64,000 nucleotides of DNA from Cylicocyclus nassatus (taxonomy: Eukaryota; Nematoda; Chromadorea; Rhabditida; Strongylidae). The notes beneath the pieces were generated by a model. The model saw only the letters and a list, made by a program, of their open reading frames with translations, was not told the origin of the DNA and ran no database searches. Each line of letters opens with the position of its first letter. Position 1 is the stretch's first letter. The translations under genes and the position numbers were made by a program. The stretch spans positions 3,084,123-3,148,122 of the forward strand of contig CATQJL010000112.1 of NCBI GenBank assembly GCA_958299035.1. The letters are read 5' to 3'. This document shows, piece by piece, positions 1 through 64,000 of this stretch.

Positions 1-1932
1 ATAATAAAATTGGTACTCTGTAAGATTTCTAAAGATTTTTGAGATACTGTGTAGTTTCTATCGTGACTAATGTGAATAAGATAGATCCAAAAAGAGTGAA
101 TCACAAGTATCCCTGTTAAGCTGATGCATGTTTCCTATCGTACTCGAAAATCAGAATTAAATTTCGCGATCAGCTGGGATAAGCATAAGAGCTTTAAAAA
201 CTTATAGCTGTATAATGGCTGTAAAAGAAGATGCTCTTTGAGATGATTTTATCATATTTTCGATAAAAGAGATAAGTGACACATCTTCCCAATATTTTTA
301 TATCATATTAAACAAATTTGTTTTATGTCAGTGTGTCGGATTTCTTGAAGCGATAACAATTTACACATCCTTGCTTTGACTAGTCTTTTTCAAAAAGTGT
401 GACATAACTTAACGTTAGAGCAAAAATTTTGTTCGCTGTGGACGCGAGCATCCAAAAATATCTCAAGCAAACTTGGAGAATAGATAATCTCGTTAGTCCG
501 AAGAGCTGCATAAAATATATGTAACGTAATTGGGCATAAAAATATCCATGTTTTAGACGTGTCTGACGTGAAATATATGAATATAGACCAAGACGTAGTA
601 ATTTTTAGGTATTATAGTTTTGCAGCAGCCTAGTTAATCAAATGTCAGATGAGAACTTTTTCTACGCGAAAAATATGAAAACATATGAGCAGCAATTGAG
701 GGGATAATCTAGAGCCCAGTGATGTTTCAATTGCATGCCTAAATGATAGTTTCAGAAATGTTGAAACTTTTTAAAATAGTTGAGCTCAAAGAGAAATGCA
801 GATCAACAGAGAAGAATCACAGGGGAACTACGATTATACGTTTAAGACGCAAATCTGAGATATGGATCCCAAAGCGACACTGTTCGTGCATGGATAATCA
901 TATTAGCAGCTTCTCAACTCAGAGAACACAAAGTGGCAGAGTCGAATAGGATTCTTCTCGTGGTTCTAACCTGAGCACACTTCAAGAATTAGAAGTGGCC
1001 TGAAAGATTTCAAAAACATTCTAGGACTGCTAGCTTCAAGAAGTTTCCCTCCGTGTTTGGTTTTGGACAGACCAGAAGAGTGCTGGTATCCATGCAAGGG
1101 GTGAATAGCATTACTGAGTTTGACTTTTTACCATAGTCTACAACTTGCTTGAAATGACAACCATTTAGCAAGATTTATGGATCAACGAAGCAGTTTGTCC
1201 GATATTTACGAGTTTAAGAAAACTTTCTGACATACCAACAAGAATTATTACAGGAAATATCAGGAAACTATCATTCAATCAACCAATACAATATTTATGC
1301 GTTTGCTTGCGAATGAGAAAAGGTAGGGAGGTAGGCCTAGTGATAGGTTGACGAGGCTCAAGAATATGCAAAGCCCCTATCATCCTATCGAAAAACTTAA
1401 TTAGTTCTGCTATCTGTCATTTTCCATTACTTGTGCTTCGTGAAAATAAGTTTTCTCATAATGAGTTCTGCCGCTGTGAGAAAAGATGAAATGTCTTTCT
1501 ACTGCTCACTTACAGAAAAGTTAGAAAGGATCTACTAGACCTAGAAACCTCACTCATAAAATTCATTTCAGAATTGTTATTTACTTTACTTCACTATTTT
1601 CAATTCCACATCAAACACTGGCAAATAGTTTCAAGCTACAACTATATACGAAGAAACTCCTATACGAGCAGAATTGGTCGTTGTTCGTTTATTTGTACAG
1701 GAAATTTAATCAGGGCAAAAAAAGATTCGGCCACGTAATAATTTATGCATCGTACCCAGCTTAGCCTTCAAAATTGAGTTACTCGTTTCCAAACATGCCC
1801 TCTAAAAAAGTCATAATACATCTTCCTCCAGCCAAACGAAAGAGATGGGCAAGAAGTCGTTTTCAGAGGCTGTCTTCATATGTATAAATATAATATTATT
1901 TATTTGACATGGAAATTTGGATCTGCGCATTA
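1..1932. other. AT-rich stretch without a recognised gene
   Basis: I see no convincing gene, RNA or repeat here. The open frames are short, compositionally random and lack splice-site support. It is the left flank of the first mariner-type foldback. Confidence 0.5.
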
Positions 1933-1934
1933 TA

Positions 1935-2643
1935 TTAGGTTGGTGCAAAAGTTCTTTCCGCCCAAGTTCAAAAATTCATAACTTGTTGAATTCCCAACGA
2001 ATCTGCAAGATCTAAATTTTGCTTAAGAGAGTAACTCATGCTCTTTGCATGTGTACCTGGACTGTTCGTTAATGTTTACAAATGAAGGAGATAGAAGCTC
2101 AAAACCAAAATCACTTAAAATTTGAATTTTTCGTGTAGGGTCATAAAAAATCGGCAACCTGCAACAAAAATCGGAGCAGTCAGTATTGTAGGTTCTTTCA
2201 CCAGCTCTTTCTAACGGTGCAAAGTTTGCGCTGATTGAGCGTCTCTATCAAAAGTTATGAATTTCGAGCAAGCAATACAAAAGGGCGAATTTGATTTATT
2301 TTGGCATTTTTCAGGGAAATCATAACTTTTCATAGAGACGCTCAATCGGTGCAAACTTTGCACCGTTACAAAGAGCTGGTGAAAGAACCTACAATACTGA
2401 CTGCTCCGATTTTCATCGCAATTTTCCGATTTTTTATGACCCTACACGAGAAATCCAAATTTTGAGTGATCTTAGTTTTGGGCTTCTATTCCTTCTTTTG
2501 TACACATTAACGAACAGTTCAGGTACAGATGCAAAGAGCATGAGTTTCTCTCTTAAGCAAAATTTATTCTTGCAGATTCGTTGCGAATTCAACAAGTTAT
2601 GAATTTTTGAATTTGGGCGGAAAGAATTTTTGCACCAGCCTAA
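1935..2643. mobile_element. Mariner-type foldback MITE, TTAGGTTGGTGCAAAAG ends
   Basis: The left end reads TTAGGTTGGTGCAAAAGTTC and the right end is its inverted match, ending GCACCAGCCTAA. A TA dinucleotide flanks both ends (1933-1934 and 2644-2645), the usual target duplication of Tc1/mariner elements. The two halves form long inverted arms: the stretch around 1960-2240 recurs inverted at about 2340-2620. There is no transposase frame, so this is a non-autonomous palindromic derivative about 709 bp long. Confidence 0.85.
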
Positions 2644-2645
2644 TA

Positions 2646-4998
2646 GATTCGTATTTATATTTAAAGAACCTGTGTGAGCGTCAAACAAGATGCGAAGCTC
2701 AAATTCAGAAAGAAAAAGAAAAAATTAGCTAAAACCCAGGGGACTATTTTACAAAACCTGCTATTCTCTGAGAGCAGAACTCAGCGTTGCTTTATTTTGC
2801 AGAAATTCTTCAGAATATTCTTGAGATAATTAGATAATTAACTCTAATAGCAACCTGCTGTAGTCTTCAATTATTCAGAACTGGTTAAGTCCTTGATGTT
2901 CTTAGTAAGTTTTTCATCAAAATTTTTTAGAAAATTTACGCTAGTTGGTTTTAAAACAGTAGCACAACAAGATAAGCTGCGCTCAGAGATGCACTGACCG
3001 CAAGGATATCCATTCAGCTTGCATAATTGAGTTTTACTAAGCTTTCCCAGATGACGTATCTAATGTGTCAGTTCGCACATCCTCCCCGAAATGACATTTA
3101 CAGACTTCCATTGATGTTGGGTATAGGAATGTATAGGAAAAGGGCGAAAAGACCACTTTTTCAGAAAGGACTTGAGACTTTGTTTTTATTAGAAAAAGAA
3201 GGAAGTCCCTACTTCCTCCATAGAAAGCTTTACATTGTTTACTCCAGGGTGAGGATGCATTTGAATCTTCGGAAGCGACAACTCTCAGAGATCGCAATTC
3301 AAGGAGAAGAAATAGTAATCTTATTGAGATGAATACCAAGTGAGGGAAGCGGAACTTCAACGCGGTCTATCATTCGAAAAAAGACGTGAAAGAGCTGCTT
3401 ATCAAATTGAATCCATAGGCTGGAAAGGCTTATACTAATTTATTAAAATTGTAAAATTAATTCGAAACTGACAGAAATGAAGAACAACCCAATCTTGGAA
3501 CTTTCGCACTTCTGCATTTCCTTGTTTGTGCATAATTCACTGAATCAAGAACAAGGCAGATAAGAAGCTGAATCAAGAACAAGGCAGATAAGAAGAAGAA
3601 GATATACTTAAGGTTTTTCATCACAGCTCATGCTCATAAGAACTATTGAGCTTCTTGAACTTATGTACTAGTTTGTAGCCATTACAATCTTTACTAACCA
3701 GCTTTTTGTCAGATGCTGGCTTAAGCCAAGATCTTGGGACTTACAAGGGAAGGAAGGTTGGTCCAAGTGGCCTTTTGAAATGAGTTGTATACTGCCTTGT
3801 AGAGCTTGGAACGTTGGTAGTGTAACCATTTATTTCAAAGCGATCATGTCTAGTGGGTGGAGCGGGGTCTACATTCATAAAAATTGATAAAAAATGATTA
3901 TGGGAAGAAACTTTTTGATTTGACTAATTAGCAGAGATAGAGAAACAAAAAAAGCCATGCTCAATATATCACTACTTAGTGAAAATCAATAAGGGACAAT
4001 CATTTACAGGAGGAAATATGAAAAAGTTTAGCATCCAAAAGTATCATTTCGGAAACATAACTAAGAAAAAAAACTATGTAAAGGTCACTCAAAGCTGTCT
4101 CTCTTTCTATATTTCGCTGGCACCAACTTTGCACTGATCTTATATTTGTTTCAACTTTCACAATTACTTTTCCTGTACTCGAGAAGAATATCTAAATAAT
4201 TGGAAGAAATTGAGGAAGTATGGCGCGAAATAAGTTGTTCAGGATGAAGAGTACATAGCATTCGCATTCGTGGGCAAAAACAGGAAATTCATTTCGTGAG
4301 GAAAGTGCGGTTGCTGGGGCTACGTTAAAATTTTTACTTCGAGTACGCATTTTCTATTTGGGGTGTGCTTGAAATATATTTTTTTGCCTAATTTGTGGAT
4401 ACAAAGCTATTTCTTGGATAGGCGGCTATGAATTGATGCATGAACTTCATCTGCCCCCAAAATCACGACAACAACATTGAAGGGCAAAGAGAGGGCGATA
4501 ATCCCCTGAATGTTTCGTGCTTCATACATTTAAAAAATTTACAAGGTATCATTTTTGAAGTAAGTTGGAACCCCGATCAGGTAAAGCAGCTACGACGTTT
4601 GTTTTGCGTGATTGGGCCTGGCGAACTATCACAAAAGTGTCCCCTACCCCTATCAAACGGCCATGATATTCGGCTTGTGTTAGTGGAATCAAGTTACGAC
4701 ACAGACAACAACAAACCTAAGCAAATCACTGGAATACGATTTGGCCCAAAAAGGAGAGAGGGGGAGGGGAGGAAGGACAGGAGGACAAAAGGATGAAAGT
4801 TTGCGAGTTTCTGTTTACGATAGCTTATGATTAAATCACGAAAATGAAATAGTACTTTTGAAGCCTCATTTTTCGTTCCTTCTCTTAAATGGATCTTCAA
4901 ATGATAATCTTCGTAACAAACTTTTCAAAAGTTGTGTGGATTTGCTTATTATGAATAGATCAAAACTTGCAGAGTTCCAAAAAGCTGGATTCTTCTAT
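2646..4998. other. Unannotated stretch with one tandem duplication
   Basis: No gene is recognised. A plus-strand open frame at 4440-4796 (118 codons) has a mixed composition and a charged tail rich in Arg, Gly and Glu, but no family match, signal peptide or splice support, so it is probably chance. The only repeat I see is the short tandem duplication listed separately. Confidence 0.4.
3540..3595. repeat. 28-bp tandem duplication, two copies
   Basis: Two adjacent near-identical 28-bp copies begin CTGAATCAAGAACAAGG, the second starting at 3568. They are followed by a short AAG run. Confidence 0.85.
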
Positions 4999-5160
4999 AG
5001 GCTGCTGCATGACGAAGGCGCAATATCTTCGGGCGCGAACGCGGCTTTATTAGCCGCAGAGCGCATGAGCTGCGGGATCTACAACGGTGAGGATACGCGC
5101 GCGTCGCGTTCGCGCACGCTCAACTAATATCGCCATTGCGCCTTCGTCATGCAGCAGCCT
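4999..5160. mobile_element. Short MITE with AGGCTGCTGCATGACG ends
   Basis: Near-perfect terminal inverted repeats of about 26 bp (AGGCTGCTGCATGACGAAGG... at the left and the inverted match ending in AGCAGCCT at the right) enclose a GC-rich core full of CG dinucleotides. Total length is about 162 bp. No clear target duplication was found, so the superfamily is not assigned. Confidence 0.7.
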
Positions 5161-5569
5161 TTACCTAGTTGTCTTGTTTTTCGATTTCTCGATTGTAAAT
5201 TCTCAACTTCACTTCTCTGTGCCGGTACCGCTCCATGTCTCAAATACGAGAATAATGTACCATAGTCAGGCAGGGCTCTGGTATACGGTACAGAGATCAT
5301 AGTTGATAACGTGGAATTTCTCCTTCAAGAGAAATTATATTGAAGATTGGAATCGTGCTGAAAACCTTGGTTTTCGGGTTTGCACCTACTTAAGATAAGT
5401 ATAGATGCATCGAATAAAGTACGAGTTTATGGTTCTTACAACCTTACCACTTCCTTTGGCGATTAAATACAAAGCATTAATTATGGTACTTTTAAAACAG
5501 CCATGAAATCATGGAATCAAAAAACCTAAAGTGGAGCTAAGATATGGAAAGTAATTAGGACCAATATTA
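5161..5569. other. No recognised feature
   Basis: AT-rich sequence between two MITEs. Nothing recognised. Confidence 0.4.
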
Positions 5570-6295
5570 TAGAGGTACTTTTCCGTTATCCGGACCCATT
5601 TTTTCAAAAGGCTCTTATAAAATACGTTCTGTAGTCCAAGTACAAATTTTCATAGATTTTACGAGGACTGCCTCCCCGCTACGTGTCAGGAAAAAATTGG
5701 CACGTTCTAATCCACTTTGACATGTTTTTTCGAAATCATTTCCGCTAAGGTAAAAAAGCATCTGTAACCATTTAAAAGCTGTTCAGCTGATTTATTTGAG
5801 AGCAAGACAATCTAGAATCATTACTGGAATATCTTGATTGTTTCTAGCAATGATTCAAGAATGTATTTCACTTCTTAACCTTCCGCGAGTTTAGTCAGGA
5901 AAGTCTACAAATGTTGGCTTGAAATATCACCTCGCTGCTGCTTTTTGCTGCTTATCGTTAGATGATGGAACCCTAACGCCTCTCTCTATTCTGGGCATGC
6001 CTAGTACGTTCATTGATAAAGGGCGACGTTATTATTATAACAATGTCATTTTCGAAATTGTTTAATCAAAAATAGGGTCATTATTGACCAAAAAAGGTTG
6101 TACTTATGTCGCTAGGTAGAGTAACACAAACCCTTGGTAAAACTTGTTAAACATGTAGATGGCATGTCAAATTTTTTCGACACGTGGCAGAAGGTCGACA
6201 CTCTTTCCTATAAAGTTGGGACCAAATATTGCGCAAGGAAAGAAGCAGTATCCTTCTTTGAAAAAATGGGTCCGGATAAGGGAAAAGTACCATTA
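5570..6295. mobile_element. DNA-transposon MITE, GGTACTTTTCC...TTATCCGGACCC ends
   Basis: Inverted ends about 40-60 bp long share GGTACTTTTCC, TTATCCGGACCC and a following ATTTTTTCAAA on opposite strands. TA dinucleotides flank both ends (5568-5569 and 6296-6297). The interior has no transposase frame. It is most likely a non-autonomous TA-targeting element. The inner sequence between the arms is not palindromic, unlike the mariner foldbacks. Confidence 0.65.
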
Positions 6296-6530
6296 TAGAT
6301 TCTTGGTCTTTGTGTATCTTCATAACCTGAAGCAAAATGAGGGAGAAGAGTTATTTTAATTTTGTCGGATGTATGTGGAAAAGAAATGAAATTTATTTGA
6401 TTTCCAACGCATACGTTAATTTATTTACATTTCAAAAAAATTTGATATTAATTATTGGGGGCGATATAGCAGTTTGACGGTAATGATGACTCTGCACTAT
6501 GGATAAATTTTGGACTGAATGATGTATATA

Positions 6531-7477
6531 TTAGGTTGTCTCATAATTAATGCACGTTTTTATTTGCTTGCTTTAACAAAACAACCAAACTCAATCCAAC
6601 AAAGGAAAAGGGGTACTGTTCGATAGAGCAAAGCAAGCTCTACAAGAAGGCACTCATGTCTTTGCGCCATGCTCGATCCACGGAGAGTTCGAACTCAAAA
6701 TCTAAAGATTTCCAAATGCCCAAAAAATCGAAAAAAATCAGATCTTCGTCCAAATAATTTCTACGGACCTCCCACTCGCTCACATCAATACTATCGATAT
6801 CTGATATCCATATGTGCGATTGCCGTATTTTTTTCTTGACTAGAAACTGAGAAAACGAAAATTTCTCTGATTTTCTCAAAGCAATGATGAGCCGTTCTTG
6901 CATGTGTAATTCTATACTACAAGCCTAGGTAAGTATAACTGTAGGTTTTCAGCGCATTCCAAGTGGTAGTTTTCGAAAAATAACGAATTCGGATTTTTTC
7001 GTTTCAGTTTCAGTGCTGAAATCGACATTTCTCGAAAACTACCGCTCGAAATAGGCTGAAAACCTACAGTTATGCTTATCTAGGCTTGTAGTATAGAACT
7101 ACATATGCAAAAACGGCTCAGCATTGCTTTTAGAAAAACACGAAAATTTTCGTTTTCTCAGTTTCTAGTCAAGGAAAAAATACGGCAATCGCACATATGG
7201 ATATCAGATATCGATAATATTGATGTGAGCGAGTGGGAGGTCCGTAGAAATTATTTGGACGAAGATCTGATTTTTTCCGATTTCTTGAGCATTTGGAAAT
7301 CTTTAGATTTTGAGTTCGAACTCTCCGTGGATCGAGCACGGCGCAAAGGCATGAGAGCCATCTTGTAGAGCTTGGGTTGCTCTATCGAACAGTACCCCTT
7401 ACCCTTTGTTGGATCGAGTCTGGTTGCTTTGTGAAAGCGAGCAAATAAAAACGTGCATTAATTATGAGACAACCTAA
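6531..7477. mobile_element. Mariner-type palindromic element, TTAGGTTGTCTCATAATT ends
   Basis: The ends are TTAGGTTGTCTCATAATTAA and its inverted match, with TA on both sides (6529-6530 and 7478-7479). Almost the entire 947 bp is a foldback, so each arm carries the same open frame of about 87 codons pointing outward from opposite strands (6640-6903 minus, 7105-7368 plus). Both frames contain an RQSHIWISDID-like stretch. It could be a remnant of an ancestral coding part or a frame kept open by chance in the duplicated arms. No catalytic DDD motif is seen. Confidence 0.8.
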
Positions 7478-7479
7478 TA

Positions 7480-8631
7480 TTAGGTTGTCCCGAAAGTATT
7501 GTCTGGTTTTCCAAACCGCTATAAAAGTAGGCACAATAAACACCTGAATGAGTTTTAACATGCATTCGATGCAGCTTTTTTTCTCTTTCTTGTGGTTACA
7601 TTCTCGAGCCACAATCATATATGTTTTTTTCGATATTTATCAAAATTCTCGACCTGCCAATTTTATCTGCTCAAGGTTCGGCTAATTTTCAAAATTTTCG
7701 TTCTGAAGTTTAAGTATGATTCGAATAGAGCAATTTTCGGACTACAAGGTTGTATTTTTAAATTCTCCTAATCTGCTGTTTTAGCTTGAAAAAATTATTT
7801 CTTAAGAGGTCTCGATTTTTAGCAAAGTCTGCTGCACACGCAGCTGCAGCAAATACACGGAAGTTTTCAAAGTTTCTGCGAAATGAAAAATGATTCTTAT
7901 CAAACATTATTTATGCAACATGACCAAGCTTAATTTGCGTTGAAAAAGCACTTTTTTGGAATTTTCAGTACTTCTACGTGGTAAACGTGATCAAGAAGTC
8001 GCGGATTTTATTAAATAATTAATTATAATGGACTTGGTAAACGTGGCCCATGTAATCTAAAATGGATAGAATTCAGCCAAAGGCTTGCTCTACCTAACAA
8101 TTACCAGCGCTCTTTAGAAACATGAGGATAAAAATTTTTAAAATTCATGAAAGATTTTTACTGCTAAGCTGCTCAAAAAGCCATGGCGATAACATTGCAA
8201 AGACAGAGTAGATCAGAGAGAAAATGAAGCTGCATGAAAGAGGATAACTGAATTAAATGGTATAGTCGTCCTCACCCCACTAGTCGGTCGGTGGACGATT
8301 TCGAATTCGAACTGGAGCATGCAGGTCGCGGCAGAGCACGGCACCTTAGCTCTCCATTCAAATTCACGCATTCACTTTGCGAAAATCTCGCCATTGCTTA
8401 GCAGTTTTTGTATTGTTACAATGTTTTTGACCTATATTGAGTTTTTGCAATTTCTGAGCGTTGTCTCCTGCCGCGCTTTGCCGTGACAGGCCTGCTCCAA
8501 TTTAAATTTGAATTCGTCCACCGACCGCCTAGTGGGGTGAGGGCGACTATACCTAGTATGCCCGTGGATTGGCATTTTGTGAGTTTCAGTGGTCGATGAA
8601 AGAAATCGATAAAACTTTCGGGACAACCTAA
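7480..8631. mobile_element. Mariner-type foldback, TTAGGTTGTCCCGAAAG ends
   Basis: Inverted ends TTAGGTTGTCCCGAAAGTAT and ACTTTCGGGACAACCTAA are flanked by TA. The left TA (7478-7479) is shared with the right flank of the preceding element, so the two insertions abut. The arms resemble the copy at 54057-54892, which carries the same ends and internal blocks such as the CATGGCGATAAC stretch. A smaller foldback (8259-8553) has jumped into its right arm. Confidence 0.82.
8259..8553. mobile_element. Nested small foldback, GGTATAGTCG...CGACTATACC
   Basis: About 295 bp with long inverted arms: GGTATAGTCGTCCTCACCCC at the left and its inverted match GGGGTGAGGGCGACTATACC at the right, continuing inward past GGTCGGTGGACGA. 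It sits inside the right arm of a mariner-type foldback. The related copy near 54.8 kb lacks it, which supports a secondary insertion. A TA target duplication (TATAGTCG...CGACTATA) is plausible. Confidence 0.75.
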
Positions 8632-8633
8632 TA

Positions 8634-11160
8634 TTAGCGTGAGGTTAGACTCATATTTGATAACGAAAGAATGCTTAATCGAAGCGACCCTTTGAGATGG
8701 GATGTATTTCATCAAGTGCATATGTAACCCTGAATCCTGGTTCAAATTCAGTACTTGCTTAACATTTGAACGAAGAGTCATGAGCGTTTATTGGAGCACA
8801 AAAGGATTGTGAACTTGGGCAGATAGTGATCTATTAATAAGCTCAAATGGAGCAGAGATAATCGCCAAACTTTCTATGCTTCGATTAATCTTACAAGGGA
8901 AAGCATTTCACTCAAAGTGGGCTTTTCCATTGAGACTGAGAGTCGAAAGGTCTTCGAGCGCTGATTTCAAAGTAATCTTCCTTATCTGCTTATCGGTTTA
9001 CTGAACAAAGTTAGAGACATTTTTCGCTTCCTTTGCATGGTCAGGTACTGCGAAATGACCTAGGTTCGCAGCGAATGCAAATTTACCTTAACTTTATTCA
9101 TACCTTCGTAATTAGCATTTCAGGCAGTCGTTATAGTACACTCTTATTGTGCTAGGCCACTTCGAGTCAAATAACTTTCCTAAATGGAATATGCCTTCTC
9201 ATCATTGCCTCATTTGAAATTTGAAGACTATATTTAACCTTAATTGCGCGTTTGATTTTTTTCTCCAGTAGGCTTGTAACTCTTCGCCCATGAATGTCCT
9301 GCAGATAAGGGCAGGTCTTTGATAAGAAGACAATATAATTTTTTTGAAAGGCTACTTTGGCCAACCATCCTTCATCCTGACAATTACAGATTACGTGCAT
9401 TATACACTGCTGGCCATACTATAAGCTACCCTAAGAAATCACGACAATTTGCCGTTTCGGAAAAAATTGTCTGAAGAACCACTATTCTGTGTGTAAAACG
9501 CTATATCGTTGCGGCTCTTAATTTCATTGACTTTGCAGGGCAAAACTTTGAAAAATTTGGAAAAACGCGGTCCGAAGGCTGGTCGCAGTTATGCGGCCAT
9601 CTTTTGTTTTCAAGCAATACGACATTTTTTGAACCTAGGACTTTTTTACAGGTAGCATCAAAATATGAAACATTTGTTACACCTGAGAGCTGTCGTCCTT
9701 CAGAAAGAAAATTTATAATGCTTTATCTGCTCTGAAATGCTATAGAAGTCACATTATTTTGAGAGGCTGCTGCTTTCCTGAGTTTCCAAGCACTTGTTCA
9801 TTTGAGTTAAACTTATTAGGATTTGTTGAGCCTTTGCAATGAACGCGATGAAGAGCGCTTGAGACTTTGCGTAGTCGCTGTTATTGATTAACGAACCTCA
9901 ACCATCATGGTTGTAAGAACGCTTTGAGCCACAAAACTCAATTTCTGACAAGCGAAAACTTCAGGCCAAAATTTTTTGTGGATTTATAGCTACGGCCAGC
10001 ACTGTACTACAAGACCCTCGCCGCCAAAGCTCGTCCTCATAGTCGGCACGCGCACCGAGCTGACATACGGTAGTCCGCACCCATTCTGCATCGGTGCGCA
10101 AGCCATGAGGCAATCACGCGTCGCGACGTCGCCGATGGCGCGACTTTTATCAAAAGTTACGTGAAAACACTCAGAAAAAATTGCTCTTCCGGATTTTAAC
10201 ATGCGATATCGTCCGTCGCACCGCAACGTTGTACGAAATTGAGAAAAAACTTGTCCATTTTCTTCTTTTTATTTTCGTTTCATGTTCCTTCTATTTGCAA
10301 GTAAAAATAAAGGAATTTTGAAATGAAAATCTCTTGTAAAACAATTTCAACGCGACGCTGAGTCACGTTACGTAAGTATGAGCTTTTATGAACATTTTCA
10401 AAGCATACATCTAATCAAATACAGTTTCATATACATTTATATAATAGACTCTATATAGCTCTGTTCAATATGAAGCGAGCCATCCCACCAATATTCCTCA
10501 GCTTCTGCGGCTGTAATTATGGAGTGGCTTCAAAGTTCCTAGAATTCTGATATGCTTACTTTTGTTCGCCTTTCTCTATACCTCAGTCGCAATCTCCTTC
10601 TGTGATTAATGACCTAAATTTTTGCATCAGATGTTCATTCAATCCAGCAACTCACCCCATCTAAAGTTCTCAAGCCAACCAGTGCGATGGTGGTGAGTGC
10701 TTGGAGTAGACGTACGAGTTCAGCATCCTGCCGCCGCATAACCCACGAAGTCGCATGAAAATGAAATATTTACTGGAACAGTCACCACTTGAGATTTACC
10801 TGCGATAATTTTCAGCAATTGTGGTGCGCTGCACCCGCACCATATACTTACGCCACATGGTAGAAGAAGGCCCTTCCAGCTAGGCATCTTCGAAGTAAGC
10901 TGGGAAATTTAAACATGGCTGAAAGGCTGAATGATCTTTTCCTGCGATCGCATGATATCCAAAGCAAAATTTAAAGCGGCAGGGTTTTCGTGCTAGGGCC
11001 CCTCAACTTTTTGTTAAAACTCTCGTCCGAGCCGCATTTTGGAAGTTTTGTAAACACTTCCAACTGCGTGTCGAAAAGAACTAAAGCATGCAGAATTGTT
11101 GAAATGCAGAATCTGCCGGGACCCTGCCTTCAACAATGACAGAATCATCCAACCTAAGGT
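8634..11160. other. Unannotated stretch with a GC-rich patch
   Basis: No gene is recognised. Most is AT-rich. A patch at about 10000-10230 is clearly richer in G+C and CG dinucleotides and is open in overlapping frames on both strands, but these frames show no family motif, signal peptide or splice signals. Confidence 0.4.
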
Positions 11161-11166
11161 ACAGCT

Positions 11167-12640
11167 GAGTAGATTTTCCGCTTAATATAGCGTGCTTGCA
11201 CTGAAGTGTGCTTGCTTGCACTAAATTTTGCTTGATATAGTGTGCTTGCACCCAGTTGCGCGCGCAAAACTCAGACACTCGCACCGGCCGGCGGCCGCAC
11301 TAAGACCGGCTGGTGGGGACGCTGTCAATTTCACTCAGCCGCGTAGTCTACGCCCGCCGGCCGGAAAGGTACGGCCGCCAGCCGGTGTATACTGGGGAAC
11401 GGCGCAACAGACCGATAACAGAGCGCGTTTTTTCTCATACTCTGGGTAGCGCGATTACCGACCGGTACAGATCTGATTCCAGTGAAAGACAGCTTATGGA
11501 GCACGCTTTCTACTGTTTTTGTCATCATCCATCTCCATTCACTCTTTCATCGGTTTATCGTGATTTTGTGCAGAAATCGTCTATACTAAAGTTTATTGAA
11601 TTAATTAAATCGATTACAGAAGAATTACACTCAATGATTATTGCAAAATATGGCAAAAACATGGCAGAATATGGGATGAGTTGAGGAAAAAACTTCTAGA
11701 TCAGGAGATAAAATGTCATATAAGAGATGCAACGTAAGGGCAAAGAATTATTATCACCAAGAACGCCCTGGGATGCAATGAGAATCGAAAATGGAGTTTA
11801 GGTTATTGTGGATGTATAAAAATGAGAACAAATTTAGCGGAGTTTTACAAGTGCAGTCACAAAATTTTGCTGGCTTCGATGTCGGGCCACCCTGCAAGCA
11901 CAGTCTACAGTAAAATTATGTTAAATGTATACTACAGTAAAATTATGTAAAATGTATACTACAAAATCGATCAATACCTCTCCTCGTTCAGCGGCCTTTC
12001 GAAGTCGTCGAATATGCTCGATCTCGAGCTGCAGCTCACGGATTCTTTGCACGAACAGTCCTGAAAGTAATTTGTTGATACACACGGCTTCAAAGTATAT
12101 AGAACTTACTTCCATGTGAGCCAATCCCTATTCGGAGCGCGCGCCAACCTGACGTCAGTATGCAAACCTGTAATTACAAGATAAGTAAAAGATCAGCGAC
12201 GTAAATCACGAAAGAATGCGAGTTGCACAATAGAAATATGACGGCAGGTAAGCAAATTCATCTTAGGAGAAAAGAGCAACAAACAAGCTCCACAGTGATT
12301 TCGAAATCTGGATTGGTTTCGACATCCTGAGGTCAAGATGTCGAAATTGTGGTTTTCATGCACTAGATGTCGGATGTGGTTTTCATGCACTAGATGTCGA
12401 AATTGTTCTGATGCACTGTAGAAGCGATTTTGTGCAGCTCGCGCGCTTTTGCACAGTGGAGCGGCCGCCGGCCGCTATAATATTTTGGAGCGGTCACCGG
12501 CCGGCATTTAACTCCGCTCAGATTTACGGAACGGTCGCCGGCCGGTGCGAGTGTCTGAGAAGGCTGGCATTCCTGGCGTGGCACGCGCAAATTTCACCGC
12601 ATTTCACCTTCAGTGCAAGCACACTATAAGCGGTCTACTC
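11167..12640. mobile_element. Foldback element with GAGTAGATTTTCCGC ends and CCGGCCGG-rich arms
   Basis: Inverted ends GAGTAGATTTTCCGCTTAAT (left) and the inverted GAGTAGACCGCTTATAGTG (right) enclose arms rich in CCGGCCGGCGGCCG blocks (about 11280-11400 and 12460-12550). The same ends bound a short copy at 17905-18102, so this is a family. The middle (about 11450-12400) is AT-rich and has no recognised frame. It is a non-autonomous element of unknown superfamily. Confidence 0.6.
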
Positions 12641-12649
12641 GACTGTACG

Positions 12650-14600
12650 TGAGAACTTCACAAACAATTTTTAGATTATATGTAGCTCTCCAAAGGTGTA
12701 GATAGGCATGATTATTCGAACCTATGTGAAGCTCTTTGCTTTTCTCTCCAGAAATGCGAATCCCATAATTTAGCGATCAAGTGTAGACATCATTCAGAGT
12801 GTTTTGCAACAAATCGGCTATCATCCATGAAAATAACTTGAGGTCATCAGCAAATGTAGTATGAGAGATTTTTCCAGAAAGCGGGACAAGGCGCAGTAGA
12901 GAAAAAGGATTGATTCGTACGACAAAAGACCTTTCAATCAAAGAGGCTCTGATCCAGGCAATATCCGCGGATATATTAGGTCATTCCGAAAGTAATTTCG
13001 CTTTTTTCAACCGGGCGCCACATTTGATGGAACAAAGGTTTCTAAGAGATCTTGGAAGCATTCGATGCAAAATTTCATTCTCTTTCTAAAGGTTATGAAA
13101 TTGTTGCAAAACAGCCAATGAGCTTTTAGAAAATAACCAAAATCTGCGACCCATGCTTTTTGAGATGGTCAAGTTTCACGATTTTTTAAAACTTTCGTAT
13201 CAATTCTCAGAACGAGTACAAGTAATGATTCGATAGAGTAAGCCTTATAGAATACAGCACTACTTTTTCTCTTCCTCGTAGCTCGCCTTAATATTTTTTT
13301 AGATTTTTTAACAGAACTATTGGATTTTGGCAGGCCCACCTCAGCCACAATCGCATCAAACATCATAATTTTTCGGAATTTGAGACTACCAAGATGGTAT
13401 TATGAGTTGGCATTAATTTTACAAAGCAAGTGAGGGCTTACGGGTTCGAAATATCAAATTTCGAGTTTTTCGGGTACAGCCTGGGGCTCGCCAAAAAAAT
13501 GAGTTATGATGATTACTAAACGAATCGGAAACAAAAAAACACCTGTTAGAAAGAAGAGAAAATGCTGCATCGAATAGTGCGCGAGCTGCCTTTCTTTTGA
13601 TGTTTTACGAGGATTTAGCTGCTCAAGTATGGAAATCGGTAGCATCAGTAAAATTCTGTTAAAAATGTATGACAGGCTATGGAAAGGAGAAAAAAGTAGT
13701 ACTGTATCCTATAAGGGTTACTCTATCGAACCGTTACTTCAGCACCTTCTGTGGATCGATATGAAAGTTTTAAAAAATCGTGAAACTTGACCCTCTCAAA
13801 AAGCATGTGTCGCAGATTTTGGTTATTTTCAATTTCATAACCCTTCGAAAGAGAATAAAATTCTGCATCGAATGCTTCCAAGATCTCTTAGAAACCTTTG
13901 TTCCATCAAATGTGGCGACCGTTTGAAAAAAGCGAAATTACTTTCGGAATGACCTAATATATTTGCAACTTTGAGCTTTTGCAGAAGTTTCATATGCGGA
14001 ACTTTGCCAAAGACTTGGCAGAATCCAAGTAGATCACATCCTATTCAACGCATCCTCAATTTGTCGCTTCCATTCATTCAAGCAATGAAGCATAGGAGTT
14101 GTGGTAGAACTGTCTTTTTGAAACCCGTGCTGAGCAAAATTTATGACGTTTCTTTCCTAAAACTTTTTTTTATATTTTGTCTTAATATTTTTCAGGTAGT
14201 CGGCTCGGCCAAAAATCGAACTTATACTAATAGGCCTGCAGTTCCTATGGGGCAAGTGTGAGGTTTCTTTGTGTTCTGGTACAAAGGACAACCGCCATCT
14301 TTGTGAAACCTTAGTCTTATCATACTCAAATTGAAAATTGACTGATTTGAAGAATTCAGTGGTGAAAAGTCTAAGGTTAGCGATGTGGACCCTGGCCGGG
14401 GCATCAAATGTTTGTAGTCTTCATTCCTTCAAGGCTACATTAAACCAAGTCCACTTTTCCTTTTGAGTCTGGAGCTCATCTTATAAAACAGTGACTTATT
14501 ACGACTGTTTACAACTTTCTTTTCACAAGATGATTGCATTTTCATAACCTCTTTCGGGACCTAGCATCAGTTCTGGAGTAAGTATCCCACGTCGCAGCCC
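12650..14600 (-). pseudogene. CR1/jockey-type reverse transcriptase relic, split by a MITE
   Basis: Read on the minus strand, degenerate reverse-transcriptase blocks occur in the right order. Near 14.5 kb there is an NSRNKSLFYK-like pre-domain, near 14.25 kb a KDGG...PI block, then a GKVPHMKLLQKLK-like block close to 13.98-14.04 kb, where functional CR1 elements have DKVPHxxLLxKL. The 12976-13957 foldback interrupts here. Beyond it come WIRASL..RSF..RI, then TTFADDLKLF near 12.86 kb (the catalytic FADD box) and a KSKELHIGSNN block. The segment that normally holds SGVPQGSxLGPLLF is shortened, and stop codons and frame changes occur throughout. It is a dead non-LTR retrotransposon fragment. Blocks were matched by eye, so exact ends are approximate. 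Confidence 0.65.
12976..13957. mobile_element. Mariner-type foldback MITE, TTAGGTCATTCCGAAAGT ends
   Basis: Inverted ends TTAGGTCATTCCGAAAGTAA and CTTTCGGAATGACCTAA are flanked by TA (12974-12975 and 13958-13959). Long inverted arms share the CCACATTTGATGGAACAAAGG and CTTTTTGAGA(T/G)GGTCAAG regions. It interrupts the minus-strand reverse-transcriptase relic. A second family member lies in intron 1 of gene E (59059-60372). Confidence 0.85.
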
Positions 14601-15068
14601 TCTTCCCCGATCTTGACTTTTTGGCTTACGCTCGCTGCCTTCTATCGTGGAGCACGCAAAGATTTTTGGCATGACATGTCTTAACAAGTGCCCAACAGCA
14701 AACCTGTCTGATGTTTTCGTTTAACCATGATTCTGCCAGTCATATGGTTCTCCGCACTACTTTTGAAGATTTACTTTGTCAAATAAAAGCCGCTTCTGAA
14801 ATTCTCAACTGAGCTAAACAATGTTGACAGATGCGGTTTCTCTATAAGCCCTGCAACTGTACTGAGCTATCTTAATGGTTTCATGCATTATCCAATCATG
14901 CTTAGGCAATATTTTTTCAAATATATGTGTTGTAGGCAGCTTTTCAAAAATGATTGATCACCAATCTTTTTAGAATTTACACTCTGTGTGAAAAGCACTA
15001 TCGGGTATCTGGTGTATGATGGTGAAATGAAAGAAAATAAATGATCTGATAATTTTGACGAGTACAAA
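14600..15068. other. No recognised feature
   Basis: Nothing supported between the CR1 relic and the end of pseudogene A. It could include the 5' remnant of the CR1 relic or the 3' flank of pseudogene A. Confidence 0.35.
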
Positions 15069-16326
15069 TCAATAAACACAAATAAAATACTTAGAAGTGT
15101 CAATAAACTGCTGGATTGTTCTTGTAGGTTGTTGAGTGACAGTTTCTTCTGAAGTAGCTGGCTTTGGAGGGACCTTTGGCTTGTTTTTACTTTTCTTCTT
15201 CTTTTTATTCTTTCCTCCTGCCTTCCATTTGTTTTTCGATTTCTTCCCTTTCGCTCTGGATATCACTTTCGTTTTGGGAGCTCTTGCCTTTTTAGCTGTT
15301 TTCTTGCGGCCTTTAGGCTTGTTTTTTGGTTTTGACTTTTTGCCCTTTTTGCCCTTTTTACCCTTTGATGCTTTGCCCTTCTTTTTTGTTTGCGTGGAGG
15401 AGGAGCAGGAGGAGCTGGAGTTTGCGTGATGACTGTTTGGGGAGTGGTTGATGGGGTAGTAGTGGGTGCTGTGGTAGTAGTCACTGATGGATCATTGTCG
15501 CTTCGGGCACAGCCAATGTGATTGTCACTTTGCTGTAGGAAAACTCCCAAAGCTGCTGAGAGTTCTGACCTAAAAAGTACATAAAGTAAGAGTATGAGAC
15601 GATTTCATGTAGTACTACGCAAAGTATAGTGCAACAGTTCTGTAGCTTGGGGCTGCATCTGATTGTATGAAAGGTTCGTTTTTGCTTTGAGTGCATCACG
15701 AATCTGATAAGCCAATTTTTCGTACTGGCAGAAGTAAACCTGAAGAATCAGCTGCACGAATATGTACGTCAATTAGACAGTTTTTTGAACACTGAATGCC
15801 GATAATAGGGGTCAAAAACATAAGCCTGATGATAATTCTCTTGCATTAACGGATCTTACCAGACACCATAATTAACCGGCTTCGTCCTAATTTACGATGC
15901 GAAATGAACCACCGATCCTTCGTAAAAGAAGAACCAAGGTAAAGGATTTTGATAGGCTTCTGCTACCAATACAATACCGCTCACATTTCTTGAAAAATAG
16001 ACGCGAATGTATGGACATGTATGGACATGTACGGACATGTCCATACATGTACGGACATGTCCATACATGTATGGACATGTCCGTACATGTCCATACATTC
16101 GCGTCTATTTTTCAAAAAATGTGAGCGGTATTGTATGGCCGGCAAAAGGTCTGAAAAATTTTTTGCCAATCGGTTAGTGTTGCTGAACAAACACAGTCCT
16201 CCTTACAATAGGTTCTACTACAGTTTACTCTTGCTTTACCCTAACTTCACGAATGCGAGACGCACCTTTTCCGTTTTTCTGATAAGCGGCTCGAATGCAA
16301 TCTGTGCCTTGCAAAATGGACGCTGT
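15069..16326 (-). pseudogene. Copy A: decayed member of the Lys-rich CAP-like secreted family
   Basis: Parts of exons 2, 3 and 4 of the family can be followed on the minus strand. A probable exon 2 (16240-16326) encodes a TDCIRAAYQKN stretch. Exon 3 starts at 15739 with VYFCQYEKLAYQIRDAL, matching the family's YxCxxExxAxxIRDxL. Exon 4 starts at 15569 and reads SELSAALG...IGCARSDND, then Thr/Pro repeats, a Lys-rich tract and KYFICVY. Several lesions point to inactivation. Exon 3 runs into a TGA without an in-frame phase-2 donor, and the final VTIIP-type segment is missing. Exon 4 needs a one-base frame change at a six-base homopolymer (15382-15387) to join the Thr/Pro part to the Lys-rich part. 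The protein would stop right after CVY, about 13-17 residues before the ends of the other copies. Exon 2 is about ten codons short, and no start codon or signal-peptide exon is seen upstream. A hairpin element (15972-16133) sits in intron 2. An assembly error could explain the homopolymer slip but not all the lesions. Confidence 0.7.
15972..16133. mobile_element. Small hairpin element with CAATACCGCTCACA ends and decamer repeats
   Basis: A 162-bp near-perfect palindrome flanked by TA on both sides. The ends CAATACCGCTCACA match those of the 1.76 kb foldback at 46017-47777. The core is a run of about ten-base units alternating GTATGGACAT and GTACGGACAT with inverted counterparts, so both strands give open frames rich in Met, Asp, Tyr, Gly and His that are artefacts of the repeat. 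It lies in the second intron of pseudogene A. Confidence 0.8.
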
Positions 16327-16329
16327 CTA

Positions 16330-17900
16330 ACAAAGTTTGGCAAGTTGCAGCACGGTAGAGGGTCTTTTGGTCTCAAAAGTCTTTGATGTGCTCAAGCTTA
16401 TAAAGTTTAGAATAACTTGTGCATCTTGAGATTATGAAATCAGGGTAGCTATTCTATGGATGTTTCTCAAAAAATTTTACGAGTATATTCTGAACCTCAC
16501 AAAGACGAGCAAAGAACTTCATTGAAGATTGTGCTCTGAAGCCTCCATCAAAAAATCCTGCAATACACTCAAATTCTGAAATTGCATGAAGGGTTGAAGT
16601 ATACTGGGAGCTCCTACCTTACCCTTCAATATCAAACAGTTGATGATCTGTCAAAACTGAATATGCTGTCTCATTTCTATCAGCCTATGATAGTTACTAT
16701 CTACACTGTCACAAAAGGCATTGAGATACCGCCCAAATAAATGTAGGTTTGTTAGGATCCGAATACAACCTGTGCGCCCAATGCTGCAAAAGTTGTTGCA
16801 GAAAAGTGGAAGCAATCATCTCGCGACAGGTTCCCAATATGGCTAAACAAGATGTTCGGTTTGTACCGCACCCACCCTCTCTTCGGGAAGTGAATCATAT
16901 TTCATTTCTTCTCTCGTCGTTGATCGTAGCATTCATTGAATATGCGCTCCAACTGGATTCGCAGCCGTCCTTTACAGGGTCAAAATCAGCCGCTCTGATG
17001 CCCTAAGGTTTTGTACACAAAAAGTTTTGTTACAAAGATGAATGACTCTTACGATTATTAGGAGTAGACTGAGGATCATAAGTGGAAAACTGGCTACCTA
17101 TACTTACCTATTAGGTCTTATAAATAAACACACAAACATCAGCACAAGGCAATGGAAGTTGTTCAAACGCAGTTGAATTTCTAGAAGTTTATCCTAACAC
17201 TGTAAGTATACATTTGCAGGATTGCTATATGCACTTCATACATATGTTGTTTATGTATTGGTAACATTTTCATTGACATTACTACCACCACGCATATGTA
17301 CGAAATGTTGCTCTGAAGACGAAATTGCTCTTTAAAAATATGATTGCATTGTTTGAAAAGCTTTGAAAACAATCAAAAAATATTGGAATCAGCATGCGTG
17401 GGGACTCTGCCACATAAATTCCGAGCTTTTAGTTTTCTAATATTTTTTCGGAACGGCAGCTAATCAACTATAGCGCTGTATGCGAAAAATTCCTACAGTC
17501 TACAGTGATAAAGAGCGATCGATGATTCAAGCCATACTACAAAGCTTAGCCAGATCTACAGAGTAATGACTAAAGTTCGGCAAAAGACTTTATGTGAATA
17601 GAATTAACGAATAAAAATGGGCACATCTTTTGAAAACCCTATATTTTGTTTGTGCATATTGCAATTAGTCCTTTTGACAGCAGCAGACAGGCATTCTGAA
17701 CGCTTTTTACACCGTGATCTTCAACGCTTTTTGTTATTGTAAAAATTGCACAAAGGTCAGCTTCATCAGAATGAGGTATGAGGGCAAATGGACTTTTCAT
17801 CTGATTTGGGGAGACGGCTATTCACACAAACAACATTTTGTACTGTGCTGACATCAGCTGACGGTGACGCGAAGCATTTACGTCGTCTGTCTGAATGTAC
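16330..17900. other. No recognised gene
   Basis: Unique-looking AT-rich sequence. Open frames here, such as one near 16749-17006, have no motif or splice support. Confidence 0.4.
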
Positions 17901-17904
17901 AGTC

Positions 17905-18102
17905 GAGTAGATTTTCCGCTTGATATATTGTGCTCGCACACCAGGTACAATCCGGTTAAATTTGCACATGAACAAATAACCGCGCCTGCCGGCATTTTGC
18001 GCGCGCAATCGGCCGGCATCACAGGCGTAACTATTTGTTCACGCGCAAAATTTACCGCATTTTGCTTGCACTATGAGCACACTTCAAGCGGAAAATCTAC
18101 TC
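17905..18102. mobile_element. Short foldback MITE, GAGTAGATTTTCCGCTTGA ends
   Basis: A 198-bp element whose inverted ends GAGTAGATTTTCCGCTTGA match the 11167-12640 element. The interior is a further palindrome around AATAACCGCGCCTGCCGGC. The two copies define a family with very different lengths. Confidence 0.7.
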
Positions 18103-18104
18103 GG

Positions 18105-19024
18105 GCTGTGTCAAGAACAAAGGTAGATCATCCGTATTGTTGATAGTCTCGATCTGTTCACACAACCTCAATCATTACAATGTTCTCAGAGGAGTATATC
18201 GTGAATCTTTCACTCAGTCGAAAGTTTAGGAAAAAGAACAAATCTCACTGTTAAGTGGCTTATTGCAACGCCAATTCCTTACCATACCGTGCATACAAAT
18301 CTGAGCCTATTTGTATAACTTTTGCAACTACTACGGCAAATGCAATTGTATAAATGGAAAGTGTTATGATTATTCATTTATATTTTTTAAAATACACCAA
18401 AGGTGTGCCGAAAATAATACAAGTATCAAAAGCACGATGCTACACGAAATGTTACAAAAATGCTCATGATAGACAAGTGCAGATGAAAGGCTCCTCCCAA
18501 AGTGCAGGTCGTTCTCCTTCTTCTGTGGAGAGTGTTACTCTGTCGAAATCCTGTTTCCTTACCCAGACGCGATGGATGCCAGCACTTAAAAGGGCTGCCT
18601 GATCACTTAACTCTTTGCAAGCGAATCCGCCACTGACCCTGAGCGAGCGAGAAGGGGGAGGGGGAGAGGATCTCAAGGAAAGGGGCTCACCAATTTTGGT
18701 TCCCTCAAACGGCTGAAGAAGACTGCAACCTTTCCGGATGCCTTAGTAAAACCACGAAAATGATTCTCTTAATGCTACCGCTATGTCTGATAAAAGATCA
18801 AAGGGAAAGAAAATTTTTTTCTGCTTTTCTTCCTCTCTTGGCATGTTGTGCAAAAACAATTCCCAAGAAAATGTGCAATCATAAATAGAGTAGTAGGCTA
18901 AACATCAGCTACAGGACATTTTAGAGCTAATTTTTTTCGACGACAGAGTTCTTGGAAGGGATAATCTCGCATGGTAGAAGATCGAGCCATCTGGCGGAGC
19001 GGCACACAAAAGAATTGAAAGCTA
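18105..19024. other. No recognised gene
   Basis: Nothing recognised, apart from a purine-rich GAGCGAGCGAGAAGGGGGAG patch near 18640-18665. Confidence 0.4.
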
Positions 19025-19025
19025 T

Positions 19026-20813
19026 TACTCAGATAATCGCCGGGGGCAGGCGGCCATGCGAATTTTAAGCAAGCGGGCACCGGAAAAATAGTTCGCTGAT
19101 TTCATGCGGTCCGCTTGCAGAAATTTGAAAGAATGTTGGCCAATTTTTAGAGGAAGGCTCGGAAAAGTATCGTGGCTTTTCTATAGATTAGTTGCGGCCT
19201 AGTGGCCGCATTCTCGCGGACTTTCCGCGAGAATTTGCAAAAATATTGAGGGCCGCACGGTCTTTTGTGAAGGACCGCACAGCCCGTAGGTACCTTCCGC
19301 TGGAAGAAAGTACCTCAAACTTGAGTAATTAAACCATCGATGACACCTCTGCCACATAGAGTCTCATCTTTACTCGGCGTATGCCCGAAACTGCGTTAGA
19401 AGTATCCTAGCGATTGCTGAAAGTTTAGCCAGCGCTCGCTGGAAGAAAATATTTGCCGAGCGCTTGCAGAAAATACTGTATTGTTGCCCTCTGGCAGAAT
19501 ATGCGACCATAAAGGAAGTGCCGCCCGCTGAAGGTTTGGCCACGCCCCAAAATTCTGCTGACCGCCTGCAGAAAAGCGCGAGTTTGCGGACCGCCTGCTC
19601 AGATAATCGCCGGGGGCAGGCGGTCCGCAAACTCGCCCTTTTCTGCAAGCGGTCAGCAGAATTTTGGGGCATGGCCAAACCTTCAGCGAGCGGTACTTCC
19701 TTTACCGTCTAATATTCTGCCAGCGGGCAGCGACACAGGATTTTCTGCAGGCGCTCGGCAAATAAGCTCTTTCGGCGAGCGCTGTTCAAATTTTTAGCTG
19801 GCGCTCGGACGGTTTATAAGCGGTTTCGGCCGTACGCCGAGCAAAGGTGAGACTCTACATAGCAGAGGTGTCATCGATGGTTTAATTACTCAAGTTTGAG
19901 GTACTTTCTCTCAGCGGAAAGTACCTGGGGCTGCGCGGTCCTCCACAAAGGACCGTGCGACCCTCGAAAATTTTGCATATTCCCGCGGACTTTCCGCGAG
20001 AATGCGGCCGCTGCGCCGCAGCTAATCTATAAAGAAAACGCGTTTGTCCTCCGAGCGTTCGTCCAAAATTTCGCTAAAATTCTTCCAAATATCTGCAAGC
20101 GGACCGCAGAAAATCAGCGAACTATTTTTCCGGTGCCCGCCCGCGCATAAATAGCATGGCCGCCTGCCCCCGGCGATTATCTGAGTGCCCCCGGCGATTA
20201 TCTGAGTACCTACGGGCTGTGCGGTCCTTCACAAAAAACCGTGCGGCCCTCAATAATTTTGCAATTTCTCGCGGAAAGTCCGCGAGAATGCGGCCACTAG
20301 GCCGCAACTAATCTATAGAAAAGCCACGATACTTCTCCGAGCCTTCGTCTAAAAATTGGCCAACATTCTTTCAAATTTCTGCAAGCGGACCGCATGAAAT
20401 CAGCGAACTATTTTTCCGGTGCCCGCTTGCTTAAAATTCGCATGGCCGCCTGCCCCCGGCGATTATCTGAGGGTAAGACTCTGTGTGGCAGAAGTGTCAC
20501 CGTTGGTTTAATTACTCAAGTTTGAGGTACTTTCTCTCTGCGGAAAGTACCTGGGGGCTGCGCGGTCCTCCACAAAGGATCGTGCGGCCCCCGAAAATTT
20601 TGCATATCCTCACGGAAAGTCGCGAGAATGCGGCCACTGCGCCGCAGCTAATCTATAAGGAAACCGCGATTGTTTTCCAAGCATTCGTCTAAAACTTCGC
20701 TAAAATTCTTCCAAATATCTGCAAGCGGACCGTAAGAAATCAGCGAACTATTTTTCCGGTGCCCGCCCGCCCATAAATCGCATGGCCGCTTGCCCCCGGC
20801 GATTATCTGAGTA
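19026..20813. mobile_element. Cluster of nested inverted repeats with TACTCAGATAATCGCCGG ends
   Basis: The outer ends are TACTCAGATAATCGCCGGGG and its inverted match. The motif CAGATAATCGCCGGGGGCAGG, or its complement, recurs about six times (near 19030, 19603, 20157, 20180, 20447 and 20790). A block at 19027-19300 recurs inverted at about 20197-20470. An inner palindrome spans about 19325-19880 and is centred near 19610. A unit of roughly 310 bp at 19880-20190 is repeated directly at 20490-20813. The sequence is rich in CCGCGAGAATGCGGCC and similar CG-containing palindromes. No transposase frame is seen. It reads as a composite of several copies of one non-autonomous DNA transposon. Confidence 0.65.
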
Positions 20814-21028
20814 GCAACTTTTTACCCGTATGATAAACCGAAACCGCCGGTTCTTCCACAAAGTCTAAAAATATATCTAGATCCGTTTCTATGATATCTG
20901 CGACATTCGACAAAAATTGTTCATTTTGACTTGCTGACTGATTATGACTTTTGATCTTGCTGCGCTAGCTTGAGTTCTGCAAATACAATGCAAGCAAGAT
21001 AGAAAATCTTGACCAATGGCTAGAACCA

Positions 21029-21402
21029 CTCAGACAATCGGTGCCGTAGTCGCGCCGGACAGTCGAAATCTGGCAGAGCCGCGGCGGACCCAATTGACCA
21101 ATGAGAGCGGGCGAGGGGGCAGTCCCTTCTTGTAGGTCACGGTGACGTCACCGGCAGGCGAGTGGGACCCTTCTCCGGATCTGCTCCAAAGGTACGCCAT
21201 ATCTGCTCCGGAGGTACGCCAGATTTGGCAGAGCCGCGGCGGAGAGATTTGCCCGCCGCGAGTACGCCAGATTTGGAGGAAATGGCAGGGCTCCGGAGCA
21301 CAAATGGGAGGGCTTTGGAGCACGAGTGGCAATCCCCAGCTGGGGAAACCCCGCGGCTCGGCCATTTCTGCTCCGGAGGTATGCCGTCGACTGTCTGAGC
21401 AA
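21029..21402. mobile_element. Small GC-rich foldback, CTCAGACA(A/G)TCG ends
   Basis: Short inverted ends (CTCAGACAATCGGTGCC at the left, inverted CTCAGACAGTCGACGGC at the right) enclose repeated blocks such as CTCCGGAGGTACGCCAGATT on both strands. The ends resemble those of the 19026-20813 cluster only loosely. The overlapping open frames are by-products of high GC content. Confidence 0.45.
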
Positions 21403-23772
21403 GTGCAACAAACTAGGAAGTTATCAGCAACTTGGGTACGAGCAATATATTGGCTGAAAAAAAGTGATTCAGTAATGATGTGGTGCTCAATATCTCGGCA
21501 TATAAATGTTCTCTGAACTGGAGCGCATCTTACAATGTATTAAAGAGAAGTAACTTGTTCGCGGTATATTACATTATATCAGTTTTCTGAGTGTAAATGT
21601 ACCAATACAATTATGTGCAATGTAACATCTGTATTTATGCTTTCAGCAATTGATATCTGTAACGTGACGAATGCTTCATACAAGAAATACAAACATACTG
21701 AAAACAAGATTTCCTGAACATACAGCAAATTTTACAAAACAACAACTAAGGAGACTTCGAAATCATCAAGAACATCGTTTTACGACGAACTTGACAACTT
21801 CTATCAACCGTGTTTTGAAATCTGCTTGCGGTTTTAAACGCTAAATGAAAAACTAGCTTATAATATTACAGGCTTCCTGACAAAAGTGAAATCTCTTTGG
21901 TTTTTGAAAGCAATATGTAGGATATCGAAAACAGCTGCCACTCAATAGAAAAGGAACGAAAAGAAATAAAGCAAAGTTTAGATTTGAAGTTTCATTCTTG
22001 TTTGGACCTGGGCACTGTTGTTATTCTTCAAGTTGTTGTGCTAGACAATTGTTATGGTGTGAACTTTATTCGGCCTAAAGTCTCGGCGATTTAGTTATCC
22101 TCAGATTCTGATAACACCCAAAGCATCATCCGATAATGGCAAAGACGATACATTTCTGTCTGAAGCATTTTTGCGGATTTCGGAGCAAGGTGAAGACTAA
22201 CTGAGCAAAAAGCATTTGGTGGTCTGTGCGAGTGATGCTCTGGGGAGTTTTTAGCCATCTGAGAACAACGAAAGCGTCGAAACGTCAGGAATATGAATAA
22301 AGTTGTCATCATAAGAACTTGTTTGTGAATGCAAATTTTCTGGAGAGCCAATACAATATTTGCAAGTTCGTAAAAGCAGTCAGATTAAGATAAAATGATG
22401 GGTAAGGACAGTTCTCGAGGTGCGCAAAGATAAGACTGATTTACAACATAAAATAGAAGAGGAAAAGTACATCAAATCGTACCAAGATCAATCTTCACTC
22501 TTCATTTTAAGATACCTGTCGGCAATACAAATGGTATTAGATTGTAAAGAAAGTTCTTAGGCACTTTTGAAAATTTCATTTTCTGATGCATTTTCTTGGC
22601 GCTCATCGGACTTTGACAGAGAGATTTTTATACTGTCTAGTAGAGGAACGCATAAAACTTTTCAGAATCGTTTCTGATGTTTATGAACATCAGATCATGT
22701 TTGATCTGCACATTAAAAAAGAAAATCTTTTCGACCATAAAAATTTCACAGTTTTTCTTCCTGCTGCAATATTTCTGTGCAGTTCAAAGAATTTCATCAT
22801 AGGTGATTGAAATGATTTCTTTTAACCTTCTACCCCACTGCTGCATTCGCGTTCTGCGATTTGCGCTTAGAAATTACAAGCCGACAAATTTGCCTCTGAC
22901 CGCAGCTCTTTTCGCATTTGACGTCGCTTTTGCGGAAACCGCCTGGCCTGGGTGATGGGTCCAAAAGATGTGCAAGGCATTACTCCAACAATGTTTGCAG
23001 TAATCAAAGACCCTTCCTATGCAGAACTAGAAGGCTTCTAAGTCACTTAATCGAAAAATGGTGTACTTTCGGAGAAAAAGATGGTCGATTTTCCAAACTA
23101 TCAGGAAAAATTTTTTGTAGGTGGTCCTTTAAAAACGTGAGTGGTCCCCATAACAGCCCAAGCAACCTCTATATGATTACAGCATTTAGGCTCTCCAGCT
23201 CTCACCATACCTGAGATAATGCTGCACAGACAGGCCATTTTTCGCGTTTTTTCCCTTTTGCGCATGCTAATGGACCGCAACGAAGCGCTAAAAAGCCAAC
23301 AATATAAATATCCGTAGATGAAATTGTCTTTGCAAAGAAATTTGGGACTCTGAAAAAGGATCAATGTGCTTGAGGCCTGAGGCATATCCCATCCGCGATT
23401 CCGTCAAATCGCTACATCCGCGCGACTTGGCGTTTTGCCAGATGCCTACAGATTGATCGTGCGCTTTTGTCGCATAGAAATGCATAGGCGCGTAGCTTTT
23501 GCATGTTCTCGCAAAAGTAACAAATCTGGCCTAAGCAAAGTGCGTTTACTAATGATTATGAAGAGTTGTTGAGTGCCATATCGCGCAGCGACTGGAATCG
23601 CGTGAGATATGCCTTAGGCCTGAAGTTACAGCGATTTGAAAAAAAAATTCTCGCAAATGCCCCGGAATTTTCTTCACGACCTAGTAATATGGCTATCATT
23701 GCTTTTGACTGTACGTAGGAAGAAAGAAAGAGAAGAGCCTTTGGAAAATCGAAGTATACGTATTTGTGAACT
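21403..23772. other. No recognised gene; possible dispersed repeat
   Basis: No gene is supported. A stretch around 22840-23080 resembles one around 36190-36460: both contain a GGTGATGGG..CAAA(G)GATGTGCAA-like block followed by GTAATCA and a CAGAA(A/C)..AAGG block. They may be diverged copies of a dispersed repeat, but their ends are not defined. Confidence 0.35.
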
Positions 23773-24782
23773 TCATTCAGCGAAGTTGTTTCCTTCTTCT
23801 ACGACTCGCAATTTGAAAACGCACACGTAATAGGTTGAGTTGTAAGACTGATTGAGATCAAACGTGGGAAATGTGGTTACTACAGGCGTAGTAGTTTGGG
23901 ATTGAACCGGAGGAATCTTGATCGGAGGAGGTGGAGGTTTCACTGCTGGTTTCTGAGGCTTCTTCTTCTTCTTCTTCTTCTTCTTCTTCTGCTGCTGCTT
24001 CTTCTTCTGCTTCTTCTTCTTCGTCTTCTGCTTCTTCTTCTTCTTTAAGGATTTTTTGCCCTTTGATTTCTTTGCTTTTTTGTTTTTAGGTTTTTTGGCT
24101 TTTGCTTTCTTAGGGGGAGGTGGTGGTGGTGGCTTGGGAGGTAGTGGTGCTGTTGTTGTCGTCGTCGTAGTTGTTGTAGTAGTGGTAGTGGTCGGCTCTT
24201 CATGTTTGTGCTCGTTGTCGCTGTAGGCGCAGCCAAGAGCATCTGTCTTTTCTGCCACAATCACCAACTCTTTTGGGAGTCTAGCTCTGCAAAATGTGAA
24301 GAACACAAGCTGCTATGGAGAGCTCCCACAAAGTATGAACTAACTTCGGAATAATTGTGACGCGAAATTTCGTTTGTTCTTTTGCGCTTATTTTGAGTAT
24401 CAGTTCCTGAGCTTCAAGTTGCAGGCGGGAAAGACTGAAGCGCTCAGACTTGTTGGATGATTGAAGTAACAGAAGTATGTCGCGAATCCTAGCGGCTTTC
24501 TCCTCGCAACTGCAGTCATATTGCTAAAGTGAAAGACTTCCCATAATGGTTCAATTTTTTTTATGATTTTCTTACTCACTCTTCTTGAGATCAACTTTAG
24601 CACCTCGTTTCTCCCCTCCTCGTTGGTTTCGTGCCAGACTCCGTATGCCCTCCAACGTTTTTCACAATCCAAGAACGCATGAATACTAGTAACTATGATA
24701 GCCTGGATTGCATCACGTAAAATATGTAATTCAAGACAAAGTTTGGAGGACTTACGTATAACGGAATCAAACTCGAAATCAT
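23773..24782 (-). CDS. Gene B: secreted CAP-like protein with poly-Lys insert (4 exons)
   Basis: Exons on the minus strand are 24782-24756, 24702-24580, 24523-24345 and 24286-23773. All have GT-AG introns of 53-58 bp, phases 0, 0, 2, and join to 281 codons including the stop (280 aa). Residues 1-18 form a signal peptide (MISSLIPLY... ending SIHA). Cys22 lies in FLDCEKRWRAYG. Exon 3 carries YDCSCEEKAARIRDIL (Cys54 and an extra Cys56) and ends in VTIIP. Exon 4 has ALGCA (Cys129), then Thr repeats, Pro repeats, a long Lys tract and Pro-rich PPIKIPP, and closes with YYVCVF (Cys265). The pattern resembles a shortened nematode CAP/SCP (ASP-related) domain, with the Lys tract between the GCA and final Cys strands. 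That family assignment is inference. The function is unknown; a secreted basic protein at the host or cuticle surface is plausible. The Lys tract is encoded partly by an AAG microsatellite. Confidence 0.82.
23957..24052. repeat. AAG/CTT trinucleotide tract inside gene B
   Basis: The plus strand is an almost pure pyrimidine run of CTT and TTCTTCTTC units, interrupted by CTG and CTGC. It encodes most of the Lys/Gln tract of gene B on the minus strand. Replication slippage here would change the length of the basic loop in frame. Confidence 0.85.
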
Positions 24783-24808
24783 TTGCGGATGTAGTCACAT
24801 GTAATCGT

Positions 24809-24816
24809 ATTATATA
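24809..24816 (-). promoter_or_regulatory. TATA-like box of gene B
   Basis: The minus strand reads TATATAAT within GCTATATAATACG, with its near edge 27 bp upstream of the gene B start codon. Genes C, D and E have TATA-like boxes at a similar distance, which supports a shared core promoter and a very short leader. Confidence 0.5.
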
Positions 24817-24829
24817 GCAGCCATTGTGA

Positions 24830-26049
24830 ACCTACCATCATGAAAACTAGAGGGCACTCGAGGTTTTCGAATGACTCCAGCGCATCGCATATGATTCTGT
24901 GCACTTCATGAAAAGCGTCGGCAGCTTGACACTCTCATGATAAAGGCTAACGTTGTTGTCCGTCCAGTAGAGTTCAGAATGACGAAATGTTCACTTGGAC
25001 GAATACTATCGCTATCATATCTAATTCAGGCCGAGTGATTTAGAAACCTTCAATCGTTAAGCCTCCTAAGTTTTCTCGTACGATTATTCTAAGCTTAGGG
25101 GATACCCTTGCTACAGAATAAAGTATTTCAAACTTTCTCGTTTGACAAAGCTGAAAACGTTTCCTTTACTAACTGGATTCGATATTTCACATCTTGTGCA
25201 GTGAGTTTGTGGAAAAACTGAAAGACAGTGGCTTAGCAAATTTGCGACTGTAATATTTTTAACACTTGAGCTCGCTGGATGTTCTGAGTAAACATTGAAC
25301 CTCCCGAAAGACGAAATTTGCTTATTTTGTTGATTTTCGGCCGTGCAGACTGAAAGAGTGGGCCAGTAATTCGTGGTTCTGAGGAGATTGGCCGTTAAAA
25401 TGGGTGGGTGAAGCTGATCTTTTTTCAGGCAGTCTTTCAAGCCCAAAAGCGGGTTTTGATATGAATGCTGAGTATTTGAATTCTGCAAAGCAAAGTTTTG
25501 GCCTCAGCACGCTCACGAACTCAAAAATGCTTTGTAAGCCTGAGAAAGCAAATCTGCAGAGCCGCTGCATTTTTGGAAGGGAAAGATGAAATTTGCTGCT
25601 CAGACATATGTGCGATAATTGGATTTAAGGATCGCACTTCCATGCCATAAACTTTGCATGTTTTCATTTGATTTATAGTATACACATTCCATTTTATTAG
25701 TACAGGTCTTCTGCCTTTATAATAACAAGAGCTTTCCCAACAGTGATAAAACGGTCATGCCGCAATTTCTTTGACACAAATTGGTTTGGTTGGCATGTTG
25801 AAAAATGTGGTTTATGAATGAATCCCCAAGTTATGTGTTAACAAACTCTGAACTGTTAGCTAACCTCCTACATATTTGTCTCAAGTAAGCCTAAATCCCA
25901 AATGCAGAACGAACTACACATAAAAGTGTTACTTGTCTCTGCCTGAATTGATGTGAATAGCATATTTTGGATTTTGGACTGAGGCGCAACATGACTTTCT
26001 AAATGAGTAAGGTTAAGCTCGCTTACCAACAGCTGGAAACGTTGATACC
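24830..26049. other. No recognised gene
   Basis: This is the upstream flank of gene B. Overlapping open frames at 25111-25589 lack motifs and splice support. Confidence 0.4.
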
Positions 26050-26911
26050 ACAGTTGTGACCTTGGAATTTGTCCAAAATTGCGGGATTTTCGGGATTCGC
26101 GATGTTTGCGGGATTCGCGACTTCACGGGATTTGTGGGATTCGCGGGATTGGCGGGATTTAAGGGATTTAGCTATAACTTCTTTTAAATCCACTTTATTT
26201 GCAATCTGCGTGTAGATTTGACTTCAGCTTGATGAGACGAATTGTTTGATATACAGTATGTCCGTAATTCGTGGTGAGGGGGTAGACTTACAATGATACC
26301 TTGTTGTTCTCTATGTTAAGGCTTTTGTGAACATTTATCACAGCGTAAATCACGAATAGCAGGTTCTGGTACGAAGTTTTCATTATCGAAAACTATCGCG
26401 AAAAATTGGGCAGTTTTTATTTACCCTTATCACTGATATAAGCATTTTATCATTTATCACTGATAATATCATATTTTTGGATCATTTTTTGCATATGGTA
26501 AGGAAAGTACTGTAGGAAAAGCTGTGTGAATTTCTATCGCTCTTTCTCTCATTATAAGTGATCTACAGGCTTTTCTAGTTCTATTGCTCGGTGCAATTGG
26601 TAGATCCCTCGCTGCAGCAATCGATCGATTTTCCATCGGCACATGCCATTGCTGTCAATTCTTACCTAGAATGGCATTTTTGCTTCAACTCGCTTCACGC
26701 CGAAGCCTGGGCTGAAATTCTGCACCTATATGGAAGATGAACGTGGAAATCGACCGCATGAATTTAAGCCATTCTTATCTGTCGTTGTCATTGATATCAT
26801 CATTTTATCATTTATCACTGACGACACAAAATTGATTCATTTTTGATATACAATAAGAAATGTACTTTAGAAAACGCTGTGTGAGTTTTTATCGCTCTAT
26901 CTCTTATAGTA

Positions 26912-29900
26912 CAAAACCACTCACAGAACATGCAAAATTTCCGGGAATTCCGCGAAATTCATGTGAATCACGCAAATTACGCAAGGCCAAACTTCTTTCC
27001 GAATGAGTACATTCTAAATCCGAAAACAACGTTGTATTCAGCTCGTCAAGGCGAATCTTTTGACATACAGGTTGTCTCCAATATCTTGTTTTCAATAATC
27101 TTGAATTTGCATGCGGACGCCTCTTCGCATGGGTGTAACGCAACAAGCTCACACATAGGAGACTGCCATGGGCACCGTTCGATAGTACTCTTTCAGTGAA
27201 TTATCGTGCGGTAAACACAGCCGAAGACTCTCTTTCAAAAGAGATAGAAGAGCTGATAAACTCGGGAAAAATGAAGCTGTTCCAATCTACTAGCCGTAAC
27301 TTTCTTTAGAATGAACATTTTCGAAGTCAGAAAGCAGATTTGTGTTCATCTTGTCAAGTCGAATCTTACTGTATACAGCATGTCCTTGAAATCCCGTTTT
27401 CAATTTTTTTCAAAATTTTCTGCGCGCGTATATTCACAAGGTCGCAACGCAGCGCACATCAAACATAAAAGACTCTATTAACACGTTTCGGACCGGTGCT
27501 GCACATGGTGCAGCACGCTGCTTTGAGGGATCTTTCTGGCGTTTGCAGGAGGTTTCCTTTTAGTCTAAAGTTGTTAAGTTAAAGGTCTAACCTCCTACTT
27601 TTCAAATAGCTCTGTAGAGTTGTGCCGCCGATATTTATTTAGGAGATATGAGCACAAATCGAACAACAGTTGCAACGAAGTGCGGCGACGCGAACGACGC
27701 GTGCGACGTCGCAACTTTCCTTTGCTTCGATATCAAAGAGAAAAACCGTAGTTCAAATACTGATGTGTGCCGTGTACAACATAGATACTTTTGAATACTA
27801 TTAGAATCTGAGTTCTTGTTCCTATCTTTCAAGAAAGCACAAAAGTCCCTCTCAAGGGACAAAATTCAAACACTTCGAATTCACTCAGAACTTTGGATAT
27901 GGAGCTTATCTGACATGCTGATTACAAATGTGGCCCACAGGCTGCGAAATAAGGTCCCTTTGTAGGCTAACGGCTGAAAGTACACTCTTTTTCGCCGCGC
28001 GCGATTTCGCGGTCCGAAACGTGTTAAGCACTGTTGGATTGTGCTGCTTCCGCAGATTATCGAGCGCTAAGAAGCAACCGGAGAATCTTCTTGAAAAAGG
28101 ATAGAAGAGCTGGTGAAATCTGTAAAATCGTGTTGTCTCAAATTTTGCCCACAGTGACCCTAAAATGAGAAGCTCTACTGCTAAGCAGATGTGATTTTCG
28201 TAATCAGCAGGTCAGATAACCTCTATGAGCAAGTTTTCAAAGAAATTTGGGTGATTTGATTTTTTCTCGTTCTACGCCCTGAAGCTCGCCTTGATCAAAA
28301 TGTCGATGACCTTGGATTGTAAAGAAACTTCACCCAAAGAGGTTTTCGAACACGCTGTTTACGAAAATAGTGGTCTTTGAAGAAGACAGGGTCTTTTTGT
28401 AGAGATATTGCGAGGTGACTGTAACTGAGTCACGAAAGTTCGTAAATTTGCCTGCACTTTTCGCGAATTTGTCAGAAAACTTGCTTGCTTGCTTTTCCAA
28501 GTCAAAATCACTGGGAACTGTGCTATCAAAAGGTGCGTGCTCAGGCTCCAGTCTATAAAGTCGCCGAGTTACGAGCCTACGAAAACACGTCCTCATGAAT
28601 TTCGCTCAAAATGTAAAGATCGCGTATTTCGTCGAAATTCCACCCTCAGTGGTTGTATGACATACTGATCAAATCTGTTCACATTGGTTAATGGTTCAAG
28701 TGTGCTGGAATTGGAAATTAGGTAGATCTGAGCTCAAGCTACGAAGGTGCTTGGATATTCAAATGAGCAGCTGAAGAACGCGCGACCACCATATTCAACT
28801 CAATGGGATCCCTTAGGCGAAGTGAGCATATGCAATCAGAATGTCATACAACCACTAAGGGTGGAATTTCGACGAAATACGCGATTTTTACATTTTGAGC
28901 GAAATTCATGAGGACGTGTTTTCGTAGGCGCGTAACTCGGCGAACTTCACAGACTGGGGCCTGAGTAATGCACCATTCGATAGCACAGTTCCTAGTAACT
29001 TTGACTGAGGAAAGCAAGCAGGCAAGGTTTCTGACAGATACGCGAGAAGTGCGGCCAAAGTTACGCACTTTCGGTGATGAAGTTACAGTCACCTCACCGT
29101 ATCTCTCCAAAAAACCCTGTAATTAACAAAGACCACTATTTTCGTAAACAGCGTGTTCGAAAACCTCTTTGGGCGAAGTTTCTTTACAATCCAAGGTCAT
29201 CGACATTTTGACCAAAACCCATCGGCGAGCTTCAGGGCGTAGAACGAAAAAATCACCCAAATTTCTTTGAAAACTTGCTCATAGAGGTTATCTGACCTGC
29301 TGATTACGAAAATCACATCTGCTTAGCAGTAGAGCTTCTCATTTTAGGGTCACTGTGGGTAAAATTTGAGACAACACGATTTTCCAGATTTCACCAGCTC
29401 TTCTATCCTTTTTCAAGAAGATTCTCCGGTTGCTTCTTAGCGCTCGATAATCTGCGGAAGCAGCACAATCCAACAGTGCTTAATAGAGTCTTTTATGTTT
29501 GATGTGCGCTGCGTTGCGACCTTGTGAATATACGCGCGCAGAAAATTTTGAAAAAATTGAAAACGGAACTTCAAGGACATGCTGTATACAGTAAGATTCG
29601 ACTACAAGACGAACACAAATCTGCTTTCTGACTTCGAAAATGTTCATTCTAAAGAAAGTTACGGCTAGTAGAACTTGGAACAGCTTAATTTTCCCGAGTT
29701 TATCAGCTCTTCTATCTCTTTTGAAAGAGAGTCTTCGGCTGTGTTTAGCGCACGATAATTCAGTAAAAGAGTACTATCGAACGGTGCCCATGGCAGTCTC
29801 CTATGTGTGATGCTTATTGCGTTACACCCATGCGAAGAGGCGTCCGCATGCAAATTCAAGACTATTGAAAACAAGATATTGGAGACAACCTGTATGTCAA

Positions 29901-30049
29901 AAGATTCGCCTTGACGAGCTGAATACAACGTTGTTTTCGGATTTTGAATATACTCATTCGGAAAGAAGTTATGGCCCTGCGTAGTTTGCGTGATTCACAT
30001 GAATTTCGCGGAATTCCCGGAAATTTTGCATGTTCTGTGAGTGGTTTTG
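26912..30049. mobile_element. Inner foldback, CAAAACCACTCACAGAACATGC ends, inserted at the centre of the outer one
   Basis: The ends CAAAACCACTCACAGAAC and their inverted match are flanked by TA (26910-26911 and 30050-30051). They resemble the CAATACCGCTCACAGAATG ends of the 46017-47777 element, and the arms share blocks such as the AGCTCGTCAAGGCGAATCTT stretch with it. The loop of about 170 bp lies at about 28665-28840. The left arm carries an extra insertion (27482-28023) missing from the right arm. No transposase frame is visible. Confidence 0.75.
27482..28023. mobile_element. TTAA-flanked MITE, CACGTTTCGGACCG ends
   Basis: Inverted ends CACGTTTCGGACCG and CGGTCCGAAACGTG are flanked by TTAA on both sides (27478-27481 and 28024-28027). 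The opposite arm of the palindrome, near 29480, keeps the empty site with a single TTAA, which confirms insertion with TTAA duplication as in piggyBac-type elements. There is no transposase frame; a short GCTGCACATGGTGCAGC palindrome lies near the left end. Confidence 0.88.
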
Positions 30050-31087
30050 TACTATAAGAGATAGAGCGATAAAAACTCACACAGCGTTTTCTAAAATACA
30101 TTTCTTATTGTATATCAAAAATGATCCAATTTTGTGTCGTCAGTGATAAATGATAAAATGATGATATCAATGGCAACGACAGATAAGAATGGCTTAAATT
30201 CATGCGGTCGATTTCCACGTTCATCTTCCATATAGGTGCAGAATTTCAGCCCAGGCTTCGGCGTGAAGCGAGTTGAAGCAAAAATGCCTTTCTAGGTAAA
30301 AATTGGCAGCAATGGCATGTGCCGATGAAAAATCGATCGATTGCTGCAGCGAGGGATCTACCAATTGCACCGAGCAACAAAACTAGAAAAGCCTGTAGAT
30401 CACTTATAATGAGAGAAAGAGTGATAGAAATTCACACAGCTTTTCCTACAGTACTTTTCTTGCCATATGCAAAAAATGATCCAAAAATATGATATTATCA
30501 GTGATAAATGATAAAATGCTTATATCAGTGATAAGGGTAAATAAAAACTGCCCAATTTTTCGCGATAGTTTTCGATAATTAAAACTTCATACCAGAACCT
30601 GCTATTCGTGGTTTACGCTGTGATAAATGTTCACAAAAGCCTTAACATAGAGAACAACAAGGTATCATTGTAAGTCTACCCGCTCACCATGAATTACGGA
30701 CATACTGTATATCAAACAATTCGTCTCATCAAGCTGAAGTCAAATCTACACGCAGATTGCAAATAAAGTGGATTTAAAAGAAGTTATAGCTAAATCCCTT
30801 AAATCCCGCCAATCCCGCGAATCCCACAAATCCCGTGAAGTCGCGAATCCCGCAAATTTGGACAAATTCCACGGTCACAACTGTATGTTTTCTTTAGCGT
30901 CGATCATTGACGCATTGCAGGAAAATTGTTTTCATTTTGCAGGCTCAGCCAGCTTTTGCTGTCTTCGTTTTTGTATTCGCATATTATTTGCGAGATGCAG
31001 GAGAGGTCGAGAGGTCGAGACTACCAGATGCATTGGAAGCGTGGTTAAATCGTACATACTGTCGCGCAATCATATAGGTTAGTATAT

Positions 31088-31323
31088 GGCCTCGGGCAGA
31101 GTCACGCGATTTAACGGTGTGATTCAATCGCTACAGGACAAGTGTTGCAAGTTCATTGCATGCCGATCTTCTTGTATTTCGGTTGTGACAGTTATTCACG
31201 ATTAGTCGTGTTGGAAAACTATCACAACTGGAATAGAAGAAGATTGGCATGCAATAATATTGTTAGAGTTGCCTTATCGCGATCAATCGCGACGATCAAA
31301 TCGCGTGAACTCTGCCCGAGACC
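31088..31323. mobile_element. Short MITE, GG(C/T)CTCGGGCAGAG ends
   Basis: Inverted ends CTCGGGCAGAGTCACGCGAT (left) and the matching inverted CTCGGGCAGAGTTCACGCGAT (right) bound 236 bp. Inner blocks such as TTGCATGCC(A/G)ATCTTCTT are also inverted copies. A TAT duplication at the flanks is possible. Confidence 0.7.
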
Positions 31324-31601
31324 TATCAGGATGCTAGCGTTCTGCGCGGCCAAAATTGGGCGATGATTTGTCCGTGAACAGATAGCCACACATCTATGCC
31401 AACAATCTGGGTGTGCAAAATGCTGAATTATCAGGAGTAGCTGATTGTTTACGCAAACTCTGTTCCTTAATCTCGGCCTGTAAAGACACTATATCAATGT
31501 CACATTTACTAGCCAACAGAAATAAATGTCTAACAAGGGAGAGTCACAAATTCAAAGTGGCCAATCACTACAAGTTGCATACCAATGCTGATACAAATTC
31601 T

Positions 31602-31747
31602 GGGTGGAGGACATTAGGTCGCCGAATTCGGAAGAGTCCCGCGCGGATTCCCTGCAGGAACGCATGTCCGCGCATGCACAGGGGTGCGTGTTTGTCGCAA
31701 ATGACCGCGGGGACCGCCCTTTTTCGGCGACCTAATGTCCTCCACCC
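31602..31747. mobile_element. 146-bp MITE with 9-bp target duplication (Mutator-like)
   Basis: The first 20 bases, GGGTGGAGGACATTAGGTCG, are matched exactly by the inverted right end, and the match runs to about 25 bp. A perfect 9-bp direct repeat, ACAAATTCT, flanks the element (31593-31601 and 31748-31756). A 9-bp duplication is characteristic of Mutator-like elements, so I assign it tentatively to that superfamily. The interior is GC-rich and non-coding. Confidence 0.85.
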
Positions 31748-31756
31748 ACAAATTCT

Positions 31757-32647
31757 GCTTTTCCTGTTTGCAGAGCGCCTTTGGGAGAGAAGTTATGAGC
31801 ATTTTTTGAGGCGACAAAATGAACTAATGGCAGGAATAAAATCAATTGTTGTAGCCTTTCTAGACGTCAAATGGAGTAATAGGAAGCACTGATGTACTAG
31901 ACACATGAAAGAAGTATCCTGACAAGCAACCGATTTTATCCCGGCCATTAGATCTATGTCGACTCCAAAAAATACTTATGACTTTTTTCCCAAAAGCGCT
32001 CTGCAGATAGGGAGAGCAGATTTCGAATTACCCCTCCAAGCTCTCATTAACGGTATGCAGCTTATGGTGATCGGCCATTTCGACTTTGTGGCCCTCCCTT
32101 ATATTTGCTTTTCACCTTCAATTATGACAAACTATCAAAATGCTGATAATTTCCACTCTGTGTTAGGTGTATTGTGTAGTTGTGGGCGATTTCATTGAAA
32201 AAGTTACCTATGTAAGCCTTAAGGTAAGGAATTGCGTTTACAGGCACGTCTATTGTCACTCAGCAGCGTGAAACTTGAAATGAACTTATAAATTTTTGCG
32301 AAGAAGATCAATGCTTTACATAAGAGAATGAAAATGAAAAATTAACATAAAATGAACAGTAAATTCAATAAATAAACAATACAATAAATATAAAAAACAA
32401 TTGTATATCCGATTACTTCTGTACCAAACAGGCCTGTTAGGCAATATTTATTTTCCTTTTGATACTGCCTGATTGGAAGAAGAATAAACATTGCCTGACA
32501 AACCTTTTCGGCACTGAAGTAATCAGATATACAAGGAAGGTTACGAATGCTCAGGTTTCATAAAAAAAAACAGGATGTTAAAATCACTAGAATAGACAGT
32601 TGTTACAAGGTAGACCAAACACAACCTGATGAATAGATACATATCAC
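31757..32647. other. 3' flank of gene C, no recognised gene
   Basis: AT-rich. A plus-strand open frame spanning 31413-31892 runs through the MITE and is therefore not credible as a gene. Confidence 0.4.
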
Positions 32648-33632
32648 TTATTCGTTTTGAATTTCCTCTAAATACACGCATACATAAAAGATCAAGGGCA
32701 TGGGTTTCAAATGAGGTAGGAATGGTATGGTTGATGGTTTAGACGTGGTAGTGGGTTTTTGCATCGGTTTTGGAACTACTTTTGGAACTACTGGCCTTTT
32801 CTTCTTTTTGCCCTTCTTCTTCTTCTTCTTTTTGACAACCTTTTTATTCTTTTTAAACGGCTTTTTCTTTTTCTTTCCTTTTTTCGATTTCTTTTTTTTC
32901 TTTTGCTGTGGTTTAATCGGAACCCTCGCTGCTCTGGTTGTTGTTGTCGTCGTTGTGGTTGTTGTCGTTGTTGTGGAAGTAGTGGTTACAACCAACGCGG
33001 TGTCAGCCAGAGCGCAACCAAGTCCCTTCTTTGCCTTTTCCGCCAAGTCCGTAACTTCGAATTGAGCTTTCCTTTAATGTGAGAGATTTTATGTTGCAAC
33101 GATGTAAAAGACCAAACGCACTTTTTTATGAGTTTAACCTTTAGTGGATCATTTTGAACATCCTTTCTCAAAATCTTCAGTGCTTCGTTTTCTAAGTACA
33201 GTAGGCTGATTGTTTTTGGTTTAAACTCTCTTTCCAGCACATCGCGAATTATAGCAGCTTGCTGCTCCATGTAGCAGTTGTATGGCTGAAAACAAAGATA
33301 ACTAAATACGTATGTCCTTCTCTACAGTCAGTAATATTGCATCATAAACAGAAGATTCCACAGACTAGCAGCTTCAAAAATCACCTGAAAATTTTTTCCA
33401 AACTACTAACTCACATAGTTCGGCCTCAAAAGCTCCTCTTGGAACTTTTTTCTTTCCTCGTCGTTGTCCTTATCTTCATAAGCATACGCACGCGTTCTGT
33501 ATTCCTCGCAAATTGCGTTAGCGGTACCATTCAGTGCAAAGACCTGGAATTCATAGGAGAAACCCATTATACTCATAAGTGCTACGAACTTACGATTAGA
33601 GTTAAAGCGAGTAACCCGGAGCCCAGGATCAT
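32648..33632 (-). CDS. Gene C: secreted CAP-like protein with poly-Lys insert (4 exons)
   Basis: Exons on the minus strand are 33632-33594, 33543-33415, 33285-33122 and 33071-32648. GT-AG introns are 50, 129 and 50 bp, phases 0, 0, 2, giving 252 codons (251 aa). The signal peptide is about residues 1-23 (MILGSGLLALTLIV... with an ANA cleavage site). The mature protein has exactly four cysteines: Cys25 (ICEEYRTRAYAY), Cys60 (YNCYMEQQAAIIRDVL), Cys129 (GLGCA) and Cys242 (FYVCVY). Between the last two lie a run of 14 or more Thr, a short spacer and a long Lys tract with few other residues, then a Pro/Thr linker. The Thr run could be O-glycosylated and the Lys tract would bind polyanions, but both are inferences. 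The layout suggests a reduced CAP/SCP domain of the nematode ASP-related type. The gene structure is well supported; the function is unknown. Confidence 0.87.
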
Positions 33633-33661
33633 GCTTGACTGTAGACAAACGCACTTTTCTG

Positions 33662-33669
33662 TATATAAA
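33662..33669 (-). promoter_or_regulatory. TATA-like box of gene C
   Basis: The minus strand reads TTTATATA within CCTTTATATACAG, with its near edge 30 bp upstream of the gene C start codon. Confidence 0.5.
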
Positions 33670-33734
33670 GGCTGCGTAACAGCGGAAGCCCCACGTGCAC
33701 CGCGGTCTCGAGCTGCAGCTTTAGTGCATTAGCC

Positions 33735-35046
33735 TGTTACTGTACTTCCTGTTGAATCGCCGTTGCTCTATGAATTCCTATTGTTGCTGCGTCTGGCTTC
33801 GTGTAACATTGTCTATACGATACCCTGATATTTGCATATTCTCATCCCACTGAGTGAATGCGTCAACGCTCTGTTTTCTAAATATTGAGTTAGGACATAT
33901 AAGATTAGTAAGCTGCCGTAGATTAAGGACGTGAATTTGGCATAAGATGCTGTGAAAATTAGAATGATGCAATTTACATGTACTACATTACTCAACGTTA
34001 CCTTTATAGAACTAAAAGTTGCCCTACTTAGCGCATTCCTGCCAATGTCTGCCAGTCATCTCATACTGCATGTTTATTCTTAAAGGAATCAACAAAGCTC
34101 ATAGGCGAGTTCTCGACTAGTTATTTGACAGAAGCCCTATCATTTTAAAACTGGTGGAAGAATGACAAAGCAGTAATTGGCCGGAAGCGATCTAGTCTAA
34201 AGAGTAAGGAAAAGCTTGATACGCGTCAAATTTTTGCGAAAGTCTTTCTCCTAGATGATGTTTAGCGTTAGCTTTGAAATGGGTGTAAAAAGGCACGATT
34301 TTATTGCCAGATGGACATCAAATAGCACAAACGTAGTGTTTTATAACGCTTTATAAGCAATCCAGGATTCCAAAGAGATTCATTGTGTAGGAACATGAGG
34401 TTTAGTGCTACAACCTCAAATTAAATTAGAAAATCTGAATAATTAAAAACCAGCGGAATTGCAAATCACAGTAAATTTACAAAAGTCTCGGTTTGCCAAT
34501 GAAAGCCGTTGATCTTAGTTAGCAGTAGCTTTGAACGGCTAATGAACCAATGCAGTTTTTGTAAACCGCGGTCAATTCCTACTTTTAATCTTTAACGCTG
34601 AGCACATTTTCAGTAAAAACAAATACCTTATTTTCAGTTGTACAAGCCGCCACTGTTTGCTCTAAACGCGAGCACTCTTCGTCACAGCTGTGCTTGTGAT
34701 CCGCACAAAGGTCGCTTCCTCCTACTATATTCAGTTAACGCGCCCCAATGGCACGCGCAATTCTGGCGTGTTTGACTCTAGAGCAATCAGGGGCGACTTA
34801 CCCTCTGTCCAATCTGTTTTTTCAACCAAATGGAGGCCAAATCATTCTACAGAAAGCGACGCTCTACTTGCTGGAGGCTTTGCGAGCGCACAGCGCTGGC
34901 ATATTGTTAGCTAGGGATTGATGAGAATGAGGAGACGTGGACATGGGCTCCTAAAACGATTTGATATACTGTAGCTGCGAAATGGCACGAACCTTTGCGA
35001 AGCGAACACCCACTAATTGAGTCCCCACCTAAGAATCCATCCACAG
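33735..35046. other. Upstream flank of gene C, no recognised gene
   Basis: Nothing recognised. Open frames are short and unsupported. Confidence 0.4.
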
Positions 35047-35047
35047 T

Positions 35048-35273
35048 GGCGGAGCTGTGCCAGCCTCGGGCTAGCGCCGAATTAGCGTCGAGCTAGCGCC
35101 TTGCCGGCACAACGTACCGGAGCTTTCGACAGAGGCTTCGATCAATACCACGCATTTACCTCTCTAAGATCTAGTCAGCTAGCGCCGCCTTCAACGAAAT
35201 ACACATGTAACGATCGAAACAGCACTGGGACAGTACGACGATGGTCGACCATGGTGCGCTGGCACAGCTCCGG
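35048..35273. mobile_element. Small foldback, GCGGAGCTGTGCCAGC ends
   Basis: GGCGGAGCTGTGCCAGC at the left recurs inverted as GCTGGCACAGCTCCGGCC at the right, around a 190-bp interior with GCTAGCGCC repeats. The repeats and length suggest a MITE. No target duplication was identified. Confidence 0.5.
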
Positions 35274-35279
35274 CCTGGC

Positions 35280-36890
35280 GAAGCCTAAACTGGGTCGAAA
35301 CTTATTGTATCACTAGGAGAGATGGGTGATCGTGCGATTCAAGTCCCGCGCAGCAACCTAGCCTGATTATGCAGTTCTTTCGCGGGTGTTTCTAATCGTT
35401 TCCCATGCTTACTAAGCGATCAGAGCTTTGCTTCTCTCAAGCTCAGATGTGGTAAATGTTCAGAGAGGACGCTCAGGAAAGAAGTGCAGAGCCCAAGCGA
35501 AGCGGTCGCGCGGGCCGAGCTGCAGGAGCACCCATCACTTTTAATGATGCAGAGGGTACACTCGAAAATAGGATGATAATTCTGCAAGATAGTTGAAAAA
35601 AATGCAAAAATGAACATAAGCAGAATTTTGGGCACAAGCTCGAATATGTGAAAATTAAGTGGTAGCAAATCGCGCTACAAAGTCACAAATGACGGCAGGT
35701 AAATTTATGCAAAATTTTTGTCCTAATGGGGGTATTGAATTACTTACTTATTGTGGGCTATATCCCTTGATCGATTGTAATGATCAAGTTAATCGCTAAA
35801 TGATTGCCATAGTTGATATGGTGGAGGTTGTCTATGTTTCACTTCCTCAGTTCCCCACCTTCGCATGAATCTATTGAGATGTGAAGAAATTCCGGGCAGT
35901 TTTGTTCCTTTTTTTCAAATTCCGGCAAACTTTATAATTAACCTCATTTTCTTCGCACTCGGTTGAATCCTAATGCAAATATTTTATATATTGGTGTAGA
36001 AGAAAGCCTAAGCTTTTAATTGATGTCAAACCTATTTGACCTACACACCAAAAAAGGCTGTGCAACGTTGAAAACTTTGCAATTTTTCCTTTGCTGTCAT
36101 TTTTCCGTAGTGAACAAAGAAAACTATGCAAAGGTGGGTCAGTGTGAATGAGGAGGCTGTCCAGCTCAAAAACGCAACTGCGCTCGGATTTTGCTGTACG
36201 CGCAACAAAGTTACAAGCTCTTACTTGCCTTTGACCGTACCTGTTTTTGCAGTCGGCGTCGATTTTGTAAGGATCGTCACGCCTCGGTGATGGGCTCAAA
36301 GATATGCAAACCATCATCCTAAAAATAATTGTAGTAATCACAGAATTGATTCATTCCGTGGCAGAAAGGAAGACCTTACTCGTTCACTAAAAATGGGGCT
36401 TTTCTAGTGCAAACATAGCCGAATTTTCAATTTTTTGGAGAAAATTTTTTACAGACTGTGCTCCAAAATAATGAGATAGTCTGAGGAATTAACAGATCAA
36501 GCATACCTTTAGACAGCATCGCTTTGGCAGCAAAGTTCGCAGCTCTCAGAAAAAATCGGTATGCTTGAAGTTACATTAGTTTGTAAAAAAATTTGCAATT
36601 GCCCGGAAACTCTCTTAAATCTAATACTGATTACCTATCGTCAACTGGCTATTCTTGATTAAAACATGGACATTAGGAAGTGTTTTTTGTTATCACTGGT
36701 CTGTTAACGTAAGACTGATAGGTCTTCCACATGTTCCACATTTTCAAATCTCTTGCAGAGTTTACTTCTTCGTGTTTCGAGATAAAGTAGTGTCATCTTC
36801 GGAGTTAAAAACGTTAATTGCTATCAAAACGAGGCACAAGAAAGAGTAGGGAAACTGGGCTAAGGAAAGGACGTTCTACATGAAAAGTTG
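35280..36890. other. No recognised gene; possible dispersed repeat copy
   Basis: No gene is supported. The stretch around 36190-36460 resembles that around 22840-23080, so it may be another copy of an undefined repeat. The last few hundred bases could be the start of the retrotransposon relic that follows. Confidence 0.35.
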
Positions 36891-36899
36891 CCTATTTTC

Positions 36900-39445
36900 A
36901 TATGCAAGATGTGGTAAATGGCATCAAGACTTAGTGATACTGATAAAGCCGAAGCCCTTGGTACTTACTTTGCTAGTGTTTGTTCTCCTGTTAGTAATCA
37001 TGTTGCATACACTGCGTCGATGGATGTTAACGTGACGCCAACTCATAGCTGTGTTGACGTTACTTTCATCCATCTAGTGTGTACAACTTCCTTAGAAAAC
37101 TCAAGCCCTCCCTCACGGACACTTTTGATGGTATACCGCATGTACTTGAAATGCGCGTCATCGCTTGCGGCTCCACTCGCACACATTTTCAATATATCTA
37201 TGATGTTGGGAGAAGTTTCGCCTATGTGGAAAGAAGCCTTGGTTACAGCCATACCTAAAGTTGATGGAGCGCTTTTTCTCACCAATTTTTGCCCCATCAG
37301 TTTACTGCCTACCCCTGTCAAAATCATGGAAATAATTATACGAGGTAAATTAATTAATTGGTTCAATAACTCGGGTCTAATCCCCGATGAACAGCATGGA
37401 TTTTTTGAACGGTGCTTCTACCACCACGAATTTGGATGACAGTGTGTTCGATTGGAGCTTGGCGATCAATGAGGGCAAATCTGTTGACATTATTTACGTT
37501 GACTTACTAAGGCATTTGATAAGGTTTGCCATCCTAACTTACTGAGTAAATTAAGCAAAATCGGAATCGGAGGTAATCTGCTTTCCTAATTTACATCTTA
37601 TCTGTATGATCGACATATGACTGTTAGAGTTGGACATCATTACTCCAAAAAGTACTGCTGCACTAGTGATGTCCCTCAGGGGGGTGTTTTAGCCCCTTTG
37701 CTCTTCCTGATTTATACCCTCGATCTACCATCTGTTTTGAAAACCTCTCCTAGCATACAAGTAAAAATGTATGCTGATGATATAAAAATTTATGGAGCAA
37801 TGCTGAAGAGAAAGCCCCAGAAGCTCAGCTTGCACTGCAAACTTCTCTTGATAAATTGATCAAGTGGTGTGATAGCTGGGATCTAGCGTTGAACCTTGAC
37901 AAATGCTCAACGCTTTATCTTGGAAATGCTTCTACAATCTCCTATCACATCAAAGGCACTACATTGGAAGGATGTGATGCTGTTAGAGATCTGGGCGTCC
38001 TGATTGATACAAACCTTAGCTTCACTAAGCACGTCGATATGACAATCAAGAAAGCGTCTTCTTCGCTTTTCATGCTTTTTCGAAATACTAGTACCAACTC
38101 CCAAGGATACTGATATCGCTCTATAAAGCGTTTGTTCTCCCTCACCTGGAATACTGTTTTCAGATCTGGTCTCCCTTCCGCAAAAAAGATATGCGTAGAG
38201 TAGAAAAGGTTCAACAACTTTTTACGAGGTTGTTGTACAGACGTGTATCACCCAGAGTGGCCCCACCTGAATACCACGACCGTCTTAAGAAGCTTCATAT
38301 GGAGTCTTTAACACATCGGCGGGTATTTTCGGACCTTGTATTCTGCTTTCGAGTTCTAAGGAGAGAGAACAAACTAAAAGCTAGCAAGTACTGGATTTTT
38401 GTTCCCACCAGTGAAAGGTCTGGTTCTTTTAACCTGCAATATCTAAGAATCCGACGCAAAAAATACCTACTGATGTTCAATAATGTGTTTTGTAGGGGAG
38501 CTAGGTGGCTTTCGCGTCTCCCTATTGATACCACTAGTGCAGATAGTAGCTATATTTTCAGGAATAGACTAAGAAGACTTGACTTGTCAAGTATCGCTGA
38601 AAATGATTAGCGTTGCCTGACAGTCATAGCCTTTTTGTATCAGCGATGCTGGACTTAATTTATTTGCTTGGGATGTGCTATACGACTGTGTTTATGGATG
38701 GATTTCCGATATAGGCTTTGTTTTCTACCACATTTTATTCCAATTTTCATCTTTAAAGTCTGCCATTTCAGGTGCTCTTTTGGTCTTATGATGGTTTGCT
38801 TTTCAATTATGGCTATAAATTATGGCTTTGACGTCTTTCGTGTGTCTCCTCACGTTACGTCATACCTGTAATTTCGGTCTACTTGTTTTCTTCTAGTTAC
38901 TAACCAGTCTCTCATCATCATCTTAGTCCGAGTCTTTTTCGCTCAGCTATCCAGTATTCAATCGTACAGCTTGCTGGTTCAACAGAGTGATCTGAATGTG
39001 AATCTTTTCACCTTTGGGGTCATTGAGCCTCCCCAGCATTCCGATTAGGCGGGGTTATGGTATTTATACCTGTGCCAGTAGATTCGCCTGATAAGCTGTC
39101 GGTTTGCTTTTAAGATTTAATACAAAGATCGTTCCGCTGGCAACGAGGGGGCATGGGTCCCATCTCCTTGGAGTTATAACTGTTGAAGTTATGAGCATCA
39201 GTGCCTATCAATGCCTACATACTTATACATATCTAGCTATTAGCCTATCAACATATTCAATGCAAGCCGTTTCATCTTTCTTACATTAGTCTGACTAGGA
39301 TTAGACTACGATTGATATGATGATGTCTGCATTCGTTTACTGCTTATTCCGCTGTATCACTAACTTCTCGATTTGTGTTTTGTGTTTTTTCTTTTGTATT
39401 CGAACGCCTTGAGCGTACAAATGAAAATGAAAATGAAAATGAAGA
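36900..39445 (+). pseudogene. CR1/jockey-type non-LTR retrotransposon, 3' part, frameshifted
   Basis: Reverse-transcriptase blocks run in order on the plus strand. They are KAEALGTYFASVC (36950s), WKEALVTAIPK...ISLLP (37230-37320), GLIPDEQHGF (37375-37400), DVPQGGVLAPLLFLIY (37670-37720), KMYADDIKIYG (37765-37797, the catalytic YADD box), WDLALNLDKCSTLYLG (37878-37925), DLGVLIDTNLSFTKHV (37990-38035), and a carboxy-terminal HRRVFSDLVF...FRNRLRRLD region ending at 38610. Frame changes near 37439, 37510, 37850 and 38110 disable it. An untranslated stretch follows and ends in four ATGAAA-type hexamers at 39421-39443, the kind of short-repeat tail CR1 elements carry in place of poly(A). The endonuclease part is absent, so the copy is 5'-truncated. 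Confidence 0.85.
39421..39443 (+). repeat. (AAAATG)n tail of the CR1-type element
   Basis: About four copies of AAAATG mark the 3' end of the retrotransposon relic. Short tandem tails of this kind are typical of the CR1 clade. Confidence 0.7.
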
Positions 39446-39649
39446 CGATATGTGAGACATTTTAGTTCAGTCGTATTCGTATCTTTTTCGGGTATGCACC
39501 AATTTAACCAACCGATTCGTTTATACAAAACATGAAGTGATAAAGATTTATTGAATCATAAATATAGAAAATTATCCAAGCCTTGGCCATACTTTTTCGT
39601 ACTTCCGCCATACATACAATTTTAATCACTAGAACGTTCACACCTTGAC

Positions 39650-40424
39650 AAAACGGTCGCACTTTTGTTTTTGTCAGCTAACTTTCATTCACGCACAAGT
39701 CATATCCAAAGTAGCTTCTGTGTTGTACCGTGTTTCGGAATTCTTCTCGTTTTAGGAGGAATCTTAGGTGTACTTCTACTTTTTTCATACCTTTTCTTTG
39801 ATTTTCTAGATTTGGGTGATATGGACTGACTTGTCTTGCGTTGCCTTCTCTACTGTTTCCTCCTCGACATCGCTTTTTTGACCTTTTGTGTTTACTGGCT
39901 TAGAGACAGTGGATCGCCAGAATGAACCCTTCTCGGATTTTGATGGATTTCGGTAGTAGACCCCCAAGTACATTGTGGCCCAAATCCCACCTGCCAATTC
40001 ATGAGCTAAGTTCTGAAAATGGGCTTCAAAACTCCACCAGCCCCGCCCACTTCCATTAAGGGGGCGTCATTGTTGGAAGTTTGAAGCGCGTTTTCAGGAG
40101 GCAGCGCATGAATTGGAAGGTGGTTTAGGCTATAGTGCACTTGGGGGTCTACTACCCAAATCTACCAAAATCCGAGTAGGGTCCATCCTGCCGTTCCACT
40201 GCCTTCAATGCCACAGTTAGTGTACTGATAGCCGTTGCTCGCGTATGCAGCTTGCTCGCGCCAAAAGCGCAGCTTGCAGTGCTTGTCGTAGCTTCCAGTT
40301 TGTGCAGTTTGTTCGTGAGTTTTTTTGTTCTGGCAAGCTCAAGATTTGCCAACCGCGATAATTCACAGATGGTCACAGAGACTAGTCTCATTCTGTTATA
40401 ATTGGTCTCTTGTAATGAAAACAA
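39650..40424 (-). pseudogene. Possible sixth, decayed copy of the Lys-rich CAP-like family
   Basis: On the minus strand, after a plausible splice acceptor near 40344, the sequence encodes KKLTNKLHKLEATTSTASCA. This aligns with the start of gene D exon 4 (GKLTKQLKDLEKKATALGCA): about nine positions are identical, although the Gly before Cys is lost. A TTAA-type MITE (39904-40204) interrupts at the point where the Thr-rich part would begin. Beyond the MITE, a Lys/Arg-rich stretch appears in shifted frames (SPKSRKSKKRYEKS and TPKIPPKTRRIPK). No intact upstream exons were found. The position between genes C and D, the strand and the basic composition fit the family, but the similarity is short and AT-rich sequence easily encodes lysine. 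I hold this only tentatively. Confidence 0.33.
39904..40204. mobile_element. Foldback MITE with CAGTGG(A)..CGGCAG ends, old TTAA-type insertion
   Basis: The left end (AGACAGTGGATCGCCAGAATG) and the inverted right end (AGGCAGTGGAACGGCAGGATG) match, and long arms share CTCGGATTTTG and a CCCCCAAGT block. The flanks TTAG and TCAA look like decayed TTAA copies. The ends resemble those of the 55166-55579 and 56073-56513 elements (AGGCAG...). Confidence 0.72.
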
Positions 40425-41027
40425 TACCTGGATATTCTTTTGACTTCAGGTATCGTTTTGTAGAGCTGGCTTCAATTTAGAAACACGCTATGGAGCAAAT
40501 CAAAAATCTATCTTTTTTACTGTAGGAGCATCGTAGGAACTTGCAGCATATGATGCTCACTGTGAAAAATGCCATTAAACAAATATCCAAAAAACCTGGA
40601 AAATTGCACAACAAGGTTTTCATACATCCTGATTTTAGTACACAAAGTTTTGCGCTTCTCTTAGAGCTTTCCAAATGGCCTATCCAGATTTTTGATGAAT
40701 AACAGAAACTGGTTGTTTTGGTGTATCTGGCGCGGCCTATGAAAAATGTGTTACGATGAAGTGCGAGTTTCATATTTGAAATCAGTAACTCTGATTAAAG
40801 TGTGAAAGTCATCAGCTTGTTCTATCTTAGGAGCCAAATATGATCTCTATTTAGTCAAATTTTTCCTCAAATTTTCTATCGTAACCCTACAATAAATAAT
40901 GCATTTTTGATTCGCACCATACTGTAAGTCTAATCTGAGGTCAGCTCTACAGGATGGTTTCTAAAGCTTCTCGAAATACTTCAAGAGAGTTATTAACAAT
41001 CAAACAATAGGCACATTCTTGAGATGC
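40425..41027. other. No recognised feature
   Basis: Nothing recognised. Confidence 0.4.
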
Positions 41028-43060
41028 CAGCTGAAAGTCTGTTTGTCTGTCTTATGTCTGTCTGTATGTGTGCACTATACTTGGGTAATTCGAAAATTTT
41101 TCATCGAATGAATGAATATCGAATGAGTTCGAAAAGGAAAAATTTTGAATAAACGAATATCGAATAAATTCGAAAATAAAAAATCTCGAATAAACGAGTA
41201 TCGAATAAATTCGGAAAATAAAAAATATCGAATGAATGAATTTCGAATAAATTGGAAAATCAAAAATATCGAATGAATGAATTTCGAATATATTCGAACA
41301 TTGGAATTTCGAATAAATATTCGAATGCTTATCGAATAACTAAAGCAATCACATCTCAAACTTGCCGACTTATCTGGCTAAAGCCGATCCATTCATAATC
41401 AGCACCTCGTATCCCCTACACCAACTCCTAGCACAAAATTTTCCAAAAAATGCTGAAATCGATAAAATAGATTTCGGTTTCAATCAGCATCCTCACTTAC
41501 CCCTTTGTAGCAACTGCCAACCTCGCAGCTCAAGATTTTCTAAAAATCGATAATCTAGTGTCGATAATCTGATCGATATCTTGTGTGGTATAAGCTAGTC
41601 GTGGACGAAGGCATGTGGTTTCTTCCGCGAAGCGAGCACGAATGCCCTATAACCCCGGGCATACTGCAGGCATTTCAGTTGGCGACGTGGTATGGCAATA
41701 CTCAAATTGTCCAAAATCTATTCTAAAAGTACAGAATGCAGGGCATTTATCTTTTAGTAAGTTGTACACGCTAAACATTTGTGGTAAGCTGCCATTACAT
41801 GTGAAGACATCTCGTAACTGACAAATCGCGTACGGCGATCTAAACCGTCTAATCCTGCACTACAACGCGATGTCCTTTACTCAATATACACCAATTCGCA
41901 AAAAACTCCAAGGTAATGAATAGGCAGTTGTGCAATAATTTATGCGAGCAAGAGTGCTCACTAGTATGGGCTTAGCATACCGCAAGCATGAGCAATGCAA
42001 AGAAAGAAGAACAGCCATTTCAATTCAAAATATGAACTCGGAGCATGAGCTTGAATTTGATATCTTCTTTGCTGATGGTGCCAATAGCAGTGAGAACAAT
42101 CTCATTGATCGAAAAAGCATCAATTAAAATCTACATATGATTTTTTTACTGTCGCAAGCAGTCGGAAGAATGCGACTCTCCACACAGTTCAAAGGTATAA
42201 CGGTTGCAAAAGATGCATTACCGAGTTTTGCGAAAAAAAACGCGACGAAGTGAGCTTGATACTCAGCAGTTGGCTCTGCAACAAAGTGGAATAATCTGAA
42301 TACGGAGTACATTCGAATACGAATTCGAATAAACATTCGAATAAAACATTCGAATAAAATCCATTCGAAACTCCGTTTTTTGATTATTCGAGTTTTCGAA
42401 TAATATTCGAAACCTCGTTTTTTGGTTATTCGAGTTTTCGAATTTTTTTCGAAACCCTGTTTTTTGATTATTCGAGTTTCGAATGTTATTCGAAATCCCG
42501 TTTTCTCAATTATTCGAGTTCGAATATTATTCGAAAATGGAAGAATTCCGAATATCGAATTTCGAATACGAATATATTCGAATGTTTTATTCGAATGATC
42601 GAATTTCTATTCGATTCGGACCCAAGTATAGTGTGCACGTATGTTCCGAATAGCAAATTCCATTTCTGAGCCGATCCAGACCAAACTTGGCTCACGTACA
42701 CTTCAGAGCTGGTGTGCGGGCTGGTGCTACTTTTCGTCATCAACCGATATCGATCGTATCAATTTTCATCAATTTTTTACAAAGTTTGAGCTACGGAGCT
42801 GGCAGTTGGCATGCTAGTTACAAATGCAATATTATTTGTAAAGTCATCGACTACTTTTATCGACTTTATCGATGACGAAATTTGAGCTACGGGGGGCCGG
42901 CAGTTGGCACAGGAGGGTTAGTGGGCATGCGTTACAAAAACAAAACGGGATAGGAAAATGACATGTAGAAGTTGATCCAGGGAAAGGGTGTGTAAGGAAT
43001 AGGAATGGTGAGCTTTATCGTAACGTATTAAAGGGACCAGGCGGAGCCGGATATGCTTAT
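41028..43060 (+). mobile_element. Helitron-like (DINE-type) repeat, interrupted
   Basis: The left end has the AGCTGAA and (GTCTGT)n head also seen at 59377, and the right end has the CAGGCGGAGCCGGATATGC hairpin-like tail. Between them are TTTGAGCTACGG..CTGGCAGTTGGCA and ATCGATnnnATCGAT blocks shared with the copies at 52154-54979 and 59377-59667. The superfamily assignment rests on the CCCGGGCGGAG..CCGGG hairpin followed by CTAG in the sister copies; this copy lacks an obvious CTAG. A 1,555-bp element has inserted near its left end. Confidence 0.55.
41076..42630. mobile_element. hAT-like element with 8-bp target duplication and TTCGAATA-rich arms
   Basis: Inverted ends TATACTTGGGT and CCCAAGTATA are flanked by a perfect 8-bp direct repeat, GTGTGCAC (41068-41075 and 42631-42638). 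An 8-bp duplication is typical of hAT transposons. The subterminal arms (about 41085-41345 and 42300-42600) consist of degenerate ATTCGAATA/CGAATAAATTCGAAAAT repeats in inverted orientation. A plus-strand frame of about 61 codons at 41942-42127 shows no transposase motif, so the element is non-autonomous. Confidence 0.75.
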
Positions 43061-44422
43061 GTTCTACATATTGCGATACAACGCACGTAATATATATATA
43101 TATATTAGTGTGCTGCCATTTTCAGTATACCAATATTGCTTGCTACTAGCTATTCCGCCTGTTAATGAAGAAAAAATGTTGAGGGTACGGACCAAATTAG
43201 CAAATACACTGATTTTTGTCTCTCGAAAGGCTTTGTTTTAAGAAGTTATAAAACAAAGGGCTTTGAGTTTCCCATTTAAAATGAATAGATGTTGTACAGC
43301 AAGAATGGCTCTTTCAAATATCATAGTTTGCCTTGAACCAGTCGCTTCTTCAAAAGATAGCGAAAAAAGAAAAACTTTATGAAACGAGCCAATGTGGTGA
43401 AAGGATGATGAGTTGAGTTTGTAAGCTTTTTTCTGCAATTTTCGATCACTCACATTATTGTCATGCACTGCAAAGAATATAACAGACGCATGCACATGGA
43501 TGCTATTGAGTTTGCAAATATCACATTCTGAGCGCAGTTTCAGGTTGAATTGCGCTGCTTATGGCCACAATCGCTTTTCAAGTAACAATGCAATCATCTG
43601 CTATTCAACAGAAATGTGTTGTGTAAAGAGCTGAACACAGTTACTTTACCTATACATGCAATACTTTGTGCAATCAAGCATTCTTTGTACCGGTCATTTT
43701 TTCAAATTAATTCTTTCGCATGAAACTTTTCCAACATCTTTTTCGAATTCAATATGTGCGCCTCGGTGACCGTTCTCTAATGCTGCGGAGGCATATAACG
43801 TTAGCATAAATAAGCATTTGTAAATATTAACGTTCTTATAATCTGATTGTGTATCACTTTTTTCTGATTATTATCTCGAGGCAAATAAATGATTTATGCA
43901 AAAGAACAACAAAAGGTTTACAAAACTTACAAGAATAGGGTAAGGTAGGATGCAAAAGAACAACGAAAGAGATACAAAACTTACAAGAATAGGGTGAGGT
44001 AAGACTTATCTATAAATATGCTACAAAATATCAGACTGTCGCAAAAACCTTTTCTCTAGTGGTCGATTCTTTCGAGTGTTGATATGACAAAGAAGTCATG
44101 TAAACGGCATGAACAAGTACAAAATTCTCCAAATAATTTAGATGCATATCCTTTGGCGAAAATTTTGAGCCGCGAGTGGGCATGACTTATTGGGACTTTC
44201 CTATGCTTGCAAGGGTTCGATTCTGGAATCCGTGTCTCAAGCTCAGAAAGACTACTATGTAAACCGAGAATTTTGTAGACAAACGTCGAAGACAACAAAT
44301 AGAATGAAAAGAGAAAACGAAACACATGCCATTTACAGTCGTTCTATGTAGAAACAACTCCAACGATTGAGAGATTTTTCCTAGAAGTAGGATCTTTTGC
44401 GACAACCTACATCATGATGCCT
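43061..44422. other. 3' flank of gene D, no recognised gene
   Basis: AT-rich, including an (AT)n run near 43090. A GGGTTCGATTC match near 44215 resembles a tRNA B box, but no tRNA fold could be drawn around it. Confidence 0.4.
43898..44005. repeat. 54-bp tandem duplication, two copies
   Basis: Two adjacent copies of a 54-bp unit (GCAAAAGAACAAC...AAAACTTACAAGAATAGGG) differ at a few positions; the second begins at 43952. Confidence 0.85.
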
Positions 44423-45318
44423 TTATTCGTTAGTGGACAGGTTCTTTACTGCTGATCGACCATAGTAGATACACACATAGTAAGGTATTGGAACAATCTT
44501 AGTTTTAACAATTGGTTTAGGTGTAGTAGGCTGCACTGGAATTTTGATCGGAGCGCTAGGCCTTTTAGGCCGTTTTTTGGTCTTCTTTTGCTTTGATCCC
44601 TTACGTTTCTTTCCTCCCTTTTGCTTTCCCTTTTTTCTTGGTTTGGGTTTCACGTTCCGCGGTGGAGGCGGCGCTGGCGCTGGGGTTGTTGTTGTTTGAA
44701 CTATGAGCTCTTTTCGTTCCTCATAGGTAGTGCCAGAGGCACAGCCGAGTGCAGTTGCCTTCTTCTCCAAATCTTTCAACTGTTTCGTGAGCTTCCCCTC
44801 TCTGAATATGAAAGTACAAAAAAGTTTAGCTTAGAGACTTCAACTCACTTGGGAATAATAGTAACATCCCATTTTGCCTTTTTTCTATCCCCTTTCAGTT
44901 CGATTTCGGCTTCTTTTAGCAGCTGAGTAAGTGTGTATCTTGATTTTTTGGCGAGCAAGTTACGAAGCTTTGACGCCTCAGACTCTAGCCAGCAGATGTA
45001 TCTCGGCGATTGCTAAAAGTGAATGCAAGATAGACGTGCCATAGATAATTCAGCAAGCTATTAAGAAATTGGTAAAAACTTATAAGACACACTTACAATA
45101 TTATTGAAAAGTAGACCTTTCAAATAATCCCTTTCTTCGCTATTCTTAACGGGGATCTTTGAATATGCAGCATAGCCGTCAATGCATGGAGTCAATGCAG
45201 CTTTCGCGTAGGTTGCTGCAAAAATCTGAAACAAATCGAAAGCTCTTTAGAGTAACTCCTAGCATGTTTGCGATATGTATAAGAAACCTACGATCAAACA
45301 GTAAATGTTGGCGGCCAT
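44423..45318 (-). CDS. Gene D: secreted CAP-like protein with Lys-rich insert (4 exons)
   Basis: Exons on the minus strand are 45318-45292, 45225-45097, 45012-44849 and 44801-44423. GT-AG introns are 66, 84 and 47 bp, phases 0, 0, 2, giving 233 codons (232 aa). Exons 2 (129 nt) and 3 (164 nt) have exactly the lengths seen in gene C. The signal peptide is about residues 1-18 (MAANIYCLIIFAATYAKA). Mature cysteines are Cys23 (LTPCIDGYAAY), Cys59 (YICWLESEASKLRNLL), Cys127 (ALGCA) and Cys217 (YYVCIY). The insert is the shortest of the intact copies (about 90 residues between the last two cysteines), with little poly-Thr, a PAPAPPPP stretch and a Lys/Arg/Gly tract, then PIKIPVQPTTPKP. The stop codon lies inside an AATAAA hexamer, which could also serve as the polyadenylation signal. 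It is a probable ASP-related secreted protein of unknown function. Confidence 0.87.
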
Positions 45319-45340
45319 CACTGAATAAAGCAAAGAACAT

Positions 45341-45348
45341 CTTTTATA
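45341..45348 (-). promoter_or_regulatory. TATA box of gene D
   Basis: The minus strand reads TATAAAAG within AAATATAAAAGATG, with its near edge 23 bp upstream of the gene D start codon. It is the clearest TATA box of the family. Confidence 0.55.
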
Positions 45349-45359
45349 TTTACCTTTGT

Positions 45360-46014
45360 ATTCAATCAAAACTGAACCTAAGAACATATGACGTTTATTG
45401 AACTGTAGTGAATACTTCGCATATATTGCTATGCCCTTTATAAAAACCACTTGCGGTAGAGTACAAAATAATGACGGTGTAGTATCTGATGCTGCACTCT
45501 GTAAGTTCCACAAGCGGGGATGATACAGCTGTCATGTAGAATTTGTATGGTAAATTTCTCATGCTGGCATCCCAAAGCTGCAAATCTTTGTAAAAATTGC
45601 CTAAAATACAAATTTGACAGCAGCCGAGCGAATGAGCCGCAGGCAATCTGCTAACATTTTAGCTTTCAAATGAGACAGAAACATATCAAAGGATCACAAA
45701 TAGGAATTAGCTGGGTTAAAGGTTGAATTAGCCGAGGCTGGAGGGGGAATAGTAAGCCTTTCAAGTCTTGTCTATTTAAAGGCAAGAGCCGTACTTCGTT
45801 GTTTGAACGGCCCCAATCACATTTTAAATCACACTTTAAAGGTTTTTGTCCACAACTGGATTTACGCGATGATCACTTGCTTTCATATCATCTGAGCAGG
45901 TTTTGGTTATTCCCTCCAAATTATCGTGTCTTTGAAAGATTTGCAGCATCCAATTTTGACACGATAGTATAGAATGTTATGACTTTTCCGGCAGTCTTTA
46001 TTTGAAAAAAGGTA
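45360..46014. other. Upstream flank of gene D, no recognised gene
   Basis: Nothing recognised beyond the promoter region of gene D. Confidence 0.4.
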
Positions 46015-46016
46015 TA

Positions 46017-47777
46017 CAATACCGCTCACAGAATGTGCAAAATTTCCGTGAATGTCGCAGAATCCCGGGAATTCCGCGAACCTTCGCGAAATTCCGGGAA
46101 TTTCGCGACATCCGGAATTCGCGAAATTCCCGGAATTTCGCGAAATTCATGTAAATCACGCAAATTACGCAGGGCCATAACTTCTTTCCGAATGAGTATA
46201 TTCAAAATCCGAAAACAGCATTGTATTCAGCTCGTCAAGGCGAATCTTTTACTATACAGGGTGTCTTTAATATCCTGTTTTCAATAATCTTGAATTCATG
46301 CGGACGCCTCTTCGCATGGGTGTAACGCAACGAGCATCACACATAGGAGACTGCCGTGGGCACCATTCGATAGTACTCTTTCAGTAGATTATTCTGCGCT
46401 AAACAGCAGCCGAGGACTCTCCTTTAAAAGAGATAGAAGAGCGATAAACTCTGAAAAAATTAAGCTATTCCAAGTTTTACCAGCCGTAACTTCCTTCAAA
46501 ATGAACATTTTCGAAATCCGAAAGCAGCATTGTGTTCAGCTCGTCAAGGCGAATCTTCCGATGTACAGCATGTCCTTGAAATTCTGTTTCCAAATTTTTC
46601 AAAATTTTCTGCGCGCGTATATTTGCAAGGTCGCAACGCAGCGCACATCAAACATAAAAGACTCCAATAAGCATTGTTAGATTGTGCTGCTTCCGCAGAT
46701 TACCGAGCGCTAAAAGTGAACCGGGGAATCTTTTTCAGAAAAGATAGAAGAGCTGGTGAATTCTGAAAAAATCGTGTTGTCTCAAATCTTGCCCACTGTA
46801 ACCCTAAAATGGGAAGCTCTCCTGCTAAGCAAATGTGATTTTCGTAATCAGCAGGTCAGATAACCTCTTTGAGCGAAGTTTCCTTATAATCCAAAATCAT
46901 CGACATTTTGACCAAAACCCATTGGCGAGCTTCAGGTAAGCTTCAGGAACGAGGAAAAACCAAATCACCCGAATTTCTTTGAAAACTTGCTCATAGAGGT
47001 TATCTGACCTGCTGATTACGAAAATCACATCTGCTTAGCAGGAGAGCTTCCCATTTTAGGGTTACAGTGGGCAAAATTTGAGACAACACGATTTTTCCAG
47101 AATTCACCAGCTCTTCTATCTTTTCTGAAAAAGATTCCCCGGTTCACTTTTAGCGCTCGGTAATCTGCGGAAGCAGCACAATCTAACAATGCTTATTGGA
47201 GTCTTTTATGTTTGATGTGCGCTGCGTTGCAACCTTGCAAATATACGCGCGCAGAAAATTTTGAAAAAATTGGAAACAGAATTTCAAGGACATGCTGTAC
47301 ATCGGAAGATTCGCCTTGACGAGCTGAACACAATGCTGCTTTCGGATTTCGAAAATGTTCATTTTGAAGGAAGTTACGGCTAAAACTTGGAATAGCTTAA
47401 TTTTTTCAGAGTTTATCAACTCTTCTATCTCTTTTAAAGGAGAGTCCTCGGCTGCTGTTTAGCGCAGAGTAATCTACTGAAAGAGTACTATCGAATGGTG
47501 CCCACGGCAATCTCCTATGTGTGATGCTCGTTGCGTTACACCCATGAGGCGTCCGCATGCAAATTCAAGATTATTGAAAACAGGATATTAAAGACACCCT
47601 GTAAAGTAAAAGATTCGCCTTGACGAGCTGAATACAATGCTGTTTTCGGATTTTGAATATACTCATTCGGAAAGAAGTTATGGCCCTGCGTAATTTGCGT
47701 GATTTACATGAATTTCGCGAAATTCCCGGGATTCTGCGACATTCACGGAAATTTTGCACATTCTGTGAGCGGTATTG
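46017..47777. mobile_element. 1.76 kb foldback, CAATACCGCTCACAGAATG ends
   Basis: Inverted ends CAATACCGCTCACAGAATGT are flanked by TA on both sides. The arms (about 46017-46930 and 46940-47777) are inverted copies with scattered differences. Near the left tip is an extra GGAATTTCGCG repeat block that the right arm lacks. Most arm blocks match the inner palindrome at 26912-30049, while the terminal 14 bases match the small hairpin at 15972-16133. No coding sequence is recognised; frames within are palindrome by-products. Confidence 0.82.
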
Positions 47778-47779
47778 TA

Positions 47780-48834
47780 GTTCATTCATAAAACCGTGAC
47801 GACGCATTTGACTGCGGTTTTGCGCACACGGATTCATAAAACACTTATACAAAAAGGTACTCCACAATGCTCAGCTCAGTCGATTCTAGCAAGTAAATGC
47901 TACCATACGTAACTAGAAAAACCGCTCGAGTAGAGATGAAAACCAAAAAATGCGATTGTCGGAAGTGCGTACGTGTCGCGCGCGATCGCGCCATTGTCAC
48001 GATTTTTGAATGCCCCGTATATCTGAAGCTAACGTTTCAGCAATGGAAAAACAGCAGGAAGCCGAAAACCTAGGAGAACTTTGCATTAACACAGGGTGCC
48101 ACTCTGTCTCACTTTTATCGATCAATGATCTTGATCAAGCTCTAGTTGAAGTTGACAGCACTGATAATCCGGATCCGGTATGCTCAATCTGTTCAGTTGT
48201 TGGCAGACGAACTATTGCGGAATCTAGCGAAAATAGTATTCATGACGTTTTAGATGATAATTATAGCGCCTGAGCATTTTTTTCAATGTAATGGGGATAA
48301 TCTAGAAACTGAGAGGGAACGAACTGAGTGCAAAGCATACAGAGCTTATGATAGTGGAAATGATTCCTTTCATTCACGGAGATGCTGTATATTATTTCTG
48401 AAAATCAAAGTTTGGAGAAACTTATATTAAATAGAGTAGACAAAGTGAGCTGAACACATGACGCATTGTGACGATGGTGGACTGCAGTCATAGCATGTAC
48501 AATACGCAGGAACTCCTGTCCTATGCTCAGACTGTTCACAATGACAGAAAAGGTTATTCTGTTCCGCGTGACAAAATATTTCTCGAAAATTTGCATCGCG
48601 TGACAGGATATTTCTCGAAAATTTGCATATGCAAATTGTACATATGTCTTGTTAGATAGGAAGTTTGCTTGGATTCTTCAGCATTTTGCGCGCCTGTTCG
48701 ATATACATCAGAAGTATGTCTATTTCTTACTTTACCTTTCACTATGTCACTGTGCAATATAAACGCAGCTTCAACTTGCTCATTCATGTACTACGTCCAA
48801 CATTTATGAACATGTTTTAAATCAACTGGATTGA
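47780..48834. other. Mostly unrecognised; one weak ORF and a local duplication
   Basis: A plus-strand frame at 48010-48273 (87 codons) starts MPRISEANVSAMEKQQEAEN and has protein-like composition with two Cys-x2-3-Cys-like pairs, but no known domain or splice evidence. It may be an orphan exon or chance. A direct repeat of about 31 bp (GCGTGACA..ATATTTCTCGAAAAT) occurs twice at about 48567-48628. Confidence 0.3.
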
Positions 48835-48966
48835 CGGCTGGAAGGCGGGGTTCGTGACCTACTCAAGGCGAGAGAATGATCAGAGAGCAAGCGCGCGAGA
48901 GAGACGCAGACTGCATCGCGAGCGCGAGCGGCTTTAATTGGGTCACAAACCCCCGTCTTCCAGCCG
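48835..48966. mobile_element. 132-bp MITE, CGGCTGGAAG.CGGG ends
   Basis: The left CGGCTGGAAGGCGGGGTTC and the inverted right CGGCTGGAAGACGGGGGTT form ends of about 25 bp around a purine- and CG-rich core. No target duplication was identified. Confidence 0.6.
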
Positions 48967-51295
48967 CCAATGCAGTTAAATCAAAGGTTACCGCTGCTGT
49001 ATGCTTTTTTACTGCAAGAAACATCGAGAGGCAATGTAGGATGGAAACGGAAAATGTTACTTTTCATTGTTTTGTTAACAATATGAGTTAGCGTCTGTAT
49101 GTCGGCTCTAGAGAGCGACCAAGCAGTGATCCTTGGTATTCCCCAGACGGCCGTTGCTTTCGAATGCGTAAACAAGACTCAGGAGCTTCTAAAAAATTCA
49201 AGATTATGATAGCTGTAGGTACAATACAGTTTAGAGCACATGATGACTAATTGTCTATCTCTACAAAACTTCGGTTAGGCTTCCAAACCATCGACACACA
49301 CGATGTCAAATCTGTTAGGTTTGGCATCAAACTCGCGCCATCCTGAGTATTATAGTCAATGTTTTGATTCTGGCTTCATCGACTGGATTTGCAAAAAAAG
49401 CGATTTTCAAAAAAAAAATCCCTACTTTAACTTTAGTTGTATTATTGAACCTTTTTGATCTCTTCGTCAATTCCATATCTCCGCTTTGCCATTCCCATTT
49501 ACAAAATGCTTCTCGGCTGTTGCATTCACCATGTGTCAAGTATTATCCCGTCCCATGTTTGAAAGCAATTCATGCGTTCTAGAATACTGCTGAACAAAGC
49601 CATGACAGCTACAGCAGCGATTGCGAATGCGCTTTCCCACATGTGATTGCGAATTTGCGGTTCTGATACGCAATATTTGCGGCATTTCAGGAAGTAGAGG
49701 GATGGTCCACTTCGGATCAAAATAAAGAAAAGAATATTATGGCCTAGAAAGCCTTACAGAAAGGAGAGACGGGAAATTCAGAGAGTTTTGGCAAAACAAT
49801 TTTTTTGCAGAGAAAAACTGTGATTGCTTTCGTGCTCGGATTTTTAGAACCTGGACTTCAATGTCAACGGTGGCTCTTTTTTTTTTAAACTGAAGAATCC
49901 AAAGTATGTGCTACATCAAGTCGGGAAAGGATAAGGGCAGTTTCCGCCCTTGGAGAGTCGAATTTGGAGAAAACTCGATGTAGGACTCAACATTTTCCTT
50001 AGTGAACAAGAAAGGAAGCGAATTTGGCTCTTGAAAGTGTGCCGACACTTTGGTCAGCTCGAAGTAGAACTCCCATGGCGTTGCAAACTCATGGCAGGGA
50101 TAAGTAAGATATTTCAAATGTGAATGACAAACGCATTCAGTAATGTCAACTCTGTGGAGGAAAAATCCCGAAAATAGGACCAGACCGAGGGTTCAGAGTA
50201 AAAAACCAATAGAAGGTGCTATGAAAATCTATTTCAATCATTCTAGCCTTGCTCTATTCTTCTTCTCTAATCTTCAGCAGAAGTAGAAAACAACGGTAGG
50301 AGTGGAGGAGGGAGGGGGGGGGGGGAGGGGAGAGGAGTGGAGGGGAGATGGCTGGAAACTTTAGGGATGGCAGGAAAACGAGAAATATGAACATGATTAA
50401 GTTCACTGCCTTTATGTAGCTGCGGGAAGAAAGTACTAGATAGACATAGATGGAAGAAGCCTATAGGAGGCAGGCAGACAACTTGCACTTTGCTCAAAAC
50501 AGTTCGTGTTTAAGAAGGATTGTAGCACTCTGTCAGTGCTTAGTGTCAGTGTGAGACTTGTTTGTTGCAAAGTCAAAGTTTAGCACCGATAGTGCCCCAC
50601 CGAGATCTAAATTCGAATTTAGTCGGGACTTCTAACAAGACCAAAATTTAGAATCAGTGTTCGAAAAATTATGAATTAACTATTGAAAAGAAATGTCCAT
50701 AGCATGAACTCGAATTTGGTTGTTTTCAAAATAATGAAGACGTTTGGACTGGGACAGCCTCAGTGACCACGATGGCCTATAACATCTCAAGAGATACTTG
50801 GCTGGATCATTATAAGTTATCAAACCTTTTCGCCTCCAAAAAATGTTCAAAAAATCAAATCGATTGATATTGCACAAAACATACTGCGTTATCGATAAAA
50901 CGATGGAGAAGCTGTTAATCTGAACTTGGTTTTGTTATGGAAAAGGAAATCTCTAAACCCTAAATGCGAATTTTAATTTTGGCTGGGTATCATCGGTGCT
51001 GAATTTTGGCTTTGCAATAAACAAATCTCACTACTGAAAAGGCAACGTCGGAAAACTCCTAAATCAACAGTTTGGTCTTGATTGGAGCAATTTTGTTATT
51101 ACACTTCGATTTCGATAGCATCTGAAGCGACACTGGATGGGGCGGGGCTTGCAATGTCTTGGTATCCTGAGGAGCTCGTAAATATTGCGGATTCGAATGT
51201 GCTTGGCAGGTACATCACTTAGGTGCGAGAATATGGCTGGGGTAAGAAACTTTCGCCTCCTGCCTGGTAGGGCTACTTTAGTCGTGACCAAGAAA
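48967..51295. other. No recognised gene; G-rich run near 50310
   Basis: Nothing gene-like is supported. A run of more than ten G followed by GGGGAGAGG and GGAGGGGAG (about 50305-50350, plus strand) could form a G-quadruplex. Other open frames are short and unsupported. Confidence 0.4.
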
Positions 51296-53419
51296 TATTA
51301 GGTGGGTCCGAAAGTTCGTGCCGTTTTAGACCTATCGTCAAAATTATTCACAATAAAGATAGACAAACGTTCTAACAAGTGTTCTATGCAGAATTTCTTC
51401 CTCTTTTCAGCAGCTCTGTTTCCATTGTGGCTATTTCAACGAGTGCTCTAATTACCTTTCGATAGGGCAAACCTTTTTCAAAATAATGCAATTTTTTGCA
51501 TTTCTCTGGCATGCTTTCTAGAATTACGAAAATACGTGACCAAATTTTATATTTGGCTCATTCTAACTTCGCAAGAACATCAGACGTCGAACATTTTAGG
51601 TATCATTCGATACAAGTTTTTCCCCTCTCTCTGACGGCTACTTTTACTTCGCGAAAAATGCGATTTTTGCAGAAAAAATCGCTGCATTTCCCAGTCTTGG
51701 GAAATTGTAGTCGAAATTTTAAAATCTATCCATTTTCAAGTCGTAATCGTTCATTTACTTCTATTATTAGTGATAGTAATAATCGAGGTTCAAAACCAAT
51801 ATTCTGAGGGTTTTGCATTTTTTGGTGCAATTGTGTGTCACGCGATTTTTTCAAAATTTAATGCTCTGGTATAATAATTCAGCAAAATTCCAGACAGGAA
51901 GCTGAGAAAGTGCAAAAACTGCATCACTTTGAAAAAGGTTTGTCTTATCAGGAGGTTATTAGAGCACCTTCAAAGGCTTAAAATGAAAATTTTGAAAATT
52001 AGCGAAATTAGAAATGGTGAAATGAAGAGTTCTAGTTTTCGGCAACTATCTCAACGCTCGTTGAAATAGTCACTATGGAAACAGAGCTGCTAAAAAGGGG
52101 AAGAAATTTTGCAGAGGAGACTTTTTGGAACATTTGTCTATCTTTATTCTGAACTAGCTAGCTTACCCGGCTCCGCCCGGCCCTGTCAAAAACGATAAAG
52201 GTTCCATTCTTACCCTGTACACCTTTACTTGTGCCCGCTTCTACATGCAATTCCCTATTCCCGCTGTGTTAGTAATCAGTATGCTCACCTACCTTCCTCA
52301 CCAACCCCCCAACCCCGTAGCTCAAACTTTGCAAAAAAAACAATAAAATAGATAAAAATAAGGGTAACTGGGGCGGCGGCGGAAAAAAATCATGAACCTG
52401 CCTGAAACCTTGGCAGGGAATTGCCTAAAGTGCTGTTTCAAGAATATCGTGATTAATCCCCACCTAATGGCAATTCGTGCGGTATAAAAGTTTCCCACGA
52501 CCGTAATGTTTTCCTTATAGGATCACCGCGCGCGATACACCTTTCAGCGGCTTTTGCCTAGGCAAAAACAAGGGGAGGGAGATTTGCCGCGTGCGTTACG
52601 CGTTGGGACAATTTATCAGGATGGCGCTGGAGATCGCCCTGCAAAACGACCGTTTCCCCATCTCTTGAATATCTGGGATCTAAATTGACCCGAAAGCGAA
52701 AAAATGTCCTTTAAACCCTGCAAAGCACCATAACTTCACTATTGCGTTATGACAGCGAGCAAGCATCATATTCATAAGCGATATACTTGTGAACCGTTAC
52801 AGGTTTGAGCAAATCTGGAACTTCGACCCATCTACACCCACCATAACCCAGGAAAATGCACTATCCTGCGAAATCAGCATGAAATTCATGTTCAGCGCGT
52901 TAAATGACCATTCTAGACGAAGTTTAAAGCAAATCTGTGTTTTCGACCCCATGCCATATAACCACCACAACTCTATGAAAAGGTCTCAGTATGCAGAAAG
53001 AGTATGATATTCGTAATTAGCATGTCGAATAAGCCATATGAACCGAACTCCAGCCTAATTCATGATTTTGACTTCCTACCGTATACCTATCGTAACCACA
53101 CGGGAAGACGTTCTGCGAGAAAGTGTGATATCTGTAATCAGCATGTAAAGGGCCGGGCATACTTCACGGGATTTCAGTCGCGACGCGATTTGCAATTCGC
53201 CAGAAGTCTTCGATCCAACATTAGCAAACTGCACATGCATACATAGTGTGTATAACTTACGTATACTGATGAAATACCCTATTTTCCGTACATTTATAAT
53301 GTGCTTACAATGAGTTATAGATACCTGGAATATTGCCAAATCGCATCGCGATTGAAATCGCTTGAAGTATGCCCGGCCGTTAAGATAACCCTTATATACG
53401 AAGTTTGAGCAAGCTCTAC

Positions 53420-53905
53420 CGCAAAAAAAATTTTGTGCCCGGATAGCCGAATAGCGCCAAACTAATATCGAACTCGTAATCAGCATGCTCCTACCCCCTC
53501 CCCTGTGCCAAATCCCAGCCCCGTAGTTCAAACTTTGCAACAAAATTGATAAAATCGATAAAAGTAATCGATAATCCTGAAAACTAATATTGTATTCGGA
53601 ATCCCCATGCTCGATTATCCTCCTGTGCCAAATCCCAGCCCCGTAGTTCAAACTTTGCAAAAAAATTGATAAAATCGATAAAAGTAATCGATAATCCTGA
53701 AAACTAATATTGTATTCGGAATCCCCATGCTCGATTATCCCCTGTGCCAAATCCCAGCCCCGTAGCTCAAACTTTGCAAAAAAATCGATAAAATCGATAA
53801 AACTAATGAACGATTAAAAACCAATATTGTATTCGTAATCAGCATGCTCGATTACCCCCCTGTGCCAACTCCCAGCCCTGTAGGTGAACTCTGCAAATCG
53901 ATAAA
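53420..53905. repeat. Minisatellite, about 120-bp unit, four copies
   Basis: Units beginning near CCTGTGCCAAATCCCAGCCC occur at 53501, 53621, 53740 and 53859, a spacing of 119-120 bp, each with a GATAAAATCGATAAAA block. The two central copies are almost identical. They form the core of the Helitron-like repeat. Confidence 0.85.
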
Positions 53906-54056
53906 AATCGATAAAGTCGATATCGATCGATGACGAAAAGTAGCCTGTGACACCCGCCGGGCCCGGAGTGTATGTATGCCAAGTTGGGTCCGGATCGGTT
54001 AAGAAATGGAATTTTCTATTTGGAACATACGTACACACATACAATCATCTTATATA

Positions 54057-54892
54057 TTAGGTTGTCCCGAAAGTTTTGTCGGTTTTTTTCATCGCTCACC
54101 AAACCTCACAGAACACCATTCCATGAACGGCCTAGGTGTCAATCTATTCATATTTTTATCCTCTTTCTTATAGCTATAATTGTTCCCTGATCTACCCCGT
54201 CTTTGCGATGTTATCGCCATGGCTTTTTGAGCACCTCAGCAGTAACGCCAAAACTTTCCTGAATTTTCAAAAAATTTTTCTTGATATTTTCGAAGAGCGC
54301 TAGTGACTGTTATGTAAGGCAAACCTTTGGCTACATTGTGGCTGTTTTAGATTACGTGGGCCACGTTTATCAAGTCCGTGATAATTATTTATTACCGAAA
54401 ATTCCAAAAAGCTGATTTTTGAAGCAAATCAACTTGGTTATGTTGCATAAATGATGCTTAATAACAACCAATTTGAATTCGCAAAAACTTCCTAAGTTTT
54501 CATGCTTTTGCTGCAATTGGGCGTTTCATAACTCAGCCAAAAATCGAGACCTTAGAAGAAATAGTTTTTTGAAGTCAAAATCAGCAAACTAGGGGAATCT
54601 AAAAATACCATTTTGTAGCCCGAGAGTTGCTCTATTTGACTCATACTTGATCTTTTTCAAAACTATGTAACGAAATTTTTAAAAATCAGCTCAACTTTGA
54701 GCAGGTAAAATTGACAGGTGGAGAATTTCGGCAATTACCAAAGAAACCATGTAACATTATGGTATGTAAGTGCATCCATAAGAAAGAGAAGGAAAAGCTG
54801 CATCGAATGCATGTTGAAACTCACTCAGGTCTTTATTGTGCGTGGTGTTACAGTGGTCTGAAAAAACCGACAAAACTTTCGGGACAACCTAA
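54057..54892. mobile_element. Mariner-type foldback, TTAGGTTGTCCCGAAAG ends
   Basis: Inverted ends TTAGGTTGTCCCGAAAGTTT are flanked by TA (54055-54056 and 54893-54894). It is the same family as 7480-8631 but lacks the secondary insertion, so it serves as the empty-site comparison for that copy. It has jumped into the TA-rich head of the Helitron-like repeat. Confidence 0.85.
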
Positions 54893-55165
54893 TATAAAGC
54901 TGAATGTCTGTTTGTCTGTATGTCTGTCTGTGTAGACAGACAGACATACAGACAAACAGATATTCAGCTTTATATATAAGATGATTTAATGATGGGTCTA
55001 AAAAACGGCACCAATTTTCGGACCCGCCTAATAAAAATGCGCAATGTTGACTGCATATTTTCCTTGACCTGCGGACTTTCCATGAAGATATACGAGCTAC
55101 ATGTGGCAGAAATATAGAAATACACAGGATAAATATCTACCATCGTTTTAGACCTATGTGATTAA

Positions 55166-55579
55166 AGGCAGTGGCTCCGCAAAATCGAACCTCTCGAAAT
55201 CTTTATACGGAAGGTTCCTTGCACCCCAAACACGAGAATGGAGCAGGTCCGAGCGCGCAGCATGCAACACCTGCCTAGAAAATTGCCCCTAAATCCGTGC
55301 GCGCAAGCCATTCTTACACGCACTTGAACGAGCTCGCAATACTCCTCACGCCGCCAGAGGCGGCATGCCGCAATGCTATGAACATGAGGCTACCACAACA
55401 CTCTGCGTCTCTAACCATGGCGGGAACCGTTCCACTCGTCCAGATTAAAACTAAGAGGTCTTGGAAGATGCTGGTTTTCGCCATTTTTAGGTCTTAAGGT
55501 GGATTTTTGGATTCTGCGCGTCTAATTACCCCGGATGAGCGAAAAAACCAAAAGTGGAGGATTTGCAGAGCCACTGCCT
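55166..55579. mobile_element. TTAA-flanked MITE, AGGCAGTGGCTC ends
   Basis: Inverted ends AGGCAGTGGCTC and GAGCCACTGCCT are flanked by TTAA on both sides (55162-55165 and 55580-55583), as in piggyBac-type elements. The interior is GC-rich and non-coding. Confidence 0.82.
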
Positions 55580-56072
55580 TTAATTGTTCAAAATGTTGAA
55601 AAAAGAAATCTACAAAGCGGTGGTCAATTGCTAGGGGTTCTCTGATAGTGAAATCCGCACCTGAGTTGAACACCCAGCACGCGTCGGTTCCAACTAGAAA
55701 ATTATTCAAGTCCAAGTCTAATAAGCTATTTGAAATGCGAACGAATACTGATAACTACAAATCTGTATCTGAATGTTGATGTGAAAAATATGCTCTCGAG
55801 AAAGAGCTTAGGTGACGAAGATATATTGTATAATCATTTCATGCTGAATCCATTTTTATTCAATCTTCATAAGTCTCTACTAAACCCTTCGTCTCTGTTT
55901 ATTATTCTGGTATAGTATTCTAATACATTATAAGTATTGTGTTTATCAGACAATACGCATTAAGAGCTGTCATGAATATCGCGGCAGAGTGAAAACGACA
56001 AAATATGAGTGGGTTTTATTTAACAGAGCAAACCAAGCTTTGTAAAAGGGAGTTCGAATATTCGCACCTTAA

Positions 56073-56513
56073 AGGCAGCGTCTCGGCAGAATGAACCTAC
56101 CTCAGATTTTGACACAAATGGATAGGAGGCCCTCCAATTGAAGCAAAACAGCAACCCCGCGTCGAAAATGTGCAATCTATGAGCCAGGCGAACGGCCTAA
56201 CCGTCGCTCCCTTCCTCCGTTCTCCCCCCTAACACCTTATTCGGACGAGTGTGTTCTCCGCTAGAAAACGCGCCGTCAATCGTAGCTTCGTAGGGCAGAA
56301 TTGTTCTAGTGCTCTCTACCTCCTTACTCTGCGTCTCCGACGGCAGAGAAGAACGGCTCACTCGTCCGCGCCCGTCTCAAAGGGGATTTCAAAAGACGGG
56401 GTTTTCCCCATTTTTGCGCTAAGGGAAGTTCATGTCGTGATTCAGGGGGCCGGAACGGAATAGCCCCAAATCTGCCGAAACCCCGAAGTTGAAAATCTGC
56501 CGAGCCGGTGCCT
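56073..56513. mobile_element. TTAA-flanked MITE, AGGCA(G/C)CG..TCGGCAGA ends
   Basis: Flanked by TTAA (56069-56072 and 56514-56517), with inverted ends AGGCAGCGTCTCGGCAGA and the inverted AGGCACCGGCTCGGCAGA. It is related to the 55166-55579 element and, more distantly, to 39904-40204. Confidence 0.8.
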
Positions 56514-56519
56514 TTAAAC

Positions 56520-57543
56520 ACCAACTTCCTACAAAAGGTACTGACTGCTGACTACGACAATACCTAAGAGTAGAAGGGCTTCCTTGATGATTTGTAGTGG
56601 ATAATTGTAAGACAACAAGTTCTTAAATTTTCGCTGCGCTTTGTCGCAGTATGCAAAAATCCAGTTGTCAGTAATTGAAGAAGCACTTTCGACAAACAGT
56701 TGCGCGACAAGTTGGAAGCGGTGCTTAATGTGGAGATGTAACATGTTATAGGCTGTCCGCGCAGATCGGAGTGCGCAAAGTGTGTATCGCGCGCTCTCCT
56801 CTTTTCTCATGCACTTTCGTTGCTTGTTTTCTCTTCGCCTCTTCATCATGAACTATCTTCGATGAACGCGGCAGCGTTGCACGGTGCGGGCGGCCTATAC
56901 AGTCTTATTATCTAAACTGAGATTCTGAAAAAATTGAAAAAACGCATAGCATTTGGAATTTTTAGGAGTACGCACAAATCCTAAGGTAGCATATGTCCTA
57001 CCTGAACACATGCCTTCAAAAATAAGCATGCAACAAAATCATCTCGTTGCATCGATTTCGTTCTTCACTTTGGACAAAAGCTTACGATACCTCCCATTTT
57101 TAATCCAGAGTGGAAGGCAGACGAAGGTATAGGGCATTCAAAAAATCTAATAGCGCGAACGCGCGCAACACGCACGCGTCTTCCGGCAACCCATTTTCTT
57201 AGTATTCATATCTACTTGAGGTTTTTCTGCTCATATATGATAAGATTTACACACTGAAGGCGATTGAACTTTAAGGTGATGCCTTTTTCTATAAGTGTTT
57301 TATGCTGTGGGCACAAAGACCGAAGTCGAATCCGTCGTCACGATTTCAAATGAGCTATAGATTAATCATACTCAGCTTCGCTACGTGGGTATCAGTCCAA
57401 TTAAAGACACTGAGAATGCGGAAGTCCGATCTATTGGACTATAATAAAAGCTCTTGAAGTCTTGATTGATAGTTGAGTGCTTTATCCAAAAGAACAATAA
57501 ACAATAAGGCTGTAAGCTGTACATAACTAATTGATAGAGTAGA
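56520..57543. other. 3' flank of gene E, no recognised gene
   Basis: A minus-strand frame at 56529-56849 (106 codons) ends in a hydrophobic ALLLLGIVVVSS segment, but there is no family match or splice support. Nothing else is recognised. Confidence 0.35.
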
Positions 57544-59393
57544 CTAATTTCTTTTAGAAAGTTTTTGCTTAACAAATTGTTTTTCAAAAGACACACATAT
57601 GTAATAAACGTCGATAGCGGGTGTAGGAATAGGCTTTGTCTGCTTCTTCCGCTTAGGTTTCTTCCGCTTGTTCTTCTTCGCTTTTTTCCCCTTTCCTTGC
57701 TTGCTTTTCCTTGATGGAGTTTTGGGTTTTTTATTTCCTTTATTATTTTTTCCATGCCTTATATTTTTCACTGGTGGAGCGTTGAGTTTCAACACCCTAT
57801 ATGTCATAGCTTCAGATTTCATTTTTGCTTTTGTCTTTCCTCCTTTCTGTTGGCTTTTCTTTTTTGGTTTTTTGGGATTTTTGATTCCTCCCTTCTTGTT
57901 CACTTTTTTGCCTTTCTTAGGTCCTTTGTTTCGCTTTCCTTTCCTTGTCACAGTGGTGGTGACAGGGGTGGTGCTGGTGATTTTATCTGGTTGCTTGTCT
58001 GGTTTGCGTTCAAACTGTGCACAACCGATAAGTGCTGCCTGTTCTTGTAGTTTCTTGAGTTCACTGTGGAGATCTTTCCTGCAAAACATCATTTCATAGT
58101 TTACATTAGGTAAAACGATCATATAGTCTAGACTTGCTTTTCTATAACTGTAGAGTTTAGTTGACGTCGCCGTTCGTTAAGTATGTCCTCCGCTAGCTCT
58201 TGTAGTTCGGAGAAGGAGATGGAGATGCTTTCGTTTTGCTTCAGTTCAGTCACAAGTCTGTCACGAATCTCAGACGCGAACTCCTCGTAAGAACAAGCGT
58301 ATTTCTGGAAAAGTACGCTGAAATTGGCAGTCACTAATTTGAGGAGTGTGGTGCAAGAGGAACGATAGCAATTGCCAGCCGCTGCTGCCAATACAATATT
58401 TGCCTCGAAGTGCGCAGATTTCAGACTTATAAACTTGAGTAAAACTGGAGTGAATGCTCTACCGATGAATTCTGCTTAGAGCCCAGTGGTAAGTGCAGTT
58501 TGGTAATGTTATTGCAAGAAAAACTTGAAATACTTGAAGTTTAATCTTTAAAATCCTTTTTTGTTTAAAACTTATTTTCACAGTTCATTTTCAAGCAAAC
58601 AGGCTCTATCTCACTTTCCTGTTCATATGAAAGTGTAATAGGAAGAAATGCTCTAGGTTTCTGCGTACTGGTGGACAAAAAGGACGTTAAAAGATGCGCG
58701 AGTTATTGACACCCACAAGCAATCGTTCCGCTTGCTCGCCACCCGCATACGAGGGTTTTACATGATCTAACGTTTTTAAACTAAGAAGGGAAACACATAT
58801 CATTGCTTCAATACAACATCATTTCGAATCTTGATCTACTCACCCCTTCAGTAACAAGATTTACGATTTCTTGCCTTTTTTGGTCATTTTCTATCTGAGT
58901 ATTAGCATAGGCATGGAATCGCAGATAGTCTTCGCATATTGCTCTGACATTAGTTACAGTGGCCTGGAACGTTCTCATTAAAAGGGTTTTATATCAGTGA
59001 TTTTCTGGAAAGGTTCGGAAATATCACATACACCAATCAAAGGTTTTAAATGTAAGTGTTAGGTCATTCCGAAAGTGATTTCGCTTTTTTCAAACGGACG
59101 CCACATGTGATGGAAAAAACATTTTAAGGTGATCTTGGTAGCATTTGATGCAGTATTTCATCCTCCTTTAACAGTAGTGAAATCTTTGCAGCTCTGTCAT
59201 TGAGCTTTCGGAAAATAACCAAAACCTGCGACCCATGCTTTTTGAGATCGTCAAGTTTCACAATTTTTCAAAACTTTCATATCAAACCTCAGAAGGAATG
59301 CAAGTAACGATTAGATAGAGCAAACCCTACAGGATACAAATCAATTTTTTTCTCCTTCACATACCTCCTCAAAATCTTATATATAAAGCTGAA

Positions 59394-59428
<35 letters not shown>

Positions 59429-60625
59429 GCGTATGAGCGGAATAGAAATTTTTATTTCTGAACCGATTTGGATCAAACTTGGCACACATATACTTCGGGG
59501 CAGGGAGCGTGTCACAGGCTACTTTTCGTTATCGAACGACATCGATTTTATCGATTTTTTGCAAAATTTGAGCTACAGGGCTGAGAGTTGGCACAGGGGG
59601 GTAATCGAGCATGCTGATTACAAATATATTATTGACAGGCCCGGGCGGAGCTGGGCATGCCAACTAGTTTTTTAATAAAATTTCAATTGATGCTACCAAT
59701 TTTCATACTTGGTCAACTCAAATCTCGTAGAACATCAATGAGAGAGCAGCTCGGGTGCTGTTTGATGCAGCTTTCTCTCCTCTTTCTAATAGATGTCTTT
59801 TGTTTCCGATTTGTTCAGTTTTCGGGGATAAAATCGTCATAACTCATGTTTTTGAACGCGCCCAAGGCTGTACTCGAAAAACTCGAAGTTAAATATTTCG
59901 AATCCGTATCTCTCATTTGGTTTATAAAATCAACGTTAAGTCATATATCACTTTGGAAGCTTCGAATTCCAAGTAATTACTGATGTTTGATGCGATTGTG
60001 ACTGACATAGGCTTGCCAAAATCCAATAATTTTGGTGAAAAATACCTTCAAAAAATTACGGCGACCAATGAAAAAGAGAAAAAAGTTGTGCTGTATCCTA
60101 TAAGGTTTGCTCTATCTAATCGTTATTTGAACTTCATCTGAGGATTGATATGAAAGTTTTGAGAAATTGTGAAACTTGACAATCTCAAAAAGCTCGGGTC
60201 GCAGGTTTTGGTTATTTTCCGAAAGCTCAATGACAGAGCTGCAAAGGTTTCATTACTTCTGAAAAGAAGATGAAATGCTGCATCAAATGCTACCAAGATC
60301 ACCTTAAAATGTTTGTTCCATCACATGTGGCGTCCGTTTGAAAAGAGCGAAATTACTTTCGGAATGACCTAATAATTAGCTGAGAACTTTCAAGCACTTT
60401 TGATATCACTTACTAAAACCGAATGTGGTTTTTATGCTCAACTCCAACTTTTACCATCACGAATATATACCACATACGATTCTATGCATGCTGAAATCTT
60501 CTCGGATATCTTTTAAGGTTTTCTACTTCTAATGAACTGAACCCGTCATTATCGGCAATTTGGGCGCAAGTATTACAATAGAATAAAATACTTACTAGCA
60601 GTAGGAAGAGGCTGACATTCGGCAT
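57544..60625 (-). CDS. Gene E: secreted CAP-like protein with long Lys-rich insert (4 exons)
   Basis: Exons on the minus strand are 60625-60596, 58963-58844, 58304-58138 and 58078-57544, phases 0, 0, 2, joining to 284 codons (283 aa). Intron 1 (1,632 bp) is swollen by a mariner foldback (59059-60372). Intron 2 is 539 bp. Intron 3 (59 bp) has a GC donor (AAGCAAGT), the common non-canonical type. The signal peptide is about residues 1-18 (MPNVSLFLLLATVTNVRA). Cysteines are Cys20 (ICEDYLRFHAYAN), Cys54 (YACSYEEFASEIRDRL), Cys125 (LIGCA) and Cys267 (YYICVS). The insert is the longest (about 141 residues between the last two cysteines). It has two Lys/Gly-rich halves separated by a less basic MTYRVLKLNAPPVKNI segment. 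The last motif ends in Ser where the other copies have Tyr or Phe. It is a probable ASP-related secreted protein of unknown function. Exon 1 is the least certain part because of the long intron. Confidence 0.82.
59059..60372. mobile_element. Mariner-type foldback in intron 1 of gene E, TTAGGTCATTCCGAAAGT ends
   Basis: Inverted ends TTAGGTCATTCCGAAAGTGA and CTTTCGGAATGACCTAA match the 12976-13957 family. The right flank is TA, while the left flank is TG, probably a mutated TA. The arms are long and inverted, and the left arm is interrupted by the Helitron-like insert at 59377-59667. Confidence 0.82.
59377..59667 (+). mobile_element. Short Helitron-like repeat, nested in the mariner foldback
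   Basis: It starts TTATATATAAAGCTGAATG, then has a (TCTG)n run (59395-59427), a TTTGAGCTACAGGGCTGAGAG block, and the tail CCCGGGCGGAGCTGGGCATG ending CTAG next to T. It is the shortest and cleanest copy (291 bp) and defines the ends of the family. Confidence 0.68.
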
Positions 60626-60651
60626 GTATGGCACTTTGTACTTGCTATCCT

Positions 60652-60658
60652 CTATAAT
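60652..60658 (-). promoter_or_regulatory. Weak TATA-like box of gene E
   Basis: The minus strand reads ATTATAG, with its near edge 27 bp upstream of the gene E start codon, matching the position of the clearer boxes of genes B, C and D. This supports the exon 1 choice. Confidence 0.35.
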
Positions 60659-61559
60659 GACCATTATCTGGATTCATCAGGGTACAAAACAACAGTGCAT
60701 TCAAATATGTTTACGTGCTTTATAGAATTTATGCACGACATTGTTTACACATCCTTCAATCCCAGATTGAATAAAGTGATTATAAACAGAATCACTACTA
60801 AGCACTTCCTGTGCCGCTAGCCCATTGTTTGAGCTTCGAGGATAGGTAGTTTTTGATTACTGCACGGTATGACTCTTGTCCCTTTATATTTTGGATGTAT
60901 TAAATCACGCACAAATCTAGTTGTCTTTTTGAAACACTTTGCCTCTCATGAATAATCTTTGTCTTATCTGAAAATGTACTGTGAAACTTCAGTATCAGGT
61001 TTGTTCTAGCGAACAATTGGTACGTTGATACCATACCTTCGATACATAGAGCCATGTACTCTGGTAACCTTCACTTTGAGCGTCATGATAGAACACAACC
61101 TTCACCTGAGGAGAAGTACAGAAGTCATCCGGGGCAAAGCCCCGGAAATCATGACATAACTAATGACATAACCGTATAGGGATAAATTTAAATGAGGCAA
61201 TTATAGCAGTGACATTCAAAAGAAGCTCAAAAAACCGAAGGATTGCGTTTTTATGGCCTTTTTTGTTGAGAAGAAGGTTTTTATTTGAAAATTCAATCAA
61301 AATCTAGAGCACAATTTCTCAATTAACCTTTCTATGAACTGCGGTTGAATGTTAGAAGTTCATTAAAGCCGCCAGAGTTCAACAAAAACGAAAAACTGCG
61401 CTTGAATCTTGCGCAAAGAGTCGCCATATGAACGCGGTCTATCTCGTTATGGAGTGATTTTCAAGACCCGCGACGTTATCAGTGCTGCTGGCCGTCTCAT
61501 GTGGATCACAACGATATATAATGTTGCAGGGTTTCGTTGAGACCCCGCAAAGATCACGA

Positions 61560-61672
61560 CCAGAGCCAAATGCCCCGTCGGCTCTGGTCTGTCTCCGCTG
61601 CTCGTCTGCGTCTCCGCGCGCTGCGCGCTACCTCGCTACCTCAAATGCGGGGCGCGGGGCATTTGGCTCTGG
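61560..61672. repeat. Small foldback, CCAGAGCCAAATGCCCCG
   Basis: CCAGAGCCAAATGCCCCG recurs inverted as CGGGGCATTTGGCTCTGG around a CG-rich core of about 80 bp containing GCGCGCTGCGCGC. It is possibly a MITE. Confidence 0.6.
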
Positions 61673-63035
61673 TACCCTTTTCTTCGTTGTTTGGAGCCCA
61701 ATTTCGATAATCTATATATCATATCAAAGCCCTTGATCTCTATTTTCACGCTGACAACGTCGCGGAACTTCTTTTTAGGATTTGAACGAGAAATCCTCGA
61801 AAAACGGCGTTTTCGAAAACCTCTTGTTTTTTCTTCAGTTCAACTTTTTTCACTCAGTTTTTTTGTGTATTCGATAGGTCTTGTTTCTGTCTATGATGTA
61901 GACAACGTCGCCGAGCTTACTTCTTTCTTATGCCGCTTTTTTTGGTGAAAAATACAAAAAAGTGCGTTTTTCTTTACCTTGTTCTCTTTCTGTGCTTTTG
62001 CAACGAATTTTTTCAAACCTGGACGCTACTTGCTCAGAATGATGAGCGGAAGAATCCAGACAACGTCGCAGCGTACGAAACGACTATGCGGGGGTGAAAA
62101 TTTAAAGAACGATCAAAAATCAGATTGGCGTCGATGTGCAACACAACTTTACAGACATGTTTAGCACGTTCAATTCAGTTGTTGACAAGTTCTTCTTCTT
62201 TCGGTCTCCCAACTAACGCCACAGCTAAACAGCACTTTTTTGATTGGAAAAGAACTTTGTTGTTGTTGCCACCCAATTTAACCGGCAATCCTGGAGACGA
62301 AACTCTGCGTAGGAAACCACCAAGTTAAGGTTTCAGATTTGGTGATGTGCTAACCTCTGCTTTATATGATCTGAGTTTCCTATTTTATTTTGTATCTCTA
62401 AATTTTCGTCTATTTTTCTGAAACAACCTTCACTTTTTATAGGGGGCAGGAACTCAAACAACTATCACTTTCTAGCCTCTGTCTCTTGACTATCGAAGGT
62501 ATGGTTGATACCGCACAATAATGCAGATGTCAATTTTGAAAAATTGATTGAGGTGCAAATCTAAAGGTTTATGAAACACTAAAACATATGTGCTATATGT
62601 CCATCTAGCAAGAATTTAGCCCCCTAGTTCATGCTTTCACTGCTATTTACCAATATCTCGACGCATTTCTGCCGAAGAAAAGAAGATAAAGTTACCTGAT
62701 GAAGTAATGTCCAAACAAGGCTCAAAAATTCAGGGTTTCTGGTAACCTCGATATGGATCAAAGTAAGGATACATTCTAGCAAAAAATGGTCAAAGTACCC
62801 AACATTATGATAGACAAAGCCCGATGTTCCTTTCATTATTCTATTATTTTTTTTAATGGAATTTCAAGTCATAGTTAGCAGGAGCAGATCAGTTCCATCT
62901 TTCCGATCCGCCTAGACTAATTTTCCTATTCTGCCAAAAATTCAAATTCGAAAGGTCACTGATCAATTGAGTATAGATTATGGAAGAGATCATCGCTCGC
63001 TGTTATCACTTACTTGTAGAAGGAAGGAGACCGTT

Positions 63036-63266
63036 TCAAGTACCTATTTTCAGGTGTATAAGTGGCGGGGTGGTTCTAGCTTACATCGACCAGCCCGAAC
63101 ACATCAAAGGACCTCGCAAGGGAAGGACCCTATGCCGTGCTGCGTATTGCCTGAAAGAATCGTGCGGCATAAGGATCGCTTCTCGAAACACATTTAAGCG
63201 GCTGAGCAGCTCGTGTGAAAATTTGAAAAGTGCGGCTTATACACCTGAAAATAGGGTACTGTTTTA
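63036..63266. repeat. Inverted repeat around a 190-bp core
   Basis: AGTACCTATTTTCAGGTGTATAAG at the left (within about 63037-63062) recurs inverted near 63235-63262 (CTTATACACCTGAAAATAGG). It is a possible small MITE without an identified target duplication. Confidence 0.5.
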
Positions 63267-64000
63267 TTCTGATCTCCAAAGCAACATCTAAACGTGAAAA
63301 TTGAAAAACTACAAATTTCCTTATCTGTGATGGAAGGGTAATGAGGGACCGTTTTTCCGCACCCTATAGAAAAGCATGGCTCGAGGATAGAAATTTTCTG
63401 CTTACCAGAGTCAATGGGCTTTTATGGTAATACAATTCGCTTTTAATATCCCCGGTTACAGAAAAAAAAGCCAATTCGTACTTTGAAGTTACTTTATCTT
63501 TATCTATCATTAATGAGATCTTTTGAGGATTTCTTAACGTTTCACAATAGCCCGCTATACCGCGAAGTCCCACAGTGAGTGATAAATCACTTGCAATTTT
63601 GAATTTTTGAAACAAAGAATTACATGCGCAAAAACTCCTTGCTCGCAGGATGGCAATGACAAAAATCACAGAAGCGCAGTTTATTCAGACCGCAGAAATT
63701 TAATTAAGTTCAAGTTTGAAGCTTGTGGAGATGATTGATAGAAGAATTGCGTGTGAATATATACAGTCTAAAAAGTCTATGAGAGGATGACAGCAGCGCT
63801 AGGCAGGAGTTGGCTTTGGCAATTTTGAACAATGTTCCATACAGAATGAAAATCAAAGCCAAGCACGAGATTGAAAAAAAAACTAGTGCTGCGTGAATTC
63901 CCTCCATCAAAATCATCAGCTGTTCTTATACAGGCGAAGTATATATCCAAAATTGACAGGACTTCAACGTATGGACATTTCATTACAAGTTTGCTTCCTT

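Follow-up and report, generated by a model that had tools for sequence, protein, structure and literature searches.

Predicted secreted proteins with a lysine-rich insert and a probable ASPR-like core in the horse strongyle Cylicocyclus nassatus

We analysed a 64,000-nucleotide stretch of the genome of the horse strongyle Cylicocyclus nassatus (the window), whose minus strand carries four intact genes of four exons each, together with one decayed copy (table 1). The intact same-strand genes described in the earlier note were recovered with all their exons, and the intron phases are 0-0-2 in each of the four. In these sequence-based models the splice sites follow the consensus and the reading frames stay open across the four-exon structures. 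All introns but one (11 of 12) are of the GT-AG type; the exception is the third of G57, modelled as GC-AG (donor AA/GCAAGT), since a GT donor in the phase needed by exon 4 was not seen. In the decayed copy the frame of exon 2 is broken, exon 3 reaches a stop and exon 4 shifts frame, and a Thr/Pro stretch followed by a Lys-rich one is retained together with the terminal YFICVY. A second decayed copy, which the earlier note had allowed for, was not found within the window, although one lies just beyond its edge (C112, about 3149.7-3148.5 kb). The cluster extends outside the window to about C112:3177.7 kb. Ten copies were found in total, nine within about 78 kb (C112:3099-3178 kb) and one on another chromosome (C305:21.944 Mb), and eight of the ten look intact. 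An Rfam search returned no match.

Table 1. Genes and lysine-rich inserts of the window.
Feature	Position in window	Strand	Description
G57, intact	57544..60625	-	exons 60625-60596, 58963-58844, 58304-58138, 58078-57544; 283 aa
G57 insert	57607..58017	-	137 aa, 32% K, net +47; between GCA and YYIC
G44, intact	44423..45318	-	exons 45318-45292, 45225-45097, 45012-44849, 44801-44423; 232 aa
G44 insert	44483..44737	-	85 aa, 24% K, net +23
G32, intact	32648..33632	-	exons 33632-33594, 33543-33415, 33285-33122, 33071-32648; 251 aa
G32 insert	32690..33010	-	107 aa, 31% K, 20% T, net +35
G23, intact	23773..25018	-	exons 25018-24995, 24702-24580, 24523-24345, 24286-23773; 279 aa
G23 insert	23833..24225	-	131 aa, 31% K, net +36; with a 14-T run and a 10-K run
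Decayed fifth copy	about 15069..17079	-	exon-like stretches for all four exons; exons 2, 3, 4 broken

In all four window genes exon 3 encodes Y-x-C-x-x-E-x-x-A, and exon 4 encodes GCA and a near-terminal (Y/F)Y(V/I)C. The IRD previously taken as part of the shared exon 3 motif is present in only three of them, G44 having LRN in its place. When eight copies were aligned (family alignment A2), Y-x-C, GCA and the last cysteine were found in all (8/8), and every copy has a cysteine in exon 2, its column not always identical. The N terminus starts with a hydrophobic stretch in 6/6 full models, as judged by hydropathy alone, and the proteins are predicted to be secreted via a signal peptide.

The last two conserved cysteines are 89-141 residues apart, a spacing that includes a lysine-rich insert. 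Three parts can be told apart in the inserts of the window genes: a flank rich in Thr and Pro, a middle rich in Lys and an end rich in Pro. The earlier description of a giant poly-lysine insert is overstated: the window inserts span 85-137 residues with 24-32% lysine, a longest K run of 10 and a net charge of +23 to +47. All eight intact copies carry an insert (24-38% K, net +23 to +49). The basic charge is concentrated there, the remainder of each protein having a net charge of -8 to +10.

Two public C. nassatus protein models, P0001 and P0002, come from the same cluster. P0001 is a fusion of pieces from three copies, in which the exon 2-3 junction of G57 is also present, and P0002 ends after exon 3; the Lys-rich part is absent from both. 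Annotation can therefore lose lysine-rich exons, and similar genes in other strongyles may be overlooked. Against about 5.8 billion proteins, two profile searches yielded one match each, P0001 and P0002, and no homologue in another species. Nothing relevant emerged from NCBIfam or from a search of the PDB by sequence, and literature searches at the level of titles and abstract openings turned up no earlier account of CAP or ASPR proteins rich in lysine.

We then compared the mature cores of eight copies, with the insert replaced by a linker of four X residues, with 24736 Pfam models. PF17641 (ASPRs, Ancylostoma-associated secreted protein related) was the best match in five of the eight (E 0.00087, 0.0042, 0.025, 0.025 and 0.36), with all five alignments running to the final model position (118/118), and no other Pfam family recurred among these constructs. 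Shuffles of the same constructs with the cysteines held fixed did not match PF17641 (0/8); this control covers the best construct form only, where unrelated single matches occurred down to E 0.0035. The top PF17641 score was 19.9 bits (copy a, insert masked). Unlike accepted ASPRs, the family stays below the gathering cut-off of 26.3 bits, which no PF17641 score reached in any scan. The result also varied with construct trimming and linker length. With a 13-X linker one of eight copies matched PF17641, and with 10 X none of the four copies of the window did (E up to 1), while with a 4-X linker and longer ends copy a matched and copy e did not. Three of the eight copies gave no match under any masking, and neither did the four unmasked window proteins, whose other Pfam matches we rejected as low-complexity and below cut-offs.

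The earlier note had suggested a reduced CAP domain close to the ASPRs. Its ASPR side gained support from these matches and from the intron position described below, and the refuting outcome named there, a match of the masked proteins to an unrelated family, did not occur: PF17641 was the only family to recur. The CAP profile itself, PF00188, did not bear the suggestion out, giving zero matches in all Pfam scans; in this the lysine-rich family differs from CAP / SCP-TAPS proteins.

The comparison protein P0003, a hookworm (A. ceylanicum) ASPR (PF17641, 79.6 bits), has the same four-cysteine layout as the lysine-rich family (C, YDC-LE--A, GC, LC-Y), but only 12 residues lie between its last two cysteines. 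Direct profile comparison was weak: hhalign of the family profile against P0003 gave a probability of 1.3%, and the family HMM scored P0003 at 4.9 bits, a score reached by 10 of 5000 shuffles. The exon 2/3 intron of the family is in phase 0 and lies one residue before Y-x-C in seven of eight copies (four residues before it in G44), and C. nassatus's own ASPR gene (L044:929) has a phase-0 intron at that same place, one residue before Y-x-C. CAP genes of the same genome share it as well, with a phase-0 intron before x-Y-D-C-x-L-E-x-x-A in 6/6, seen from the acceptor side in genes chosen from the 16 of 25 matches that start at model position 17-18, i.e. at the intron site itself. The last intron differs, being in phase 0 and 8 residues before GC in the own-genome ASPR gene but in phase 2 and about 20 residues before GCA in the family, and the ASPR gene, as modelled, has one extra N-terminal intron. 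A protein search with this ASPR retrieved only P0003. Taken together, the relationship of the lysine-rich family to ASPRs is supported, though not proven, by these sequence comparisons.

The link to CAP proteins runs by way of the ASPRs, through the Y-D-C-x-L-E-x-x-A and GC landmarks; P0003 weakly matches a solved CAP protein, Ac-ASP-7 (PDB 3s6s, E 0.024). Classical CAP proteins have a characteristic pocket. Histidine is absent from the invariant positions of the family alignment, so this pocket is not recognizable in the lysine-rich family, whose core is also shorter than a CAP domain. AlphaFold2 models of P0003 (with the exons of its own-genome counterpart) and P0002 (exons 1-3 only, exon 3 rows) had mean pLDDT values of 41 and 56, respectively, and were set aside as uninformative.

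The best explanation, to which we give about an even chance, is that these are highly divergent hookworm-type ASPR proteins of the CAP superfamily in which the Lys-rich segment is a positively charged arm that holds them on negative host polymers. The last inter-cysteine loop of an ASPR-like protein would have become this polycationic arm. If a disulfide joins the last two cysteines (GCA ... YYVC), as in CAP proteins, the insert would form a loop tied at both ends. Its Thr/Pro flank may act as a stiff stalk, perhaps O-glycosylated, and the Lys-rich middle, probably disordered, could bind polyanions such as glycosaminoglycans, sulfated or sialylated mucin and extracellular DNA. Such binding might retain the protein in the worm's habitat, the gut mucosa. 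The human protein GAPR-1 has a full CAP domain and no lysine-rich insert, and is intracellular. It nevertheless offers a precedent for a polyanion-responsive CAP protein, a passage of PMC7554809 stating that heparin influences its aggregation. A bolder version, which we regard as rather unlikely, is that a reduced CAP domain has had its last loop turned into a disulfide-anchored polycationic lasso, and that these proteins are a novel kind of secreted mucosal anchor locking onto mucin, glycosaminoglycans or neutrophil DNA while the ASPR-type core acts on the host. We know of no established function for ASPRs.

Alternatively, the Lys/Thr/Pro segment could be a cross-linking or cement module, with transglutaminase or an oxidase acting on the lysines, for the egg coat, sheath, cuticle surface or a mating plug, and so not be directed at the host. 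Low complexity rich in Thr/Pro and in Lys is typical of extracellular structural proteins, and unmasked G32 gave weak low-complexity Pfam matches including New_glue and MUCL1. Those matches are composition-driven and below cut-offs, however, and the core resembles ASPRs, 35 of which are listed among the 198 proteins of the adult Necator excreted/secreted set in a passage of PMC7274458. We consider this role improbable. Of similarly low probability is an antibacterial arm, or one binding bacterial surfaces (lipopolysaccharide, teichoic acids), that would shield the worm or its large-intestinal niche in the horse. This would fit the strong positive charge of all eight intact copies and the richness of that organ in bacteria, but runs consisting of lysine alone are not so typical of peptides that form pores.

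No likelier in our view is drift: the insert would be a low-complexity expansion of codon repeats, tolerated in a loop and functionless by itself. The loop is a permissive location, insert length is variable, and simple repeats are seen in G23 (CTT x29 on the + strand) and G32. Against drift, the insert is strongly basic in every intact copy, the one on the other chromosome included, and its lysine codons are a mixture of the synonymous AAA and AAG. Short motifs that are not lysine runs also recur inside the inserts of several copies, KARMAP being shared by a, b and C305 and SAAKMPAK by c and e. In the single computable pair, copies c and e, dN/dS was about 0.30 for the insert and thus not above the core (0.40), values from a protein-guided alignment of low-complexity sequence that are biased down, with dS near 1. 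Least probable is a core that is not CAP-derived but belongs to a distinct family of small, helical secreted proteins with four cysteines, with Y-x-C, GCA and YVC arising by convergence: the silence of PF00188, the sub-threshold, trimming-dependent PF17641 scores, the weak hhalign result and the lack of homologues from other species in the two protein searches would agree with it, but five copies converge on one Pfam model through its end, their shuffles do not, and the intron has the same place and phase as in ASPR and CAP genes.

ASPRs are plentiful among the proteins that hookworms secrete, as far as the Necator passage goes. If the lysine-rich segment is indeed a cationic arm on an ASPR-like core, a family of a horse parasite that has expanded in copy number and carries such a separable arm would allow a clean test of mucosal retention, comparing the core with and without the arm.

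Reading of the minus strand of the window confirmed the four intact genes, each with four exons and intron phases 0-0-2, that the earlier note had placed on one strand. Each encoded protein has an N-terminus that is hydrophobic by hydropathy and a cysteine in exon 2, and each carries three motifs: Y-x-C-x-x-E-x-x-A in exon 3, and in exon 4 an early GCA and a (Y/F)Y(V/I)C close to the end. Cylicocyclus nassatus is a strongylid nematode of the horse; its genome measures 514.7 Mb, of which contig C112, holding the window at C112:3084123-3148122, makes up 89,099,805 bases.

We searched the genome with P0001, a public protein model of the cluster, and combined this with tblastn and with a scan, by exon-wise HMMs, of a 264 kb region that includes the window. 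Nine copies were located on C112, from ~3099.2 to 3177.7 kb, all on the minus strand; seven look intact and two are decayed. The exon-wise HMMs revealed no copy with two or more exons in the flanks (115 kb left, 70 kb right), and a few single-exon scores there (E 0.02-0.45) were dismissed as chance. A tenth copy lies on contig C305, and genome searches with the cores of copy e and G23 found no further one; the genome-wide count is a lower bound. Complete coding joins were obtained for the window genes G57, G44, G32 and G23 and for copy a, outside the window. For copies c and e, exons 3 and 4 were joined and exons 1 and 2 read separately, exons 1-3 of e being also present in the second public model, P0002. 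P0001 (345 aa; C112 3142-3156 kb, across the right end of the window) merges exons of three adjacent copies, P0002 (C112 3176-3178 kb) ends after exon 3, and the lysine-rich part is missing from both.

Copies, inserts and other elements in and outside the window
Feature	Location	Strand	Description
Decayed copy	window 17079-15069	minus	exon-like stretches in order; breaks in exons 2, 3 and 4
Tenth copy	C305 ~21.9443-21.9454 Mb		intact
G57 insert			137 aa, 32% K, net +47
G44 insert			85 aa, 24% K, net +23
G32 insert			107 aa, 31% K, net +35
G23 insert			131 aa, 31% K, net +36
Inverted-repeat element	window 59053-60378		most of G57 intron 1; arms 190 nt (89%) and 117 nt (93%), TGTC-repeat tract between
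Palindromic stretch	window 15938-16167		inside decayed copy; arms 113 nt, 80% complementary; ~10-base ACATGTCCGT-type units
Three open frames	window 36918-38610	plus	resemble, by eye, non-LTR retrotransposon reverse transcriptase pieces; no Pfam match at E 0.01
Tandem array	window 19920-20471		unit 286 bases
Tandem array	window 53499-53897		unit 120 bases

In the four window genes the insert lies between the last two conserved cysteines. The "giant poly-lysine insert" of the earlier note is thus real, but both adjectives were too strong for 85-137 aa with 24-32% lysine. All eight intact copies, within and outside the window, carry a lysine-rich (24-38%), basic (net +23 to +49) insert, while the remaining protein has a charge of -8 to +10 (exon 3-4 part only for c and e). 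KARMAP recurs in the inserts of copies a, b (decayed) and C305, SAAKMPAK in those of c and e, and lysine codons are a mixture of AAA and AAG. Of the pairs compared, c and e are the closest; for them dN/dS (Nei-Gojobori) was ~0.40 in the core (72 codons) and ~0.30 in the insert (114 codons), at a dS of about 1, such figures being biased by protein-guided alignment of repeats. The three other pairs tried gave no insert ratio, as dS was saturated. Subject to this bias, the basic character of all eight inserts, the recurrent motifs, the dN/dS values and the mixed codons point to an old protein feature that has been kept. By eye, the inserts of c and e (C112 3165-3176 kb) also contain a dibasic stretch, RRKRS or RHKRS, which could be a candidate proprotein-convertase site.

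Neither CAP (PF00188) nor ASPR (PF17641) was matched at E 1 by the four window proteins, unmasked or with the insert replaced by a 10-X linker. With a 13-X linker, one of the eight copies matched PF17641 (copy a, E 0.012); a 4-X linker with longer ends gave a match for copy a (0.0047) and none for copy e. Trimmed mature cores with the 4-X linker matched in five of eight cases (a 0.00087, e 0.0042, G44 0.025, G23 0.025, c 0.36), all five alignments extending through model position 118 of 118; G57, G32 and C305 did not match. No second Pfam family recurred among these cores, and cysteine-fixed shuffles of them gave no ASPR match (0/8), although unrelated single matches reached E 0.0035, which marks the level of noise. 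No copy passed the PF17641 cut-off of 26.3 bits. Given how the counts vary with linker and trimming, the ASPR signal is recurrent, yet dependent on how the insert is cut. These sub-cut-off ASPR matches support, but do not prove, the proposal of a reduced CAP domain close to the ASPRs; PF00188 itself was matched in none of the scans.

A PF17641 search of the genome found one exon above cut-off (C1:69889925). The exons of this ASPR gene (C1:69889.6-69890.23 kb) are open, and its exon 3 is 69% identical to P0003, its hookworm counterpart (A. ceylanicum, 138 aa; 79.6 bits with PF17641). P0003 shows the same four landmarks as the lysine-insert family (C, YDC-LE--A, GC, LC-Y), whereas 12 residues separate its last two cysteines against 89-141 in the family. 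P0003 further has a weak match (E 0.024), across YDCGLE...FGC, to Ac-ASP-7, a CAP protein of known structure. Since the family HMM scored only 4.9 bits on P0003 (equalled by 10/5000 full and 9/5000 C/G-fixed shuffles) and hhalign gave a probability of 1.3%, sequence comparison alone is weak here. The A. ceylanicum ASPRs are defined as 92 genes distantly similar to ASPs (PMC6497320), and they are common among what adult Necator secretes, with 35 ASPRs identified and a total of 198 proteins (PMC7274458).

Intron positions offered a further comparison. In the C1 gene, exon 3 is preceded by a phase-0 intron that lies one residue ahead of YDC (V-YDC), and seven of eight family copies share its place and phase, the exception being G44 with four residues between intron and motif. 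Sixteen of the 25 PF00188 matches listed for the genome (150 of 314 candidates scored) start at model position 17-18. Six CAP genes were taken from these 16, selected for that start, and read on the acceptor side; in all six the acceptor falls on a codon boundary and leaves a single residue ahead of Y/W-D/N-C-x-x-E-x-x-A. The last intron differs between the family and the C1 gene. We consider it quite probable that the family is ASPR-like and CAP-derived, as a divergent variant; under the Pfam rule it does not qualify as a member.

Equivalent cysteines form a pair in CAP proteins; by analogy, the GCA and YYVC cysteines would pair, so that the insert would be a loop held at both ends, running from a putative Thr/Pro stalk through a lysine-rich middle to a Pro-rich return. 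Heparin, a polyanion, affects the CAP protein GAPR-1 (PMC7554809). A disordered loop of +23 to +49 on a low-charge core may bind polyanions, and we hold with moderate confidence that the insert is a putative polyanion-binding arm, for which the likeliest targets of a secreted nematode protein would be host polyanions at the mucosa.
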